From Marinifilum sp. D714 (GTDB lineage: Bacteria; Bacteroidota; Bacteroidia; Bacteroidales; Marinifilaceae), in NCBI RefSeq assembly GCF_030851345.1, contig NZ_JALPNU010000008.1, positions 62,001-126,000 of the forward strand: a stretch of DNA of 64,000 bases. Direction: 5' to 3'. The translations under genes were made by a program, and so were the position numbers. The notes beneath the pieces were generated by a model, which was given only the letters and a program-made list of their open reading frames with translations, did not search any database and was not told where the DNA came from. Shown in pieces: positions 1-64,000 of the stretch; the first letter of the stretch is position 1, and the number at the start of each line of letters is the position of its first letter.

Positions 1-402
1 GCAGCATTTTCAGCTTATGGATCTTTCTGGATTGCCATAGGAATTGTATGGATGTTAAACCACTTTGGAATCTACAAATCTACCGGAACTGATGTAGGTT
101 ATTTTTTATTAGCCTATACATTCTTCACAATCATTCTTTGGTTTGCTTCACTATTCATTCACGGAGCAATGGCAACTACTTTCAGTATTTTAGTGCTAGG
201 ATTCATCCTATTGGATTTAGGACACTTTGGATTCCCAGCAATGAATACAGTTGCAGCTTACGTACTAATTGCATGTGCACTTGCAGCTTGGTACATGATG
301 GCAGCAATAATTATTAACGGTGTTGCTGGCAGAACCATTTTAGGAGTTGGCGAAGCATGGCTTAAAGCTGGAGAAAAAGAAGTAATTCCTGCAACAAAAT
401 AG
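1..402 (+). CDS. Acetate/succinate uptake transporter (AceTr/GPR1-FUN34-SatP family), 5' end cut by window
   Basis: The reading frame is open from base 1 (AAFSAYGSFWIAIGIVW...) and ends at 402, so this is the C-terminal ~133 residues of a longer gene. The visible part has about four hydrophobic helices and the family-like AYGSFW segment. It ends in a short charged tail. Family knowledge: AceTr proteins are small six-helix channels moving acetate or succinate with protons across the inner membrane. A Rho-independent terminator follows at 435-469, so the gene ends its transcript. A start at 52 is formally possible but would split a membrane helix, so I treat the gene as truncated by the window edge. 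Substrate (acetate versus succinate) cannot be decided from this fragment. Confidence 0.85.
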   Translation, partial: AAFSAYGSFWIAIGIVWMLNHFGIYKSTGTDVGYFLLAYTFFTIILWFASLFIHGAMATTFSILVLGFILLDLGHFGFPAMNTVAAYVLIACALAAWYMMAAIIINGVAGRTILGVGEAWLKAGEKEVIPATK

Positions 403-434
403 ACAGAGTTTACGACTCTATTATAAGACATTAA

Positions 435-475
435 AAAAGGGAAATTGGATGATATCCAATTTCCCTTTTGTTTTA
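435..475 (+). terminator. Rho-independent terminator after the AceTr gene
   Basis: A perfect 16-bp stem (435-450 with 454-469) encloses a 3-base loop and is followed by TTTTGTTTT-like sequence. It lies 33 nt after the stop codon. Confidence 0.85.
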
Positions 476-566
476 TCTGGTTATCTTTAAAGATATCTAC
501 AATTGAGAGTCCGAACTTTAGTCGGAATCTCAAACTATAAAATCGTAATTATTAATTTGTAATTGA

Positions 567-881
567 TTACGGCAACAACTCTTTGTGCAAGGTCACCTCA
601 AACTCATTTACGTGATGTGGTTTGCCATCATTAAAGAATTCTACAATATATGGTGTATTACAGTGCGCATCAAAAGTTACCTGATCGTACCACTTTTCGA
701 TAAAAGTGATTCTATTTGGCTCATCGATACATTGGTTTAATTCATAACGAATGCATCCACCCTCTTGCAATGTCATTGGAATTAAAGAATGAAGATTTTT
801 AATCAACTGATCAACTTCTCCTTCTTTGGCTATAAATTTGGCGATACACACCAATTGTGTCTCGTTTTTTCTGATTTCCAT
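567..881 (-). CDS. Antibiotic biosynthesis monooxygenase (ABM)-domain protein, putative quinol monooxygenase
   Basis: A 104-residue protein without signal peptide or membrane segment. The pattern LVCIAKFIAKEGEVDQLIKNL, then GCIRYELNQ, then FIEKWYDQVTFDAH and a final HHVNEFEV is that of the dimeric ferredoxin-like ABM fold (YgiN/LsrG relatives). Known members are small cytoplasmic enzymes acting on quinols or reactive small molecules, often cofactor-free; the substrate here cannot be inferred. The length is the usual ~95-105 residues. It stands alone: the AceTr gene converges from the left and a dispersed repeat separates it from the next gene on the right. Confidence 0.8.
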   Translation of the reverse strand: MEIRKNETQLVCIAKFIAKEGEVDQLIKNLHSLIPMTLQEGGCIRYELNQCIDEPNRITFIEKWYDQVTFDAHCNTPYIVEFFNDGKPHHVNEFEVTLHKELLP

Positions 882-1182
882 TTGTCTTTTCTGTTTAATT
901 AAATGAATTCGAAATCAAACTTAAGAAAAAATAGACAAGCATTCATGATAAGGAAAAATATTTCGGTGCTCTGCACCTTAAAAACAAGAATATAATACAG
1001 GGCTACAAATATTACGAAACTCTGCTGCTTTGTGCGTACAAAAGATATTGTGATTAGCAATGACTGTTTGCCCATCCTACTTTTGACTATTGGACCATTC
1101 ACCTTTTGGACTATTCAAGACTATCAAATAAAAATGCCGTCCCAAATGGAACGGCATCCTATATTGATCTAATTACTATCAA
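882..1182 (-). repeat. Intergenic stretch holding a divergent copy of a dispersed repeat element
   Basis: I see no gene in these 301 bases; the small ORF at 899-1102 is low-complexity and unconvincing. Read on the minus strand, it contains the series GCAGCAGAG.TTCGTAAT-TTTGTAG, then AGGTGCAGAGCACCG (a palindrome, 964-979), then TTATCATGAATGCTT. The same ordered motifs occur in the two larger repeats at 36241-36485 and 38441-38668, so this is a diverged, inverted third member of one family. Confidence 0.6.
1128..1157 (-). terminator. Rho-independent terminator of the DUF3360-like gene
   Basis: ATGCCGT at 1134-1140 pairs with ACGGCAT at 1151-1157, with an extra CC/GG inside the loop. On the minus strand the stem is followed by TTTTTATTT, as expected for the gene ending at 1183. 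Confidence 0.75.
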
Positions 1183-2637
1183 TTAGAAAATTCCAGGGAT
1201 TCCAGGAAGCTGTCCCACCAATGCAAGGGAAACAACACAAACAATAAACATTGCTCCAGGAATAATTAGCTTTTCTTTCCAGCTCAATTCTGCAGCACGA
1301 TCGCTATCACCAATCAGCCCAAGATTATCAAGCAACATGGTAAATGCCCATCCAAAAACAGGATTCACAAAAGCACATGCAAAAATACAAGTACCTGCAC
1401 TTAACGAATCTTTGTGCTTGCGAACCATTTGCATACCTGCCTCAAGCAATGGCAAGAAGACACCAACAATTAGTGCAACACGCAATACCGGTTCCCACAT
1501 TGCTAAATCCATAGGATATCCGAATACCGATGCCAAAACACAAAGCAGTGCCGTTAATACAGCTCCACCAGGAATAGGACGCTTGGCAATTGCAGCAGGA
1601 ATCATGTATGTTCCCCACGATGAAGCAATATTACCACCACCTAAAGCTGTACCAATCATCTGACGAACAGAAGCAACAGTCATGGTATCATCCACATCCA
1701 TTAATACATTCTTGGCTTTCTTAGGATAATTCAATTCCTGGAATACGCGGTGCCCCAAATAATCAGGCGACCACATGGCAACAGCAAGAATCGCGAAAGG
1801 AATAACAGCAATAAAATGACCTACATTTGGTAAGCCAAGTTTCCATCCTGTATCTTCACCCCACCACCACATTGGGTTCATGTGAGGCAAACCAGGTTTG
1901 GTTGTAAAGGCAAAATCGGCACCCAAAGCAAAGGCAACAATACCTGCAATTGCCGAACACAAAGGAATTGCCAACCAACGCTTGTTGATTTTTGCCAGGT
2001 ATGCATAAATTAAAATGGTAATTCCGATTACCGCAAAGGAAACATACCCAATATCACCAGAAGAAGCCCAGGCTTCTAATTTCGTAATCTGGCTCAACAG
2101 ACCTACAGCTCCCAAATAAATTAGTAGTCCACCACGAACTCCTACTCCGGTGAGTTTCATCAACTTCGAGCCCCCTTTTGTGATACTTAAAGCAAGCCCA
2201 AACACACCAATTAAAATCCCCAATGCAAGCGGGTGACCACCAGCGGCGGCAATGATGGGAATCAGCGGGATCATAGGACCGTGAGTTCCTGCAAGGTTGG
2301 CATTAGGATTAAGAATTGCCGAAAACAGAAGTACAAAAATACCTCCGGCAATTAACAATTCGTAACGAACGTTTTCTGCTACAAATTCTGGCGATAAGCC
2401 AAACTGGGTTGCAAATACAGCAACCATGGCGGTTACCATTACCACCTTACCAATGGTGGCAGCCAAAGCAGGCACCCAGTCTTCTAGTTCGATATGAAAA
2501 TCTCTGAATGGCAAGTGGATACGCCATCTGCGAAATTTCATAATCTCAAGCTCGTGATTCAGATACGCTTCTCTGCTCTCGAACTCATGCGCCTTTTTGC
2601 GCTGTTGTTTGTAAGAGTTTTGATTCTCTTTTTTCAT
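1183..2637 (-). CDS. DUF3360-like multi-pass membrane protein, probable carrier
   Basis: 484 residues. A charged ~45-residue cytoplasmic N-terminus (FESREAYLNHELEIMKFRRW) precedes the amphipathic stretch RDFHIELEDWVPALAATIGK and about 11-12 hydrophobic helices. The segment NPNANLAGTHGPMIPLIP followed by GGHPLALGILIGVFGL resembles the half-helix regions of NCS2/SLC26-type carriers. I recognise the N-terminal pattern and length (usual ~490) as the uncharacterised DUF3360 family; this is from memory, without a search. The substrate is unknown; by fold analogy it may be an anion or nucleobase. It has its own terminator and a long upstream region, so it is probably monocistronic. Confidence 0.65.
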   Translation of the reverse strand: MKKENQNSYKQQRKKAHEFESREAYLNHELEIMKFRRWRIHLPFRDFHIELEDWVPALAATIGKVVMVTAMVAVFATQFGLSPEFVAENVRYELLIAGGIFVLLFSAILNPNANLAGTHGPMIPLIPIIAAAGGHPLALGILIGVFGLALSITKGGSKLMKLTGVGVRGGLLIYLGAVGLLSQITKLEAWASSGDIGYVSFAVIGITILIYAYLAKINKRWLAIPLCSAIAGIVAFALGADFAFTTKPGLPHMNPMWWWGEDTGWKLGLPNVGHFIAVIPFAILAVAMWSPDYLGHRVFQELNYPKKAKNVLMDVDDTMTVASVRQMIGTALGGGNIASSWGTYMIPAAIAKRPIPGGAVLTALLCVLASVFGYPMDLAMWEPVLRVALIVGVFLPLLEAGMQMVRKHKDSLSAGTCIFACAFVNPVFGWAFTMLLDNLGLIGDSDRAAELSWKEKLIIPGAMFIVCVVSLALVGQLPGIPGIF

Positions 2638-3191
2638 GCTTATAGATTTATGAGTTTTACATACTCCTATTCAGCTACCTACGCGTTTTCAGGAGTTATA
2701 AATCACCGTAAAACTAAGAAAAAAGCCATGCCAGGCAATGATACTTAAAACACACTGCAACAAGACCTAAGATCCATATTGGGAATATTCTCAATTTATA
2801 AATCAAATCCTACTTTTAAGATCAATAGAAATACACCGATTGTATCCAGATATCTTGATTTCACGATAAACTTTAATTTTTCTATGGAAAATGAAGACTC
2901 ACCTCTCCCGCTGAATTCAAAAGCATGTCACACTTGCGTACCCAAAACAAACTTTGAGCACTTATTTTGTTTACTAACCATTATTTCGAAGACAATTTGA
3001 AGAGATATTAATGAAATATTTCAATCGATAGAATTTAGAGAGAAACTAAATTAGGCACAATTTTAGCTTAAAGAATTGCTCTAAAAGAACAAACTCTTAT
3101 TTAGTAAACAAGTACTACATTATTCTAGAATAAAAGAAAATTCTTATGTAAGTTTAGGCCTTAGATAGTTTATAAAATACTTATACCTCTT
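2638..3191. other. Intergenic region between divergent genes; palindrome near the helicase gene
   Basis: It separates the divergent DUF3360-like gene from the helicase gene and must hold both promoters. A perfect 12-bp palindrome TATTCTAGAATA lies at 3121-3132, 60 bases before the helicase start; it could be an operator but may be chance in AT-rich DNA. ORFs here (for example 2779-3000) lack any recognisable protein character. Nothing else stands out. Confidence 0.4.
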
Positions 3192-6005
3192 ATGAATATT
3201 AACAGTTCCATACCGAATATTATTCAGTACTTTAATGATTGTTACAGATCAGACAACAGGGAGTTAACAATTTATAATTTCTTAGATCAAAAAGTAGAAA
3301 ATAAAATTTACTTCGACGAAGAAGAAGAATTACTAACTGGTAATCACCCAATTACACCCATAGATTCTGCGAAAGCATCCACAATCAGCAAAAAGGTAAA
3401 GCTATACGAGAAAGAAAAGGAATTGCTATATGGTACGTTTTTCATTTGTGGAAATTACATAGATTCAAGAGGAGATTCCAAAACACTATGTGCGCCTCTG
3501 TTTTATTATCCTGCTGAAATACAACAAAAGGATGAATTCTATTATTTATCAATCAACACCAACGAGAGAAGAGTAAACTATCCAATCATACAAATGCTCT
3601 TGAGTGATTCCAGTTCTGAATTTCTTCAAGATACTTTATTCGAAGATCTACCAAAAAATTACATCCGTTTCGAGCATATTGAATATATCGTTCGCCTTTT
3701 TAAAAAATACTTTTTAAATGTTGACATTGAAAACATTTATGCATACCCGGAAAACACAAATGTAAAAACGATCAAAGAAAACCTTTCAAGCTTATCCAAG
3801 GATCAAGAAAGTAAATATGTATTGCTACCATCTAGTATTTTGGGATTGGTAACAAAATCTACAAATACAAGGGGGGTATTAAATGAGCTAGATGAATTGG
3901 GCTCACATTCCGATTATTCATTGCCTTTGCAATCTTTATTTTCAGATGAAGAACTAAAGAATAAACAAAAAAAATACACCAAGGGCAAGCTACCTATGAT
4001 ATTAAGTGATGCCCAGGAAGCCATACTAAAGTCTAGTACGGAGAATCCATTAACTTTAATTGTTGGCCCTCCTGGAACTGGCAAAACATATACAATAGGA
4101 GCAGTTGCCTTGGAACACATGAACAGAGGAGAATCGGTCTTAATTGCATCTCGCACCGATGAAGCCGTTGATGTAATCGCTGAAAAGATAAAACTTCAAT
4201 TGGGTGTAGATAAAGCTGTTGTGAGAACCGGTAAAAAACGATCCTACTCCACTCCACTAAACCGATTTCTAAAATCTCTTCTTACTCGTGTACGAAAACT
4301 AAATTACCTCCTAAAAGAATTTGATCTACCTAAATTAAAAGACGATGAGTTAGATCTGAGATTATTGAACTTATCTACTGAGATTGAATCGAGAGCCAAG
4401 CTTATTAACAAACTGGAGCAATCCTTCTCTAATGAGGTAGAAAATGAACTTAAATGGGGTGAACACCTCAGCAACCATCAGAATGGTGTCTGGAATAAAA
4501 TTAAGACACGATATATTGACATCAGAAACCGAATTCAGGTGCCAATATGGGAATACAATCAGCAATTAAAGCAAAACGATCAGCAACAAATAGAAGACAT
4601 TCAGCTTTTTATTCGCTTGAAATATATCAAACAGGTTTTAAGTGTAATGAAAAGCGACTGGAAAAACATACAACGCTTTCACGAAGCCTTAAAAATGTCA
4701 AACGACACAGAAAAGCTTGCCAAATTCGATGAAATAAAATTCGATGCAGTTTTAAAAGCATTCCCAATTTGGTTATGTAATTTATCGGAAGTAAAAGACG
4801 CATTGCCTTTCAAAAAAGAAATGTTCGATGTCGTGATTATAGATGAAGCTACACAATGCGACATCGCCAGTTGTCTTCCTCTAATTCAGCGAGCAAAAAG
4901 ACTTGTTTTTGCAGGTGATCCTTGCCAACTGAGACATGTTTCTTTTCTGTCCAAAGGAATTCAAAACATTTATCGAAACAAGTACAACCTTCAACATATC
5001 GATAACAATATACTAAACTACAGAGATAAGAGTATTTTAGATTTGGTTATGAGTAGTCTGCAATCAGGAAACCAAGTGAGTATGCTTGATGAACATTTTA
5101 GAAGTTTATCGCCCATTATTCATTTCAGTAATGAACATTTTTACGATAATCAACTAAGAATAATGACTTCTCGACCTGATGAGACTGAACAAGCTTTATA
5201 TTTTATCAATATTGAAGGCAAGCGCGATAAAAATGGTTCAAACGAAAAAGAGGCAAGTACAATATTGAAAGCTGTTCGTGAATTGGTTGACAAAGAAAAA
5301 GATTTATCTCCCGAATTTAGCTCAAGTATTGGAGTACTATCCCCCTTTAGAGCACAGGTAGATTGGTTGGGCAAACAGCTTTTAAATCAGTTTGAAATCG
5401 AAGAAATCGAAAAGCATAAAATAAGAGTAGGAACTGCTTATAGCTTTCAAGGTGAAGAACGGGACATTATGCATTTATCCTTGACCATAGATGCTCACAG
5501 TCATCATTCGGCAATCAATCATATTAACAAAGAGGATGTTTTTAATGTTGCCATTACTCGCGCAAGATACAGACAATATGTACACCATTCAATAAGCAAA
5601 AACGACTTGAGAACAGATACACTTCTTCGGGCTTATTTATCGAAAACCAAATCGAATACAATTGTACCATCTGATATAGAGAATCAATCACGTGATCAAT
5701 TCCTAAATGAAGTTAAAGAAGCTCTTAAATACTGGCAGATAAATTCAATTTGGGAGGGCTACTCTATTGCAGGTCTTAAAATCGATCTACTTCTAAAATA
5801 CAACAACAAATATATCGGAATTGATTTGATAGGTTACCCTGGAGAATATTCTGATATTTTTGGAATTGAGCGCTACAGAATTTTAAACCGAGCTGATGTT
5901 AGCATATTCCCTCTGCCCTTCTCCGATTGGTATTTTAACAAAGAAGAAGCCATGAAAACCTTGAAAAATTACATCACTACAATCAATGACATTTCCTTAA
6001 ACTAA
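3192..6005 (+). CDS. Superfamily 1 (UPF1/DNA2-like) helicase with C-terminal Vsr/MTES_1575-like nuclease domain
   Basis: 937 residues, soluble. An N-terminal ~270-residue region of unknown fold is followed by the helicase: Walker A GPPGTGKT at 292-299, Walker B/motif II DEATQ at 551-555, motif III GDPCQL at 575-580, motif V SFQGEERD at 751-758 and motif VI AITRAR at 787-792. All motifs look intact, so ATP hydrolysis is expected. The last ~100 residues (about 835-937) fit the restriction-like MTES_1575/Vsr pattern: IDLLL with D865, YIGIDLIG with D878, then ERYRILNRADVSIFPL and SDWYF. The canonical Glu in that strand (GIE.DG) appears as Asp878. Proteins with this layout are often found in anti-phage islands, but none of the neighbours proves that role here. 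A four-nucleotide gap links it to the next gene. Confidence 0.85.
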   Translation: MNINSSIPNIIQYFNDCYRSDNRELTIYNFLDQKVENKIYFDEEEELLTGNHPITPIDSAKASTISKKVKLYEKEKELLYGTFFICGNYIDSRGDSKTLCAPLFYYPAEIQQKDEFYYLSINTNERRVNYPIIQMLLSDSSSEFLQDTLFEDLPKNYIRFEHIEYIVRLFKKYFLNVDIENIYAYPENTNVKTIKENLSSLSKDQESKYVLLPSSILGLVTKSTNTRGVLNELDELGSHSDYSLPLQSLFSDEELKNKQKKYTKGKLPMILSDAQEAILKSSTENPLTLIVGPPGTGKTYTIGAVALEHMNRGESVLIASRTDEAVDVIAEKIKLQLGVDKAVVRTGKKRSYSTPLNRFLKSLLTRVRKLNYLLKEFDLPKLKDDELDLRLLNLSTEIESRAKLINKLEQSFSNEVENELKWGEHLSNHQNGVWNKIKTRYIDIRNRIQVPIWEYNQQLKQNDQQQIEDIQLFIRLKYIKQVLSVMKSDWKNIQRFHEALKMSNDTEKLAKFDEIKFDAVLKAFPIWLCNLSEVKDALPFKKEMFDVVIIDEATQCDIASCLPLIQRAKRLVFAGDPCQLRHVSFLSKGIQNIYRNKYNLQHIDNNILNYRDKSILDLVMSSLQSGNQVSMLDEHFRSLSPIIHFSNEHFYDNQLRIMTSRPDETEQALYFINIEGKRDKNGSNEKEASTILKAVRELVDKEKDLSPEFSSSIGVLSPFRAQVDWLGKQLLNQFEIEEIEKHKIRVGTAYSFQGEERDIMHLSLTIDAHSHHSAINHINKEDVFNVAITRARYRQYVHHSISKNDLRTDTLLRAYLSKTKSNTIVPSDIENQSRDQFLNEVKEALKYWQINSIWEGYSIAGLKIDLLLKYNNKYIGIDLIGYPGEYSDIFGIERYRILNRADVSIFPLPFSDWYFNKEEAMKTLKNYITTINDISLN

Positions 6006-6009
6006 TACC

Positions 6010-6561
6010 ATGAAACTCAGAATTAAAAACACACGATTAACTATTTTAATTTTAGCCTATTACCAAATTATTGGTGGAATTATTGGCCTCTATCTGATTA
6101 CAAAAATTCTATTTAAAACACAATCCTTAAATGGAGCATTGCTCTTTATATTTCTATCTGCAATTGGATTGTATTTTCTCTCGATTAAATCAGGAAGCTT
6201 ACTTATTCGCAAAGAGAACAAAAGAGGGCTAATTTATTCTATGATCCATCAACTTATTCAGATTATAGGAATTGGATTTGGTGGAAATACTTTCGTATAT
6301 TATTCAGGTGCAAAATTTACGGTAGGGCCAAACTTTACAGATGGAATCCATTTCAAATTTGATTTAGGATTGCTTTCACAGTTTGATATGTCATTTAATC
6401 TAAACGAAAAATCTTATTTCCTATATGTGAATATTTTAGCATTATTCATATTATATGTTTTCTGGGATTTATATAAAGAGTTGATTCTAGTAAAAAACAA
6501 TCCTGATATATCTTTGGTTGAGAAAAAGCAAAATGAATTAAATGACGAATATGTGATCTAA
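6010..6561 (+). CDS. Small membrane protein of unknown function, coupled to the helicase gene
   Basis: 183 residues starting 4 nt after the helicase stop, so very probably co-transcribed and translationally coupled. About four hydrophobic segments are visible (near residues 10-33, 40-60, 72-92 and 136-157), with basic RKENKRG between helices 2 and 3 and a polar loop of about 40 residues before the last helix. The C-terminus is charged and probably cytoplasmic. I do not recognise the family. The gene has a strong terminator just after it, so the two genes form a complete two-gene unit. A membrane partner to a nuclease-helicase is reminiscent of effector/sensor pairs in defence systems; that is inference only. 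Confidence 0.75.
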   Translation: MKLRIKNTRLTILILAYYQIIGGIIGLYLITKILFKTQSLNGALLFIFLSAIGLYFLSIKSGSLLIRKENKRGLIYSMIHQLIQIIGIGFGGNTFVYYSGAKFTVGPNFTDGIHFKFDLGLLSQFDMSFNLNEKSYFLYVNILALFILYVFWDLYKELILVKNNPDISLVEKKQNELNDEYVI

Positions 6562-6581
6562 TAACACAATAATTTATAAAC

Positions 6582-6616
6582 AATCGCCCCACCAAAACAA
6601 TCCAGTGGGGCGATTT
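6582..6616. terminator. Bidirectional terminator between convergent genes
   Basis: AATCGCCCCAC at 6582-6592 pairs perfectly with GTGGGGCGATT at 6605-6615. It lies between the membrane-protein gene ending at 6561 and the minus-strand gene ending at 6636, and serves both directions. Confidence 0.8.
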
Positions 6617-6635
6617 CATATCCATTACTATCAAA

Positions 6636-7373
6636 CTATTCTTCTACTACCTCCTCCTCTTTGGCCTGTTTGCTTCTCAAGCTAATCGAATGCTCAATTT
6701 TGCGAATGCTCTCGTTAATCAGCATAAGCATGTCGGTAAACTCACCATCACCATTCAATTCCGACATCAGTTCCAAATACTTGTAAAGACTGTTCAGGTC
6801 ATTTGTCAACTTTACACGAAACTCCTTGGTGTCGACTTCGCGATGTTCGCTACTAGCCTTTTTATCCCGGTTTACAATGCCTGTCACTAAATTATCAAGA
6901 TTCAACTTGATGCGATCAACAAAAGGTTGGAATTTAATTACAGCAATGGCATCCTTTACATTTTGCATCGTTTCACAATCATTCAAATACAAACGTGCAT
7001 TTGAATTTTGCACCGCCAAACTTTCGTTGTGCAAGTTACTACCATGAGTTTTCGCCAGGTTTGTTAATACGGTAGCAGCATCGCTCTCAGCCTTAACAGG
7101 ACTAAGTACATAAGCCTTGCAGTACCATTTCGCTGCTCTCCACGAATTATTAAAAAGTGAATCCAACTCACGAACTTCAGCAGTCTCAACTGTTGTCGAT
7201 GCCTTGTTCACTTGCTGCTTTAATGCTCCCAACGAACTTTCTGTGTTCGTATAAAGAGCCTGAACAGGTGACGTACTCCAATCGTGAATCTTGCAGATTC
7301 GAATGGTATCATCTCCCAATGAAATCAATTCTGCATTTCTGAATCGTGCAGCACTAAATTGTTCTGTTTTCAT
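6636..7373 (-). CDS. DUF6261-like helical protein of unknown function
   Basis: 245 residues, no signal peptide and no membrane segment. It appears almost all alpha-helical, with long amphipathic stretches (for example LYKYLELMSELNGDGEFTDM and an acidic tail KEEEVVEE). It begins FSAARFRNAELISLGDDTIRI, an arrangement I associate with the Bacteroidota-restricted DUF6261 family of about 250 residues, whose function is unknown. The match is from memory. It stands alone, convergent with the helicase unit and with a long AT-rich region upstream. The helical make-up would suit a structural or binding protein, but nothing in the sequence fixes a role. Confidence 0.6.
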   Translation of the reverse strand: MKTEQFSAARFRNAELISLGDDTIRICKIHDWSTSPVQALYTNTESSLGALKQQVNKASTTVETAEVRELDSLFNNSWRAAKWYCKAYVLSPVKAESDAATVLTNLAKTHGSNLHNESLAVQNSNARLYLNDCETMQNVKDAIAVIKFQPFVDRIKLNLDNLVTGIVNRDKKASSEHREVDTKEFRVKLTNDLNSLYKYLELMSELNGDGEFTDMLMLINESIRKIEHSISLRSKQAKEEEVVEE

Positions 7374-8650
7374 TTCATCTCAATTTGAAGTTAAACAATA
7401 AGTAATCCATTCTTTTAAAGATTACCGATTCCTAAAATTTGAGCTCTGATTTTCACTGTTTTTAATGGTTGTTTTATGTATGTAATACATTGGTCATATA
7501 AAATTAAACATACATTCCTTTTTTATCAAGACAATAAAATAAACATCAGCACGTTGCACCATTCAAAACCGACTCAAAAAGTCAAAACAAAGGGTTCAAC
7601 CACAAAACATTATGCTGCAAAGCATATTTTTAAAACCATATTTTTGGCAATTAAAGCATCTGAAACATATTTTTTTTGAAACAAATAAATATCACATATA
7701 ATTGCATCATTCTTATTCCTTAACGAAGGATAAAATACACTTGACTGCCACTCTCTACTGAAGTGGATGGATACAAAACATTCTCGAAAGGTCTTTCTAA
7801 AAAAAACAAATGGTCCAACTAAAACATTTTACACCTTTCTACCAGAGTAGGTGGATGTAAAACATTCTTAAAAGGTCTTTCTAAAAAAAAAAATTGATTC
7901 AACTAAAACATTTTACACCTTTCTACCAAAGTAGATGGTTGTAAAACATTCTTAAAAGGTCTTTCTAAAAAAAACAAATGGTCCAACTAAAACATTTTAC
8001 ACCTTTCTACCAGAGTAGATGGATGTACAACATTCTTAAAAGACCTTTCTAGAAAAAACAATTAGCCTAACTAAAACTGTTTATCCCTTTCCACAAAATT
8101 CGAAGGATATAAAAACACCTTACCGAATACATTTTGTTAGTCTGATTTGTCATTTAAAATTGAAGCAATCCATTCAATAGTCTAAAAAAACAGCTACAAC
8201 ATATCGTTTACTTTCATTTACGGGCATTATAGAACAAACTCACCTCTACATATAAACATATTAACAAAAACCTATTTGTACAGACGCATCTTTACAGCGT
8301 CCAAAATCCATAAAACATCGCATTTCTCAAGAATTTGCCCTTCCTAAAATTGATTTTTTAGATCACTATTTGCCATTCGATCAAAAATCAAATATTTGTC
8401 ATTAAAGAATCTTTTTTGATTATTAAATAACTTTTTTTGAATGTAAAAATCAGCTTGTAAATATTTCAACATTAACCTAATATTTTTTTAAATCCAGCAA
8501 TCTCTTATTTCATCAGGCTTACAGAATTTTCATCTATGAATTTACAATGACAAATTAAATATTAGACAATAAATATTTTTCATCATATTAAAAAAATGTC
8601 ATAAATTGGTGATTGCCCAACAAAAACCAATCACAATTAAATTAAGTTCT
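7374..8650. other. Long AT-rich intergenic region with a tandem array
   Basis: Nearly 1.3 kb without a convincing gene; the ORF at 7476-7679 has no protein-like features. The left part must hold the promoter of the minus-strand gene ending at 6636. The middle holds the 84-bp array (7750-8100, listed separately). From 8100 to 8650 the sequence is extremely AT-rich with many stop codons in all frames, and precedes the secreted protease gene. No other structured element is obvious. Confidence 0.6.
7750..8100. repeat. Tandem array, 84-bp period, about four copies
   Basis: The core GGTCTTTCTA occurs at 7790, 7874 and 7958, with a variant (GACCTTTCTA) at 8042: spacing is exactly 84 each time. The flanking bases align without gaps; the first and last copies are the most diverged. 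Each unit contains an imperfect palindrome TTTTACACCTTTCTAC-CAGA-GTAGATGGATGTAAAA (for instance 7828-7863) plus an A-rich run. Although 84 is a multiple of three, all frames contain stops, so it is not a coding repeat. Copies 2 and 4 share the CAGA loop while copy 3 has CAAA. Confidence 0.9.
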
Positions 8651-11600
8651 ATGAAAAACTTTACATTTTTTATTGTCCTACTGCTAATCTTTCAGGTAGG
8701 TTTTGCACAAAAGCGTGCTGTTAATTCCGAAGGCCTTTACAAAGGCGTTATCCGGGTAAAATTCTCAGAAACCATTCAAGCGAAAGTGGATGTATTTTCT
8801 GAAAACCTTGAAAAAGGTCACAAACTAAAAGCTCGTCCTCAGGATGGCTATGTTGTAACCAACATGAGAGCCGTAGATAAGCTGAATGAAAAATTCACGG
8901 CTTACAAAATGAAACGTGTTTTCCGCGATGCAGGTAAACATGAAGCCAAGCACCGTAAGTTTGGCTTGCACCTATGGTACGATATTGAGTTCAGTTCCGA
9001 CACGCCTGTCAAGCAATTGATTTCGCAGTACAGTAACATTACTGAAATTTCGATGGCCCAGGCAATTCCTGAAGCCAAGCTGGTTTCGCACAGCATTACT
9101 CCACTACCCGAATTGCCAAAGGCAAGTCCTCCAAGCTTAAGTACAGCTCCTAACGATCCACGCTTTCCAGATCAATGGCACTACGAAAATACAGGTCAAA
9201 ACGGTGGTACACCAGGATCTGATATTAGCTTATTGGAAGCATGGGAAATTGAAACTGGTAATCCCAATGTAATTGTTGCCATCGAGGATGGTGGTGTGGA
9301 TTGGGACCATGAAGATTTGGCCGGAAACATGTGGGTTAACCCAGGAGAAATTGCCGGAAACGGCATCGATGATGACAACAATGGTTATGTAGATGATGTT
9401 TACGGATACAATTTTGCTAACAACACGGGAACCATATCGGTTGGAGATCATGGAACACACGTAGCAGGAACCGTAGCTGCCGAAACCAATAATGGTATTG
9501 GTGTTGCTGGTGTTGCTGGTGGTAACGGTAACAACAATGGGGTTCGCCTGATGTCTTGTAACGTTTTCACCGATACCTCAAATGGTGGATTTGCCGAAGC
9601 TTTTACCTATGCAGCTGATAATGGTGCTGTAATCTCTCAAAACAGTTGGGGATATAGCAATAAAGGTGTTTACGATCAGGCTGTGCTGGATGCGATCGAT
9701 TATTTTATTGCCAATGCAGGTGGACCTGGAGAAGCAATGAATGGTGGCTTGGTGGTTATTGCAGCAGGTAATGATGATGACTCTGGATTATGGTATCCGG
9801 GATGTTATGAAAGTGCATTGGCTGTAGGTGCAGTAAATTGCAAAGACGAGAAAGCATGGTACTCCAATTACGACACTTGGGTGGATATTTCTGCTCCGGG
9901 TGGTGAATTAATTTCCTCAAACACAGATCCTACGGCTGTTCATTCAACACTACCGAATAACCAGTACGGTGTGATGCAGGGAACTTCAATGGCATGTCCT
10001 CACGTTTCAGGGGTTGCAGCATTAATCGTATCAAAATATTATGGCAATATTACTCCTCAGCAAGTTTGGGATAAATTGGTAAATACAACAGACAATATTG
10101 ATGCTACCATTCCTACTTTCATAGGCAAACTTGGAAGTGGGCGAATGAATGCCTTTGCCGCTCTTTCCGATGGCAATCCTCCTGCAACTCCAACTGGTCT
10201 CGTAGCAAGCAACGTAAAAGCTACTTCTTTTGATCTTACCTGGGATGCAAGCTCAGGAGCAAGTTCATATGATATTCAGATAAGAGAAAGTGGCGGAACC
10301 TGGAGTAATTATACTTCATCAAGCAATGCTTATTCGTACACGGGAGCAACCGCCGAAACCACTTATGAATTCCAGGTAAGAGCCGTTAACAGTGCCGGCA
10401 ATAGTGATTATACATCCATTGGCAATGTAAGCACCACTGCCTTGCCTCCTCTACCAGATATTCCTGCAAATATCACAGTGAGCAACATTACCGCTAATTC
10501 ATTTAGTCTAAGTTGGGATGCTGCCAATTATGCGAATGATTACGATGTACAGGTTCGTCCACAAGGCGGAAGCTGGATCAGTTACAATACCAGTAACATC
10601 AGTCAAAACATAACAAACCTACAGGCTTCTACGGTATATGAGTATCAAGTTCGTTCGAACAACGATACCGGAAGTAGTGATTATTCTGCAATCGCTTCTA
10701 CTACCACCTCTGACGTTCAGTTGGTATATTGTGATTCACAAGGGAACAACTCCACTTACGAGTGGATTTCGGATGTGACCATTGGAACTTTCAATAATAC
10801 ATCGGGAGCAGCCAATTACACAGATTTCACATCATTGACTGTTGATTTGAATGCTGGCGATCAGTATAATATTTCCTTAAGTCCTGCTTTCTCAGGATCT
10901 TCATACAATGAGTATTGGAAAATCTGGATTGATTACGATCAGGATGGTACATTTAATGATTCCGATGAGTTAGCCTTTGATGCCGGTTCCTTGAGCAAAA
11001 CAACTGTAACTGGTTCCATTACCATTCCTTCAAGCGTTTCGGGAACAACCAGAATGCGTGTGAGTATGAAATACAATGCTTCTCAAACCGCTTGCGAGTC
11101 TTTCTCTTATGGCGAGGTTGAGGATTATACAGTAAACATTCAGGCAGCCAGCCAAAATCCTCCTCCAACTCCTGATGGAATTACGGCCAGCAACATTACA
11201 TCCAGCTCTTTTAGCATCAACTGGAATAGTGTAGCTACAGCTACTTCATACGATATCGATATCAGGGAGCAAGGCGGAAATTGGAGTTCATTCAATACAA
11301 CATCTGCAAGTTACGATTATACTGGTGCAAATGCATCAACTACTTACGAATACAGACTAAGAGCCAATAACAGTTTTGGTTCGAGCGACTATTCAAGCAC
11401 CTACAATTTAACTACAAATGCTGCTAGCTTGAACTATTGCTCTTCTAAAGGAAACAATTCGAGCTACGAATGGATCGATTTGGTTCAATTGGGAAATATC
11501 GATAACAGTACTGGAAACGATAGTGGTTATGCCGATTACACAAACCTAAGCACTGATTTGGTTCCTGGTAGTTCTCAAACCATTTACTTTAGTGCTGGTT

Positions 11601-12151
11601 TCCGCAGTTCCAGTTATACAGAATTTTGGCATGTGTGGATCGATTTTAATCAAAATGGCACATTCGATTCAAACGAATTAATGGTAAGTGGATCATCTAG
11701 CAGTAGCGGAACTTTATCAGAAACATTTACGGTTCCTAACGATGCAAGTCTTGGGAACACCCGAATGCGTGTGACCATGAAATACAACTCTGCAGCAGAT
11801 CCTTGCGAAACATTTAGCTATGGTGAAGTAGAAGATTACACCGTAAACATTACAAATACTTCTTCTTCCGCTAAGTTAACTAATCTTACAATTTCAGATC
11901 CTCTGGGTAACGAAGCGCCAACTGATCTTCTAATATTAAGCCCTAACCCAGCACGTGATTACGTAAAAATCGAAACCAGAAATGCTGGTGGTAAGATTAA
12001 GATTGTAAGCATGCATGGTAATCTAATCAAAGTAATACCCGTAGTGTCTAACACTACTGAAGTAAATGTATCCAATCTTGTTTCTGGTACATACCTTATC
12101 ATCCTTGAAGATGAAAGGAACAGTGAAACCAAGAAATTAATCAAGCGTTAA
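8651..12151 (+). CDS. Secreted subtilisin-like (S8) protease with Fn3/GEVED modules and type IX sorting domain
   Basis: I chose the ATG at 8651, which begins a clean signal peptide (MKNFTFFIVLLLIFQVGFAQ), rather than the in-frame start at 8606; 1166 residues result. A propeptide-like region runs to about 165. The S8 domain has Asp213 (IEDGGVD), His267 (DHGTHVAG), oxyanion Asn331 (QNSWG) and Ser446 (GTSMACPH). Then come Fn3 (about 511-600), Fn3 (602-690), a GEVED domain ending at about 825, Fn3 (837-925), and a second GEVED domain ending at about 1062. The last ~75 residues (LSPNPARDYVKIE...) are a type IX secretion sorting domain. The enzyme should be exported to the outer surface and digest protein; the Fn3/GEVED modules probably bind substrate or surface. 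Monocistronic, with its own terminator. Confidence 0.92.
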   Translation: MKNFTFFIVLLLIFQVGFAQKRAVNSEGLYKGVIRVKFSETIQAKVDVFSENLEKGHKLKARPQDGYVVTNMRAVDKLNEKFTAYKMKRVFRDAGKHEAKHRKFGLHLWYDIEFSSDTPVKQLISQYSNITEISMAQAIPEAKLVSHSITPLPELPKASPPSLSTAPNDPRFPDQWHYENTGQNGGTPGSDISLLEAWEIETGNPNVIVAIEDGGVDWDHEDLAGNMWVNPGEIAGNGIDDDNNGYVDDVYGYNFANNTGTISVGDHGTHVAGTVAAETNNGIGVAGVAGGNGNNNGVRLMSCNVFTDTSNGGFAEAFTYAADNGAVISQNSWGYSNKGVYDQAVLDAIDYFIANAGGPGEAMNGGLVVIAAGNDDDSGLWYPGCYESALAVGAVNCKDEKAWYSNYDTWVDISAPGGELISSNTDPTAVHSTLPNNQYGVMQGTSMACPHVSGVAALIVSKYYGNITPQQVWDKLVNTTDNIDATIPTFIGKLGSGRMNAFAALSDGNPPATPTGLVASNVKATSFDLTWDASSGASSYDIQIRESGGTWSNYTSSSNAYSYTGATAETTYEFQVRAVNSAGNSDYTSIGNVSTTALPPLPDIPANITVSNITANSFSLSWDAANYANDYDVQVRPQGGSWISYNTSNISQNITNLQASTVYEYQVRSNNDTGSSDYSAIASTTTSDVQLVYCDSQGNNSTYEWISDVTIGTFNNTSGAANYTDFTSLTVDLNAGDQYNISLSPAFSGSSYNEYWKIWIDYDQDGTFNDSDELAFDAGSLSKTTVTGSITIPSSVSGTTRMRVSMKYNASQTACESFSYGEVEDYTVNIQAASQNPPPTPDGITASNITSSSFSINWNSVATATSYDIDIREQGGNWSSFNTTSASYDYTGANASTTYEYRLRANNSFGSSDYSSTYNLTTNAASLNYCSSKGNNSSYEWIDLVQLGNIDNSTGNDSGYADYTNLSTDLVPGSSQTIYFSAGFRSSSYTEFWHVWIDFNQNGTFDSNELMVSGSSSSSGTLSETFTVPNDASLGNTRMRVTMKYNSAADPCETFSYGEVEDYTVNITNTSSSAKLTNLTISDPLGNEAPTDLLILSPNPARDYVKIETRNAGGKIKIVSMHGNLIKVIPVVSNTTEVNVSNLVSGTYLIILEDERNSETKKLIKR

Positions 12152-12170
12152 TAATTAAGTAGATTCGCCC

Positions 12171-12207
12171 AAAGCTGTCTCAATATCATTTTGAGGCAGC
12201 TTTTTTT
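12171..12207 (+). terminator. Rho-independent terminator of the S8 protease gene
   Basis: AAAGCTGTCTCA pairs with TGAGGCAGCTTT around a short loop, followed by a run of T. The T-run continues into CTGAAAGTCTT, a motif also found directly after the terminators at 36247 and 38446. Confidence 0.85.
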
Positions 12208-12469
12208 CTGAAAGTCTTGAAAAGTTTGAATAGTGAAAAAGTAGAAAAGTTGTGAAATCTCAATGAGAATCAAATATAGATACTGCTGAATAGTTCTCAT
12301 TCCACATCCTAACAACAACAATATCATACAATGACGAAAAGCTTTCATTTCTGTTATTGACTCTCATTTTATCATTGAAGTTTTTATTGTTTGTATTTTA
12401 AACACAGACAATAATCCATATAGAGTCCGAGTTATACTCTATTTACTCATAAATATTTTTACCAATTGC

Positions 12470-12501
12470 TTGCATAGTTCAAAAAAAAAATCAAATCTTT
12501 G
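12470..12501 (+). promoter_or_regulatory. Candidate Bacteroidota-type promoter for the first B12 riboswitch transcript
   Basis: TTGC at 12470-12473 is followed after 20 nt by AATCTTTG at 12494-12501, close to the Bacteroidota consensus TTTG-N19-TANNTTTG. It would start transcription about 10 nt before the riboswitch P1 stem at 12513. Confidence 0.45.
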
Positions 12502-12512
12502 TCACCGATAAC

Positions 12513-12677
12513 GAATAAGGTATCCCGTAAAAGGGATTTAATAGGGAATCATGTGAAAATCATGAGCTGACGCGCAACTGTGATTCCATGCAAAAGTTTG
12601 TAAGAACAAAGCCACTGTTCCAAAACGAGGAATGGGAAGGCCTTACAAATAGGAAAGCCAGGAGACCTGTCTTATTC
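12513..12677 (+). promoter_or_regulatory. Cobalamin (B12) riboswitch upstream of exporter and acyl-CoA carboxylase genes
   Basis: GAATAAG at 12513-12519 pairs with CTTATTC at 12671-12677 to close P1. Between them lie the conserved blocks of the class: TAATAGGGAATCATGTG, GCGCAACTGTGA, GCCACTGTTCC, GGAATGGGAAGG and the B12-box AGCCAGGAGACCTG. Known riboswitches of this class usually switch genes off when adenosylcobalamin is bound. The next gene on this strand starts 479 nt downstream, which is unusually far. An ORF in this region (12588-12773) is an artefact of the riboswitch. Confidence 0.92.
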
Positions 12678-13155
12678 AAGTATAGATTGATGCTTTCGCG
12701 AAATAAAGCTATAAATCAGGTCTTCACATTTGAATTGCTAGTTCATGTAATTCGATTCCACCTGTTTTTATGATTCGCTAAGTGATCAATTGTAAATGCT
12801 AAACAATTATTGCTATGCTAAAAACTACATCTACTCCTCGCGCAACGGAGTTCGCACTACACATTAGAATAGAGGTATTCGATACCTCCACCTGATCGTG
12901 CCACCTATCGAGATTTTAAACTGGAAAATATTTGATATTGATTCCTGACTAGCCCTCGAAATCAATATCGATGAGTGCGGCTTCCCTTTTTGGTTTTGCT
13001 ATGCCTACTTGTGAACTTATGGTTTATATTCATAATTGCATCATATCGGTTCCCATGGTTCTCAAGAGCAATTCATAACAATCCTAACATGTTTCTGACA
13101 AGGAGAGGCCGCACTCTTATACTGGTAAATACATCTTAAATAATAAACACAAAAC
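12678..13155 (+). other. Hairpin-rich leader between the B12 riboswitch and the exporter gene
   Basis: No convincing gene is present, but several stems are: ACTCC/GGAGT (12833-12837 with 12847-12851), GAGGTAT-TCG-ATACCTC (12872-12888), GATATTGATT/AATCAATATC (12934-12943 with 12960-12969, perfect 10 bp), and a long-range GAGTGCGGC/GCCGCACTC (12973-12981 with 13108-13116). The long-range pair encloses about 125 nt. No classical terminator with T-run is visible. It may be an expression platform, a second regulatory RNA, or a separate small RNA. Confidence 0.5.
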
Positions 13156-14823
13156 ATGAATTTTATTGAACTTTTAACCAAGCCCGGTACTGCCTCTTCC
13201 ATTATTATTATCTGCCTTGTAGCAGTACTGGGTATTCTGTTTGGAAAAATAAAACTACTGAGAATCAAGCTAGGAATAGCCGGAATTCTATTTTCAGGAT
13301 TACTGGTGGGACACCTGGGTGCTGTAACCGATCCACATGTTCTGCACTTTATCAAGGAATTTGGTTTGATTCTATTTGTCTACTCCATTGGTCTTGAAGT
13401 TGGTCCACGCTTTCTTCCCTCTTTAAAAAAGAACGGATTACGCATTAACCTTTTGGCATCAGGAATTGTGCTTACTGGATTTTTAACTGCCGTCGCAATA
13501 AAATTTATTTTTAATGTGCCGATATCGGTAATCACAGGTGTTATGTGTGGTGCGGTAACCAACACTCCTGCTCTTGGTGCAGCTCAGCAAACCATCGGTG
13601 ATATAGTAAGCAATGCCGATATAGCCGCTGCCAATGCACAAACCGTTGGTATGGCCTATGCCGTTGCCTACCCTTTCGGGATTTTCGGGATTATTATTTC
13701 CATGATTCTTCTACGTGTTATCTATAAAATCAATGTAAAAAAGGAAGAAGAGCAATATCGCAAAGAAGTTACTGGAATGGATGGCAAGCTAATAGCCATT
13801 AACATTGAAATCACCAACCAAAACCTGATTGGTAAAAGCATTGAATTTATTATTGGCAATTGCAACAAAGCTTTTGTTCCTTCTCGAATTGAAAGAAATG
13901 GAGAATTTTTAGCTGCCGATTCAGATTTCATCATCGAACAAGGCGACAAATTGTATGGCGTTTCCACTCCAACGAATTTCAAAAATATAGAGCTAAACCT
14001 TGGGAAAATTAATGAAACAAAGGAACAGGAAATCTCAGGTCGATTGGGTATGCAACAGGTTAGAATTACCAACAAAAAACTGGCCGGACAAAGCATCAAA
14101 CAAATTGGTATTTCACGCCGTTTCCCTGTAAATATTACAAGAATTTATCGTAATGGTTTGGAATTAATGCCTACCGAAGAGGATAGCGTTGAGTTTGGAG
14201 ATACTGTACGTATTGTAGGTGAAAAAACCGCTTTGCCAGAGGTTGCCAACTTACTGGGGAATTCGATTAAAGACCTTTCGCACCCTAACATCCTTCCTAT
14301 TTTTATGGGAATTTTGTTTGGAGTATTGATTGGTTTGGTTCCAATTCACATTCCTGGTTTGCCAGCCCCAGCAAAATTAGGACTGGCTGGTGGACCGCTT
14401 TTAATTGCTTTAATTTTGGGGCATAAAGGACGAATTGGCAAAATGGACTTTTACATTACACCAAGTGCAAACTTATTTATTCGCGAATTGGGTATTGCTC
14501 TTTTCCTTGCCTGCGTAGGACTTTCATCGGGTAAATATTTCGTTGAAACCCTTTTAAACGAAGGTTACATTTGGATGCTTTATGGTATGGCCATCACCTT
14601 TGTGCCACTAATTATTTTTGCCATCATTGCCCGAATCATGAAACTAAATTACCTATCGATTTGTGGCTTGTTATCCGGCTCCATGACCGATCCTCCAGCA
14701 CTGGAATTCGCCAACTCCATTGCGCCAGTTCAGGCTCAATCAACAGCATATGCAACGGTTTATCCTTTGGTAATGTTCCTAAGGGTATTATTGGCACAGG
14801 TACTGGTATTGCTCTTTAGCTAA
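13156..14823 (+). CDS. AspT/YidE-type transporter with two central RCK_C domains (AAEx family, possibly a dicarboxylate exporter)
   Basis: 555 residues in the classic duplicated layout: an N-terminal membrane block (1-190), two TrkA-C/RCK_C domains (about 200-285 and 290-375), and a second membrane block (380-555). Matching motifs occur in each half: GAVTNTPALGAAQQ and SGSMTDPPALEFAN. The length equals that of E. coli YidE/YbjL and the AspT aspartate:alanine exchanger. The family also includes the SucE succinate exporter of corynebacteria. Here it is the first gene after a B12 riboswitch and 53 nt ahead of a propionyl-CoA carboxylase-type operon, which makes succinate or another dicarboxylate a sensible substrate; this is inference from context. 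The RCK_C domains suggest gating by a small ligand. Confidence 0.85.
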   Translation: MNFIELLTKPGTASSIIIICLVAVLGILFGKIKLLRIKLGIAGILFSGLLVGHLGAVTDPHVLHFIKEFGLILFVYSIGLEVGPRFLPSLKKNGLRINLLASGIVLTGFLTAVAIKFIFNVPISVITGVMCGAVTNTPALGAAQQTIGDIVSNADIAAANAQTVGMAYAVAYPFGIFGIIISMILLRVIYKINVKKEEEQYRKEVTGMDGKLIAINIEITNQNLIGKSIEFIIGNCNKAFVPSRIERNGEFLAADSDFIIEQGDKLYGVSTPTNFKNIELNLGKINETKEQEISGRLGMQQVRITNKKLAGQSIKQIGISRRFPVNITRIYRNGLELMPTEEDSVEFGDTVRIVGEKTALPEVANLLGNSIKDLSHPNILPIFMGILFGVLIGLVPIHIPGLPAPAKLGLAGGPLLIALILGHKGRIGKMDFYITPSANLFIRELGIALFLACVGLSSGKYFVETLLNEGYIWMLYGMAITFVPLIIFAIIARIMKLNYLSICGLLSGSMTDPPALEFANSIAPVQAQSTAYATVYPLVMFLRVLLAQVLVLLFS

Positions 14824-14876
14824 TTGATCCGATTCTAAAATCGAATTTATTATCTGTTAATTGTAAAGAATACATC

Positions 14877-16418
14877 ATGAAAGACAATAGAATACAATTT
14901 AAAAAATATACTTCCCGTAAAGAGCAATTAGAAGCTCAATACAATTGGGAATATTTCGCAAAACAACACAAAAAAGGAAAGCTTACAGCTCGTGAACGGA
15001 TTGAGATCCTGTTTGATGAAAATAGCTTTGAAGAAATTGATGCTTTTGTAAAACCTGCTGGCGACATAACGACAAATGTTTTTGGGGATGGCGTAATATG
15101 TGGTCATGGAAAAATCAATGGACGAAAAGTATTTGCATTTGCGCAGGATTTCACCTTTATGGGTGGATCTCTAGGATCTGTTCATGCCGAAAAAATCATG
15201 AAAGTTCAGGATATGGCCCTAAGCATGGGACATCCAATAGTTGGACTAATTGATTCGGGTGGAGCCAGAATTCAGGAAGGGGTAGCCAGCTTGGCAGGAT
15301 ATGCCGGAATTTTTCATCGAAATGTTAAATCTTCAGGTGTCATTCCTCAAATTTCAATAATTCTGGGGCCAGCTGCAGGTGGAGCTGTTTATTCTCCTGC
15401 CCTTACCGATTTTATTTTCATGTGTCGCCATACGGCATACATGTTTGTTACAGGTCCTGATGTGGTAAAAGAAGTACTGAATGAGGATACGAATTCTGAA
15501 GAATTGGGAGGTGCTGATATACATGGATCGAAAAGTGGTGTTGCACAATTTATTTACGACGATGAAGAACACACCTTATTGGGGGTTCGTAAACTTCTAC
15601 AATATCTACCTTCAAATAATGTAGATTTGCCTCCAATAACAGAAATGGAGATGGAAGCTCCTGAAAACCCTAACAAATTAGGTCTCATCATTCCCGAAGA
15701 AGCCACCATCCCTTATGATATGCTTGACATCATCAAAAATCTGGTTGACAAAAACAGCTTTCACGAAATTTCAGAATGCTTTGCAGCCAATATTATTACC
15801 GGATTGGCCCGTCTGGACAATAAGGTGATCGGTATTGTTGCCAACCAACCAAAAGTGTTGGCTGGAGTTTTAGATATAAATTCGGCTGAAAAGGCAGCTC
15901 GATTTGTGCGATTCTGCGATGCTTTTAACATTCCGATTTTGGTATTGGAAGATGTTCCGGGATTTCTGCCGGGAAGCAATCAAGAGCACACTGGAATTAT
16001 ACGACGAGGTGCAAAGCTCTTGTATGCATTTAGCGAAGCCAGTGTTCCTAAAATAACGGTAATTGTACGAAAAGCATATGGTGGTGCCTACATCGTAATG
16101 AACAGCAAAAACATGGGTGGCGATTTTAATTTTGCATGGCCAACTGCCGAGATTGCTGTAATGGGCCCCGAAGGTGCCGTAAAAATCTTACATCGCAAAA
16201 AATTGGCTAACGCCGATAATGTTGATGAAACAAAGAACAAACTCATTTCAAAATACAAAGATAACATTGCCAATCCTTATATCGCAGATGAAAAAGGATA
16301 TGTAGATGAAGTAATTGAACCAGCAAACACAAGAGTCAAATTGATATCTGCATTCGAAGCTTTGGAAAACAAGTACATGGAAAAGAATGCAAAAAAGCAT
16401 GGGAATATCCCACTCTAG
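14877..16418 (+). CDS. pccB: Acyl-CoA carboxylase carboxyltransferase subunit (propionyl-CoA carboxylase beta / methylmalonyl-CoA decarboxylase alpha)
   Basis: 513 residues, the usual length. The start KDNRIQFKKYTSRKEQLEAQ and GKLTARERIEILFDENSFEEID are characteristic. Both crotonase-like halves are complete: GSLGSVHAEKIMKVQD, DSGGARIQEGVASLAG and GPAAGGAVYSPALTD in the first, and PGFLPGSNQEHTGIIRRGAKLL and RKAYGGAYIVMNSK in the second, which supply the oxyanion glycines. The enzyme moves CO2 between carboxybiotin and propionyl-CoA, forming or consuming methylmalonyl-CoA. The biotin carboxylase and biotin carrier follow, so the complex can work as an ATP-driven carboxylase. The methylmalonyl-CoA mutase that would connect it to succinate needs B12 and is not in this window. 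Confidence 0.9.
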   Translation: MKDNRIQFKKYTSRKEQLEAQYNWEYFAKQHKKGKLTARERIEILFDENSFEEIDAFVKPAGDITTNVFGDGVICGHGKINGRKVFAFAQDFTFMGGSLGSVHAEKIMKVQDMALSMGHPIVGLIDSGGARIQEGVASLAGYAGIFHRNVKSSGVIPQISIILGPAAGGAVYSPALTDFIFMCRHTAYMFVTGPDVVKEVLNEDTNSEELGGADIHGSKSGVAQFIYDDEEHTLLGVRKLLQYLPSNNVDLPPITEMEMEAPENPNKLGLIIPEEATIPYDMLDIIKNLVDKNSFHEISECFAANIITGLARLDNKVIGIVANQPKVLAGVLDINSAEKAARFVRFCDAFNIPILVLEDVPGFLPGSNQEHTGIIRRGAKLLYAFSEASVPKITVIVRKAYGGAYIVMNSKNMGGDFNFAWPTAEIAVMGPEGAVKILHRKKLANADNVDETKNKLISKYKDNIANPYIADEKGYVDEVIEPANTRVKLISAFEALENKYMEKNAKKHGNIPL

Positions 16419-16440
16419 TTTTATTAGTTAGTAATTGGAC

Positions 16441-16468
16441 GAGCTTGGAAGTTGATTGCTTCCAGCTC
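16441..16468 (+). other. Intercistronic hairpin between carboxyltransferase and biotin carboxylase genes
   Basis: GAGCT-T-GGAAG pairs with CTTCC-AGCTC around TTGATTG. There is no T-run after it, so it is more likely an mRNA processing or stabilising element than a terminator; it ends 22 nt before the biotin carboxylase start. Confidence 0.55.
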
Positions 16469-16490
16469 ATCATTAAAACAATTCATCAAA

Positions 16491-17978
16491 ATGATAAGAT
16501 CTTTATTAATAGCCAACCGAGGTGAAATTGCAATCCGAATTGCTCAAACTGCAACAGATATGGGTATCGTAGTCTACTGTATCCAAACCAATAGGGAAGC
16601 AAATGCTCTTTACCTTGATTATGCCGATGAAATCATCATTCTGGAAGAAAACCCTAATGGTTCGATCTACTTAAATGTTGAAGAACTCATTCGCATCTGT
16701 AAGGAAAATAAAATTGAGGCCATACATCCGGGATATGGATTTTTATCAGAATCTCCTTATCTGGCCAGTCGTTGCAAGGATGAAGATATCATGTTTATTG
16801 GTCCCAACGACAAAGCCATTTATACCATGGGTAACAAAGGAATGGCTAGAAATTTAGCTAAAAAAAGTGGCATTCCGGTTCTAGAGGGTAGCACTTCCAA
16901 TATCACAAACTTTAAGGATGCCAAAATGTGGGCCGAAAAAATTGGTTATCCAATTATCATGAAAGCAGTTGCAGGAGGTGGCGGTAAAGGAATGAGAATT
17001 GTCCGCTTCTCAGATGAACTTGAATTGATGTACAAACTCGTTGTTAATGAAGCAAAATCAGCCTTTAATGATGACTCCCTCTTAATAGAAAAATATGTTG
17101 AAAACCCAAAACATATTGAAATTCAAATACTGGCCGACAAACATGGGAATGCAGTTCATTTGTACGAACGCGAATGTTCTATTCAACGAAAACATCAAAA
17201 ATTGATGGAAGAAGCACCTTCTACCATTCTTACCAAAGAGTTGAGAAATAAAATGGGCGAAATGGCTCTCTATCTTTGTAAAAAAATAAAGTACCATACT
17301 TTAGGAACAGTAGAATTCTTAGTAGACAAGGATATGAACTTCTATTTTCTTGAGATGAACACTCGTGTGCAAGTAGAGCATCCCATTACAGAGTGTATTA
17401 CAGGAATAGATTTAATTGAACAACAAATAAAAACAGCTGTTGGTGAAGTCTTGGAGTTCGAACAATCGGATATTAAGATAAAAGGCTGGGCTATCGAACT
17501 TAGAGTGAATGCAGAAGATGTTCAGGCTGACTTCTCACCAACTCCAGGCATTATCGATAAAATGGAGTTCCCCAATTGTAGCTTTCTGCGAGTTGACACT
17601 GGCTTTGAAAGTGGTAAATTGATTCCTCCATCCTACGACTCTATGATCAGCAAATTGATTATTACAGGAAATGACAGACAAGAAGCCATTGATCATGCCA
17701 TTGCCATTATTGACAATTCCGTAATCAAGGGAGTAAAAACTACCATCCCATTTTTTAAATCAGTATTAAATCATCCCGATTTTATTAATGGGAGCTACAA
17801 TACATCTTTTATTTCTGAGAAATTAGACAAACCTTATTTTCAGGAACAGGATGAAGAAAAGGCTGCTGCAATTATGGCTCTACAAGCCTACTTGAAAGAA
17901 AATCAAAATATAGAAAAGAATATGGTTCATGAAGATTCTTCTGTTTGGGCCTCAAAAATGAGAAGTAAACTATTTTAA
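16491..17978 (+). CDS. Biotin carboxylase subunit of the acyl-CoA carboxylase
   Basis: I start at 16491 (MIRSLLIANRGEIAIRIAQTA), the conserved family start, not the in-frame ATG at 16452 that lies partly inside the preceding hairpin; 495 residues result. The biotin-carboxylase N-domain is followed by the ATP-grasp domain with the glycine loop AGGGGKGM (161-168) and EMNTRVQVEHPITE, and then by the C-terminal domain (GWAIELRVNAED). It carboxylates the biotin of the carrier encoded next, using ATP and bicarbonate. Family members in propionyl- and acetyl-CoA carboxylases are too similar to tell apart here; the neighbouring carboxyltransferase favours propionyl-CoA. A 2-nt gap to the next gene shows operon structure. 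Confidence 0.9.
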   Translation: MIRSLLIANRGEIAIRIAQTATDMGIVVYCIQTNREANALYLDYADEIIILEENPNGSIYLNVEELIRICKENKIEAIHPGYGFLSESPYLASRCKDEDIMFIGPNDKAIYTMGNKGMARNLAKKSGIPVLEGSTSNITNFKDAKMWAEKIGYPIIMKAVAGGGGKGMRIVRFSDELELMYKLVVNEAKSAFNDDSLLIEKYVENPKHIEIQILADKHGNAVHLYERECSIQRKHQKLMEEAPSTILTKELRNKMGEMALYLCKKIKYHTLGTVEFLVDKDMNFYFLEMNTRVQVEHPITECITGIDLIEQQIKTAVGEVLEFEQSDIKIKGWAIELRVNAEDVQADFSPTPGIIDKMEFPNCSFLRVDTGFESGKLIPPSYDSMISKLIITGNDRQEAIDHAIAIIDNSVIKGVKTTIPFFKSVLNHPDFINGSYNTSFISEKLDKPYFQEQDEEKAAAIMALQAYLKENQNIEKNMVHEDSSVWASKMRSKLF

Positions 17979-17980
17979 TC

Positions 17981-18493
17981 ATGATTTCACTAAAGAAGAA
18001 TAAAATATTTGTGCTGTCAGGAGAAAACACTTACAACCTTAAAGCTCAAAACTATCAGGTTGTTTCATCTCGCTCAAAGAGTGAAAAGTTCAGCATTAAG
18101 GAAACCGACAAAGAATACATTGTCAAATACAAAGAGAAAGAATTTGTTGGTGAAATCATTGAACTGAAACAGAACAAATGTAGTGTTTCCATAAATGGTA
18201 ATACTTACAATTTCACCATCGATACCGAGTCTTCTTTTCAACGCAAAGAAAAGTTGAGCAAGAACAATTTACAAAAAAGCAATGGCCAGATTATTGCGCC
18301 AATGCCAGGAAAAATCAGCGAAATTCTGATTAGCGAGGGAAGCTCAGTTGAAAAAGGCAGTCCTCTCTTGCTATTGGAAGCAATGAAAATGCAGAATCAA
18401 GTGCTTAGTGCACAATCAGGAATTGTAAGCAAACTGTTGATAAATGAAGGAGACAATGTAATGGCAAATCAACTGTTAATGGAAATAGAATAG
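17981..18493 (+). CDS. Biotin carboxyl carrier protein of the acyl-CoA carboxylase
   Basis: 170 residues starting 2 nt after the biotin carboxylase. The N-terminal ~95 residues are a beta-rich region (VKYKEKEFVGEIIELKQNK) that probably holds the carrier in the complex, as in propionyl-CoA carboxylases. The C-terminal ~75 residues are a biotinyl/lipoyl domain beginning IIAPMPGKISEILI, with the biotin site EAMKMQ and acceptor Lys136. It shuttles carboxybiotin between the two enzymes encoded upstream. It is the last gene of the unit and is followed by a strong terminator shared with nrdG from the other strand. Confidence 0.9.
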   Translation: MISLKKNKIFVLSGENTYNLKAQNYQVVSSRSKSEKFSIKETDKEYIVKYKEKEFVGEIIELKQNKCSVSINGNTYNFTIDTESSFQRKEKLSKNNLQKSNGQIIAPMPGKISEILISEGSSVEKGSPLLLLEAMKMQNQVLSAQSGIVSKLLINEGDNVMANQLLMEIE

Positions 18494-18518
18494 GTTGTTA
18501 AGCACTTAATATGATAAA

Positions 18519-18560
18519 AAACTCCCCTTGTTAATGAATCTTCTTATACAAGGGGAGTTT
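18519..18560. terminator. Bidirectional terminator shared by the carboxylase and nrdDG units
   Basis: A perfect 12-bp stem AAACTCCCCTTG (18519-18530) / CAAGGGGAGTTT (18549-18560). On the minus strand it begins 19 nt after the end of the open alternative frame at 18579, not close to the actual nrdG stop at 18676. Confidence 0.85.
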
Positions 18561-18578
18561 ATAATATATAGGATCTTT

Positions 18579-18693
18579 TTATAGTCCTCTTATATTTGGC
18601 ATCAAGTTTCTGATTTGGTCCATCATGCTCATCATATCTTCTTTGCTAAAAGCAGATCGCCTTGTGTAAGATAAATCAAAAGACACCTCGTTG
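18579..18693 (-). pseudogene. Out-of-frame 3' tail of nrdG (apparent single-base frameshift)
   Basis: Directly past the nrdG stop, another frame stays open for about 38 codons and reads NNEVSFDLSYTRRSAFSK, then EDMMSMMDQIRNLMPNI and RGL, ending at 18579. It joins the nrdG frame if one A is removed from the run of six at 18694-18699 (minus strand AAAAAA), giving FKTKNNEVSFD. It ends just before the terminator. This looks like former nrdG coding sequence cut off by an A insertion, or a sequencing error in a homopolymer. Confidence 0.55.
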
Positions 18694-19161
18694 TTTTTTA
18701 GTTTTAAACATGTAGCTTATATCTTTCATAAATCCATCATGTTGAATTTCAAACAAACGTTGGTTGCTTGTTTGGCTGTCTAGTGATCCCGATTCTACCT
18801 TATAACTACCCAGCTTAATAAACTGAAAGGAGTTTTTATTAAAGTTCTTGGGCAAATTAGGACAGCCAGAATACCATGCCGTTTTTATTTTCGGATATTG
18901 GCTTTGTATAAATTTGGCCAACTCGGCTACCCGATGAGGGGAGTTATCTCCCCCCATAAAGCAAAAACAAGTTATTGCCGAAGCATATTTATCCATAATT
19001 GACACAATACAATCTTCGTCCAACACATCGCCAATATCCTTTTGAAGGTGAGGGCTATGACATCCTTTACAACGATTGGGACAATTGGTAATATTAATAG
19101 CCAAACTTACTTCGTTGGGAATTTCTTGAAAAACGATATCGTAATTATAATACTTGAGCAT
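18676..19161 (-). CDS. nrdG: Anaerobic ribonucleotide reductase activating protein (radical SAM)
   Basis: I start at 19161 (MLKYYNYDIVFQEIP), overlapping the nrdD end by 17 nt, instead of the longer ORF start at 19215 whose extra residues are the nrdD 3' end in another frame. 161 residues, close to the E. coli length. The radical-SAM cysteines are Cys27, Cys31 and Cys34 (CPNRCKGC), followed by FCFMGGDNSP, the typical second glycine motif. It makes the glycyl radical on NrdD using S-adenosylmethionine and a 4Fe-4S cluster. The C-terminus (TKKQRGVF) appears to be frameshifted relative to an open tail downstream. Whether the ending matters for activity cannot be told, as the core fold is complete. 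Confidence 0.9.
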   Translation of the reverse strand: MLKYYNYDIVFQEIPNEVSLAINITNCPNRCKGCHSPHLQKDIGDVLDEDCIVSIMDKYASAITCFCFMGGDNSPHRVAELAKFIQSQYPKIKTAWYSGCPNLPKNFNKNSFQFIKLGSYKVESGSLDSQTSNQRLFEIQHDGFMKDISYMFKTKKQRGVF

Positions 19162-21280
19162 ATTCTTTTTCCTCAACTTCTTTTTCATTAAAATCTTTAG
19201 CGTAATACCTATCACCAGCTTCCTTTTGGCGAGCGATAGAGAAACTGCTCACTCTTTTCATGTAACCAATAACACGAGTAAGGTAATCAAGGTTTTTGCT
19301 GCTACATTTAGGACATTCGCTTAGGTTGTGTTTATCAATATGCCCACATTCGTTACAAATGGTGTTGGGAATATTAAAACTGAAATAGTTACAACCTTCT
19401 TTAGATGCTACCCTAAGTAGCTGGCGATATTGAACTTCACTTAAATGCTCCTCTAAATTTAAGTGCAATGCAGATCCACCAGTTAAATGTTCAATATACT
19501 TTTTACCATGAACTTTAAACTTGTCGATAATGTTTAGGGATTCGTCTTCAACCGCATAGAAATAACTGTTATAACAATCGCGAGGAACAAAGAAACCATC
19601 CTCTCTATCCCACTTGGCATGCTTTACACCAACATTTTCAGCCGGAATCATTTCGCAATTGAACATTAAATCATCAGAGCGATATTTCTTATTGTAGGTT
19701 TCTATCAGTCCTAAAACTTCCTGTGTAAAGGCTACATATTCTGCATTGTCGTTTATTTCGATGTTTAAAAACTCAGCAGCTTCGACCAATCCGTTTACCC
19801 CGATGGTAAGGTATTGACGGCTAAGATTAATATATCCTGCATCAAACAATGGAAGCATGCCTTTGCTTTGCAGATCTTTTAGGTTTTCGTTGTAGCCAAT
19901 TTGAACTTTATGCACCAAATCCACTACCTCTTCTAAATAATTGATGTAAGGTATTTGTTCTCTTTTAGCTTGCTGAACACATCGGTTAAGGTTAATAGTT
20001 AATACACTTTTTGAACCCGTTGATACACCTCCTGCACCTAAAGTATAGCTAAAACCATTGTCCTGAATTTCGTTACGTAAACGGCAGCATGAACTTAAAC
20101 TATCTGCATTGTCGCTCAGGTAAGTAAAGAATGAATGGCCTTCGGCATACATTTTTGCAGTAAAATCGCCATAGTCATTGTCTTTAATATCATCGTCTTC
20201 CGACAATAATGCCATAGTTTCTACCGGAAAGGTTAAGACGGTTTTTGAACGCTCTTTGTTAAACCATTGCATAAAGTGCTTTTGCAACCAGCTCAACGAT
20301 TCCCAATTTGGTTTGCTCCCATCAGGAAATACAAATTCTCCAAACAGACTCTCGAAATAATATTTGTCGTAATAAGCAATGTTCCAGAATACAGCCTGAA
20401 AGTTTCTTGCGCCAGTAGGTTGATTCAAAGAGTAAACAATTTGTTCGAAACAATCTGTTATTATTTTATCAATGCTGCGTTTTCTGACTGATAAATCCAC
20501 CACATCATTACTACGCTTATAGTAATCGTTGCCGTATTCTTTACCGACAAAATAATTCATGTACATCAAGAACTCAGGAGTTGCACAAGCACCACTTAGC
20601 ATACTAGACACAATGAAAACCATATTTATAAAACCACCACAAAATGATTTTAAATTGGTTGGAGCCGTTGAGTTACCTCCTATTTTTGAAGTACCCTCTA
20701 ACAACCATGGATACATGGTGATGCTGGCACAATAGGGAGCAAGACTGGTTTCGTCATTTTTATATATCAGATGCTGATTTAAACAACTTAGGTATTTATT
20801 GGACAGCTCCTTACCAAATATATTATCGATGCGGTCGGTTAGCAGACGACGATTTAAACGGATGAAATTCCCTTTAGGAAGTTCGCCTATCAATGTAGCA
20901 ATGTTTTTACTGTCAACATTGGCATTGGCATCAAATTTACTTCCCGTTGCAGCGTTTCCTGCACCACAATAATCAATTAAGAATTTAATTCGGTCACGCG
21001 TTTCTCTGTCTTCTGAATGCTTCTGGCGATAAAGCATGTATGATTTGGCTGCAGCATAAAAATTCTCTGCCATTAATGATCTTTCCACCTGGTTTTGGAT
21101 GTCTTCTACGCTTGCACCATTTCTAACGGTTACACGATGTAGAATATTCGCCAGGTCTTCCTCGCTAGCAAAGCTTCCTACTGATAGAAAAGCCTTTTTG
21201 ACCGCATTTCGAATTTTATCAATAGAAAAAGGCACCTTTTTCCCATCTCTTTTTACGATTAAAGTCTCTGCACTACTCAT
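19145..21280 (-). CDS. nrdD: Anaerobic (class III) ribonucleoside-triphosphate reductase
   Basis: 711 residues, nearly equal to E. coli NrdD. The N-terminal ATP-cone (about 5-95: LIVKRDGKKVPFSIDKIRNA) gives allosteric control. The catalytic barrel follows, with a C-terminal zinc site Cys642, Cys645, Cys656 and Cys659 (CNEC...CPKC) and the glycyl-radical loop RVIGYM with Gly672. It reduces ribonucleotides to deoxyribonucleotides without oxygen and without B12, and is destroyed by oxygen. nrdG overlaps its 3' end. A cobalamin riboswitch lies 139 nt upstream, which fits a design in which this B12-independent enzyme is turned off when a B12-dependent class II reductase elsewhere can work; that second enzyme is not in the window. 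Confidence 0.95.
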   Translation of the reverse strand: MSSAETLIVKRDGKKVPFSIDKIRNAVKKAFLSVGSFASEEDLANILHRVTVRNGASVEDIQNQVERSLMAENFYAAAKSYMLYRQKHSEDRETRDRIKFLIDYCGAGNAATGSKFDANANVDSKNIATLIGELPKGNFIRLNRRLLTDRIDNIFGKELSNKYLSCLNQHLIYKNDETSLAPYCASITMYPWLLEGTSKIGGNSTAPTNLKSFCGGFINMVFIVSSMLSGACATPEFLMYMNYFVGKEYGNDYYKRSNDVVDLSVRKRSIDKIITDCFEQIVYSLNQPTGARNFQAVFWNIAYYDKYYFESLFGEFVFPDGSKPNWESLSWLQKHFMQWFNKERSKTVLTFPVETMALLSEDDDIKDNDYGDFTAKMYAEGHSFFTYLSDNADSLSSCCRLRNEIQDNGFSYTLGAGGVSTGSKSVLTINLNRCVQQAKREQIPYINYLEEVVDLVHKVQIGYNENLKDLQSKGMLPLFDAGYINLSRQYLTIGVNGLVEAAEFLNIEINDNAEYVAFTQEVLGLIETYNKKYRSDDLMFNCEMIPAENVGVKHAKWDREDGFFVPRDCYNSYFYAVEDESLNIIDKFKVHGKKYIEHLTGGSALHLNLEEHLSEVQYRQLLRVASKEGCNYFSFNIPNTICNECGHIDKHNLSECPKCSSKNLDYLTRVIGYMKRVSSFSIARQKEAGDRYYAKDFNEKEVEEKEYAQVL

Positions 21281-21419
21281 AAGTTTATCATTTTTGAATG
21301 GTAATTACTTAAAAAACTAAAGGAGAGTGAGCGATACAGGAAGCAAGAAGATATGTTTATTATAAAAACATAGCCATACCTGAATCAGACTTCAATCCCC
21401 GAAAGTCTAATTTGTTAAA

Positions 21420-21589
21420 TGATTCTGGCAGGTCTTCTGGCTTATCCGGTTTTTGATACCTTCCCATCCCAATTTATCGGGACAGTGGATATAGATTTTC
21501 AAAAACACTAAATATGGACTTACAGCTGCGGGTACAGCTCACGAATTACACGTGATTCCCTATTATTTCCTTACGGATTCCATAAATCA
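21420..21589 (-). promoter_or_regulatory. Cobalamin (B12) riboswitch upstream of nrdDG
   Basis: On the minus strand, P1 is formed by TGATT-TA-TGG (21589 to 21580) and CCA-G-AATCA (21428 to 21420). Inside are TAATAGGGAATCACGTG, ACCCGCAGCTGTAAG, CCACTGTCCC, TTGGGATGGGAAGG and AGCCAGAAGACCTG, the same blocks as in the riboswitch at 12513. The nrdD start codon is 139 nt downstream. Confidence 0.92.
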
Positions 21590-21695
21590 AAACAATGTTA
21601 AGAATTAAAATGATTCTAAGCAATCTCAGTTATTAACAATAATAGGCAAAACACTGATTTTCTTTGAGGTTTGTCGGTTTATAACTTTTATTTCC

Positions 21696-21742
21696 ATAAA
21701 AAAGAAACCCATCAGAAATAAATTCCAATGGGTTTTATTTTT
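21696..21742 (-). terminator. Rho-independent terminator of the DEAD-box helicase gene
   Basis: AAACCCAT (21705-21712) pairs with ATGGGTTT (21728-21735); on the minus strand it is followed by CTTTTTTATGG. It separates the helicase transcript from the nrdDG riboswitch transcript. Confidence 0.75.
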
Positions 21743-21796
21743 TTAGAATTACAGCAATATCAATTGTTAACTGATCATTGCTAATTGTTCATTGTA

Positions 21797-22921
21797 CTAT
21801 TGTCTTTTCGCACGAATCTGGCTAAAGCCAATATTCAATGCTTTCTGGAAATAACGCAAGCTCTTCATCTCTTTGTGGTTTACCAATGATAAAGAAATTC
21901 CTTCTTTTCCAGCACGAGCAGTTCTTCCGCTTCGGTGCGTGTAATACTCTTCTTTATCAGGCAACTGATAATGTACTACAAAGGCCAGTCCTTCAATATC
22001 GATACCACGTGCAGCCAAATCGGTTGCCACCAAAACTCTTAGCTTCTCATTTTTAAAAGCTCGCATTACCTTGTTACGCTCAATCTGCTTCAAATCACCA
22101 TGAATGGCATCAACCTTCACTCTTTGCGATTGCAATTGCTGATTCAGTTTCTGAGCTGCTTCCTTGGTTTTACAGAATACAACTCCTCTGGCTTTGGTAT
22201 CCGATTTTAAGAATTGCATCAATACTGATAATTTCTCATGATCATCACACAATACAAATTGATGCTTGATATTCTTATTCACCACATTCTTTCCACTGAT
22301 CTGAATACGGTGTGCCGATTTTGAAATGTGTCGTTTGATGATCTGTTTAATCCCATCAGGCATGGTAGCCGAAAACAACCATTTGTTCTCTACACGTGAA
22401 AGGTAAGTAAGAATTTCATTCAATTGATCTTTGAAACCCATGCTTAGCATTTCGTCAGCCTCATCTAAAATTACCGTTTTAACATGAGTCAAATCAACAG
22501 CTTTCTTCTTCACCAGCTCGATTAAACGACCTGGTGTAGCTACAATTACATGTGTAGGGCGACGCAAGTTAGCAATCTGCTTTTCAATTGGTGCTCCACC
22601 ATATATGCATTCTGTGAAGGTCTTCTCGGTATGCTTTGTAAACTTAAACAACTGTTTTGCAATCTGTAAACCAAGTTCACGCGTTGGACAAAGAATTAAC
22701 CCTTGTACTTTTTCAACCTTTGGGTTCACACGATGTAATAATGGTACACCATAAGCAGCAGTTTTACCAGTACCCGTTTGCGCCTGACCAATTAAATCGG
22801 TATCCGCATTCAACAAAACCTTAATTACTTCTGATTGTATTTCAGTAGGATTAACAATTCCCAATTCGTTTAATCCCTTAACAATGTTCTTATTTACACC
22901 TAGTTCCTTAAAAGTTTCCAC
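21797..22921 (-). CDS. DEAD-box RNA helicase
   Basis: 374 residues: the core of two RecA-like domains with almost no C-terminal extension. Motifs: a Q-motif-like start (FKELGVNKNIVKGLNELGI, PTEIQ), AQTGTGKT at 47-54, PTRELG at 79-84, TPGR at 129-132, DEAD at 153-156, SAT at 184-186, and ARGIDIEG and HRSGRTARAG in the second domain. It should unwind or remodel short RNA duplexes with ATP, as RhlE/DeaD-type enzymes do in ribosome assembly or RNA decay. The lack of an RNA-binding tail suggests a general, not rRNA-specific, role. The gene appears monocistronic. Confidence 0.93.
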   Translation of the reverse strand: METFKELGVNKNIVKGLNELGIVNPTEIQSEVIKVLLNADTDLIGQAQTGTGKTAAYGVPLLHRVNPKVEKVQGLILCPTRELGLQIAKQLFKFTKHTEKTFTECIYGGAPIEKQIANLRRPTHVIVATPGRLIELVKKKAVDLTHVKTVILDEADEMLSMGFKDQLNEILTYLSRVENKWLFSATMPDGIKQIIKRHISKSAHRIQISGKNVVNKNIKHQFVLCDDHEKLSVLMQFLKSDTKARGVVFCKTKEAAQKLNQQLQSQRVKVDAIHGDLKQIERNKVMRAFKNEKLRVLVATDLAARGIDIEGLAFVVHYQLPDKEEYYTHRSGRTARAGKEGISLSLVNHKEMKSLRYFQKALNIGFSQIRAKRQ

Positions 22922-23321
22922 AGCTCTTTGTATTAAATTGGCTGCAAAAATAATACAAACAATTAAGAATGATGAATTATAAATGATGAATTATCAATTA
23001 ATTCAAACCTGAAAGTGAGTAATACCAAAGATTCGAGACTAATTTCATAGTCAAAATGATTTAATTTGCTTAATACCTACAAGATAATTCTACAAATGAA
23101 CAATGAAATAAATAAGATAGTCGATAATTTATCCTTTATAGAATAGTTTTCTTTCCTCTTCTTCTACAATTCCCATAGCATGAAAAAGATTTAGATTAAA
23201 CGGGAAGAAATTCAATCGATAGATATATCGTGTAAAAGTTAATCCATTGTTAAGAGTATAAATATTTCTTTTACTTTTTGTAAATTAAACTAGTTTTGTA
23301 TTAAATAATGCGATTAATTGT
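22922..23321. other. Intergenic region between divergent helicase and metal-efflux operon
   Basis: About 400 AT-rich bases without a gene. It must carry both promoters; TAGTTTTG at 23291-23298, 24 nt before the start at 23322, fits the Bacteroidota -7 element TANNTTTG. A short direct repeat of ATGATGAATTAT occurs near 22970-22992. Nothing else is apparent. Confidence 0.4.
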
Positions 23322-23696
23322 ATGCTATCAAAAAAACTTGGTCATATCATTTTGGTTTTTCTCCTGCTGATCTCAACAGCTGGAGTAAGCATTAACAAGC
23401 ATTATTCTGGTGGAGAACTTTTCTCTACTGCTATTTTTGTTGAAGCGGATTCTTGTTGCGAAACTCCTTGTGGATGTTGTAATGAATCTACTGAAACCCT
23501 CAAGCTTGAAGCGGATTATTTAGCTTCTTCGTTTGAATTAGACGATGTTGCTCAAATGGATCTGCTATATGCAAGTATTCCTTTATTGATGCAATTTGTA
23601 AGAACAGAAGTTTCAACAAATTCATTTCCAATTGGAGAATTTTTTCCTCCTCCCTTGCCTGATTTATGCATATTGAATCAGGTATTCCGTTTATGA
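23322..23696 (+). CDS. Small exported HYC_CC_PP-like protein at the head of the metal-efflux operon
   Basis: 124 residues with an N-terminal signal peptide or anchor (LGHIILVFLLLISTAGVSI). It then shows a NKHYSGGEL segment, a cysteine cluster CCETPCGCC, and a proline motif FPPPLPD near the end. This order matches the family called HYC_CC_PP in Bacteroidota, found beside metal efflux genes; here the first motif is HYS, so that cysteine is missing. The five clustered cysteines are well suited to metal binding in the periplasm. The function of the family is not established. It is 160 nt upstream of the CusA gene and on the same strand. Confidence 0.7.
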   Translation: MLSKKLGHIILVFLLLISTAGVSINKHYSGGELFSTAIFVEADSCCETPCGCCNESTETLKLEADYLASSFELDDVAQMDLLYASIPLLMQFVRTEVSTNSFPIGEFFPPPLPDLCILNQVFRL

Positions 23697-23856
23697 TTTA
23701 GCAAGTGTACTCTTTGTGATAAATAAATTATTATTTACCAGGAAGGACTCCAAAGTACGGCACTAAGTAGCGCAAAGTATTCATTACTCTGCATTTTCCT
23801 TTGTGGGTATTTGTGACATCCTTTGAGTCTCCTTTGTGGTTAAACTACAAGAAGAT

Positions 23857-26800
23857 ATGCTTAACAAAATCATAAAGTTCTTTTTAGAGAACAAACTGAT
23901 TACAACCATACTTTTGGTTGTGTTCATTGCCTGGGGATTGATTACATCGCCATTCCCCTGGAAAATTGATTTTCTGCCAAAAGATCCGGTGGCGGTTGAT
24001 GCCATTCCTGATATTGGAGAGAATCAGCAAATTGTTTTTACAAAGTGGATGGGTCGCTCTCCACAAGATATAGAGGATCAGATTACCTATCCATTGACAA
24101 CATCATTACTCGGAATTCCTGGGGTAAAAACCATACGTTCTTCCTCCATGTTTGGATTCTCCAGTATCTACATCATTTTCGATGAAGGGATTGAATTCTA
24201 TTGGAGTAGGTCGAGAATTCTTGAAAAGTTGAACTCGTTGCCGCAAAATCTTCTGCCAGATGGCGTTCAACCCACACTAGGTCCTGATGCTACTGCCCTG
24301 GGGCAGATTTTTTGGTACACATTGGAAGGTCGAACTCCCGAAGGTGAAGTAACCGGAGGTTGGGATCTTCAAGAATTGCGTAGCATTCAAGATTTTCAGG
24401 TAAAATATGCCTTGGCCTCTGCCAAAGGGGTTTCCGAAGTTGCCTCTATTGGTGGATTTGTAAAGGAATACCAGGTGGATGTTGACCCAGCAGCCATGCA
24501 AGCACATGGGGTCAACCTTATGCAGGTGATGAATGCAGTGAAGAAATCCAATCTTGATATTGGTGCCCGAACCATAGAAATTAATCAGGCCGAATATTTT
24601 GTACGTGGAATTGGCTATGTGAAGCAATTGGCAGACTTGGAAGAGGCGGTTGTTAAAATGACAGATAACACACCGGTTCGTATTCAAGACATTGCCAAAG
24701 TAAATTATGGCCCTTCGGATCGTAGAGGTATTCTAGATAAAATGGGTGCCGAAGTGGTTGGAGGAGTTGTGGTAGCTCGATATGGTGCTAACCCTTTAGA
24801 GGTCATCAACAATGTAAAAGAAAAGATTGAGGAGCTTTCCGTTGGCTTACCTGAAAAAGAACTTGCCGATGGTACCATCTCCAAACTAACGGTTGTGCCA
24901 TTCTACGACAGAACTCAGTTGATCTATGAAACTTTGGGAACTCTAGAAGATGCATTGACACTGGAGATCATCATTACTATTATTGTGATCATCATTATGG
25001 TAATGAATTTAAGGGCCAGTATTTTAATATCGACATTAATTCCTATAGCCGTGTTAATGACCTTCATCGCAATGCGCTATTTTAATGTTGATGCCAATAT
25101 TGTTGCCCTTTCGGGGATAGCCATTGCCATTGGTACAATTGTAGATGTAGGAATTGTATTGTCAGAAAATATGATTCGACATCTGGAAATGAAGAATCCT
25201 GATAAAAATCTCAGACAGGTTATATACGAAGCAACAACCGAAGTTGCACCTGCTGTAATCACAGCGGTATTAACAACCATTATCAGTTTTATTCCGGTAT
25301 TTACCATGGAAGCAGCTGAGGGAAAACTCTTCAGACCTTTGGCTTTTACCAAAACATTTGTGCTGTTTGGGGCACTGGTGGTTGCAATAATTATTCTGCC
25401 TGCCATGGCACATTGGCTATTCGCCATTAAAACGGAAAAGAGAAGAATTAAAATTGCCCTTAATGGATTGCTGATTCTGATTGGAATATACGTAATTTTT
25501 GCCTCATCCGCTTGGATAGGAATTACCTTAACGGTTTTGGGAGGAATCAACCTTGCTGCACAATTCTACAATAAATATCAAAAGTATTTATTTCAAGCCA
25601 ACCTATTGGTAATTGCATTGACCGTTTCATTCCTACTGGCCAGAGAATGGTTGCCATTGGGAGCGTCCAACTCATTAGTTTCAAATTTCTTGTTTGTAGT
25701 TTTTAGTATTGCAATATTATTAGCAGCATTCCTGTTATTCATGCGATACTATCAGCGAATTTTATCCTGGGCCTTGCGTCTTAAATTACTGTTCCTGTCT
25801 GTTCCAGCATTTCTTATTTTATGGGGAGTAATTATTTGGTTGGGATTTGGAAACACCTTTGGTTTCGTAGCCCGTGGATTGGATAAAGTAGGAATTAACA
25901 TTACTTCCACTTCAGCGTGGCAGAGCATGTACCACAAGTATCCTGGTATTGGAAAAGAATTTATGTCTGCTTTGGATGAAGGATCATTCCTCTTAATGCC
26001 AACATCTATGCCACATGCAGGAATAGAAGAGAATAAACGTGTATTAAAACGATTGGATATGGCAGTTGCCAATATTCCAGAAATAGATATGGCGGTTGGA
26101 AAATTGGGTCGTGTGGAATCAGCCTTAGATCCTGCTCCTATTTCCATGTATGAAAATGTTATCAATTACAAAAGCGAATACAAGACCGATGAATATGGCA
26201 AAAGAATTCGTTTTGCAGTTGATGATGATGGCAACTTCCTTAAAGATGAGAATGGAGAATTAATTCCTGATGACTATGGAGAGTTTTACCGTCAATGGCG
26301 AGATCATATCAAGTCTCCAGATGACATCTGGCAGGAAATTGTAAATGCCACCAAAATACCTGGTGTTACATCAGCTCCTAAATTACAACCAATAGAAACT
26401 CGCTTGGTAATGCTGCAAACTGGAATGCGTGCACCAATTGGTATTAAAGTTTCGGGCAATAATCTGAAACAGATAGAAAGTTTTGGATTACAGCTTGAAA
26501 AATTGGTAAAAGATATACCAGGGGTAAATGATGCTTCTGTTTTTGCTGAACGAATGATTGGAAAACCTTACCTGGAAATCAGAATTGACCGAAAGGCTAT
26601 TGCTCGTTTTGGCTTACAGGTGGAAGATGTGCAGAAACACTTATCAGTTGCCGTTGGTGGAATGACATTAACCAATTCGGTGGAAGGAAGAGAACGCTAC
26701 CCTATTCGGGTAAGATACCCACGTGAATTGAGGAATGATCCTGATCTATTGAAAAAAATTCTAATTCCAACAAGTTTAGGAAAATCTATTCCTTTGGAGG

Positions 26801-27615
26801 ATTTGGCATCCATAGAGTATGTGCAAGGTCCTCAAGTAATTAAAAGCGAAAACACCTTTCAGGTAGGATATGTAATTTTTGATAAAGAAGAAGGCTATTC
26901 TGAGGTTGACATTGTAGAAGCTGCTCAATCTTATCTGGCAGATAAAATAGAAAGTGGTGATTTGAAAGTACCTGCTGGTGTGAGTTATCAGTTTACTGGA
27001 AACTACGAAAATCAGATTCGTGCCGAAAAAAGATTGGGAATTGTGATTCCAATTGTATTGGTAATCATCTTCTTGATTTTGTATTTCCAATTCCGAGGCA
27101 TTGCTCCTACTCTTATGGTTTTTAGCGGAATTGCTGTAGCCTTTGCAGGTGGCTTTATTATGATCTGGTTCTACGGACAAGATTGGTTTTTAAACTTTTC
27201 TATACTTGGTATCAATTTGCAGGAATTGTTCCAGATACACCCCGTCTATTTATCGGTTGCTGTGTGGGTAGGATTTATAGCACTTTTTGGTATAGCCACC
27301 GATGATGGTGTAATTATGGCTTCCTATCTTGAACAGGTATTTGAAAAGAACAAACCAAAAACAAAGGAAGAAATCAGGCAATCGGTAATCGAAGCCGGTT
27401 CAAAACGTATTCGTCCTTGTCTGATGACAACAGCCACTACCCTCTTGGCCTTACTTCCAATATTAACTTCTACCGGTAGAGGATCGGATGTAATGATACC
27501 AATGGCAATACCAGCTTTTGGAGGTATGGCAATTGAATTGATAACACTATTTGTAGTCCCTGTGCTATATGCCATGTACAAAGAATTCCAACTGAAGAAA
27601 GGAGGTTTGGTATGA
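23857..27615 (+). CDS. CusA/CzcA family heavy-metal efflux RND transporter
   Basis: I start at 23857 ([20 protein letters not shown]), placing the first helix at the very N-terminus as in all HME-RND pumps; 1252 residues. Typical segments are present: [62 protein letters not shown] and [14 protein letters not shown]. The proton-relay region reads [12 protein letters not shown] with Asp430 and Glu437. The protein is about 200 residues longer than E. coli CusA: one insert near 535-680 has extra hydrophobic helices, and another near 770-830 is acidic ([20 protein letters not shown]). It exports metal ions (Cu/Ag or divalent) across the envelope with the TolC-type and CusB-type proteins that follow. 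The stop codon overlaps the next start (ATGA). Confidence 0.92.
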   Translation: [1252 protein letters not shown]

Positions 27616-28847
27616 GATTTTTAATAATAACCGCAATGGTACTATTGATTGGTGCCAAGTTATTTGCACAAGAAAGCAAGTCAAATTTGCAATACCATAT
27701 AGAATATGCAATTGCAAACAATCCTGATTTAAAGGCAATGGATCTGAAATATCAACAAGCTTTGGAACAGATTCCACAAGTGAAAACTTTGCCTGATCCA
27801 ACTTTCTCTACTGGCGTTTTTATTCAACCAATTGAAACACGAGTTGGAGCTCAGAAGGCTAAGCTATCTATATCACAAATGTTTCCATGGTTCGGAACTT
27901 TGGGTGCAAAAGAACAACAAGCCAGTTTGCAGGCCCAGGCTATCTATTTGCAATATTTAGATGCACGCTCGAAATTGGAATTAAGTGTTACCAACTCCTG
28001 GTTGGATTTAATCCTAACAGATCAGAAGATACACTTTACACAAAAAAGAGTTGAGGTATTGGACTTATTGGAAAAGCAAAGCTTAAAACGTTATGAAAGT
28101 GATCAAACCGACATGGTAAATGTGTTGTATATCCAAATGCTAAAAGAAGAATTGATTTCAAAAGTGGAACTGTTCAACGATAAGCGTTTTACACAACAGA
28201 CTGCTTTCAACAAACTCCTTAATCGGGATCTTGTCATGCAAGTAAATACTCCTGAGGACAATTCTTTCTTGTTATCGAGCACATTACCCAATGAGGATTT
28301 GCAATTTGCCAATCACAATAGAATTAACAGTTGGGAACAAATGATACAAGCGTCTCAATTTGGTGAGAAAGCATCGAAGCTCAACTCTATGCCCAAGTTT
28401 GGGTTAGGATTGGATTATGCAATTCTATCCAAACGAAATGATATGGATGTAGCACACAATGGTCAGGATGCAATAATGCCAATGCTCTCTGTAAGCATTC
28501 CAATTTTTCGAAAGAAATACAAAGCTGCCATCAAAGTCAATCAATTGAAACAACAGGAGTTTCAGGAAAAGAAAACTTCCGAACTCAATCAATTAAAACT
28601 TGAGAAACAGCAAGCATTGGAACAGTACAGAACTGGAAGCAGAGATGTTGCTTTATATGAAAATCTGCTTACCAAAGCAAAGCAATCTTTTGAGATCCTG
28701 TCAAGTAGTTACGAGAGTTCTGTGAAGCGCTATGAAGAAGTTCTGAACATGCAGCAAAAAATCTGGATTTATGAACAGAAACAAATTGAAGCACAGATTC
28801 AAGTACAGAAAAGCCTGGCAAAATTTAAATATTTAGATGCAAACTAA
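27612..28847 (+). CDS. TolC-family outer membrane channel of the metal efflux pump (CusC/CzcC type)
   Basis: 411 residues, signal peptide MRFLIITAMVLLIGAKLFAQ, followed by two long alpha-helical repeats with heptad-like spacing typical of outer-membrane efflux proteins (IEYAIANNPDLKAMDLKYQQALEQIPQ, and near the end QSFEILSSSYESSVKRYEEVLNMQQK). It overlaps the CusA gene by 4 nt. It should form the trimeric tunnel through the outer membrane for the RND pump. There is no lipobox cysteine, so it is not lipid-anchored. Channels of this type are not metal-specific in themselves. Confidence 0.88.
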   Translation: MRFLIITAMVLLIGAKLFAQESKSNLQYHIEYAIANNPDLKAMDLKYQQALEQIPQVKTLPDPTFSTGVFIQPIETRVGAQKAKLSISQMFPWFGTLGAKEQQASLQAQAIYLQYLDARSKLELSVTNSWLDLILTDQKIHFTQKRVEVLDLLEKQSLKRYESDQTDMVNVLYIQMLKEELISKVELFNDKRFTQQTAFNKLLNRDLVMQVNTPEDNSFLLSSTLPNEDLQFANHNRINSWEQMIQASQFGEKASKLNSMPKFGLGLDYAILSKRNDMDVAHNGQDAIMPMLSVSIPIFRKKYKAAIKVNQLKQQEFQEKKTSELNQLKLEKQQALEQYRTGSRDVALYENLLTKAKQSFEILSSSYESSVKRYEEVLNMQQKIWIYEQKQIEAQIQVQKSLAKFKYLDAN

Positions 28848-28896
28848 AGTCTGAAATGATCGAATAATCCCGTCTTGAGACTAATAATAAAGCACA

Positions 28897-30678
28897 ATGA
28901 AAAATATACTAGAATACATATCAACCAACTGGCAACAAAAATTAATTGTCCTGCTTGTCGGATTGCTATTGGGATGGTTGATTTTTGGAGGAAAAACCGA
29001 AAGTAATCATTCACATGAAGGACATCAAGATGCAGAGGAAAGTAGTGCTGCTGAAGCTACAGTTTGGACCTGCTCCATGCACCCACAAATTCAACAACCC
29101 AATGAAGGTGATTGTCCAATTTGTGGAATGGACTTAATTCCATTAGACAAATCATCTGGAAACTCCTCTCCTGCAGTAATCGAAATGAATCCTGATGCCA
29201 TTAAATTGGCAAATGTGCAAACCACAAGGGTACAAATCGGTCAGAGCAGCAAAGAGATTCACTTGAATGGAAAAGTTAGCATTGATGAGAGAAGAATCAG
29301 CTTGCAAGCAATCCACTTTGATGGAAGAATTGAAAAACTATTTGTGAACTTCGAAGGCGAAAAGGTGAGAAAAGGTCAAATACTTGCAAAGGTATATGCG
29401 CCTAAATTAATTAGTGCACAGGAAGAATTGATTCAAGCTTTAAAAACAAAAGATACTTATCCTGAATTGGTAAAAGCTGCAGAGCAAAAACTTAAATTCT
29501 GGAAGCTTACTAAAAAGGAAATTGAGCAAATCAAAAGTAGTGGAAAAATTAAGGAGTACTTTGAGATCAAAGCGGATGCAACAGGCTATGTTATCAAGCG
29601 AAATGTAGCAGAAGGTGCGTATGCAAAAGCTGGAAGTAAACTATTTGAAATTGCTGATTTGCAAAAGGTATGGATCGTTTTTGATGCATATGAAAAGGAT
29701 TTGCCATTCATTCAAAAAGGCAATGAAATCGAATTCACCGTTTCTGCTTTTCCTTCAAAGACTTTCAATTCCACAATTACCTATATTGATCCGGTCATCG
29801 ATGCAAAAAAGCGAATTCTAAAAGTTAGAACAGAAGTTAACAACTTTGATCATCTTCTAAAACCGGAAATGTTTGCTAATGGAATTATTTATGCAGACAT
29901 GAAACATAAAGAAAGTGAATTGATTATTCCAAAATCGGCAGTAATGTGGACGGGGAAACGATCTGTTGCCTATGTTAAAGTTGACGGGGGTTTTGAAATG
30001 CGCGATGTTGAGCTTGGCGAATCATTGGGAGAATCCTATATCCTTAAGGAAGGAGTTGAAGAAGGTGAAGAAGTAGTTAGCAAAGGTACCTTTACCATTG
30101 ACGCTGCTGCACAACTGAACAACAAATATAGCATGATGAATCGTCCTGAAAGTGAGCCTGGAACCCCTAATCTTCAGCAATATGCAACAGAGACATTCAA
30201 TACCAAATTGAAGGATTTGCTAAAATCATACCTGATAATGAAAGATGTAATGGTAGAAACAAAGGCCAAAGAAAGCAATCAGGCAGCTGAAGTTGTAATG
30301 AAAGCCTTAATGCAAATGAAGCCTTCCAATCTTGACCTAAAAGGAAAAGCCATGAAGTATTGGAAAGAAAAATACGAATTGCTTCATAATCATTTAGCTG
30401 ATATTATCAGAAATGAAGACATGGAAGAACAACGAAAAGCATTCAAACCATTTAATGAAGCACTTATTGCAAGCTTGAAATCAATGGGAACTGGAGCAGA
30501 GAAGCTATACATACAATATTGTCCGATGGCCGACAATGATACAGGGGCTTATTGGTTAAGTTTAGAGGAGCAAATCATGAATCCATATTTTGGCGATATG
30601 ATGCTTCATTGTGGTGAAGTAACCGATACTTTAATCAAAGAAGAACCTAAATCAATGCATCAGGGACATCAACATTAA
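28897..30678 (+). CDS. CusB-type periplasmic adaptor with N-terminal metal-binding and C-terminal DUF3347 domains
   Basis: 593 residues. A single N-terminal anchor helix (LIVLLVGLLLGWLIFGG) is followed by a His-rich linker (HSHEGHQD) and a heavy-metal binding domain WTCSMHPQIQQP...CPICGMDLIPL with Cys59, Cys73 and Cys76. The adaptor core (barrel-sandwich hybrid, alpha-hairpin and beta-barrel) spans about 95-410. The last ~170 residues are a DUF3347 domain with YIQYCPMADNDTGAYW and NPYFGDMMLHCG, an arrangement known for copper-responsive proteins. A HQGHQH tail ends the protein. It links the pump to the channel and may pass metal to it. The carried motifs favour copper or silver. Confidence 0.9.
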   Translation: MKNILEYISTNWQQKLIVLLVGLLLGWLIFGGKTESNHSHEGHQDAEESSAAEATVWTCSMHPQIQQPNEGDCPICGMDLIPLDKSSGNSSPAVIEMNPDAIKLANVQTTRVQIGQSSKEIHLNGKVSIDERRISLQAIHFDGRIEKLFVNFEGEKVRKGQILAKVYAPKLISAQEELIQALKTKDTYPELVKAAEQKLKFWKLTKKEIEQIKSSGKIKEYFEIKADATGYVIKRNVAEGAYAKAGSKLFEIADLQKVWIVFDAYEKDLPFIQKGNEIEFTVSAFPSKTFNSTITYIDPVIDAKKRILKVRTEVNNFDHLLKPEMFANGIIYADMKHKESELIIPKSAVMWTGKRSVAYVKVDGGFEMRDVELGESLGESYILKEGVEEGEEVVSKGTFTIDAAAQLNNKYSMMNRPESEPGTPNLQQYATETFNTKLKDLLKSYLIMKDVMVETKAKESNQAAEVVMKALMQMKPSNLDLKGKAMKYWKEKYELLHNHLADIIRNEDMEEQRKAFKPFNEALIASLKSMGTGAEKLYIQYCPMADNDTGAYWLSLEEQIMNPYFGDMMLHCGEVTDTLIKEEPKSMHQGHQH

Positions 30679-30714
30679 AAACCAATAAACAAGTTAAATT
30701 TAAATTAGAACAAA

Positions 30715-31047
30715 ATGAAGAAATTATTATTAGTAGGTATCGTTGCAATGCTAAGCCTTTCCTACTCGGCACAGGCAGAAAACAAAAAAGTTACATTCAA
30801 AGTTTTTGGAAACTGTGGAATGTGTGAAAAGACAATCGAAACTGCAGCAAAATCGGTTGAGGGAGTAACTGTGGCTGATTGGGACAAGAAAACAAAAGTG
30901 ATAAAAGTAAGTTTTGATACTGAAAAAACCAGCTTGAATGCAATTCACAAAGCCATTGCTAAGGTGGGATATGACACCGAAAAGGTAAAGGCTAAAGATG
31001 AAGTGTACAACAAGCTTCATTCTTGCTGCAAATACGAAAGAAAATAA
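30715..31047 (+). CDS. Periplasmic heavy-metal-associated (HMA) domain protein
   Basis: 110 residues: signal peptide MKKLLLVGIVAMLSLSYSAQA, then one ferredoxin-like HMA domain with the metal site GNCGMC (Cys34, Cys37) and a beta-alpha-beta pattern (VTFKVFG, TIETAAKSVEGV, KVIKVSFD, AIAKVGYDTEKV). A further Cys pair is in the tail (HSCCKYERK). It resembles MerP/CopZ chaperones but is exported. As the last gene of the efflux operon, 36 nt after CusB, it probably binds Cu or another soft metal in the periplasm and delivers it to the pump; this is inference from context. Confidence 0.88.
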   Translation: MKKLLLVGIVAMLSLSYSAQAENKKVTFKVFGNCGMCEKTIETAAKSVEGVTVADWDKKTKVIKVSFDTEKTSLNAIHKAIAKVGYDTEKVKAKDEVYNKLHSCCKYERK

Positions 31048-31357
31048 AGCAATATGGGGTATTCTTTATGATTTATTTACTACATACATTACTTGCAATA
31101 GAATCATAGGTAAAAAGAATACCCCAAATTTGTAGAAAAAATGGACAATTGTTGGAAGTTTTCCCCAATTTCTACATTCAAGTAAGAATTGGATTAATTT
31201 TTATTAACCAATACAGTAGACTGATAATCCATTAATTGTATATTCATGGCCTAAAACTGGCATATATATTGGTATTTCTGGTTATACAACGATGAAACAA
31301 ATTCATGTTTTCATCGTTTGTATTTTCTATATTATTAACAAATAAATACACATACTT
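31048..31357. other. Intergenic region with long inverted repeat after the metal operon
   Basis: No gene. GGGGTATTCTTT (31056-31067) pairs with AAAGAATACCCC (31114-31125), and inside it ATGATT (31068-31073) with AATCAT (31102-31107), making an 18-bp interrupted stem just 8 nt after the HMA gene stop. There is no T-run after it, so it is an atypical terminator or an mRNA 3'-end stabiliser. The rest precedes the DUF4382 gene and shows nothing distinct. Confidence 0.6.
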
Positions 31358-32161
31358 ATGAAAGTTTTAAAACCGTTAAGTTTCCTATCACTGTTAATTG
31401 TTGCTATGATTTTTGTGCAATGCTCAGATGATGATACGAAATCAACAACTCCGGTTAAAATTAGATTAACAGATGCCCCTGCTCAATTTGATAAAGTAAA
31501 TATTGATATTCAAGCAATACAAATCCATTCTTCTGCAGATGAGAGTGAAGAAAATGGATGGCAAGAAATGAACTTGTTAAACCCTGGTGTTTATGATCTA
31601 CTCGAATTCAATAATGGTATTGATACACTTTTGGTTGATCAGGATATGCCCAGTGGTAAAGTTTCTCAGATGAGGTTGATTCTTGGTGAAAACAACACAG
31701 TTGTTGTAGATGGTGTAGAACATGATTTAGATACCCCTTCTGCTCAAGCTTCTGGATTAAAATTTCAGATTCACGATGATTTTCTTGCTGGTATCGAATA
31801 TAAACTTTGGATAGACTTTGATGCTGCTCGTTCAATTGTTACAACAGGTAATGGCACTTATAGTTTAAAACCAGTAATCAGAACTTTTAATGAAGCTACT
31901 ACTGGAGCAATTAGCGGAACCGTATCTCCAGTTGAAGCACTTCCTACAATTCATGCGATAATTGGTTTGGATACCATATCAACAATAGCTGAAGAAAATG
32001 GGGAATTCCTAATCAAAGGCTTGGAAGAAGGAACCTATAAGTTAGCAATTGAACCTATTGAAGGCTACAATAAAAAAGAAGTAGAAAATATTGCAGTAGC
32101 TATTGGTAAAATTACGGATACTGGAAGCATTGAGATTGATGCGCTAGTACAAAATAATTAG
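31358..32161 (+). CDS. DUF4382-domain lipoprotein with C-terminal carboxypeptidase-regulatory-like domain
   Basis: 267 residues. The lipoprotein signal FLSLLIVAMIFVQC with an acidic SDDDT after the cysteine suggests export towards the surface in Bacteroidota. The DUF4382 domain follows (VKIRLTDAPAQFDKVNIDIQAI, SGKVSQMRLILGEN, LKFQIHDDFLAG, KPVIRTFNE), then an Ig-like carboxypeptidase-regulatory domain from about 188 (GAISGTVSPVE, GEFLIKGLEEGTYKLAIEPI). DUF4382 proteins have no established function; they look like beta-rich surface or periplasmic binding proteins. It is monocistronic with its own terminator. Confidence 0.85.
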   Translation: MKVLKPLSFLSLLIVAMIFVQCSDDDTKSTTPVKIRLTDAPAQFDKVNIDIQAIQIHSSADESEENGWQEMNLLNPGVYDLLEFNNGIDTLLVDQDMPSGKVSQMRLILGENNTVVVDGVEHDLDTPSAQASGLKFQIHDDFLAGIEYKLWIDFDAARSIVTTGNGTYSLKPVIRTFNEATTGAISGTVSPVEALPTIHAIIGLDTISTIAEENGEFLIKGLEEGTYKLAIEPIEGYNKKEVENIAVAIGKITDTGSIEIDALVQNN

Positions 32162-32188
32162 TAATAACCTGCTATATTACAATTGACA

Positions 32189-32220
32189 AAAGTTACTTCA
32201 CATCGAAGTAACTTTTTTTA
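32189..32220 (+). terminator. Rho-independent terminator of the DUF4382 gene
   Basis: AAAGTTACTTC (32189-32199) pairs with GAAGTAACTTT (32205-32215) and continues into a T-run. Confidence 0.85.
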
Positions 32221-32302
32221 TGCAAAAAATTAAGGTTCCCATTACTTAAATGTTAATCATTATTCCCAATTTTAAGTTGTAAAACCACTAACAATCTATT
32301 CT

Positions 32303-33136
32303 ATGGAATTAAAGAAAGAAATTATTCCTACTTCTTGGTCCGAACTGCAAGAGATACTCTTTACCGATTCGTATAATGACAAGATAAACAGAATAAGATC
32401 CCCTTATATCTACAGAGGACTATCAAATTTCGACTATCAACTGAAAACTTCATTGATTCGCTTAAATGGTCCCGTTAAAGAATTGGAGTTTCATCTTCTA
32501 AGGAATTTTAAAAAGTATTCTTTTCGCCCTGATATCAATAACAAATTAGATTGGGAATGGTTGGCCTTGGCTCAGCACCATGGTTTACCCACTCGATTAT
32601 TAGATTGGACCTATTCTCCATATGTAGCTTTGCATTTTGCAACCGCCGAAATCGAAAAATACAATCACGATGGTATAATTTGGGCACTGAACTATGAAAA
32701 CCTAAAGAATTATCTTCCAGAAAAATTACAAAACAAGCTCAATCAAATTGGATCCAATAGTTTCACCATTGAAATGTTGCACGAACTTTATCAGGATTTA
32801 AGAGAATTATCGAAAGAAAAAAGCGATTTTGTAGTAGCATTTGAACCGCCATCGTTGGATGATCGAATTGTAAATCAATATGGGATATTTACCTTCATGT
32901 CGCATTCTAGTTCAATTCTAAATTCTTGGTTGATGGATAAACCTGAATTGTATTTTAGGATACGAATTCCAGCAGATATGAAATGGGAAATTCGTGACAA
33001 ACTAGACCAGGTAAACATTAACGAACGGGTTCTATTTCCTGGAATGGATGGATTGAGCAAATGGCTAACCAGACATTATTCCCCTAAAGATCTGGAAAAA
33101 CAACAAAACCTAAGTTTGGAAACCAACCATCAGTAA
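32303..33136 (+). CDS. FRG-domain protein
   Basis: 277 residues, soluble. The FRG domain is clear: SPYIYRGLSNFDYQLKTSLIRL, then the LDWEWLALAQHHGLPTRLLDWT core and SPYVALHFATAEIE, which are the conserved FRG/QHHGLPTRLLDWT features. The domain is named for a conserved Phe-Arg-Gly; here that segment reads YRG. The rest includes VVAFEPPSLDDRIVNQYGIFTF, also usual in the family. FRG proteins occur across bacteria, some near phage-defence genes, and their biochemical activity is not well established. A small gene of another type follows 55 nt later on the same strand. Confidence 0.85.
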   Translation: MELKKEIIPTSWSELQEILFTDSYNDKINRIRSPYIYRGLSNFDYQLKTSLIRLNGPVKELEFHLLRNFKKYSFRPDINNKLDWEWLALAQHHGLPTRLLDWTYSPYVALHFATAEIEKYNHDGIIWALNYENLKNYLPEKLQNKLNQIGSNSFTIEMLHELYQDLRELSKEKSDFVVAFEPPSLDDRIVNQYGIFTFMSHSSSILNSWLMDKPELYFRIRIPADMKWEIRDKLDQVNINERVLFPGMDGLSKWLTRHYSPKDLEKQQNLSLETNHQ

Positions 33137-33191
33137 AACTTTTTTGCTCGGAAAGATTGATCTTTTTATCTTTAATTAAAAAGCTAAAGGT

Positions 33192-33572
33192 ATGAAGTTT
33201 AAATACGAAATACTTCCTGATTTAAAACTCATCAAGGAATACTACTATGGTTATTTCAAATGGAATGACTTAATTCAATATACCTTAAGCACACGCAAGG
33301 ATGAATTTTTTAATGAATCCTTCAATGTGATTTCTGATTTTACCCGTGCCAAAGTTCTTTTGAATATTAAAGATTTAGACGACTATATTGACGAATATGA
33401 AAAGTACAGTCCAATATTAAATAAATGTGCAATTCTGGTTAGCCACAGTTACGATACTCCTATGGCTATGCTTTTCGAAATTCAAGTTAGAATTCAAAAT
33501 GCAAAAGTATTTTATACTGAGGAAGAAGCATTGAACTGGCTTGAAATAGACCCAGTTCATGTAAAAAAATAA
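33192..33572 (+). CDS. Small SEC14/STAS-like protein of unknown function
   Basis: 126 residues, no signal peptide. It begins KYEILPDLKLIKEYYYGYF, has a central FNVISDFTRAKVLLNIKDL, and ends with VFYTEEEALNWLE. The pattern resembles the short STAS/SEC14-like (SpoIIAA-fold) proteins common in Bacteroidota, in which a beta-alpha fold ends with a helix of the type EEALNWL. No function can be assigned. It is 55 nt after the FRG gene, so the two might be co-transcribed; the following gene has its own upstream region. Confidence 0.5.
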   Translation: MKFKYEILPDLKLIKEYYYGYFKWNDLIQYTLSTRKDEFFNESFNVISDFTRAKVLLNIKDLDDYIDEYEKYSPILNKCAILVSHSYDTPMAMLFEIQVRIQNAKVFYTEEEALNWLEIDPVHVKK

Positions 33573-33636
33573 TATTCCGTACTCTTCCCTTTAATTAAAA
33601 CTTATTTAAAATTAAGTAATTACACCTCCCAAACTA

Positions 33637-33654
33637 TTGACATCCATATGTCAA
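33637..33654. promoter_or_regulatory. Perfect 7-bp inverted repeat upstream of the peroxiredoxin gene
   Basis: TTGACAT (33637-33643) and ATGTCAA (33648-33654) flank CCAT. It lies about 140 bp before the peroxiredoxin start and could be an operator; no bound regulator can be named. Confidence 0.3.
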
Positions 33655-33796
33655 TGAAGTAACTTTAATATACTTCGGCAGATCATTACCTTAATCTGTA
33701 TTCCCTGATGTTTCGAATCATGAGAAGCATTGTTTTCTCTTGGAGAAAAACAAATTCAAAATCAACTCAAACCAATAAACATCAAAAACTTAGGAT

Positions 33797-34531
33797 ATGA
33801 ACGAACATTCAGAACTTAAAACTGTTAACATGCCAAGAATTGGAGATAAAGCACCTGAATTTAGAGCCATCACAACTCAAGGCGACATACACTTTCCTAA
33901 TGATTACAGAGGTAGATGGGTAATTCTATTTAGTCATCCAGCAGATTTTACTCCCGTTTGCACTTCTGAATTCATGACCTTTGCCAAAATGGAAAACCAA
34001 TTCAATCAAGCCAATTGTGAATTAGTCGGACTATCGGTAGATGGATTGTATAGCCATATTGCCTGGCTGAGAACCATTAAGGAAAAAATTGAATACAAAG
34101 GGATGAAGGACATAGAGGTACAGTTCCCGCTAATTGAAGATATTAAAATGGAGGTAGCCAACAAGTATGGAATGATTCAACCAGGAGAAGATAGCACAAA
34201 AGCCGTCAGAGCTGTATTTTTCATTGATCCTCACGGTATTATACGGACCATAATTTATTACCCACTAAGCCTTGGACGCAATTTCGATGAAATTTATAGA
34301 GTGCTTGTAGCTTTACAAACTGCCGATAAGTTTTCTGTTGCTACTCCTGCTGATTGGAAACCTGGAGACGAAGTCATTGTACCTCCTGCCGGATCATGTG
34401 GTATGGCCAAAGACAGAATGGAAAATACCGAAGAAGACGTAAAATGCTACGATTGGTTTTTCTGTACCAAAAAACTGAAAAAAGAAGAAATTTGGGATAC
34501 CATCTTAAAAAAGGAACCGATTGCTCACTAA
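33797..34531 (+). CDS. Peroxiredoxin, Prx6-type
   Basis: 244 residues. The peroxidatic site is PADFTPVCTSEF with Cys55. The long C-terminal domain (VATPADWKPGDEVIVPP, then GSCGMAKDRMENTEEDVKCYDWFFCTKK) and overall length are those of the Prx6 group, also called archaeal-type thioredoxin peroxidases, which reduce peroxides using thiols. Three extra cysteines in the tail (near 208-232) may act as resolving cysteines. It is cytoplasmic. It appears monocistronic, with a terminator after it. In an anaerobe this would guard against peroxide on oxygen exposure. Confidence 0.92.
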   Translation: MNEHSELKTVNMPRIGDKAPEFRAITTQGDIHFPNDYRGRWVILFSHPADFTPVCTSEFMTFAKMENQFNQANCELVGLSVDGLYSHIAWLRTIKEKIEYKGMKDIEVQFPLIEDIKMEVANKYGMIQPGEDSTKAVRAVFFIDPHGIIRTIIYYPLSLGRNFDEIYRVLVALQTADKFSVATPADWKPGDEVIVPPAGSCGMAKDRMENTEEDVKCYDWFFCTKKLKKEEIWDTILKKEPIAH

Positions 34532-34555
34532 CTTTAACGCTAGTTTAACAAACCT

Positions 34556-34592
34556 AAGCCTGTCAGAGTTTTCTGGCAGGCTTTCCTTTTTA
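34556..34592 (+). terminator. Rho-independent terminator of the peroxiredoxin gene
   Basis: AAGCCTGTCAG (34556-34566) pairs with CTGGCAGGCTT (34573-34583) with one mismatch, followed by TCCTTTTT. Confidence 0.8.
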
Positions 34593-34764
34593 AAGTCAAT
34601 AACCGCAGTAAAGTCTATAGTACAAGCAAATTAAACTTATGAACTCAATTACCTAACATTTCTTTTAAGATCTCGTTAAACATTTAAGTCAAAAAAAGTA
34701 TAAACCCACTTGAAAAAGTTTTGTAATTTTCGCTGACTTTATAACTATCAATAGATATTTACAA

Positions 34765-36192
34765 ATGAAAAACATATTCAATTCTCTTTGTGTACTGATT
34801 TTCTGCACATTTATTACTACTAATTTAAATGCTCAGAAATACGATATCTCGGTACAATTACTAAACTGTAATGATTCCACAGCATACCTTGCCCATTATT
34901 TCGATGGCAGAATCTTTGCTGATGACACAACAAAGTTGGTAAACGGTAAGGGTACTTTCTCCAAAAACAAGCTTCTAGAGCAAGGTATTTATGTCATTTA
35001 TTTGCCAAGTCAAAAATACTTTGATTTGTTGATTGGTGAAGATCAGGAATTCTCAATTTCTGCCGACCCAAAAGATTTTATTGGAAGCATATCGGTTAAT
35101 GGTTCCAAAGAAACTAATGGATTTCACAACTTTCAGAAGTTTATGAAATCTCAGAATGAAAAATCGAAAGCCATACAAGAAGCATATAAAAACGCCACTA
35201 ATGATTCTGAAAAGGAAAAATTCAGAAAACAATTTAAAAATACTGATATTGAAGTAAGAGCTTACATCGAAAAGTTAAAGTCTGAATTCCCGGAAAATTC
35301 ATTTGTCCAGAAATTTGCCCAGTTTACCTTGTCTCCTAAAATTCCTGATTTCAAAAATGAAGTTCCTGAAAACACTCCTGATCGCGACAAAGTAATTCAG
35401 CGCAAATCCTATTTATACAATAAAGATCATTACTTTGATCATGTAAACCTTACGGATAACAGGTACCTAAAAACGCCAATATTAAAAAAGAAGTTGGATT
35501 TCTTTTATGAAAAAATACTTGTTCAAAGTCCTGATTCCATTGTAAAGGAATCGGTAAAACTGATTGAAAATGCACGTCCGGATACAACCTTTTTCCAATA
35601 TTTAACTCAATATGCCCTAAACTACGCAGTAAAGAGTAAGGTAATGGGTATGGATGCTGCCTTTGTAAACCTGGCAAAAAGATATTATTTAAGCGGACAG
35701 GCCACATGGGCCGATTCTACGTTAATGGCAAATATTAGAGAAAGGGTTATCAAAACTCAGTTCAATCTAATTGGAATGAAATCACAGGATTTGCTAATGC
35801 AAACTCCAGAAGGAGAATATGTGCGACTACACGAGGTTGAAGCCCCACTAACAGTACTTTATTTTTGGGAACCAGATTGCGGACACTGCAAAAAGATTAC
35901 TCCTAAGTTGAAAACAGAAATTCTAGACAAATACCAAGACAAAGGCCTAAAAGTATTTGCCGTTTGTACCCAAGATCAAAAAGAAATGTGGGAGAATGCC
36001 ATTCACGATTACGACATTTATGATTTTATCAATTGCTATGATCCTGAATTTCAAACCAACTTCAGAATTTTCTACGATGTATATAGTACTCCAACCATGT
36101 ACCTACTCGATAAAGACAAAAAAATTATAGCAAAGCGACTCGACATCGATAATCTGAAATTATTTTTGGATAACGAATTGAAAAAGAATTAA
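34765..36192 (+). CDS. Periplasmic TlpA-like thioredoxin-fold protein with DUF4369/DUF5106-type N-terminus
   Basis: 475 residues. Signal peptide MKNIFNSLCVLIFCTFITTNLNAQ. The first ~115 residues form a beta-rich DUF4369-like domain (NDSTAYLAHYFDGRIFADDTTKL...GKGTF). A mostly helical middle (about 120-335) with DUF5106-like character follows, then a thioredoxin domain with VLYFWEPDCGHCKKITP and active site Cys372-Gly-His-Cys375, and TPTMYLLDKDKKIIAKRL. Such proteins are periplasmic thiol:disulfide reductants or oxidases in Bacteroidota; the partner is unknown. There is no lipobox, so it should be soluble in the periplasm. Monocistronic. Confidence 0.85.
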   Translation: MKNIFNSLCVLIFCTFITTNLNAQKYDISVQLLNCNDSTAYLAHYFDGRIFADDTTKLVNGKGTFSKNKLLEQGIYVIYLPSQKYFDLLIGEDQEFSISADPKDFIGSISVNGSKETNGFHNFQKFMKSQNEKSKAIQEAYKNATNDSEKEKFRKQFKNTDIEVRAYIEKLKSEFPENSFVQKFAQFTLSPKIPDFKNEVPENTPDRDKVIQRKSYLYNKDHYFDHVNLTDNRYLKTPILKKKLDFFYEKILVQSPDSIVKESVKLIENARPDTTFFQYLTQYALNYAVKSKVMGMDAAFVNLAKRYYLSGQATWADSTLMANIRERVIKTQFNLIGMKSQDLLMQTPEGEYVRLHEVEAPLTVLYFWEPDCGHCKKITPKLKTEILDKYQDKGLKVFAVCTQDQKEMWENAIHDYDIYDFINCYDPEFQTNFRIFYDVYSTPTMYLLDKDKKIIAKRLDIDNLKLFLDNELKKN

Positions 36193-36218
36193 TCCCGCTT
36201 ATCAAAAGAGATAAGAAC

Positions 36219-36247
36219 AAAGGACACTGTAAAAAGTGTCCTTTTTT
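36219..36247 (+). terminator. Rho-independent terminator of the thioredoxin-like gene
   Basis: AAAGGACACT (36219-36228) pairs with AGTGTCCTTT (36235-36244), with a T-run. The T-run merges directly into the dispersed repeat that follows. Confidence 0.88.
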
Positions 36248-36485
36248 CTGAAAGTCTTCAAAATCTTAATGAAATAGATAACGGTACTCTGTACCTTAAT
36301 ATTCGTTAAATTATCAAGTTATCTATAAATGTCAAGGTGCTCTGCACCTAGGTAATACTCAATTCAAATTATCAGATAATCAGCAGAGCTGCGTAAGATT
36401 TATAGTTTGATCATCTAAGGGCCTACTTAGGTACAGAGTACAGTAACTTTCTTTTTTGTTGGTGTTTTCCCTTTAATCATGAATA
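36241..36485 (+). repeat. Dispersed repeat, copy A (left of asnB)
   Basis: It is about 85-90% alike by eye to 38441-38668, in the same orientation. It starts at the terminator T-run (TTTTTTCTGAAAGTCTT) and ends at TTTAATCATGAAT. It contains the palindromes GGTACTCTGTACC (near 36284) and AGGTGCTCTGCACCT, and near its end GGTACAGAGTACAG, a near-reverse complement of the first. The remainder of this intergenic region (36486-36704) precedes asnB. Confidence 0.9.
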
Positions 36486-36653
36486 TTTTCATTCCCAACA
36501 CCATTTCCCAAAACTTACTTTTCTAGAAACAAACACCCTCTCACAAAGGGTGCATTTGCAATTTTCATACAATCGCAAACGATAACGCATAAATTTCACA
36601 AGGTATTCTAGTAATAAAGTTGTATTTTCAAACTGTATATCAAAATTAACCAT

Positions 36654-36675
36654 TCGCCAAACTACCATTTGGCGA
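36654..36675 (+). promoter_or_regulatory. Hairpin in the asnB upstream region
   Basis: TCGCCAAA (36654-36661) pairs perfectly with TTTGGCGA (36668-36675), ending 29 nt before the asnB start. It is either an operator or a 5'-UTR stem; no regulator can be named. Confidence 0.45.
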
Positions 36676-36704
36676 CATTTAAGTAACTATTAAACTAAAT
36701 TTTT

Positions 36705-38393
36705 ATGTGTGGATTCGTAGCAGTATTCGACTTGAAAGTAGATGCACAGGAATTGCGTCCTCAAGTACTGGAAATGTCCAAAAAAATTCGCCACAGAGGT
36801 CCCGATTGGTCAGGTATATTTTGTGATGAAAAAGCGATTTTATCGCACGAGAGACTATCGATTGTAGATCCTCAATCAGGAGGACAACCCCTTTACAGCA
36901 AAGATGGCAATTTGGTCTTGGCGGTTAATGGAGAAATCTATAATCATATGGACATTCGAAATCAGATGAACGGATCCTATGAGTTCTTGACCAAGTCTGA
37001 TTGTGAAGTAATTTTGGCTTTGTACAAACAAAAAGGAATTGATTTTATCGATGATTTAAATGGAATCTTCGCATTTGCTTTGTACGATAAGCAGAAGGAT
37101 ATTTACCTAGTTGGTCGCGATCATATGGGAATTATTCCATTGTACCAGGGTTGGGACCAGCATGGCAACTATTATGTAGCTTCAGAATTGAAAGCTTTAG
37201 AAGGATATTGTAACAAGATTGAAGAATTCTTGCCTGGGAAGTTCTTGTACAGCAAGGATGGTGAGGTTAAAGAGTGGTACCAGCGCGACTGGATGGATTA
37301 TGAGAATGTGAAAGACAATGAGACTGATATGGCAGCACTTCGCAAAGGATTGGAAGATGCAGTTCACCGTCAGTTGATGTCTGATGTACCATATGGTGTA
37401 CTCCTTTCGGGAGGATTGGATTCTTCGGTGATTTCGGCCATTGCCAAGAAATATGCTTCCAAGCGTGTAGAGTCGGGTGATCAGCAAGATGCCTGGTATC
37501 CACAATTACACTCTTTTGCCATTGGTTTGGAAGGCTCGCCAGATTTGGCTGCCTCACGCAAGGTGGCTGATCATATTGGCACGGTTCACCACGAAATTAC
37601 ATTTACCGTTCAGGAAGGTTTGGATGCAGTTCGTGATGTAATCTACCATTTGGAAACTTACGATGTAACCACCGTTCGTGCCTCTACACCTATGTATATG
37701 ATGGCTCGTGTTATCAAATCGATGGGAATTAAAATGGTGCTTTCGGGCGAAGGTGCCGATGAAATGTTTGGTGGATACCTGTATTTTCACAAAGCACCTA
37801 ATGCGAAGGAATTCCATACCGAGACGCTTCGTAAGCTAAGCAAGCTACACTTGTTCGATTGCTTGCGTTCCAATAAGTCGATGGCTTCGTGGGGAGTAGA
37901 AAGTCGCGTTCCTTTCCTCGATAAAGAATTCCTTGATATCGCCATGAGAATTAATCCTGAGGACAAAATGGCAAAGGATGGCAAGATGGAGAAATGGGTC
38001 ATCCGTAAAGCTTTTGAAGATTATTTGCCGGAAGAAGTGGCCTGGAGACAAAAAGAACAATTCTCTGATGGTGTTGGATACAACTGGATTGACACTTTGC
38101 GTGATATTGCAGAGAATGAAATTAGCGATGAGCAATTGAAAAATGCGGCTTATCGATTCCCGGTAAATCCACCAATGTCGAAGGAAGAATACTACTACAG
38201 GGCAATTTTTGCCGAGCATTTTGCTTCTGATACTGCAGCGGCTTGTGTTCCATCAATTCCATCTATTGCATGTAGTACTGCCGAAGCATTGGCTTGGGAC
38301 GAAGCTTTCCAAAACAATGCCGATCCATCGGGACGTGCCGTAAATTCAGTGCATAATGATGGCTATAAGGAAAAGAATAAAACAATTCAATAG
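36705..38393 (+). CDS. asnB: Asparagine synthetase B (glutamine-hydrolysing)
   Basis: 562 residues. It starts MCGFVAVFD, so after Met removal Cys2 is the catalytic nucleophile of the class II glutaminase domain (KIRHRGPDWSG, HERLSIVDPQSGGQPL, NGEIYNH). The synthetase domain has the ATP pyrophosphatase loop SGGLDSS (235-241) and SGEGADEMFGGYLYFHKAPN. It makes asparagine from aspartate, glutamine and ATP. The length and the C-terminal extension (ACVPSIPSIACSTAEALAWD) match the E. coli-type AsnB. The gene stands between two direct copies of a ~230-bp repeat and has its own terminator. Confidence 0.96.
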   Translation: MCGFVAVFDLKVDAQELRPQVLEMSKKIRHRGPDWSGIFCDEKAILSHERLSIVDPQSGGQPLYSKDGNLVLAVNGEIYNHMDIRNQMNGSYEFLTKSDCEVILALYKQKGIDFIDDLNGIFAFALYDKQKDIYLVGRDHMGIIPLYQGWDQHGNYYVASELKALEGYCNKIEEFLPGKFLYSKDGEVKEWYQRDWMDYENVKDNETDMAALRKGLEDAVHRQLMSDVPYGVLLSGGLDSSVISAIAKKYASKRVESGDQQDAWYPQLHSFAIGLEGSPDLAASRKVADHIGTVHHEITFTVQEGLDAVRDVIYHLETYDVTTVRASTPMYMMARVIKSMGIKMVLSGEGADEMFGGYLYFHKAPNAKEFHTETLRKLSKLHLFDCLRSNKSMASWGVESRVPFLDKEFLDIAMRINPEDKMAKDGKMEKWVIRKAFEDYLPEEVAWRQKEQFSDGVGYNWIDTLRDIAENEISDEQLKNAAYRFPVNPPMSKEEYYYRAIFAEHFASDTAAACVPSIPSIACSTAEALAWDEAFQNNADPSGRAVNSVHNDGYKEKNKTIQ

Positions 38394-38416
38394 ATATTTT
38401 CTTTTGAATATTCAGC

Positions 38417-38446
38417 AAAGCTCTCCATTTTGGGGAGCTTTTTTTT
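38417..38446 (+). terminator. Rho-independent terminator of asnB
   Basis: AAAGCTCTCC pairs with GGGGAGCTTT around ATTTT, followed by a T-run that again merges into CTGAAAGTCTT of the repeat. Confidence 0.88.
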
Positions 38447-38668
38447 CTGAAAGTCTTCAAAGATAACGGTACTCTGTACCTTAATATTAGTTAAATTATC
38501 AAGTTATCTATAAATATCAAGGTGCTCTGCACCTAGTAATACTCAATTCAAATTCATCAGAAAAGCAGCAGAGCTGCGTAAGGTTTATAGTTTAATCATC
38601 TAAGAGTCTACTTAGGTACAGAGTACCGTACCTTTCATTTTTGTTGGTGTTCTCCCTTTAATCATGAA
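38441..38668 (+). repeat. Dispersed repeat, copy B (right of asnB)
   Basis: A direct copy of 36241-36485 with a small deletion after AAAGTCTTCAAA. It carries GGTACTCTGTACC, AGGTGCTCTGCACCT, GCAGCAGAGCTGCGTAA, AGGTACAGAGTACCGTA and finally TTTAATCATGAATGCTT, the same motif order as the diverged copy at 882-1182. Confidence 0.9.
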
Positions 38669-38740
38669 TGCTTCTATATGAGATCCACTCAATCATTGGT
38701 ATGGAATTGACCTTTCATGGTGCTAGCTCTATTCTCACAG

Positions 38741-39130
38741 ATAGATCCATAATTCAAAAATCGATTTATCAAAACCAAGCATAAAAGCATTTTTATCTTG
38801 AAAAAAACTATCAAATTCAAGAGTCGGAGCATCAAAAAGGTGCGTAAAAGTACCTCGATCTTTAAATGAGATATCAAATTCGAGCTTCGAAGTACAAAAA
38901 ACATCAAATTATGCATGTATTTCATGCCTCGAGACACCTTTATCGTGGGTAAAAGCACGATGTGGCTTAAAAATTTTAATCTTCTTGTTAAAAGAAGCAC
39001 AACTTAGCGTGGGTAAAGACACACTTGCTGTTAAAACTTTTAAGAAATTACCTAAAAAAGACACACCACATCGTGTTTCTAACCACGATTGATCCTAAAA
39101 CTTTTAACTCTGAACCTAAAAAATTATTGT
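38741..39130. repeat. Degenerate tandem array, 64-bp period, about six units
   Basis: TTAAAAATTTTAA, TTAAAACTTTTAA and CTAAAACTTTTAA start at 38967, 39031 and 39095, exactly 64 apart. TATCAAATTC occurs at 38809 and 38873, also 64 apart. The hairpin ATCGTG-N8-CACGAT occurs at 38942-38961 and again at 39070-39089, 128 apart, with different loop bases. The left units are more diverged. The overlapping minus-strand ORF (38689-39000) has no protein-like features. Together with copy B this fills the 820-base gap between asnB and the next gene. Confidence 0.75.
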
Positions 39131-39213
39131 TAATAGTCACCTCTCTTTTTTTTACAATAAAAATTTTAAATGTATATTGTAAAAGAAATTAAACCTACTA
39201 ATACTCTAAACCT

Positions 39214-39759
39214 ATGTACGCAAGCTCTAAACAAACTGTATTCTTTAAATACTACTTTCCTTTTCTATTCATTCTAGGATTCGGGACTTCTTTCATCGTT
39301 TCCGGATTTGTGGATACAGCCCCGGATGGGTTTAAAATAGCCTTTGCAATCATGTCGGTATGGCTCTCTATTTTCTTTATACAAGTACCATTCAGATTAA
39401 AGAAAATCACCACCTTAGAAAAAGGCATATTGGTTAAGGGCAGAGAAAGAAAGTTAATTCCCTATGCTGACGTGGAAAGTATTGCCAAGTTTGATTTGGC
39501 TGGCCCCTGGTTTATGACCATCAAGTATTTTGACCAAAAGTCGGGAGATAGAAAGAAGATTTGTTTTATGCCTTCGCAATCTCAAAAAAGAACCATGACT
39601 GATGATGCCATTACTGCTTTTATTAAAGAAAGAATGAAAGAAGAGAGTCCTCAATACAATGAAAAAAATCAACCATCAGCAATGAAAAACTTCATGATAC
39701 TCATGTTGCTTAGTCTGCCTTTTTCATTAAGTGCGATTTACTTTTTTCTTTTGGGGTAA
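39214..39759 (+). CDS. Membrane protein of unknown function, PH-like central region
   Basis: 181 residues. Two N-terminal helices (YYFPFLFILGFGTSFIVSGF and IAFAIMSVWLSIFFIQV) are followed by a beta-rich cytoplasmic stretch (LEKGILVKGRERKLIPYADVESIAKFD, PWFMTIKYFD) with the look of a bacterial PH-like domain, then a charged helix (AITAFIKERMKEE) and a last hydrophobic helix at the C-terminus (NFMILMLLSLPFSLSAIYFFLL). I do not recognise the family by name. It stands alone between a tandem repeat array and a terminator, and its role cannot be inferred. Confidence 0.7.
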   Translation: MYASSKQTVFFKYYFPFLFILGFGTSFIVSGFVDTAPDGFKIAFAIMSVWLSIFFIQVPFRLKKITTLEKGILVKGRERKLIPYADVESIAKFDLAGPWFMTIKYFDQKSGDRKKICFMPSQSQKRTMTDDAITAFIKERMKEESPQYNEKNQPSAMKNFMILMLLSLPFSLSAIYFFLLG

Positions 39760-39783
39760 AGATTAACGATATTGAATAAAAAA

Positions 39784-39818
39784 GGATGAGACCAAATGAT
39801 CTCATCCCTTTTTTTTTG
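39784..39818. terminator. Bidirectional terminator between the membrane-protein gene and the glycan locus
   Basis: GGATGAGA (39784-39791) pairs with TCTCATCC (39800-39807), with a T-run on the + strand and A-run/T-run symmetry for the minus-strand locus ending at 39834. Confidence 0.85.
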
Positions 39819-39833
39819 CTAAATCTAATCTAA

Positions 39834-40802
39834 CTATAATGAATTCTTCTTCAAGAAATCAATAATCTCATCCACATATCCAAAAGCCATACCTACAACC
39901 GTGTCGGCAGCTCCATAGTAGATCGCAACTTTGTTATCTTCCATTAGGGCAGCACATGGGAATACTACATTTGGTACATCACCTACCAATTCGTAAGGTG
40001 CCGCAGGAGCCAATAAATATGGCTTAGAACGGTACAATACTTTATCAGGATTTTCCAAATCCAATAAAGCTGCTCCCATTGAGTAACGGAAGCCATTACA
40101 GGTATTGATTACCCCGTGATAGAACATCAGCCAACCCTCTTCGGTGCGTATGGGTACGGAACCAGCGCCAATTTTGGTACACTGCCATGCACTATCGGTA
40201 AAATCAGCTACTTTCATTACACAACGGTGCTCTCCCCAGTATTTCATATCAGGACTATAAGAGATGTAAATATCACCGAAAGGTGTATGGCCATTATCAC
40301 TCGGACGACTCAACATGGCATATTTACCATCAATTTTTTCGGGAAGCAACACACCATTTCTATTGAAAGGAAGAAATGCATTCTCGCACTGGTGAAAAGT
40401 CTTAAAATCGAAAGTATATGCAATACCAATAGTTGGTCCGTGATATCCATTACACCAGGTAATCCAGTATCGGTCTTCGATCCAGCAAACGCGTGGATCA
40501 TACTTGTAATCCGATTCAATCATTTCGGTGTTACCAGCCACCATTTCAATGGGATCATGATTGATTTCCCAATTGATTCCATCCTTACTGAAACCAGCAA
40601 AAATATTCATTTGTACCGCTTTGTTATCACAACGGAATACTCCTGCGAAACCATCTTCAAAAGGGACAACTGCACTATTAAAAATACTGTTAGAACTAGG
40701 TATATCGTACCTACCAATTACAGGATTTTGAGAATATCTCCACATCACATCCGAACATCCTTCAGGACGTTCCTCCCACGGCATATTAACTTGTTTTGTC
40801 AT
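39834..40802 (-). CDS. GH130 beta-mannoside phosphorylase, probably acting on beta-1,4-mannosyl-GlcNAc
   Basis: 322 residues, no signal peptide, so cytoplasmic. The five-bladed propeller pattern of GH130 is visible: [88 protein letters not shown]. Length and motifs suit the subfamily of Bacteroides enzymes that phosphorolyse Man-beta-1,4-GlcNAc to mannose-1-phosphate and GlcNAc. As the last gene of an N-glycan locus with alpha-mannosidases and PNGase F, this is the logical substrate; the subfamily assignment itself is inferred from context and length. It follows the symporter gene by 6 nt. Confidence 0.88.
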
Positions 40803-40808
40803 TTGATT

Positions 40809-42689
40809 TTACACTAATTCAGTTTCTTTAATTTCTTCTTTTTTCACTTCGCATTTGTAATCATCCGGATAGTCTTTCAACTTCTTGTACCAAGTAAAGT
40901 ATAACACAACACTCGAAACGACAAACAGCACAATTACCCATGTTAGCGACATGAATTCACCAATCACCAAATAAATTGGAATTAGAACCAACATCATTTG
41001 CCATCCTGTACCTATTGTACAGTTCATCATATCTCTCCAAAAATCATTATTTGGCTTGGCTTCTGGCTTTTGTTCTTTCAGTTTCAGGTAAACTGGCTTC
41101 CAAAATCCCCAAGGGCGAACACTATCGTAGAATTTAATCAGCACTTCATCTGGTTCTGGTTTGGTCACCAAACTGCCAATAATAGAGGCTGCCAATGCAA
41201 ACACGAAAATAAAAGGAAATGCATAAATAGGCGAAACCTCAGGAAAAACCAGTGGTGCAATTAATGATGCCAACAAACCAGCTAACATGCCTGTAAAGTA
41301 GCCATATCCATTAAATCTCCACCAAATCCATTTTAACAGATTGGAAGCAGTATAACCTCCAAACAATGCACCTACCAACCATTTCATTACTGTATCGATA
41401 CTTTCGGCAAAGAATCCGAAGAAAATACCAACTGCAACTACAGCAAATGATGCCAAATACGACATTCTAATGTACTTCTTTTGCGATGCATTAGGATTGA
41501 TAAATTTCTTATAAATATCATTCACAATATAAGCTGGACCCGCATTTACATTTGCAGCAAAGGTTGACATGAATGCTGCTACCAAACCAGCCAACAACAA
41601 GCCTTTCGCTCCCATTGGAATGAAATTATTCAGTGCATAAGGGAGTACCATTTCAAAGTCTATATTGTCGCCCATCTTATTGAATTCAGGAGCAAGATAC
41701 ACCAAGGCAAGTACGGCCAGGCCAGTAATCATCAAATATCTTGGAACAAAAAGTACCAAAGAAACAATACCACTCATTTTAGCTGCATCTTTAGGTGTTT
41801 CTGTCGATAAAATTCTTTGCATATCGTAACTTGGCACAGGACCTGCAATACTTACCAACATTCCTTTGAATATCATCATCATCATCAATACTGAGAACAA
41901 TGAATAGCCATCTGTTTCAATTTTGTTGTTTACTGCTGGTATCAAATGGTCCCAGTTCAAATCCAGATTCCAACCAAAGAATACATCTTTCCAACCTTCA
42001 GGAATTGCAGCTGATATTTGTTCAGGAGTCACCAAGGACATGGCAATTACACCTACCATGATACAGGCGATCGTCATAATTACAAATTGTAAAACTTCGG
42101 TAAATACCACCGAATACATCCCTCCTTTTATCACATAAAGTGTAGTTACACCCATAATGATTATGGCATACATATTTTCCGAACTAATGGTAATTCCCAT
42201 CAAATAGGTTTGCAGATTCCAAGGAAAAAATGTTTGCGCAAATTTTCCTACTCCAACAAATCCATAGGTTATGAAACCAATTACACTAACAATGGCAAAT
42301 AGCACCACAATCAGGTGAGATAATTGTGAACCTCTGTCATCTCCAAATCTGGTTTTTAACCACTCGGCCCCAGTCATAACATTCGATCGGCGCAACCAAA
42401 TGGCAAGAAACATCATCAAGAAAATCTGGTTCCAAACCGGCCACAACCAAGGAATCCAAACTGATTTCAAACCATATACAAACAGTATGGTTACCGTCCA
42501 CATGGTACCGGTAATATCGAACATTCCCGATGCATTGGAAACTCCAAGCATGTACCAGGGAATTTTATTTCCTCCCAGGAAATAGTTCGATAAGTTTTTT
42601 GATGCTTTTGCCGACAACACGTAACCAATTACAATGGTTAGAACAATGTATCCTATAATGATGGATATGTCGAGTACTGATAGATTCAT
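40809..42689 (-). CDS. Sodium:solute symporter (SSS/SLC5 family), probable sugar importer
   Basis: 626 residues with about 14-15 membrane helices. The start DISIIIGYIVLTIVIGYVLSAKASKNLSNYFLGGNKIPWYMLGVS and the segment YVIKGGMYSVVFTEVLQFVIM are hallmarks of SSS carriers; AAFMSTFAANVNAGPAYIVNDIYKKF contains the conserved Na2-site region. The family couples Na+ entry to sugar or other solute uptake. Its place between GH92 and GH130 genes suggests it imports mannose or the Man-GlcNAc core made in the periplasm, for the cytoplasmic GH130 enzyme. The C-terminal cytoplasmic tail is charged (KCEVKKEEIKETE). Confidence 0.9.
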   Translation of the reverse strand: MNLSVLDISIIIGYIVLTIVIGYVLSAKASKNLSNYFLGGNKIPWYMLGVSNASGMFDITGTMWTVTILFVYGLKSVWIPWLWPVWNQIFLMMFLAIWLRRSNVMTGAEWLKTRFGDDRGSQLSHLIVVLFAIVSVIGFITYGFVGVGKFAQTFFPWNLQTYLMGITISSENMYAIIIMGVTTLYVIKGGMYSVVFTEVLQFVIMTIACIMVGVIAMSLVTPEQISAAIPEGWKDVFFGWNLDLNWDHLIPAVNNKIETDGYSLFSVLMMMMIFKGMLVSIAGPVPSYDMQRILSTETPKDAAKMSGIVSLVLFVPRYLMITGLAVLALVYLAPEFNKMGDNIDFEMVLPYALNNFIPMGAKGLLLAGLVAAFMSTFAANVNAGPAYIVNDIYKKFINPNASQKKYIRMSYLASFAVVAVGIFFGFFAESIDTVMKWLVGALFGGYTASNLLKWIWWRFNGYGYFTGMLAGLLASLIAPLVFPEVSPIYAFPFIFVFALAASIIGSLVTKPEPDEVLIKFYDSVRPWGFWKPVYLKLKEQKPEAKPNNDFWRDMMNCTIGTGWQMMLVLIPIYLVIGEFMSLTWVIVLFVVSSVVLYFTWYKKLKDYPDDYKCEVKKEEIKETELV

Positions 42690-42707
42690 TATATTCTATT
42701 TAGTTTT

Positions 42708-44948
42708 TTACTTGCTTGATTTTAATTCAAACTCAATTGTTCCACCTTTTACCAAATCGGAATGATTGATAAAGTAGCGGGAATGATTTGAACCATTTCG
42801 TTTAATGCTTTTGATGTAAATATCATCAGCACTCCCCTTCTTCGAAAGGATTTCCAGTTTCTTTCCAGGATAAAATTCTTGATTCAGTTCAATGGTAATT
42901 TTATCAAAAATTGGTGAGCTTAGTGCGTATTCTGTATTACCCGGACAAACAGGATACATTCCCATCATGCTGTAAACGATCCAAGCCGAAAGTGTTCCAC
43001 AATCGTCGTTACCCGGAATTCCATCAGGTGCATTTTTATAATATTTATTAATCAAGCGGCGAACTTCTTTCTGAGTTCTCCACTCTTCACCTTTAAAATA
43101 GTTGAATAGAAATGGGTAATGAATGTCTGGTTCGTTAGCCATGTCGTAAAGATTCTCATCGAATACTTTCTGAAGCTTGTTTACGAACTTCTTTTTGCCT
43201 CCCATTAACTTGGTCAACCCTTTGATATCATGTGGCACACAAAAAGTATATTGCCATGATGTTCCTTCATGGAATCCGGGACATGGTTCAAAGTTTTCTC
43301 CTTGCTTCGGATCAAAATTCTTCAGGAAAGTACCATCGGCCAGTTTAGGTCTTAATACTCCAAATTCTTTTGAATAGTAGTTTTTATATCCTAAAGATTG
43401 ATTTAAAAACTTCTGGTAGTCTGCTTTCTTTCCCAATGTCTTTGCAAATTGAGCCAAATTCCAATCGGCAATGTAATATTCCAATGCATGCGATACCGAA
43501 TTATCATATTCCTCTTCAATTGGCACATATCCTTCTGCCAGGTAATGATCGATATCGGGACGCAACTTATTTTTTGCTCCTTCTATGGTAGCCGATTTAT
43601 ACATTGCTTCGTAGGCTGCTTCCACATCGAAATCAGTTAATCCGCGCAAGTAAGAATCAACAATTACCGGAATTGACGGATCACCTTCCATTACATGTGT
43701 TTCCTTTGAATTTAGTTCCCATTTAGGTAACCAGCCACTTTCCTTGTACATGTCTACCATCGAGCGAACCATATCCAATTGTTCCTGTGGATAAAGCAGA
43801 GCCATTAACGGGTGAAAGTTTCGGTAGGTATCCCAAAGAGAAAATACCGTATATCGATTGCAATCTTTTGTTTCTTTAATCTCAAAAGATTCCATAGCCG
43901 GATATTGTCCATTGACATCGTTGATGATATTCGGATGAATTTGAGTATGATACAAAGCCGTGTAGAAAATGGTTTTCTGATCTTTTGTTCCACCTTCAAC
44001 CTTAACTCTACCTAAAATATCGTTCCACTCTTTTTCAGCTTGTACTCTTGTTTTCTCAAAATCAAAATCATTCGACTCAGCTTTAAGGTTTAATCTAGCA
44101 TTCTCGATGCTAACATAGGAAACTCCAACTTCTACAATAATTTCTTCATTATCTTCGGTATCGAAAGTGAAGTAGGCTCCAATTTCATTGCCATACATTT
44201 CGCGGGCAAACCCATCGTAGTATTTGTATTCCCCTGAAGTTTTGCTCCAAGCTGACTCTGCCTGTAGCTCCGGCATATTTTTCCATACTCCGAATTTCTT
44301 TGCAGGCTTGCTAAATCTGGCCACAAAATAAACCGGACGTTCCGACCCATCATTGTAGCAGAAAGTGCCTGTCATTCTTGAACCTTCAATTTCTTTGTCA
44401 TTAACGATTCTTATCTTGGCACCTACCTCATTGGTCAATCCTAAACCTAGGTTTAATAGAATATTCGATTCTCCTTTTGGAAAAGTATAACGGCTGATTC
44501 CTGTTCGTTTTGTAGAACTCAATTCTGCCTTGATATGGTACTTTTCAAGTTCTGTAGCATAATAACCAGGTGTTGCTTCCTGATTTTTCATTACAGAACC
44601 ATATTGCTTGTGATCTGCATTGACCTTTCCTGTTGTAGGCATCAATAAAATAACACCAAGTTCCGGACAACCTACTCCGCTCAAATTTACGTGAGAAAAT
44701 CCTGTAAGGTAAGAGTTATCCCATGAGTATGGTGTTGACCACCAACGTGCATCCTTATCGTATTTATTGATATCAGATCCGGAAACATTAAAGGGAGTTA
44801 CGGAAACCATTCCGCGGGGAACTACAGCTCCAGGATTTGTAGTCCCAAAATTCGTAGTTCCAATAAAGGGATTTACATACTCGGTATATTGGCCAAAGCC
44901 GTTAAAACAAAAAAACAGTAGAATTGAAATTCCTATAAAGCGTTTCAT
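42708..44948 (-). CDS. GH92 alpha-mannosidase, third copy of the locus
   Basis: 746 residues with a signal peptide MKRFIGISILLFFCFNGFGQ (no lipobox, so periplasmic). GH92 marks: YVNPFIGT, SGVGCPELGVILLMPT, SLWDTYRNFHPL, EGTSWQYTFCVPHD (with the general-acid Glu region), PGNDDCGTLSAW (calcium/base region) and SMMGMYPVCPGNTEY. At the subsite motif it reads ANEPDIHYPF with Glu606, different from the other two copies. GH92 enzymes are calcium-dependent inverting exo-alpha-mannosidases with alpha-1,2, 1,3, 1,4 or 1,6 specificity; which linkage is cut cannot be settled from sequence alone. A terminator-like stem lies upstream, after GH97. Confidence 0.92.
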   Translation of the reverse strand: MKRFIGISILLFFCFNGFGQYTEYVNPFIGTTNFGTTNPGAVVPRGMVSVTPFNVSGSDINKYDKDARWWSTPYSWDNSYLTGFSHVNLSGVGCPELGVILLMPTTGKVNADHKQYGSVMKNQEATPGYYATELEKYHIKAELSSTKRTGISRYTFPKGESNILLNLGLGLTNEVGAKIRIVNDKEIEGSRMTGTFCYNDGSERPVYFVARFSKPAKKFGVWKNMPELQAESAWSKTSGEYKYYDGFAREMYGNEIGAYFTFDTEDNEEIIVEVGVSYVSIENARLNLKAESNDFDFEKTRVQAEKEWNDILGRVKVEGGTKDQKTIFYTALYHTQIHPNIINDVNGQYPAMESFEIKETKDCNRYTVFSLWDTYRNFHPLMALLYPQEQLDMVRSMVDMYKESGWLPKWELNSKETHVMEGDPSIPVIVDSYLRGLTDFDVEAAYEAMYKSATIEGAKNKLRPDIDHYLAEGYVPIEEEYDNSVSHALEYYIADWNLAQFAKTLGKKADYQKFLNQSLGYKNYYSKEFGVLRPKLADGTFLKNFDPKQGENFEPCPGFHEGTSWQYTFCVPHDIKGLTKLMGGKKKFVNKLQKVFDENLYDMANEPDIHYPFLFNYFKGEEWRTQKEVRRLINKYYKNAPDGIPGNDDCGTLSAWIVYSMMGMYPVCPGNTEYALSSPIFDKITIELNQEFYPGKKLEILSKKGSADDIYIKSIKRNGSNHSRYFINHSDLVKGGTIEFELKSSK

Positions 44949-44979
44949 TAGTTAGGTTTTATTGTAATCGTGGGTTTAA

Positions 44980-45028
44980 AAATAATACCGAACGGGACTA
45001 TCGCCAGCCAAGCTCTTTCCCGATCGGT
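44980..45028 (-). terminator. Terminator-like hairpin between GH97 and GH92
   Basis: ACCGAACGGGA (44987-44997) pairs with TCCCGATCGGT (45018-45028) with one mismatch. On the minus strand it is followed by ATTATTTTTA. It lies after the GH97 gene and may reduce read-through into the GH92-SSS-GH130 block. Confidence 0.6.
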
Positions 45029-45134
45029 TTACTAATTTCTAATCTATAATTCAAAATAAAGCATTCAAGATTAAATGGTGATTAATATTGAGGTTAATCT
45101 ACCAATTGAATCATTAATCAATTGCAATGACAAA

Positions 45135-47147
45135 TTAATTCACAACAGGAACAATTGCAACTGCCTGACCACCACTTTCAATCATTTTTACAGGCAACAC
45201 AGTTTTCGAATCAACCTCTACTTTTCGAATATTAATATCTGTAGGGTTATTTTCGAGATTTGCATTATCTCCATCCTCAAAAATGCTAGCCATATACTTT
45301 CTACCATCCTCTAAAAAGGATAACTCAATTTCAGTATTTCGACTGTTCTCGTCGGTAACGGTTCCAATATACCAGCTCTTTCCTTTGCGGCGTGCAACCG
45401 AATATACATCTCCAATTTCTGCCAATAGTACTTTTGATTCATCAAAGTCGGCAGGAAGCATTTCAAAGAATTTAAAAGCTGGCTGATCTTCATAATTACT
45501 TACCAGATCTGATGCCATTTGCAAAGGACTGTACAGACAAACCCAAAGGGCCAATTGTTTGGCAAGCGTTGTATTCACTCGGCTATTTCCTTTATCATTG
45601 CTGTTCCATTTGGTGTATTCCTTCCTGTTTTTGTAAAGAATATCAAATGTACCTGGTGTATAATCAATAGGTCCACCCAGGCATCTGGTAAAAGGAAGAA
45701 TCACGTAATGCTCCGGAGGATTTCCTTCGCTCCAACCATTCCACTCCATTCCTCGTGCACCTTCGCGAGTCATCATGTTGGGATAAGTACGGCTGATCCC
45801 AGTTGCTTTAATCGGTTCATGAGCGTCGATCATTAAATTGTACTTTGCAGCCTTTTCCACAACCTTTCTGTAGTGTTGTACCATCTTCTGTCCATGATGG
45901 TAATGACCATTTGGTATTGGACCGGCATATCCAGTTTTTAGAACTCGAATACCATTATCTCTTAGCATGGAAAAAGCCTTGTCCATGCACTCCTCATAGT
46001 AAATATAGTCGCCACCAGTTTCATGATGTCCAATCAGTTCCACACCTTTTGCATTTGCATATCGAACCACCTCATCAAAGTCAAAGTCAGCATAAGGAGT
46101 TTGCTGGTCAAAAGCACGTGCTTTCCCCCAATTTTCCCAACCTGTATTCCATCCTTCGGCAAGCACTGCCTGAACATTGTGATCGGCAGCAAAATCGATA
46201 TAGTTTTTCATATTTTCGGTAGTGGCACCATGTTTTGGACCCATGGTCCAGGTTTCTACACCAAGATGCATTCCCCACCATATTCCAATGTACTTCATGG
46301 GTTCAATCCAAGATGTATCATCCAATGCACATGGATCGTTTAAATTTTGAATCAAATTCGATTCAACCAAACCCGCTGCCGATTTGCTTATGGTAATGGT
46401 TCTCCATGGTGATTTTACACTTCCTTTGGCTTTTACCTTCACACCATCGGGCCATGGCACCAGTTCTGCCTGGAAATTTGTACCTCCAGTATTTTTCAAG
46501 GTCATACCTGCATAATCCGTCAGGTTTGCCTCATGGATACTTAAATAAACTCCATCATTGGTTTTGAAGGTTACAGGAGTATTGGCCCCTTTTACCTCAT
46601 CAATTTTAGTAGTTTGATATAGCATCTCATAGCTATCGAAATTAGCAGGAATAGACCAGGCTGTACCATTTTGAGCCAGGTTAAACTCTGTCTTTTCATC
46701 GGTAATGAAAATGCTATCTATACCTGTTTGCTCAGGAATTTTATATCTGAAACCAACACCATCATCATATACTTTCACTTGTAATTGAAGTTGTAGTCCT
46801 TTTGAGGTAATCAAATCTAAAACCAACTGATTATAGTTGTTTTTGATTCTTTTGTTTTGGCCCCACACAGCACTCCAAACCTCATCAACTTCTACAATTT
46901 TCTTATCAACGATCTTTACTTTTTCGATAGAAAGCCTGCTCTGTGTAGCTTCCAAGCCAAGTTTAGATTCATTAATCAACTTAGCTTGTCCCAATAGTAA
47001 TTCATAGGACAGATGACCTTGATCGTTAACGTGTAATTCATACTTCAATTCTCCATTGGGAGATTTCACCTCCACTCTATTATCCAAAGAACAGGATAAA
47101 CTCATCAATCCAGCGCACAAAGCGAGGAATACTACTCTTACTCTCAT
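45135..47147 (-). CDS. GH97 alpha-glucosidase-type enzyme, inverting-type signature
   Basis: 670 residues. Lipoprotein signal MRVRVVFLALCAGLMSLSC. N-terminal beta-sandwich (SPNGELKYELHVNDQGHLSYEL) and catalytic barrel with AEGWNTGWENWG, GHHETGGD (Glu376), LKTGYAG (Gly406), DAHEP (Glu444) and REGARGMEWN. In GH97, retaining alpha-galactosidases carry an Asp nucleophile where this protein has Gly406, while inverting SusB-like alpha-glucosidases have Gly there and use glutamates. Hence an inverting alpha-glucosidase is likely. It follows GH65 by 3 nt. In an N-glycan locus it could remove alpha-1,3-glucose from glucosylated high-mannose glycans; that is inference. Confidence 0.9.
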   Translation of the reverse strand: MRVRVVFLALCAGLMSLSCSLDNRVEVKSPNGELKYELHVNDQGHLSYELLLGQAKLINESKLGLEATQSRLSIEKVKIVDKKIVEVDEVWSAVWGQNKRIKNNYNQLVLDLITSKGLQLQLQVKVYDDGVGFRYKIPEQTGIDSIFITDEKTEFNLAQNGTAWSIPANFDSYEMLYQTTKIDEVKGANTPVTFKTNDGVYLSIHEANLTDYAGMTLKNTGGTNFQAELVPWPDGVKVKAKGSVKSPWRTITISKSAAGLVESNLIQNLNDPCALDDTSWIEPMKYIGIWWGMHLGVETWTMGPKHGATTENMKNYIDFAADHNVQAVLAEGWNTGWENWGKARAFDQQTPYADFDFDEVVRYANAKGVELIGHHETGGDYIYYEECMDKAFSMLRDNGIRVLKTGYAGPIPNGHYHHGQKMVQHYRKVVEKAAKYNLMIDAHEPIKATGISRTYPNMMTREGARGMEWNGWSEGNPPEHYVILPFTRCLGGPIDYTPGTFDILYKNRKEYTKWNSNDKGNSRVNTTLAKQLALWVCLYSPLQMASDLVSNYEDQPAFKFFEMLPADFDESKVLLAEIGDVYSVARRKGKSWYIGTVTDENSRNTEIELSFLEDGRKYMASIFEDGDNANLENNPTDINIRKVEVDSKTVLPVKMIESGGQAVAIVPVVN

Positions 47148-47150
47148 AAA

Positions 47151-49190
47151 TTAATTTTCAATCACATATGTTTTCTTATCACAACCAATCCCTTTAATGG
47201 TCAAGCTTCTCCACTGTTTTGGAAGACATGTACTACCCTGCTCAATTCCCTCGTCGGTTATTTTTAGGCCTGCAAAACCAAAAATCACAGATTGCAGCAT
47301 ACCTCCCGCACCCGTTCCAAAGTATGGGTTGTTACTAAATACCGATTCAGCCAAAGCTCCAAAAGGAGGTCTTTTATTTGGTTCGTAAGCTCTTTTAAAT
47401 AACTCGAATGCCTTATCCGCTTCTCCCAATCTGGCATAAAGAACAGCCAATACGGAATGAGACATGGCTGGTCCTTCCGGTGCCATTTTTGGCTCATAAT
47501 AAGCCAAGTCCCTGCGAATATCTTCAGGCTTACTCACGATATTCAGTGGATATGCCAATAAATTCACATCAGCCTGTTTGATTACCTCCCCATTGTAGGT
47601 TCTGTTTTCTCTCATTGTTCCATTGTGGAAATAATGAAATCGCAAAGTCTGAGACACTTTACTCCACTGATTATTTGGAGGCAAGCCAAGCTCCTTTGCC
47701 GCTTTCACTGCATATTCCAATGCTGTTTTTGCAGCTCCGTTGGTAAATGCATTGTCATCAGCATGATGATAAAACTCATTGGCTCCCACCACATTATTGA
47801 TGGAATATGAACCATCTTCATTTTTAACAGATCGACTCACCCAAAAATCAGCCACCTCTTTCAATACCGGAAAACCAACTTCCTTCAACCACTGTTTGTC
47901 TTTACTTAGCCTGTAGTAGTTCCAAAAGGCAATGCCAATATCAGCAGTAATATGATGTTCGAAAGTTCCCGTTAAAGCCCAGGTTGGAGTTGCCTCCTCA
48001 CCTGTATCATCAGACTCCCAGGGAAACATGGCTCCCTCATATCCAAAGTTGGCAGCTTTCTTTTTTGCCTTTTCAAGCCTGTGAAATCTATAGTTTAAAA
48101 GTGAATGGGCAATATCCTGATTAAACACTAACAAAGGCGGATACATCCACAATTCTGTATCCCAGAAAACATGTCCGTTGTAGCCTTGAGCCGATAAGCC
48201 CATTGGCGGGATACTCAAATTTGAATCATCTCTCGAGAAAGAATACAAGTGATACAAAGCCAAGCGAACATCCTGCTGAGACTCTATATCTCCTTCAATT
48301 ACAATATCACCTTGCCATAATTCTTCCCACAGCTCCTGGTGTCTTTCGATTACTGATTCTTTATTTCCCAACAGCTGAAAAACAACCATTCTTTCAGACT
48401 CACTCTTGGGATCATCAAAATTTTGAGAGGTACAAACGGCCCCAGCCCAGGCAAAGCAATACTTCTCCCCTTTTTTCAACTCCTTTGTAAAAACCAACTC
48501 ATGATGATATGCCCCTTTTACGCTGTGCTTTAATTCCGGTGTTTCCTCTTCGAAAATAAATGTAGCAGAAGTAGCCATTTGATGTTTTCCAAAAGGACTA
48601 TCAGCTATGGTTTGAAGAACTGGCATTCTGGCATCCAAATCCTGCATTACACGGAAACCAGACTCAACATTTTTATATTCGTTAGGACAAACGATTTGTC
48701 CCCCTACCTGCACTTTCAAATTTCTGATCAATGGAATAATCTCAACATCGATCATGCCTGTATAAGGCATGCCTCGCAAAGCATATAAAGTGAAAGAAAA
48801 ATCAGCATAATTCTTAAACCTGCAGGTGCTTGTTAAAGCTGCATTTTTCATATCCAACTTTTGAGTCCATGAGGTGCAATTGTCAGCTTTTAATGTATCC
48901 CCTTCAATAACAATCTCAAGGTTTGCGAAATTAATACCCAATAAAACCTTACTCACACCATATTTTGACTCTTTATCGAAAACATGATTTAAAATAATGG
49001 CTTTCGTTTTGCCTGGTTCTTTGGATGGCAACAGACCTATGCGTCCATTGGCAATGGCAACACCTGTATAATCAGAGTAATCATTTGTTTCAATTACCCA
49101 CCCTGCTTCTTGTTTTGTTTGTGCATTCACACCAAAGCTAAACACAACACACAAGACAAAAAGAAATAGATATCGATAGTATGTATTCAT
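47151..49190 (-). CDS. GH65 alpha-glucoside hydrolase or phosphorylase, exported
   Basis: 679 residues with signal peptide MNTYYRYLFLFVLCVVFSFGVNA. GH65 features are an N-terminal beta-sandwich (NGRIGLLPSKEPGKTKAIILNHVFD), then an (alpha/alpha)6 barrel with GYNGHVFWDTELWMYPPLL, GAMFPWESDDTGEEATP and NVVGANEFYHHADDNAFTN, in which Glu472 is the general acid. Most GH65 members are cytoplasmic phosphorylases, but an exported protein would lack phosphorylated intermediates' benefit, and a Flavobacterium GH65 is known as a kojibiose (alpha-1,2-glucose) hydrolase. A periplasmic alpha-glucosidase is therefore favoured. It sits between GH125 and GH97 with 2-3 nt gaps. Confidence 0.88.
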   Translation of the reverse strand: MNTYYRYLFLFVLCVVFSFGVNAQTKQEAGWVIETNDYSDYTGVAIANGRIGLLPSKEPGKTKAIILNHVFDKESKYGVSKVLLGINFANLEIVIEGDTLKADNCTSWTQKLDMKNAALTSTCRFKNYADFSFTLYALRGMPYTGMIDVEIIPLIRNLKVQVGGQIVCPNEYKNVESGFRVMQDLDARMPVLQTIADSPFGKHQMATSATFIFEEETPELKHSVKGAYHHELVFTKELKKGEKYCFAWAGAVCTSQNFDDPKSESERMVVFQLLGNKESVIERHQELWEELWQGDIVIEGDIESQQDVRLALYHLYSFSRDDSNLSIPPMGLSAQGYNGHVFWDTELWMYPPLLVFNQDIAHSLLNYRFHRLEKAKKKAANFGYEGAMFPWESDDTGEEATPTWALTGTFEHHITADIGIAFWNYYRLSKDKQWLKEVGFPVLKEVADFWVSRSVKNEDGSYSINNVVGANEFYHHADDNAFTNGAAKTALEYAVKAAKELGLPPNNQWSKVSQTLRFHYFHNGTMRENRTYNGEVIKQADVNLLAYPLNIVSKPEDIRRDLAYYEPKMAPEGPAMSHSVLAVLYARLGEADKAFELFKRAYEPNKRPPFGALAESVFSNNPYFGTGAGGMLQSVIFGFAGLKITDEGIEQGSTCLPKQWRSLTIKGIGCDKKTYVIEN

Positions 49191-49192
49191 TA

Positions 49193-50623
49193 TTATATGC
49201 GTTTTAGCAATTCAGGTTTTTCATTGTAAATCTTCAAAATCAACTCTCCAAACAAGGTGTTTGCCCAGGCAAACCATGAACGAGTAAAGTGTTCCGGCTT
49301 GTCTTTGTGAAAAGTTTCATGCATAAATCCTGTATCTGCATGAGTATTCATTAACATTTTCAGACATTTCAGAATCTCCTGATCATTGTCTGAGGTCATT
49401 GCCCTCATAATGATACTCATTGGCCAAATCATGTCTACTCCAACATGTGGACCTCCAATACCTTCTGCAGCCTTTCCCTCGAAGAACCAAGGGTTATTTT
49501 TACTCAAGATGAATTTTCTTGTATTCTGATACAGCTTAGACTCCTGATCTACTGCTCCCAAATAAGGCAATGAAAGTAAGCTTGGTATATTTGCATCATC
49601 CATAAACAGCTGATTACCGAAACCATCTACCTCAAAAGCCAAAGTTTTACCATAGGCAAGGTGATCAGCACTTGCATATTTCTCCAAAGCTACTTCCACC
49701 TCTTCTGCCAACAGGAAAGCCGATTTTGACAATTCCTTTTCAATGCCCAAAGAATTTAAGATCTCGGTCAACTGTTTGAGTGAAACCACCGCGAAATAGT
49801 TGGATGGAATTAAAAATGGAAAAATGGTAGCATCATCAGACGGGCGGAAGGAAGAAACAATAAGGCCAACAGGATTGATAGGGTTTCCGTAACCATTTCC
49901 TGGCTGTGAGTCGGTAGGTTTGCTCGTTGTTCTTAAAAAAGAGTAAGGCCCCTTACCTTCCTTTCGCTGTTGTTCTTGGAATGTTCGCACCATCGATTTC
50001 ATTGCCTTTACCCAGTTAGCATCAAAACAGGTGGTATCATTGGTTTTCTTCCAATAATGATAAGCCAGCCTAATTGCATAACACAATGAATCTATTTCCC
50101 ACTTTTTCTCGTGCAATTCAGGCTTCATCTCTGTTTGATCACTCTCCCAATGAGAACCTTCTGCCCCTTTGTTAAACGCATTGGCATATGGGTCGATATT
50201 GATGCATTTGCTTTGTCGGTTAATAAGGCCCTGGAACAATTTTCGGAGCTGTTCATCATCATTCACCAAAGGCAAATATGGCCATACTTGTGCGGTAGAA
50301 TCTCTTAACCACATGGCATGAATATCTCCCGTGATCACAAAAGAATCAGGTCTTCCATCTTCTTCAGAATAAGTTACCGTTGTGTCTAATGTATTTGGAA
50401 AACAGTTCTCGAACATCCAGGCCAACTCATGGTTGGAGATGGCTTTTTTCACCTCATCAATCTTAAGGTCTACAGCTTTACTAACAAACTTTCTATTTTT
50501 TGCTTCCGGTCTGTTCGATATATATTTCAAATCTTTATTTATTGCCAAACTTTTTGTACCTATCAGGCTTATTCCACCTGTAAATAGTAGTGAATTTTTT
50601 AAAAAAGTTCTTCTTTTCATCAT
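49193..50623 (-). CDS. GH125 exo-alpha-1,6-mannosidase
   Basis: 476 residues. The N-terminus MMKRRTFLKNSLLFTGGISLIG resembles a twin-arginine signal. The GH125 barrel shows WMFENCFPNTLDTTVTY, GDIHAMWLRDSTAQVWPYLP, YANAFNKGAEGSHWESDQTEM, KKWEIDSLCYAIRLAYHYWK and NGYGNPINPVGLIVSSFRPSDDA, matching the conserved loops around the catalytic acid and base. Known members are inverting exo-alpha-1,6-mannosidases acting on N-glycan cores. It works with the GH92 enzymes. The gene ends 2 nt before GH65, and a terminator-like hairpin lies between it and PNGase F. Confidence 0.92.
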   Translation of the reverse strand: MMKRRTFLKNSLLFTGGISLIGTKSLAINKDLKYISNRPEAKNRKFVSKAVDLKIDEVKKAISNHELAWMFENCFPNTLDTTVTYSEEDGRPDSFVITGDIHAMWLRDSTAQVWPYLPLVNDDEQLRKLFQGLINRQSKCINIDPYANAFNKGAEGSHWESDQTEMKPELHEKKWEIDSLCYAIRLAYHYWKKTNDTTCFDANWVKAMKSMVRTFQEQQRKEGKGPYSFLRTTSKPTDSQPGNGYGNPINPVGLIVSSFRPSDDATIFPFLIPSNYFAVVSLKQLTEILNSLGIEKELSKSAFLLAEEVEVALEKYASADHLAYGKTLAFEVDGFGNQLFMDDANIPSLLSLPYLGAVDQESKLYQNTRKFILSKNNPWFFEGKAAEGIGGPHVGVDMIWPMSIIMRAMTSDNDQEILKCLKMLMNTHADTGFMHETFHKDKPEHFTRSWFAWANTLFGELILKIYNEKPELLKRI

Positions 50624-50653
50624 GATTGTATTTGAGGTTAAAGGGTTACCAGT

Positions 50654-50689
50654 AAAAACAAAGGCTTACAATAAAAATCGTAAGCCTTT
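50654..50689 (-). terminator. Terminator-like hairpin between PNGase F and GH125 genes
   Basis: AAAGGCTTAC (50660-50669) pairs perfectly with GTAAGCCTTT (50680-50689). On the minus strand it is followed by TGTTTTTACTGG, so it may terminate part of the transcripts after PNGase F. Confidence 0.65.
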
Positions 50690-50703
50690 GATCAGTTATC
50701 GAC

Positions 50704-52365
50704 TTATTGATCGCCAACAATAATTCCAGATACACTCCAGTGGTTAAAACTTGATCCTTCATCGTTTCCCTGGTCAATTACAACCTTAATAACGTGCTTC
50801 CCTGCTTTTAAATTACTAAGAGGGATATAATAAGGAGGTGTTAAGGTTGCAGGACACCAATTGGAACGACTGAGATCACTACTTGACAATCCGTTTCCAA
50901 AATTTCCAGATGCCGGATTTGACATTCTGTATGTGGCACAATCACTACGCCATGGCACGTGTGAAAACACCAATTTATCATCTATAAAAATCTTATTTAG
51001 TTTGGGAACAAACTCATCTCCATTTCCCCATCCTCCATGACCAGTTGTGGTATACAAGAGTTTTGGATTTTCAACACCTTCCTCTAAAGTGAATTGAACC
51101 GATAGCGTATCATTTTTAAACATGCGACCGTAATTTTGACCACTTGCCTCCATCACGTTCAAAGTATAAAATAGTGGTTGAATATATTTCTCTGTCGCAG
51201 CAGTATCTTCAAACGGAGGATAATAATTCAACTCCAGGCTCACCTTATGACCTCCCTTGTCATAATTCCCAATGAACACACCAATCCAAATTTCATCCTC
51301 TTGTAAAGGAATTAATTCTGTAACTTCTTGTTTGTAGACAACGGAATCCTGCCAGTTGTAATTATTTATTGGTCTCTTCTCATTAAAATGTCCCACTCCA
51401 AATGAGGTAAAGAATCTCATCAGCTCTACAGGTACAGAATACGTATCATCGCTCACTACACCCTGGTATTCCACTCCCTTATTGTCAATATACACAGGTA
51501 GCTCTTCCTTTCCATTTTTCAGGGCTGTTAGCATCGACTTTTTATCATCGTTCGCTATTGTAAATACACAGCCTGTTCTGTCGTAGGCATCTCCATTCGA
51601 CCAGTTTGTAAGCTTTACGAAAACACTACCTTCCGGGTTCATGTCAGGTAACTTAATCTTTTTCATGATCACCGTACCCTTTGAAAAACGATAGGTATGG
51701 TTGAGAATCTCTTCTTTAGGATTCGTTATACCTCCCTGGAAATTTACCTGCTCCTTATCAAATACAGGAATGGTCTTGTACCTTGATTTAATAATTAACT
51801 CCCGATAAACGGCCTGGCTAATTTCAGCAGCTGTTTCATCAGGGTAATTCATAACCCCCTTTTCTTTCTCAATAGATTTTGCCAGGATGGTACGATTCCC
51901 ATTAACCACGTACTTTAACACCAATCCATTGTCGATAATTACAGATAAGGAAGGCGAAGCACTTACTTTTGCATCGGTAGTATACCAAACATCAACTCTA
52001 TTTGAAAAAATAAGGAAACTGGCTTTTTTACATTCATAACCTAAAATGGTCTCCTTCTCGTTGGTTTCTTTTGCTGTAGGTAATTCTGAAAATGGTGTAA
52101 TTTGCTGAAATTGTCCATCTTTAAGGTTTAGCACCTTCACCACACTCTTTGACTTGTAATTAATAAAGAAGCTTTCAACCTTTGAGGAGTTTGATAATTC
52201 CACGATCCCATTGATAACAGTTGCTGTTACACCTCTATCTGGAACCAGTTTACCATGATTGTATTGCTCATAGCTAATCTTAACCCCCTTCTCTTTTTTC
52301 TCTGCTCCTGATACCAAAAGAGAAAAAGATAAAATGCATACCAGGAATAGTATTCTTGTTTTCAT
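50704..52365 (-). CDS. PNGase F-type peptide-N4-(N-acetylglucosaminyl)asparagine amidase
   Basis: 553 residues. Signal peptide MKTRILFLVCILSFSLLVSG. An N-terminal ~220-residue domain includes a GLPGLI-like stretch (ILGYECKKASFLIFSNRVDVWYTT). The two PNGase F beta-sandwich domains follow. Candidate catalytic residues are Asp262 (YDRTGCVFTI, equivalent to Asp60 of the Elizabethkingia enzyme) and Glu451 (TTGHGGWGNGDEF, equivalent to Glu206). The C-terminal WRSDCATYRM...SRSNWCPATLTPPYYIPL is also typical. It cleaves the Asn-GlcNAc bond to free intact N-glycans from glycoproteins. The extra N-terminal domain resembles that of PNGase F-II enzymes. This protein sets the target of the whole locus. 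Confidence 0.9.
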   Translation of the reverse strand: MKTRILFLVCILSFSLLVSGAEKKEKGVKISYEQYNHGKLVPDRGVTATVINGIVELSNSSKVESFFINYKSKSVVKVLNLKDGQFQQITPFSELPTAKETNEKETILGYECKKASFLIFSNRVDVWYTTDAKVSASPSLSVIIDNGLVLKYVVNGNRTILAKSIEKEKGVMNYPDETAAEISQAVYRELIIKSRYKTIPVFDKEQVNFQGGITNPKEEILNHTYRFSKGTVIMKKIKLPDMNPEGSVFVKLTNWSNGDAYDRTGCVFTIANDDKKSMLTALKNGKEELPVYIDNKGVEYQGVVSDDTYSVPVELMRFFTSFGVGHFNEKRPINNYNWQDSVVYKQEVTELIPLQEDEIWIGVFIGNYDKGGHKVSLELNYYPPFEDTAATEKYIQPLFYTLNVMEASGQNYGRMFKNDTLSVQFTLEEGVENPKLLYTTTGHGGWGNGDEFVPKLNKIFIDDKLVFSHVPWRSDCATYRMSNPASGNFGNGLSSSDLSRSNWCPATLTPPYYIPLSNLKAGKHVIKVVIDQGNDEGSSFNHWSVSGIIVGDQ

Positions 52366-52374
52366 AGACTTGTA

Positions 52375-52473
52375 TTAAAATAAAAAGCCAAAGGAATAAC
52401 AGTAAACCTGAGTAAATACCTAAGATGGTAATCGAATCATTAACTGGTTTAATGCATATTATTCCTTTGGCTT
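52375..52473 (-). terminator. Large-loop hairpin, terminator-like, between GH92 and PNGase F
   Basis: A perfect 15-bp stem, AAGCCAAAGGAATAA (52385-52399) with TTATTCCTTTGGCTT (52459-52473), encloses about 59 nt. On the minus strand it is followed by TTTTATTTTA. It would separate the GH92 pair from the enzymes further downstream. Confidence 0.65.
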
Positions 52474-52487
52474 CCCAAATTAGTGGA

Positions 52488-54788
52488 TTATTTCTGATTG
52501 CTCATTGAGTAAGGATAAGCGTCAGCTTTGCTCCCTCTTTCCTTATTGGGTTGATCCGACATTTCAAAGTTCAGTTCTCCTCCATTCTGAATGTTTTCGT
52601 GTTTGATGTAATTCAAATTGTATGACTTTCCATTGAGGCTTACATTGTTTACAAATACATTTTCTTTTGAATTGTTTGAACTCGAAATAGTAAAGGTGTT
52701 TCCATTCTCCAATGTTAAGGTCACCTTATCGAATAGTGGTGATCCAAAAACATATTCGTCAGTTCCAGGGCATACAGGATAAAATCCCATAGAACTAAAC
52801 ACGTACCAAGCGGAAGTTTGTCCATTATCTTCATCGCCGCAATAACCATCAGCTTGAGGAGTATATAATTTGTCCATCACTTCTCGAACTCTTGCTTGGG
52901 ATTTCCATGGTTGACCCACAAAATTGTACAAGTAGATCATATGCTGAATTGGTTGATTTCCATGGGCATAGTTTCCCATATTTACAATTTGCATTTCACG
53001 AATTTCGTGGATGGTAAATCCATAGTATGAATCATCAAATTTTGGAGGCATTTCAAATACTCCGTCCAAAGTAGAAATAAACTGTTCTTTTCCACCCATC
53101 AAATCAACTAAACCATTAATATCCTGGAAAACCGACCATGTATAATGCAAACTGTTTCCTTCGGTAAATGCATCACCCCATTTTAACGGATTAAATGGTG
53201 TCTGGAAGGTTCCATCTTCATTTTTACCTCGCATTAGTCCAGATTCCTTGTCAAATACATTCTTAAAATTCTGAGCTCTTTGGGCAAAAAGATCGATTTC
53301 TTCCTGCGGACGACCTAGCTCCTGTGCCAGTTTCCAAACACAAAAATCAGCATAAGCATACTCTAATGTTCTTGCAGTATTTTCATGAATCCCAACATTG
53401 TAAGGCACATACCCCAATTTGTTGTAGTATTCTGCACCATATCTACCCACTGAGGTAATCTCTTTGTTATATCCGTTTGTATTTTTTACAATTGCCTCAT
53501 ACAAAGTCTCAATATCATATCCACGAATCCCTTTTAAATAAGCATCTGAAATAAGGGATGCGGAATTGGACCCAATCATACAACCTCGATGTCCAGGACT
53601 TGCCCATTCTGGTAACCATCCACTCTCTTTGTAAGTATTAACCAATCCTTCCATAATTTGAGCATTCAGGTCTGGATACATCACTGTAAAAAATGGAAAT
53701 ACTGCCCGGAATGTATCCCAAAAGCCATTATCTGTAAACATATAGCCAGGCAGTATTTCACCATTATAAGGACTGTAATGAACTATTTCATTTTTTTCGT
53801 TGTATTCATAAAATTTTCTTGGGAACAATAACACTCTATAAAGACAGGAATAGAATGTTTTCAATTGATCATCTGTTCCTCCTTCTACTTTAATTCTGGC
53901 GAATTCCTTTTCCCAGGCTTGTTTTGCTTCTTTTTTAACCTGATTAAAGTTTTTATTCCCAATTTCTCTTGATAAATTTAATTGAGCTTGCTCTTTACTA
54001 ATAAACGAAGATGCCACTTTTACGTGAACCTCTTCACCCTTTTTAGTTTTAAATCCAATAACCGCACCAACATGATCGCCAGAAGCAGCTTTGGATCCTG
54101 ATTTTAATTTATCGCCATTCCAGGTATGAACAATTTCAAAATCCTTATCGAATTCGGCTACAAAGTAATTATGAAAATTATCTGGCACACCACCACTGTT
54201 GTTGCGACAATAACCTACAATCTTTCTTTCTTCAGGAAGAATTTTCACCTCCGAACCTTCGTTATAAGCATCTAACAGAATGTATGAATTATCATTTTCG
54301 GGAAATGTAAATCGAAAAATAGCAGCGCGTTCCGTTGGACTTACTTCTGCTTTTACATCATAGTCGGCCAAATAAACTTCGTAAGCATATGGTTTAGCAT
54401 CCTCAGCCTTATGCGAAAACCAAGAAGCACGTTCATCTTCTTTAAACTTTAACTCTCCTGTAACAGCCATGAATGAAAAAGCTGCATAATCATTAATCCA
54501 TGGACTAGGTTGATGTGTCTGTTTTATACCACGAATTTTCTTTGCATCGTAAGCATAAGTCCAACCATCTCCCATTTTACCGGTTTGCGGCGTCCAAAAA
54601 TTCATTCCCCATGGCACTGCAATGGCAGGATAAGTATTTCCATTGGAAAGTGCATGTTCAGAATCTGTTCCCATTAACGGATTCACCATATCTACACTTG
54701 AAATTTCATTGGATTTTATCGCCTCTTTTTCACCCACACACGATGCCAAAAATGCTATCAGAATTAATAGAATATTTGCTCTCTTCAT
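52488..54788 (-). CDS. GH92 alpha-mannosidase, second copy of the locus (variant active-site motif)
   Basis: 766 residues. Lipoprotein signal MKRANILLILIAFLASC. GH92 features: MVNPLMGTDSEHALSNGNTYPAIAVPWGMNFWTPQTG, NGFWDTFRAVFPFFTVMYP, EGNSLHYTWSVFQD, CGDEDNGQTSAWYVFSSMGFYPVCPGTDEY. At the subsite motif it has GNQPIQHMIY with Gln612 where the other two copies have Glu. The substrate-facing loop with the unusual GKMGDGWTYAYDAKKIRGIKQTHQPSPWINDYAAF differs from the GVGCPE/GTGCTD form of the other copies. It therefore probably cuts a different linkage. It is the second enzyme of the operon after an 81-nt gap. Confidence 0.92.
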   Translation of the reverse strand: MKRANILLILIAFLASCVGEKEAIKSNEISSVDMVNPLMGTDSEHALSNGNTYPAIAVPWGMNFWTPQTGKMGDGWTYAYDAKKIRGIKQTHQPSPWINDYAAFSFMAVTGELKFKEDERASWFSHKAEDAKPYAYEVYLADYDVKAEVSPTERAAIFRFTFPENDNSYILLDAYNEGSEVKILPEERKIVGYCRNNSGGVPDNFHNYFVAEFDKDFEIVHTWNGDKLKSGSKAASGDHVGAVIGFKTKKGEEVHVKVASSFISKEQAQLNLSREIGNKNFNQVKKEAKQAWEKEFARIKVEGGTDDQLKTFYSCLYRVLLFPRKFYEYNEKNEIVHYSPYNGEILPGYMFTDNGFWDTFRAVFPFFTVMYPDLNAQIMEGLVNTYKESGWLPEWASPGHRGCMIGSNSASLISDAYLKGIRGYDIETLYEAIVKNTNGYNKEITSVGRYGAEYYNKLGYVPYNVGIHENTARTLEYAYADFCVWKLAQELGRPQEEIDLFAQRAQNFKNVFDKESGLMRGKNEDGTFQTPFNPLKWGDAFTEGNSLHYTWSVFQDINGLVDLMGGKEQFISTLDGVFEMPPKFDDSYYGFTIHEIREMQIVNMGNYAHGNQPIQHMIYLYNFVGQPWKSQARVREVMDKLYTPQADGYCGDEDNGQTSAWYVFSSMGFYPVCPGTDEYVFGSPLFDKVTLTLENGNTFTISSSNNSKENVFVNNVSLNGKSYNLNYIKHENIQNGGELNFEMSDQPNKERGSKADAYPYSMSNQK

Positions 54789-54869
54789 TTTTATCTTTTA
54801 GTACTTATATCAACAAGTGATACAACTGTTTTCTTCAATTAAAATCAATACAATAATTTTCTTGATTCC

Positions 54870-57146
54870 TTAGTATACAACTGATTTCGGTCTATCCATC
54901 ATTTTCGAACCAAATTCTTTATTTGGTTTTGGACTCATTTCAAACACCAACTCTCCACCATTCATGATATCTTTATGAGTAATGAATGACTTGGTATAAT
55001 CCTGTCCATTTAATTTTACCGACTGGATATACATATTCTCCTTACCATTATTATTGGCAAGTATGGTAAATGACTTGTCTTCACTTAGATTAATGCTTAC
55101 TTTATCAAATAAAGGTCTACCAAATACATAAGCACCATTGGAAGGATTTACTGGATAAAAACCCATCGACGACATTACATACCAAGCTGACATTTGACCA
55201 CAGTCTTCATTACCACATAATCCATCAGGCTTATCGGTATACAATTCGTTAAGGATATAATCTACTTTATCAGCAGTTTTGTACTGTTCTCCTGCAAATG
55301 CATACAAATAGGTAATGTGATGACTTGGTTCATTACCGTGAGCATATTGTCCAATCAATCCAGTAATATCGGCAGAAGCTCCTTCTTCCAAGTCTGAAGA
55401 AATAGAGAATAAGCTGTCTAGTTTTGTTATAAATGGTTTATCACCTCCAAACAATTGAATTAGTCCTTCCGGGTCTTGAGGAACTAACCAAAGGTATTGC
55501 CAAGCATTTCCCTCACAGTAATCATTTACTCTATGTTGGGCAGATACAGGATCGAATGGAGTTCTCCAACTACCATCTTTCATTCTACCCTTCATGAATT
55601 TGTCATTTGGATCGAAATATTTTTGGTAAGCTTTAGCTCGTTCTGTAAAATACTGAGCATCTTCTTGTTTACCTAACTTTTTCGCCAACTGAGCAATTCC
55701 CCAATCACTAATCGCATATTCCATGGCACTTGCAACCGATTCGTGCATCATATCGCAAGGAATGTATCCGTACTTCTGCAATTCTTTAACGCCTGGTTCA
55801 AAATCACCCATTGCAGTAGTTTTCACAGCTTCATATGCCAAATTGATATCAAAACCTGTGAAGCCTTTAAGGCAGGCATCCACTACTACTGGTACTGCAC
55901 TATATCCAACCATCGTATTGGTTTCGTTTCCTCGTAAATGCCAAACTGGGAGCTTACCCTGGTGCTTGTAAATTTCAAGCATTGAATTGATCATATCGGG
56001 TACCCTTTCCTGTTGTGTGATTGTGTAAAGCGGATGGGCAGTTCTATAAGTATCCCATAATGAGAATAAAGTGTAATTGGTACTACTGGTATTGTTGTAA
56101 ACCTTTTTATCGGTTCCTCTATAATCACCGTTCACATCATCGAAAATGTTAGGAGCAATTAGTGTATGATACATAGCAGTATAGAATACTCTTTTATCCT
56201 TCTCATTTTGAGTCTCGATATGAATTTTTTCAAGTTCTTTATTCCATTTGGCTTTGTTCGCAGCAAGAATCTCATTGAAATTCCAATTTGGCATTTCTGT
56301 TTTGATATTCAGCAAAGCATTCTCCATACTAACTGGAGACATTCCAAACTTCACCTGAAGTTTCTCAAATGACTCTGTGGAAAAATTAAGAAAGGCTTTG
56401 ATTGCTTTCCCTTTTCCTGCATCCCCATTTAATTTTTTATCTGCATCATAAACCATGATATTTTTAACTGGCTTTGACAAAACCATTGCAAAATACTCAC
56501 GTTGATCTGCAGCCCAACCCTTTGAGAAGCGATAGCCTGCCACAATTGTATCATTTACCTTATGAAAGAAAGTTTCTGTTGCCTGATCTCCATTACCTTC
56601 TTTTAAATCAATAATCAATCTGGATTGTTCTGATTTTGGATAGGTAATTTGATGCATCGCAACCCTTTCGGTAGTTGTCATTTCAACACCTACATTATAG
56701 GTATCCAAAAACACTTTATAATAACCTGCTTCGGCTTTTTCAGTATCATGACTGTAATAGGAAGCATAACCTTCTTCTGGATTTTCTTGAGAACCAGGAT
56801 TTATTTTCAATTCACCTACAGCTGGCATAATTAAAAACTCCCCCAAGTCGGTACAACCAGTTCCGCTCAAATGCAGATGTGAAAATCCCTTGATAATACT
56901 ATCTGAATAGTGATAAGATGAACACCAATCCCATCCTTTGTGGAAATTGCTTGGTCCAGCTTGAATTGCCCCGAAAGGTACACTGGCTCCTACAAACACA
57001 TGACCATGTCCACCCGATCCAATATATGGGTCGACATATTGCGTTAAACTATCATCATTTGTGCTACCTCCAGCTAGCTGGCAGGAGGCAAATGCACCTA
57101 ACAATAATGACAATCCTAGTGTTTTGATTGATTTAAATTTTTGCAT
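54870..57146 (-). CDS. GH92 alpha-mannosidase, first copy of the locus
   Basis: 758 residues. Lipoprotein signal ending LLLGAFASC. Motifs: YVDPYIGSGGHGHVFVGASVPFGAIQAGP, SGTGCTDLGEFLIMPAVG, SLWDTYRTAHPLYTITQ, EGNAWQYLWLVPQD, GNEPSHHITYLYAFAG (Glu606) and GNEDCGQMSAWYVMSSMGFYPVNP. The GNEPSHH form is the one I associate with alpha-1,2-mannosidases such as BT3990. It probably removes terminal alpha-1,2-mannose from high-mannose glycans on the periplasmic or surface side. It is the first enzyme gene of the locus, 238 nt after the LamG gene, with a strong hairpin between. Confidence 0.92.
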   Translation of the reverse strand: MQKFKSIKTLGLSLLLGAFASCQLAGGSTNDDSLTQYVDPYIGSGGHGHVFVGASVPFGAIQAGPSNFHKGWDWCSSYHYSDSIIKGFSHLHLSGTGCTDLGEFLIMPAVGELKINPGSQENPEEGYASYYSHDTEKAEAGYYKVFLDTYNVGVEMTTTERVAMHQITYPKSEQSRLIIDLKEGNGDQATETFFHKVNDTIVAGYRFSKGWAADQREYFAMVLSKPVKNIMVYDADKKLNGDAGKGKAIKAFLNFSTESFEKLQVKFGMSPVSMENALLNIKTEMPNWNFNEILAANKAKWNKELEKIHIETQNEKDKRVFYTAMYHTLIAPNIFDDVNGDYRGTDKKVYNNTSSTNYTLFSLWDTYRTAHPLYTITQQERVPDMINSMLEIYKHQGKLPVWHLRGNETNTMVGYSAVPVVVDACLKGFTGFDINLAYEAVKTTAMGDFEPGVKELQKYGYIPCDMMHESVASAMEYAISDWGIAQLAKKLGKQEDAQYFTERAKAYQKYFDPNDKFMKGRMKDGSWRTPFDPVSAQHRVNDYCEGNAWQYLWLVPQDPEGLIQLFGGDKPFITKLDSLFSISSDLEEGASADITGLIGQYAHGNEPSHHITYLYAFAGEQYKTADKVDYILNELYTDKPDGLCGNEDCGQMSAWYVMSSMGFYPVNPSNGAYVFGRPLFDKVSINLSEDKSFTILANNNGKENMYIQSVKLNGQDYTKSFITHKDIMNGGELVFEMSPKPNKEFGSKMMDRPKSVVY

Positions 57147-57330
57147 TTGGTTTTACTATAAGGTTCTGTAATAAGGTTGATATATAATAAGCTTATCGCT
57201 CTAATATTTGTCTAAATTAATACACCTTTTGAGAAAAGGCTACAAAACAATCCTTCTTTTTATGTTGGTAGAAGCAAACCCGTTTCTTTTGATCAATATG
57301 ATCAGTTTTCCTACTTTAAAAATTATTGAA

Positions 57331-57361
57331 ACTTGGAGTTGCCCAAAAGGCAACTCCAAGT
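57331..57361 (-). other. Strong intercistronic hairpin between the surface-binding genes and the enzymes
   Basis: A perfect 13-bp stem ACTTGGAGTTGCC (57331-57343) / GGCAACTCCAAGT (57349-57361) with loop CAAAA. On the minus strand it is followed by TTTCAATAATTTTT, a weak T-tract. It lies in the largest gap of the operon, so it may act as a partial terminator or 3'-end stabiliser for the susCD-LamG mRNA. Confidence 0.65.
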
Positions 57362-57384
57362 TATATGATGATTAATCGCTACTA

Positions 57385-59247
57385 CTAGTCAACATTCCAA
57401 GTAATACCTCTCATCTCTCCATGATAGTTACCGGTAACATCTTTAAACTTAACACCACCAACTTTATTTAGTGGGAAATAAGCATTTAGTCCAGCCTCAG
57501 TACCATCGATATCTGCATCTAAATCAGCAGCATCGCGTGCAACATCCCATAGACGGAAATCTTTGATAGAACCATGCATTTTACCCCAACCGTTTCCAAG
57601 CCACATTTCTCCCCAACCTGAAACTTCAGGAGCTCCTATATCGGTTTGAACACCTTTTTCTTCGCCATCAACATATAAAGTTGTTGTTCTAGCTGTGTTA
57701 TCATGAACGATAGCAACATGCTGCCACACCCCAGACTTGATTGAAAGTGCTTCAGCTTTTGGTCCTTGCCAGCCACTTCCTGCATTGGTAAAGTTCCAAA
57801 GTCCACCTGATGACAATAATGCCTCTTCAGTTAACTCCGTGTAACCATAAACCCAAATACCGTAGTTACCATTGTTAAAGAATTCTCCTGTTCCGTACAT
57901 ACCCAATGACTTCACACGCACATCAAACTCAACAGTGTAATCTCCTTGTGGAGTGTAGTTAGGTGTAATTCTGAAACCTATTGCATCTGAATCATCACGA
58001 TCAACATATACACCTGTTGCGTCAGCTACTAAATATTCTTTTACCAATTCTATTTTTGCCTCTATCGCATCAGCAAGATCAACAATTTCATCTTGACGTT
58101 TTGCATTAGCAATTTTATCATCAGCATCATTTGCCAATGACTGTAAATAATCTTTAGTTCCAACAGGATAATCTCCGGTATTAGTTCCCTCAACAACCTC
58201 ATCTTTCAATGTCAATGCGTTTGTTTTTGCTGTTGTTAAAGTAGAGTAATCCAATTCTATTACAGGAGGAATTCCATCAACTAACCAGCTAACTTCACCT
58301 TTTAATGTTGCTGTATATGTATTGGTATTGTCTTTGAATTCTGTTCCCAAATCAGCATTAAATGGGAAAAACATTGCCAAATTCTCCTCTGTTCCTTCCA
58401 ATATTGCCTCTTTGTTATCATCAATTTGAGCTGCTGTTCTGGCACCTTTCCAAACTCTTACATCCTTCATCATACCATTCATTACACGGTCGGACCAAGT
58501 TGGACCATTTCCTAACCAAAATGATGCCTCTGGAGCTGGTTTATAACCTTTCTCCTGAGAAAGAACTTCAGCACCATTCACATACAATTTCTGACTGGTA
58601 ATTTCATTCACAAAAGCAATATGCATCCATTCTCCGGCACGAATCACGCCACCTCCGGTTTCAATGGTATTCCAACCACTACCGTCACCAACATTCAAGT
58701 GGATGTTACCATCACTAAAATAACGGATTACAAAACCACTGTCAGGACCTGATTGCTCAGTAGCAAAAATATTATTTGAATAACCTCTTTGATCTAAGTC
58801 TACAACATACATCCAACACTCAATAGTAAAACTCTCTTTAAATATTGGTAGGATATTATCAGAAATACCAATGTAAGTATTGTTACCCTGAGCAATGTAA
58901 GGAATAGCCAGTTTTACAATGTTTCCTTTGAATTTATCGATGTAAATCTGAAGTTTTGTTGCCGCATCGGTAACATCACTCTGATCTTTTGCGCGGGCCA
59001 TTTTCCAATCTACCCAGTTCAAAACATCCTGTAATTCTTTTTTCGATCCCGGCTTGAATTTCCCTGGTGTTGTACCCTCTTCGCTATTGGCAATTAAATC
59101 ATTTGCCTCAGTTATTAATTGCGTTAATGATGCAAGATCAACATTTCCTGCACTCTTATCATCATCGTCACAAGCTGCAAGGCCAAATAGCATTACAACT
59201 ACAGTAAGCATGGATAAGAATTTTATATGTATTTTATTTGTTCTCAT
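57385..59247 (-). CDS. LamG-domain surface lipoprotein, probable glycan-binding protein of the locus
   Basis: 620 residues. Lipoprotein signal (MLTVVVMLFGLAACDDDDKS; the acidic residues after Cys favour surface display). The protein is an internal duplication: a helical FIVAR-like segment (about 38-110) then a LamG/concanavalin-like domain (about 115-325), and again a helical segment (about 330-400) then a second LamG domain (about 405-620). Parallel motifs are PYIAQGNNTYIGISDNILPIFKESFTIECWMYV and TGVYVDRDDSDAIGFRI...YTVEFDVRV, with GEWMHIAFVNEI and SGVWQHVAIVHD. By position after SusC/SusD it should be the surface glycan-binding protein. No catalytic residues are evident, so binding rather than cleavage is proposed. 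Confidence 0.85.
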   Translation of the reverse strand: MRTNKIHIKFLSMLTVVVMLFGLAACDDDDKSAGNVDLASLTQLITEANDLIANSEEGTTPGKFKPGSKKELQDVLNWVDWKMARAKDQSDVTDAATKLQIYIDKFKGNIVKLAIPYIAQGNNTYIGISDNILPIFKESFTIECWMYVVDLDQRGYSNNIFATEQSGPDSGFVIRYFSDGNIHLNVGDGSGWNTIETGGGVIRAGEWMHIAFVNEITSQKLYVNGAEVLSQEKGYKPAPEASFWLGNGPTWSDRVMNGMMKDVRVWKGARTAAQIDDNKEAILEGTEENLAMFFPFNADLGTEFKDNTNTYTATLKGEVSWLVDGIPPVIELDYSTLTTAKTNALTLKDEVVEGTNTGDYPVGTKDYLQSLANDADDKIANAKRQDEIVDLADAIEAKIELVKEYLVADATGVYVDRDDSDAIGFRITPNYTPQGDYTVEFDVRVKSLGMYGTGEFFNNGNYGIWVYGYTELTEEALLSSGGLWNFTNAGSGWQGPKAEALSIKSGVWQHVAIVHDNTARTTTLYVDGEEKGVQTDIGAPEVSGWGEMWLGNGWGKMHGSIKDFRLWDVARDAADLDADIDGTEAGLNAYFPLNKVGGVKFKDVTGNYHGEMRGITWNVD

Positions 59248-59317
59248 ACTTTAAAAAATTTAGGTATGAGGCTTAAGAATTATTGAATTAAACTTTTAAG
59301 CCTCAAGTCTGCAATGA

Positions 59318-60889
59318 TTAAAAGTTACTATTCATTAATCCTCCGGATTTTTCCTTAGTGTCAGCAGTATCCCACCACAAACGAATATCCATACGGTCAG
59401 TATCTTTAGTGTTCAATGCTGATGGAATGTTTGCACCGTTTTGCTCATGCTGATTGTTTGGGTAACGAATACGCTTCACCCAAGTGTTAGCGGCCACAGT
59501 TGAACTACCACTAACTCCGTCAAGAGGTAGAGAAATATCAGGATAATCCGTTCTACGAAAATCGGCCCAACCTTCAACACCATTCGGGAAGTTAGCAATC
59601 CATTTTTGAGTAATAATCTGCTTTAGCTTGTTTTCATCAGAACCATCAAGATTTGTTAATCCATTAATGTAATCCGTAGCATCTGAAGAAGAAACACCCA
59701 CGTAGTCCATTGAAGCCTGCACTCCAGCTAAGTAAAGCGCATTTGCATCTTCACTAATCCATCCTCTAAGTGCTGCTTCCGCTTTTAAGAATTGTACTTC
59801 CGAGAAGAACATTACAGGACAATACATTTTGTGTTCTTTGCCATCACCTGCAAAATCAATGTAGCCGCCCGATAAATTAATAGTTGCAAAATCCTCTTTT
59901 ACCTTTGCAGGAACAGTATTGTAACCATTCTCCAATCCGTAGTATTTTTCTTTACCAACCTGCTCTTTAGTCTGTCCAACTTTTTCATCATCTACAGTTC
60001 TTTGGTAAGTAAACCAGAATGGTGTTCTTGGATCTTCACCCACAGTTGATGTATTGTACAAGTAGTCAGACATTGTTTTCGACATGCGAATGTTGTTCCA
60101 GCTCCAACCCATTTGGTGCAAGTAGTCATTCCAACCTTTGCTCCACATAGGAACTTTAACAACGTCTGCATTTGAATCAAAAACTCCACCTGGTCCGTTA
60201 ATTGCAGCCAATGCTTCTGTTTTTGCTTTTTCAGCATCAACATTTGAAATTCTCATTGCCAATCTCAAACGAAGTGAGTTACCAAATTTTCTCCACTGTA
60301 GTGCATCTCCATCATAAATCAAATCATATCCGTCTGAGTACTCATACTGAGCAGCATCACCTGTAATGCTGTTTACAGCATTGTCCAAACGCTTAAATAA
60401 ATCTGTATATACCTCGCTCTGGGTACTGTAAACTACAGATTCACCTTTACCAACTCCAAAGTAAGGAACATCACCATATGAGTCAGTAATACGTGACCAG
60501 AAGTAACACATCCAAATTTCCTTGATTGCAATAGCATCTACATAATAAGGATCATCACCATAAGCATCGCTAATTGCGATTGACTTAGGCACCTGACTAG
60601 TATAGAACTCTTTCCACTGATTTCCGATCCAACCATCAACATATTCGTAACGTGGAGAACCAAATCCAGAAACCGTATTTGCCCAGTATTGAGAATATAA
60701 ATCAGGATATAAGTTTACATTTCGCTGATAGTTAGCAAATACCTGCATTTGCATATCATGAAGAAAGAATCTTGGTTCAACCTGTGTTGCTGAATCCGAA
60801 GGAACATTCATATCTCCAAAATCATCGGAACAAGCTTGGCTAAACAGCAGTATTCCAAGCAGTGCGTATATATAATTATTAAATTTCAT
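59318..60889 (-). CDS. SusD-like outer-membrane glycan-binding lipoprotein (SusD/RagB family)
   Basis: 523 residues. Lipoprotein signal MKFNNYIYALLGILLFSQAC, then SDDFGDMNVPSDSATQVEPRFFLHDMQMQ, of the SusD-like_2 type. The TPR-like helices are typical (QWANTVSGFG is seen as QYWANTVSGFG; LRLRLAMRISNVDAEKAKTEA; VMFFSEVQFLKAEAALRGW) and the end is NTWVKRIRYPNNQHEQNGANI. It caps the SusC transporter and captures glycan at the cell surface. The start is 18 nt after the SusC stop, the usual arrangement. Ligand specificity cannot be read from sequence; the locus argues for N-glycan oligosaccharides. Confidence 0.95.
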   Translation of the reverse strand: MKFNNYIYALLGILLFSQACSDDFGDMNVPSDSATQVEPRFFLHDMQMQVFANYQRNVNLYPDLYSQYWANTVSGFGSPRYEYVDGWIGNQWKEFYTSQVPKSIAISDAYGDDPYYVDAIAIKEIWMCYFWSRITDSYGDVPYFGVGKGESVVYSTQSEVYTDLFKRLDNAVNSITGDAAQYEYSDGYDLIYDGDALQWRKFGNSLRLRLAMRISNVDAEKAKTEALAAINGPGGVFDSNADVVKVPMWSKGWNDYLHQMGWSWNNIRMSKTMSDYLYNTSTVGEDPRTPFWFTYQRTVDDEKVGQTKEQVGKEKYYGLENGYNTVPAKVKEDFATINLSGGYIDFAGDGKEHKMYCPVMFFSEVQFLKAEAALRGWISEDANALYLAGVQASMDYVGVSSSDATDYINGLTNLDGSDENKLKQIITQKWIANFPNGVEGWADFRRTDYPDISLPLDGVSGSSTVAANTWVKRIRYPNNQHEQNGANIPSALNTKDTDRMDIRLWWDTADTKEKSGGLMNSNF

Positions 60890-60907
60890 GTTGTTCTTCT
60901 TTTACAA

Positions 60908-63900
60908 TTAAAAACCAAGATTAAGTGAAAATCCGTATGTACGAACAGATGGTACCGGAGCAAAGTCATAAGCCTGAGCTAAGTAACTTGAGCTGTATGC
61001 ACTTGCATCTGGTGCAGTTCCAGGAGTGTTCTTATGAAAGTAGAAAAGGTTACGACCGATAAGTGACACTCTTGCTGACTGAATAGGATTATTGGGAATT
61101 CTATTTAAAATTGATTTTGGAAGATTGTAACCAATTGCAAGTTCTTTTAGTTTAACATGAGAGGCATCATAAAGAAATTCTTCGTCAGCCTGAGCAACTT
61201 TTCTCCAATAATCCTGAGCCGAAACCATTACATTGTTCGCACCACCATCAGAGGTTACACCGTCAACAAATAATGCCATTCTGTTGTTCTGAGCTGTACG
61301 CTCTGCCGTACCTGAAGAAACAGCAGCTTGTTCTGAAGTAGATAGAATGTCACCACCCTGCTGGATAGATACCAAAGCAGATACATAGAATCCTTTGTAT
61401 TCAGCATTCAAATTGATTGCTCCTGTCCAGTCAGGCTGAACATTACCAAGAATGTTGTGCTCTTCATTGGATAATTTCATTAATCCTTTGTCGTCAACAA
61501 TGATTTGGTCCTTTTCGTTTCTTTCATATTTAGAACCTCTGATGATACCCAATCTCTTACCTGGTAATCCAACAAAACCTTCGTTGTCTTCAAACTTGTA
61601 AACCGGCATATCTTCGTAAAGTTCCTCCAGGGTTCCTTTGTTCTTTGCAAAGTTGAAACCTAAAGTCAATTTGAAGTCTTTTGTTTTAACCGGTACAGTT
61701 GTCAACATTACCTCAACCCCTTCGTTACGAATCAAACCTGCGTTGATCAAACGGTATGGATAACCAGTTGTCTGGTCAGTAGCCAATTTCAAGATCTGAT
61801 TCTTAGTATCTTCCTGGTAATAAGTAAAATCTAATCCAATTCTATTCTTGAACAAACGGATATCAGTACCAACTTCCCAAGAAGTAGAAATTTCAGGCTT
61901 AAGATCTTTGTTCACCAATACTTCAGGCACTTTTCCTTTTGAAAGGTCAAAGTCACCACTTTCAATCTTGTAAGTCTGACTTGTTTGGTATGGATCAGCA
62001 GCCTTACCTACCTGTGCAACAGAACCTCTAATTTTAGCATAAGAAACAAATTCCGGTAATTCGAACATCTCTGATAACAGAGCACTTAAACTAACCGATG
62101 GATAGAAATATGAATTGTCAAATTCAGTATCTGCTGATGTAAGCGTTGAAGACCAGTCGTTACGAGCTGTGAAATCAAGGAAAATCATATTCTTATATGC
62201 TACCTGACCAAATCCGTACATTGATCGCACCTCTGATTCTGTAATGCTCTCAACAGCTTTAATATTTGATCCCGCACCCAAATAAAAATCATCTTCAGAT
62301 GAAAGCTTACCAGAGAAAGATCTTAACTGCTTAAAGTGACGCTTCATTGTATTTGCACCAACATTTAAGCTAATAGTAAAGTTTTCGTTCAAATCTTTAT
62401 TATAAGACAACAAGAACTCGTAGTTCTCTTCTTTGAAGTTCGATTGAGTTGGATTATAATCCGGACGGTTTGGATTGATGTTATCAGCGTACTGGTATCC
62501 ATCTAAAGATTCAAACTGGAAGAAATCCATACCATACTTAAACTTTGCTTTCAAGTCTGATGTTAGTTTTACATTTGCTGCAACGAAACCAAAAGTTCTG
62601 TTCTTCTTATCGTTGTTCACATATTGCTCCTGTAGGAAGTACGGGTTTCTGTTTCCCGGGCTCGCATCTGAGTAAATCTTCTCAACATGCTTACCAGCAA
62701 TAATATCGTATCCCGGTTTCAAATCCTGTGTACGAATATTTCGAGGCATTGTATTGAAGTAGCTTACATAACTGTAATTTCCCACTTCTGGTCTCTGCTT
62801 TCCTTCTGTAAGGAAAAAAGATAACTTAGTATCAATGTTTAACCATGAGTTGATATCATAGTCTGCACGCAAATCAAATGTTGTTTTTTCAACCTCGTGA
62901 TTGTCATAGATACCATTGATGATATCCTTACCCAAAGACATTCTGAATGCACCTTCGTCATTTCCACCTGAGAAAGAGATGTTATGCTTATGAGTGATTC
63001 CTGTTCTTGTGAAATCCTCCAACAGGTTACCCTGATCTTCGAAAGAAGTCATTTCTCCTGTCCATGATTCAACCTGCTGGCCTGTCATTTCAGGTCCCCA
63101 TGAAGAAGTTTCATCAGCATAATATTCACCATTGATACCTTGACCATATTTATCCTGAAGATCCAACATGTAAGCAGCTTCAGAGAAAGTCATGCTTCCT
63201 GAATAGTTAATACCTAAACCTTTGTTGCGTTTTCCTTTTTTGGTAGTTACTAAAATTACACCGTTACCACCACGCTCTCCATATAGAGCTGCAGCATTGG
63301 CACCTTTCAGTACAGAAACTGATTCAATATCATCCGGATTTAGATCAAAAGCACCACCTGCTCTTGAGGTACCCCCCCAAACTGATCCATCGTTTGAGTT
63401 TCCATTATCGAAAGGTACTCCATCAACAATCCACAATGGCTCATTGTTACCAACAAGTGAACTTACACCTCTAATATCAATTCTAGAGGAACCACCAACA
63501 CCACCTCCGGTTTGATTGATTTGTACACCGGCAACTTTTCCTTGTAATGAACTCACAAGGTCGCCATCACCACCTTTGGTTAAATCATCAGCTTTAACAT
63601 CCTGCACTGCATAACCTAAAGCTTTCTTTTCTCTTTTAATACCAAGAGCTGTAACAACTACCTCATCTACCTGCAAAGCATCAGCTGCCATAACAACATC
63701 AATTACAGATTGAGATCCTACTGTAATTTCCTGAGTTGTCATTCCAACAAAACTAAATACCAATACACTTGATTCGTCGGCAGCAATTTGAAATTTACCT
63801 TCAACATCAGTTACAGTACCAACTGTTGTACCTTTTACAACCACAGACACACCAGGTAGTGACATTCCAGACTCTTCAATTACCGTACCTGTCACAGTTT

Positions 63901-64000
63901 TCTGCACAGCTACGGTTGAATTGTCTTCAAATAAACTGTTAACGTTTGCATTTGCAGCAAATGGCGAACCTAAAACCGCAACTAGCAAAGCTAAACTACT
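60908..64000 (-). CDS. SusC-like TonB-dependent outer-membrane transporter, 5' end cut by window
   Basis: The frame is still open at base 64000 (SSLALLVAVLGSPFAANA), so only part of a signal peptide is missing; at least 1030 residues are visible. After the signal come a carboxypeptidase-regulatory-like domain (VTGTVIEESGMSLPGVSVVVKGT), the TonB-box-like DEVVVTALGIKREKKALGYAVQ, the plug (QGKVAGVQINQTGGGVGGSSRIDIRG, NGVILVTTKKGK) and a 22-strand-type barrel ending VRTYGFSLNLGF. There is no STN domain between the signal and the regulatory-like domain, so control by an ECF sigma/anti-sigma pair is unlikely. It imports glycans with SusD. The usual Met start lies outside the window. Confidence 0.95.
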   Translation of the reverse strand, partial: SSLALLVAVLGSPFAANANVNSLFEDNSTVAVQKTVTGTVIEESGMSLPGVSVVVKGTTVGTVTDVEGKFQIAADESSVLVFSFVGMTTQEITVGSQSVIDVVMAADALQVDEVVVTALGIKREKKALGYAVQDVKADDLTKGGDGDLVSSLQGKVAGVQINQTGGGVGGSSRIDIRGVSSLVGNNEPLWIVDGVPFDNGNSNDGSVWGGTSRAGGAFDLNPDDIESVSVLKGANAAALYGERGGNGVILVTTKKGKRNKGLGINYSGSMTFSEAAYMLDLQDKYGQGINGEYYADETSSWGPEMTGQQVESWTGEMTSFEDQGNLLEDFTRTGITHKHNISFSGGNDEGAFRMSLGKDIINGIYDNHEVEKTTFDLRADYDINSWLNIDTKLSFFLTEGKQRPEVGNYSYVSYFNTMPRNIRTQDLKPGYDIIAGKHVEKIYSDASPGNRNPYFLQEQYVNNDKKNRTFGFVAANVKLTSDLKAKFKYGMDFFQFESLDGYQYADNINPNRPDYNPTQSNFKEENYEFLLSYNKDLNENFTISLNVGANTMKRHFKQLRSFSGKLSSEDDFYLGAGSNIKAVESITESEVRSMYGFGQVAYKNMIFLDFTARNDWSSTLTSADTEFDNSYFYPSVSLSALLSEMFELPEFVSYAKIRGSVAQVGKAADPYQTSQTYKIESGDFDLSKGKVPEVLVNKDLKPEISTSWEVGTDIRLFKNRIGLDFTYYQEDTKNQILKLATDQTTGYPYRLINAGLIRNEGVEVMLTTVPVKTKDFKLTLGFNFAKNKGTLEELYEDMPVYKFEDNEGFVGLPGKRLGIIRGSKYERNEKDQIIVDDKGLMKLSNEEHNILGNVQPDWTGAINLNAEYKGFYVSALVSIQQGGDILSTSEQAAVSSGTAERTAQNNRMALFVDGVTSDGGANNVMVSAQDYWRKVAQADEEFLYDASHVKLKELAIGYNLPKSILNRIPNNPIQSARVSLIGRNLFYFHKNTPGTAPDASAYSSSYLAQAYDFAPVPSVRTYGFSLNLGF

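What the first reader, a model, noticed from the sequence alone, without database searches (positions are those of the whole stretch)
39834..64000. N-glycan utilization locus that also carries two alpha-glucosidase families (GH65, GH97)
Seen: SusC/D, a LamG binding protein, GH92 x3, PNGase F, GH125, GH65, GH97, SSS and GH130, all on one strand with very short gaps in most places. Known: PNGase F frees N-glycans, GH92 and GH125 trim alpha-mannose, GH130 phosphorolyses Man-beta-1,4-GlcNAc. Inference: GH65 (with kojibiose-hydrolase-like members) and an inverting GH97 glucosidase could remove the alpha-1,2- and alpha-1,3-glucose caps of immature Glc1-3Man9GlcNAc2 glycans, so the organism may feed on glucosylated high-mannose glycans such as those of algae or other eukaryotes. 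The locus lacks an endo-GlcNAcase (GH18) and GH20, so PNGase F replaces the usual release step.
Basis: partly seen in the sequence, partly recalled or inferred. Interest (0 to 1): 0.8.

Follow-up and report, generated by a model that had tools for sequence, protein, structure and literature searches.

The report
N-glycan locus with two alpha-glucosidases
A bacterium of the marine genus Marinifilum carries a gene set that looks made for eating the mannose-rich sugar chains of eukaryotic glycoproteins, and built into it are two enzymes whose predicted cuts fit the glucose caps that such chains carry while immature; the fit is good but untested.

Summary
In detail: twelve minus-strand genes encode SusC (cut by the window end), SusD, a LamG lipoprotein, three GH92, PNGase F, GH125, GH65, GH97, an SSS transporter and GH130, in a Marinifilum genome. 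GH65 passes NCBI's kojibiose-hydrolase cut-off and keeps 13 of 14 residues named for the solved alpha-1,2-glucosidase FjGH65A. GH97 groups with SusB-like alpha-glucosidases, not with alpha-galactosidases. GH65, GH97, GH130 and all three GH92 are in 15 of 15 family loci examined; PNGase F is in 4 of 15. Elsewhere in a phylum sample, 0 of 33 such GH65 lie near GH92, PNGase F, GH125, GH97 or GH130, and 0 of 26 loci with a close GH130 carry GH65 or GH97. The glucosidases are thus a lineage-specific, fixed part of this locus. Removing the alpha-1,2/alpha-1,3-glucose cap of Glc1-3Man9GlcNAc2 is the best single fit but unproven: the GH65 active site does not differ from that of GH65s in other contexts, and 10 of 16 genomes with this GH65 have no PNGase F, GH18 or GH85 match. 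Another alpha-glucosylated mannose glycan, or a merged alpha-glucan function, remains possible. A new variant of a known kind.

The parts
39834..40802 (-). GH130 phosphorylase, no signal peptide seen by eye; closest solved relative UHGB_MP (4udg, 515 bits)
40809..42689 (-). sodium:solute symporter (SSS), presumed inner-membrane importer
42708..44948 (-). GH92 alpha-mannosidase (GH92c); best solved relative 6f8z (429 bits)
45135..47147 (-). GH97 of the SusB-like alpha-glucosidase group; lipoprotein-like N-terminus
47151..49190 (-). GH65 kojibiose-hydrolase-type alpha-1,2-glucosidase; signal-peptide-like N-terminus
49193..50623 (-). GH125, predicted exo-alpha-1,6-mannosidase; Tat-like N-terminus
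50659..50690 (-). terminator-like intercistronic hairpin upstream of the GH125-GH65-GH97 unit; a matching hairpin lies directly upstream of GH65 or GH125 in 11 of 15 family loci including this one
50704..52365 (-). PNGase F, PNGF-II type with N-terminal domain
52488..54788 (-). GH92 (GH92b), very close to 2wvx, deposited as putative alpha-1,2-mannosidase (1141 bits)
54870..57146 (-). GH92 (GH92a); best solved relatives 7zgm (622 bits), 6f91 (615) and 6f8z (605), nearly tied
57385..59247 (-). LamG-domain protein with lipoprotein-like N-terminus, probable surface glycan-binding protein
59318..60889 (-). SusD-like outer-membrane lipoprotein
60908..64000 (-). SusC-like TonB-dependent transporter; its start lies 69 bases beyond the window end

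Best explanation
A high-mannose N-glycan utilization locus extended with an exo-acting deglucosylation module. Proposed order: SusC/SusD and the LamG lipoprotein capture and import the glycan or glycopeptide; in strains that have it, PNGase F frees the glycan from asparagine. In the periplasm GH65 removes a terminal alpha-1,2-glucose (as ER glucosidase I does) and GH97 the alpha-1,3-glucoses (as glucosidase II does), exposing Man9, which GH92 and GH125 strip to Man-beta-1,4-GlcNAc(2). The SSS transporter (or an MFS in relatives) imports this core and cytoplasmic GH130 phosphorolyses it. Shown by sequence: gene content, order, family and subgroup of each enzyme, conservation of the module. Inferred: localisation, linkage specificities, the order of events, and that the glucose comes from glucosylated N-glycan precursors or the free oligosaccharides derived from them.
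For: GH65 over the kojibiose-hydrolase cut-off (984 vs 800), with catalytic Glu472/Glu616 and the subsite -1 and +1 residues of FjGH65A conserved, 13 of 14 named residues. FjGH65A accepts kojibiosyl units with other linkages at the reducing side because subsite +2 is spacious (PMC8626586, passage). GH97 falls in the SusB-like glucosidase group; GH97s of that group cut alpha-1,2 and alpha-1,3 bonds, FjGH97A being good on nigerose (PMC10316084, passage). GH92b, GH125, GH130 and PNGase F have as close solved relatives enzymes of N-glycan or mannoside degradation. GH65, GH97, GH92a, GH92b, GH92c and GH130 in 15 of 15 family loci examined (14, and the window). GH125, GH65 and GH97 are separated by 2-3 nt. 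The only GH31 match in the genome lies within 4 kb of a GH65-family gene below the kojibiose cut-off, on another contig, so a separate alpha-glucan locus seems to exist.
Against: No activity or induction data. The GH65 active site gives no sign of a new substrate: none of the 14 residues sets the Marinifilaceae proteins apart from GH65s in other contexts. GH65 and GH97 are also less conserved in the family (median identity to the window 72% each) than GH92b (83%) and GH130 (91%). Outside this family the genes are not linked: 0 of 33 (GH65), 0 of 26 (close GH130 loci), 0 of 14 (GH97 loci). 10 of 16 genomes with the GH65 have no PNGase F, GH18 or GH85 match. Mature N-glycans seldom keep glucose. 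ER glucosidase I does not hydrolyse kojibiose and is inhibited by it (PMC8626586, passage), so a kojibiose hydrolase need not accept the N-glycan cap. The one other GH65-GH97-GH125 neighbourhood (L114, L116) lacks GH92, PNGase F and GH130, and the GH18 of L114 is chitinase-like.
Confidence: 0.5

Rival explanations
1. The target is a mature alpha-glucosylated, mannose-rich glycan of a marine organism (an algal, protist or invertebrate N-glycan, or an alpha-mannan with glucose side groups) and not the ER precursor. The same enzymes act, but the glucose is a normal decoration.
For: N-glycan structures of algae, protists and molluscs have only started to be explored and enzymes specific for them were yet to be discovered in the 2023 review (PMC10154615, passage). 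Members of the family were isolated from marine sediments (titles in the listing). GH65-GH97-GH125 also sits beside sulfatase and GH3 in two Flavobacteriaceae MAGs (L114, L116), which suggests a glycan with alpha-Glc and alpha-Man that is not a plain N-glycan.
Against: GH130 of the UHGB_MP group and PNGase F point to an N-glycan core. No sulfatase, fucosidase or xylosidase family was found among the 12 genes. No such glycan was met in the paper passages seen here.
Confidence: 0.22
2. A composite locus: GH65 and GH97 serve an alpha-1,2/alpha-1,6-branched glucan or kojibiose-type sugar, as in the F. johnsoniae dextran locus, and were merged into the N-glycan operon because both foods arrive together.
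For: FjDexUL pairs GH65 kojibiose hydrolase with GH97 (PMC10316084, passage). Among the 116 GH65 loci clustered, a gene of a GH13-like cluster lies within 6 kb in 16 and of a trehalase-like cluster in 15 (one representative of each named by Pfam), so alpha-glucoside use is a common role of this GH65 family.
Against: No GH66 or GH31 and no second SusC/D pair in the locus. The genome holds one GH31 match, on another contig. GH97 follows GH65 directly and both stay among the GH92 genes in 15 of 15 loci (and the window), which a loose merger would not predict.
Confidence: 0.2
3. The locus mainly feeds on free oligosaccharides set loose from dying eukaryotic cells (glucosylated Man-GlcNAc chains released from lipid or protein), and protein deglycosylation by PNGase F is a late addition in some strains.
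For: PNGase F is in 4 of 15 loci; 10 of 16 genomes with the GH65 have no PNGase F, GH18 or GH85 match, while GH65 and GH97 are in all 15. Secretion of free oligosaccharides by rat hepatocytes is the topic of PMC10912633 (search listing only).
Against: Unknown release enzymes of other families, or release by neighbouring microbes, would explain the same pattern. Whether PNGase F was gained or lost was not tested on a tree. Free glycans of marine eukaryotes were not examined. It overlaps the best explanation and differs only in the source of the glycan.
Confidence: 0.05
4. GH97 is an alpha-galactosidase that removes alpha-galactose caps from mannan, as a B. thetaiotaomicron GH97 does for S. pombe alpha-mannan; or GH65 removes glucose from Glc-alpha-1,2-Gal-hydroxylysine of collagen.
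For: The GH97 case is described in PMC10154615 (passage). The collagen glucosidase (9sd7 and related entries) is the second solved GH65 relative (217 bits).
Against: GH97 scores 199 bits against the retaining alpha-galactosidase 5e1q and 555 against 5hqc, and 311 against the NCBI alpha-galactosidase model whose cut-off is 800. GH65 scores 640 bits to FjGH65A against 217 to the collagen enzyme, and the +1 residues are those of kojibiose enzymes.
Confidence: 0.03

Closest known systems
High-mannose N-glycan locus of Bacteroides thetaiotaomicron (GH18 BT3987 with three GH92)
   Same: Three GH92; one GH92 is very close to 2wvx (1141 bits; that 2wvx is BT3990 of that locus is recalled). The review says that three GH92 in that operon act in sequence (PMC10154615, passage).
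   Different: PNGase F instead of GH18; GH130, GH125 and a transporter in the same gene row; GH65 and GH97 added. The B. thetaiotaomicron genome itself was not compared here.
FjDexUL, branched-dextran locus of Flavobacterium johnsoniae
   Same: Pairs a GH65 kojibiose hydrolase with a GH97 alpha-glucoside hydrolase (PMC10316084, passage).
   Different: No GH66 or GH31 here; partners are mannosidases, PNGase F and GH130. FjGH97A is a close SusB relative (69% identity, same paper), whereas this GH97 scores higher to 5hqc/5hq4 (555/554 bits; their identity as PspAG97A is recalled) than to SusB (458).
Sulfatase-free GH92-rich PULs of marine Bacteroidetes
   Same: GH92 with GH130 (PMC6794258, passage).
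   Different: Those are described with GH20 and GH18; the passages seen name no GH65 or GH97 in them, GH65 being placed there with GH13 in alpha-glucan PULs.
ER glucosidases I and II; bacterial GH99 endomannosidase
   Same: Known routes for removing N-glycan glucose; a Shewanella GH99 was active on glucosylated substrates (PMC11025385, passage).
   Different: No GH99 or GH63 domain among the 12 genes; here two exo-enzymes of other families would do the work. The rest of the genome was not searched for GH99 or GH63.

Membership tests
GH65 kojibiose hydrolase | score over the curated model NF053734 (800 bits) | tested here: met
   984 bits
GH65 kojibiose hydrolase | acid and base Glu472/Glu616, subsite +1 Trp391/Glu392/Thr407, phosphate site replaced | tested here: met
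   all present; 13 of 14 residues named conserved. Trp473 of subsite +2 is Phe, as in 65 of 102 rows from other contexts; Arg74 aligns with Lys
GH65 kojibiose hydrolase | hydrolysis of Glc-alpha-1,2-Glc | not testable with these tools
   needs purified enzyme
inverting GH97 alpha-glucosidase | groups with SusB-like enzymes and not with retaining alpha-galactosidases; active-site glutamates kept | tested here: met
   555 bits (5hqc), 458 (2d73, SusB), 199 (5e1q), 195 (3a24); one entry named alpha-glucosidase (5xfm) scores 78. Glu376, Glu444, Glu468 by alignment; their catalytic role and the inverting mechanism are recalled
inverting GH97 alpha-glucosidase | activity on alpha-1,3-glucose of N-glycans | not testable with these tools
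   needs assay
high-mannose N-glycan utilization locus | SusC/D pair with several GH92 including one of alpha-1,2 type | tested here: met
   (by homology)
high-mannose N-glycan utilization locus | N-glycan-releasing enzyme | tested here: met
   PNGF-II type PNGase F in the window; not met in 11 of 15 family loci
high-mannose N-glycan utilization locus | core Man-beta-1,4-GlcNAc phosphorylase (GH130) | tested here: inconclusive
   best relative UHGB_MP 515 bits (its action on the N-glycan core is recalled), but a mannooligosaccharide phosphorylase scores 449, and the three NCBI GH130 equivalogs matched are below cut-off
high-mannose N-glycan utilization locus | induction by, and growth on, high-mannose glycans | not testable with these tools
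   needs culture and RNA work
branched-dextran locus (FjDexUL type) | GH66 and/or GH31 dextranase | tested here: not met
   none among the 12 locus genes; one GH31 match elsewhere in the genome; GH66 not sought in the rest of the genome
retaining GH97 alpha-galactosidase | score over NF053844 (800 bits) | tested here: not met
   311 bits

The most novel reading that the evidence does not exclude
Marinifilaceae have assembled a bacterial counterpart of ER glucosidases I and II from GH65 and GH97, and use it in a locus dedicated to glucosylated N-glycan precursors, in most strains taken up as free oligosaccharides from dying eukaryotic cells, so that glucosylated immature glycans would be a regular marine carbon source.
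Probability: 0.3. Interest if true: 0.7.

Novelty: new variant of a known kind. Interest (0 to 1): 0.5.

Why it matters
If right, it gives a testable two-enzyme route by which bacteria open glucose-capped N-glycans, tools for trimming Glc1-3Man9 glycans in the laboratory, and a hint that immature or free eukaryotic glycans are a real marine food. The 2023 review of bacterial N-glycan enzymes mentions the three glucoses of maturing N-glycans, but the word glucosidase does not occur in its held main text (PMC10154615).

Tried and rejected
Alpha-galactosidase reading of GH97: rejected on scores. Collagen-glucoside reading of GH65: rejected on scores and +1 residues. Dextran reading: no GH66 or GH31 in the locus. 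A second lineage with the same locus: L114 and L116 looked like independent support (GH97, GH125, GH65, with GH18 in L114), but that GH18 is chitinase-like and GH92, PNGase F and GH130 have no match there, so I do not count them. L073 has a sub-cut-off GH65 relative with a GH92 about 4 kb away; its two relatives L071 and L072 show no GH92, and I do not use it.

The Fisher tests are not used, because the genomes are relatives and not independent. No structure prediction was run: the enzymes have close solved relatives, and by its stated rule the tool does not take the 842-aa protein, which lies outside the window. One of the five pieces scanned (L242:1-300) was an arbitrary stretch and is ignored. 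My frame picking hid the GH130 of L187 behind an overlapping frame; the GH130 frame is there. GH65 and GH97 frames are about twice as long and less likely to be hidden so, but this was not checked locus by locus.

Literature searches for kojibiose hydrolase with GH65, Glc1Man9GlcNAc2 with Bacteroidetes (16), N-glycan with GH65, GH97 and GH92 (43), glucosylated high-mannose with polysaccharide utilization locus (44), PNGase with GH92 and GH130 (69), Glc3Man9GlcNAc2 with bacterial glucosidase (70; 20 of 41 papers listed), Glc1Man9GlcNAc2 with mature glycoproteins (74), Marinifilum with PULs (76) and GH65 with GH92 and PULs (89) showed no report of this arrangement in the listings, or in the passages read. 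No paper was read whole. PMC12325347 reports 2,154 curated PULs from 79 Marinilabiliales genomes; its main text has no mention of GH65, GH92 or GH97, but its supplements could not be read, so the locus may be listed there.
Full report
WHAT IS THERE. The window is bases 62001-126000 of contig C94 of a 4.77 Mb genome in 105 contigs. On the minus strand from SusC (continuing past the window) down to 39834 lie twelve genes in the order SusC, SusD, LamG protein, GH92a, GH92b, PNGase F, GH125, GH65, GH97, GH92c, SSS, GH130. SusC starts 69 bases outside the window. Five of 11 gaps are 2-18 nt, the others 70-238 nt. The organism is a Marinifilum: the GH65 is 97% identical (best segment) to that of M. 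breve, and two genomes placed in its genus, G430 and G433, hold the locus on contigs of the same length as the named M. flexuosum and Marinifilum sp. D737 contigs.

THE TWO GLUCOSIDASES. GH65 scores 984 bits against NCBI's kojibiose hydrolase model (cut-off 800) and 640 bits against FjGH65A (7fe3), far above the collagen glucosidase (217) and kojibiose phosphorylase (196). Of the 14 active-site residues that I took from the passages of PMC8626586 shown, 13 are the same in the window protein; Trp473 of subsite +2 is Phe, as it is in all 24 Marinifilaceae rows (some organisms twice) and in 65 of 102 rows from other contexts. The general base Glu616 is present and the phosphate-binding serines are absent, so it should hydrolyse rather than phosphorolyse. 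The same residues are shared by GH65s outside N-glycan loci, so the active site does not by itself point to N-glycans. GH97 scores 555 bits against 5hqc, 458 against SusB and 199 against a retaining alpha-galactosidase, with one entry named alpha-glucosidase (5xfm) at only 78; it is far below the alpha-galactosidase model cut-off (311 vs 800). I recall 5hqc/5hq4 to be PspAG97A. The paper on FjDexUL says that PspAG97A is active on alpha-1,6 links and kojibiose, and FjGH97A best on alpha-1,6 links, then nigerose (PMC10316084, passage). Thus the pair could cover alpha-1,2 and alpha-1,3 glucose. This is inference from relatives; alpha-1,3 cleavage by this GH97 is not shown.

THE REST OF THE PATHWAY. 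GH92b is very close to 2wvx (1141 bits), deposited as putative alpha-1,2-mannosidase. GH92a is nearly equally near to 7zgm (622 bits), 6f91 (615) and 6f8z (605); 7zgm is an alpha-1,3-mannosidase for plant N-glycans (PMC9522356, passage). GH92c is more distant from all (best 429 bits). GH125 is close to BT3781 (658 bits; a named exo-alpha-1,6-mannosidase scores 426). PNGase F is of the PNGF-II type (456 bits). GH130 is closest to UHGB_MP (515 bits), with a mannooligosaccharide phosphorylase at 449 and TM1225 at 436, so the core-phosphorylase reading is likely but not settled by sequence. N-terminal sequences (read by eye) suggest lipoproteins for SusD, LamG, GH92a, GH92b and GH97, exported GH65, PNGase F and GH92c, a Tat-like signal for GH125, and no signal for GH130; no signal-peptide program was run.

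CONSERVATION. In the window's family, 16 of 56 genomes have a GH65 over the cut-off. I fetched the locus in 14 of the other 15 (G425, whose contig starts inside the gene, was left out). With the window that is 15 loci: GH65, GH97, GH92a, GH92b, GH92c and GH130 are in 15 of 15 (in L237 two GH92 reading frames are broken), SSS in 14, an extra MFS in 10, GH125 in 6, PNGase F in 4, GH20 in 2. Median identities to the window are 72% for GH65 and GH97, 83% for GH92b and 91% for GH130. Nine named loci (L104-L112) show the same arrangement as far as their contigs and flanks reach; several are the same organisms and are not added. PNGase F was sought in all 56 genomes: of the 16 with the GH65 it is found in 6, one of them a weak match (G425, 55 bits) and one a copy about 400 kb from the locus (G444). 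GH18 has no match in the own genome or in 14 of 15 relatives, the exception being G425, an assembly of 1180 contigs with 6% contamination; GH85 has none in 16 of 16. Ten of 16 genomes thus have no match to these three families.

CONTROLS. In a phylum-wide draw of 395 genomes (including the own one), 34 have a GH65 over the cut-off. The 33 others were examined in stretches of up to 20 kb, some short on one side at contig ends: 0 of 33 have GH92, PNGase F, GH125, GH97 or GH130 hits; two have weak SSS hits (55 and 57 bits). Three further loci with a GH65 relative below the cut-off were looked at too; one of them, L073, has a GH92 about 4 kb away. Close GH130 relatives (401 bits or more) occur in 26 other genomes of the draw; around them GH92, SSS, MFS, GH20, GH18 or GH125 are found in the closer ones and none of these in the more distant ones apart from one weak SSS hit, but GH65 or GH97 in 0 of 26 (some stretches end at contig ends; the GH130 of L187 was confirmed). 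Fourteen GH97 loci from 13 other genomes, the twelve best matches and two chosen a little further down the list, have no GH92, PNGase F, GH125, GH65 or GH130 nearby. So the combination is specific to this lineage in what was sampled, and the glucosidases are more stable in it than PNGase F.

TREES. The Marinifilaceae GH65 form one clade (support 1.0) inside an 18-row group (0.79) with L113, L115, the two NORP MAGs and four loci that carry GH65 beside SusC and SusD-like genes. The tree has 114 rows, being those with more than 500 bits and at least 600 aa. The GH97 of Marinifilaceae group with L210 (0.99), a same-order genome where GH97 lies away from N-glycan genes, and then the NORP MAGs (0.98) (26 rows). 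FastTree, midpoint rooting, no outgroup.

SURROUNDINGS. Divergent from SusC is an 842-aa protein with kelch-like matches that are all below Pfam's gathering scores, a hydrophobic stretch seen by eye, and a C-terminal part with only a weak, sub-threshold match to a winged-helix domain (E 0.052); it is found in 10 of 10 family stretches examined, as is a LacI-MFS-ROK block beyond it (the MFS match is weak, about 200 bits, in 4), with GH125 inside that block in 4 of 10. These are candidates for sensing and for uptake and phosphorylation of released sugars. The genome also has ten GH92 matches in all, one GH31 match near a GH65-family gene on contig C16 and a second close GH97 on C72.

JUDGEMENT. 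The locus is a real, conserved variant of a known kind. Deglucosylation of immature or free high-mannose glycans is the best single reading, because a kojibiose-type GH65 and a SusB-like GH97 match in type the two linkages of the cap, and because they stay among the GH92 genes in every family locus examined. It is not proven. The main rivals are an alpha-glucosylated mature marine glycan and a merged alpha-glucan function.

Noticed in passing
window 50659-50690 (-), and directly upstream of GH65 or GH125 in relatives: A 24-26 nt hairpin core of the GGCTT...RGCC type precedes the GH125/GH65 unit in 11 of 15 family loci, with differing but still paired stems; in the window it is followed by a T run, so it may be an attenuator that sets lower expression of the downstream genes.
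   Followed up: partly
window 57146-57385 and 52365-52488 (-): Strong inverted repeats also fill the LamG-GH92a gap and (with a long loop) the GH92b-PNGase F gap, each followed by T-rich sequence.
   Followed up: no
L006:6465-8993 (C94:126465-128993), just beyond the window end: 842-aa protein with sub-threshold kelch-like matches and a weak winged-helix match at its C-terminus, opposite SusC and present in 10 of 10 family stretches: candidate membrane-bound regulator of unusual layout.
   Followed up: partly
L006:9115-12384: ROK kinase, MFS transporter and LacI regulator next to the locus; in 4 of 10 relatives GH125 sits in this block, linking it to the N-glycan genes.
   Followed up: partly
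L105:6021-8444 and L106, same position: Two Marinifilum relatives have a GH20 between PNGase F and GH125, which could cleave the chitobiose left after PNGase F and GH130.
   Followed up: partly
L160, L176, L180, L181: GH65 kojibiose-hydrolase-type genes sit beside SusC and SusD-like genes, with no match there to the other sugar enzymes of my query panel: possible minimal kojibiose loci.
   Followed up: no
L114:2-13594 and L116: Flavobacteriaceae MAGs with GH3, DUF4838, GH97, an endonuclease/phosphatase-like gene, GH125, GH18 (L114 only), GH65 and sulfatase together: unknown glycan.
   Followed up: partly
L073:8605-16864: A GH65 relative below the kojibiose cut-off, an MFS transporter, a 642-aa gene and a GH92 in a row in another class of the phylum.
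   Followed up: no
window 21410-21606 (-) and 12501-12688 (+): Two cobalamin riboswitches, upstream of an anaerobic ribonucleotide reductase gene and of a permease/carboxyltransferase gene group.
   Followed up: no
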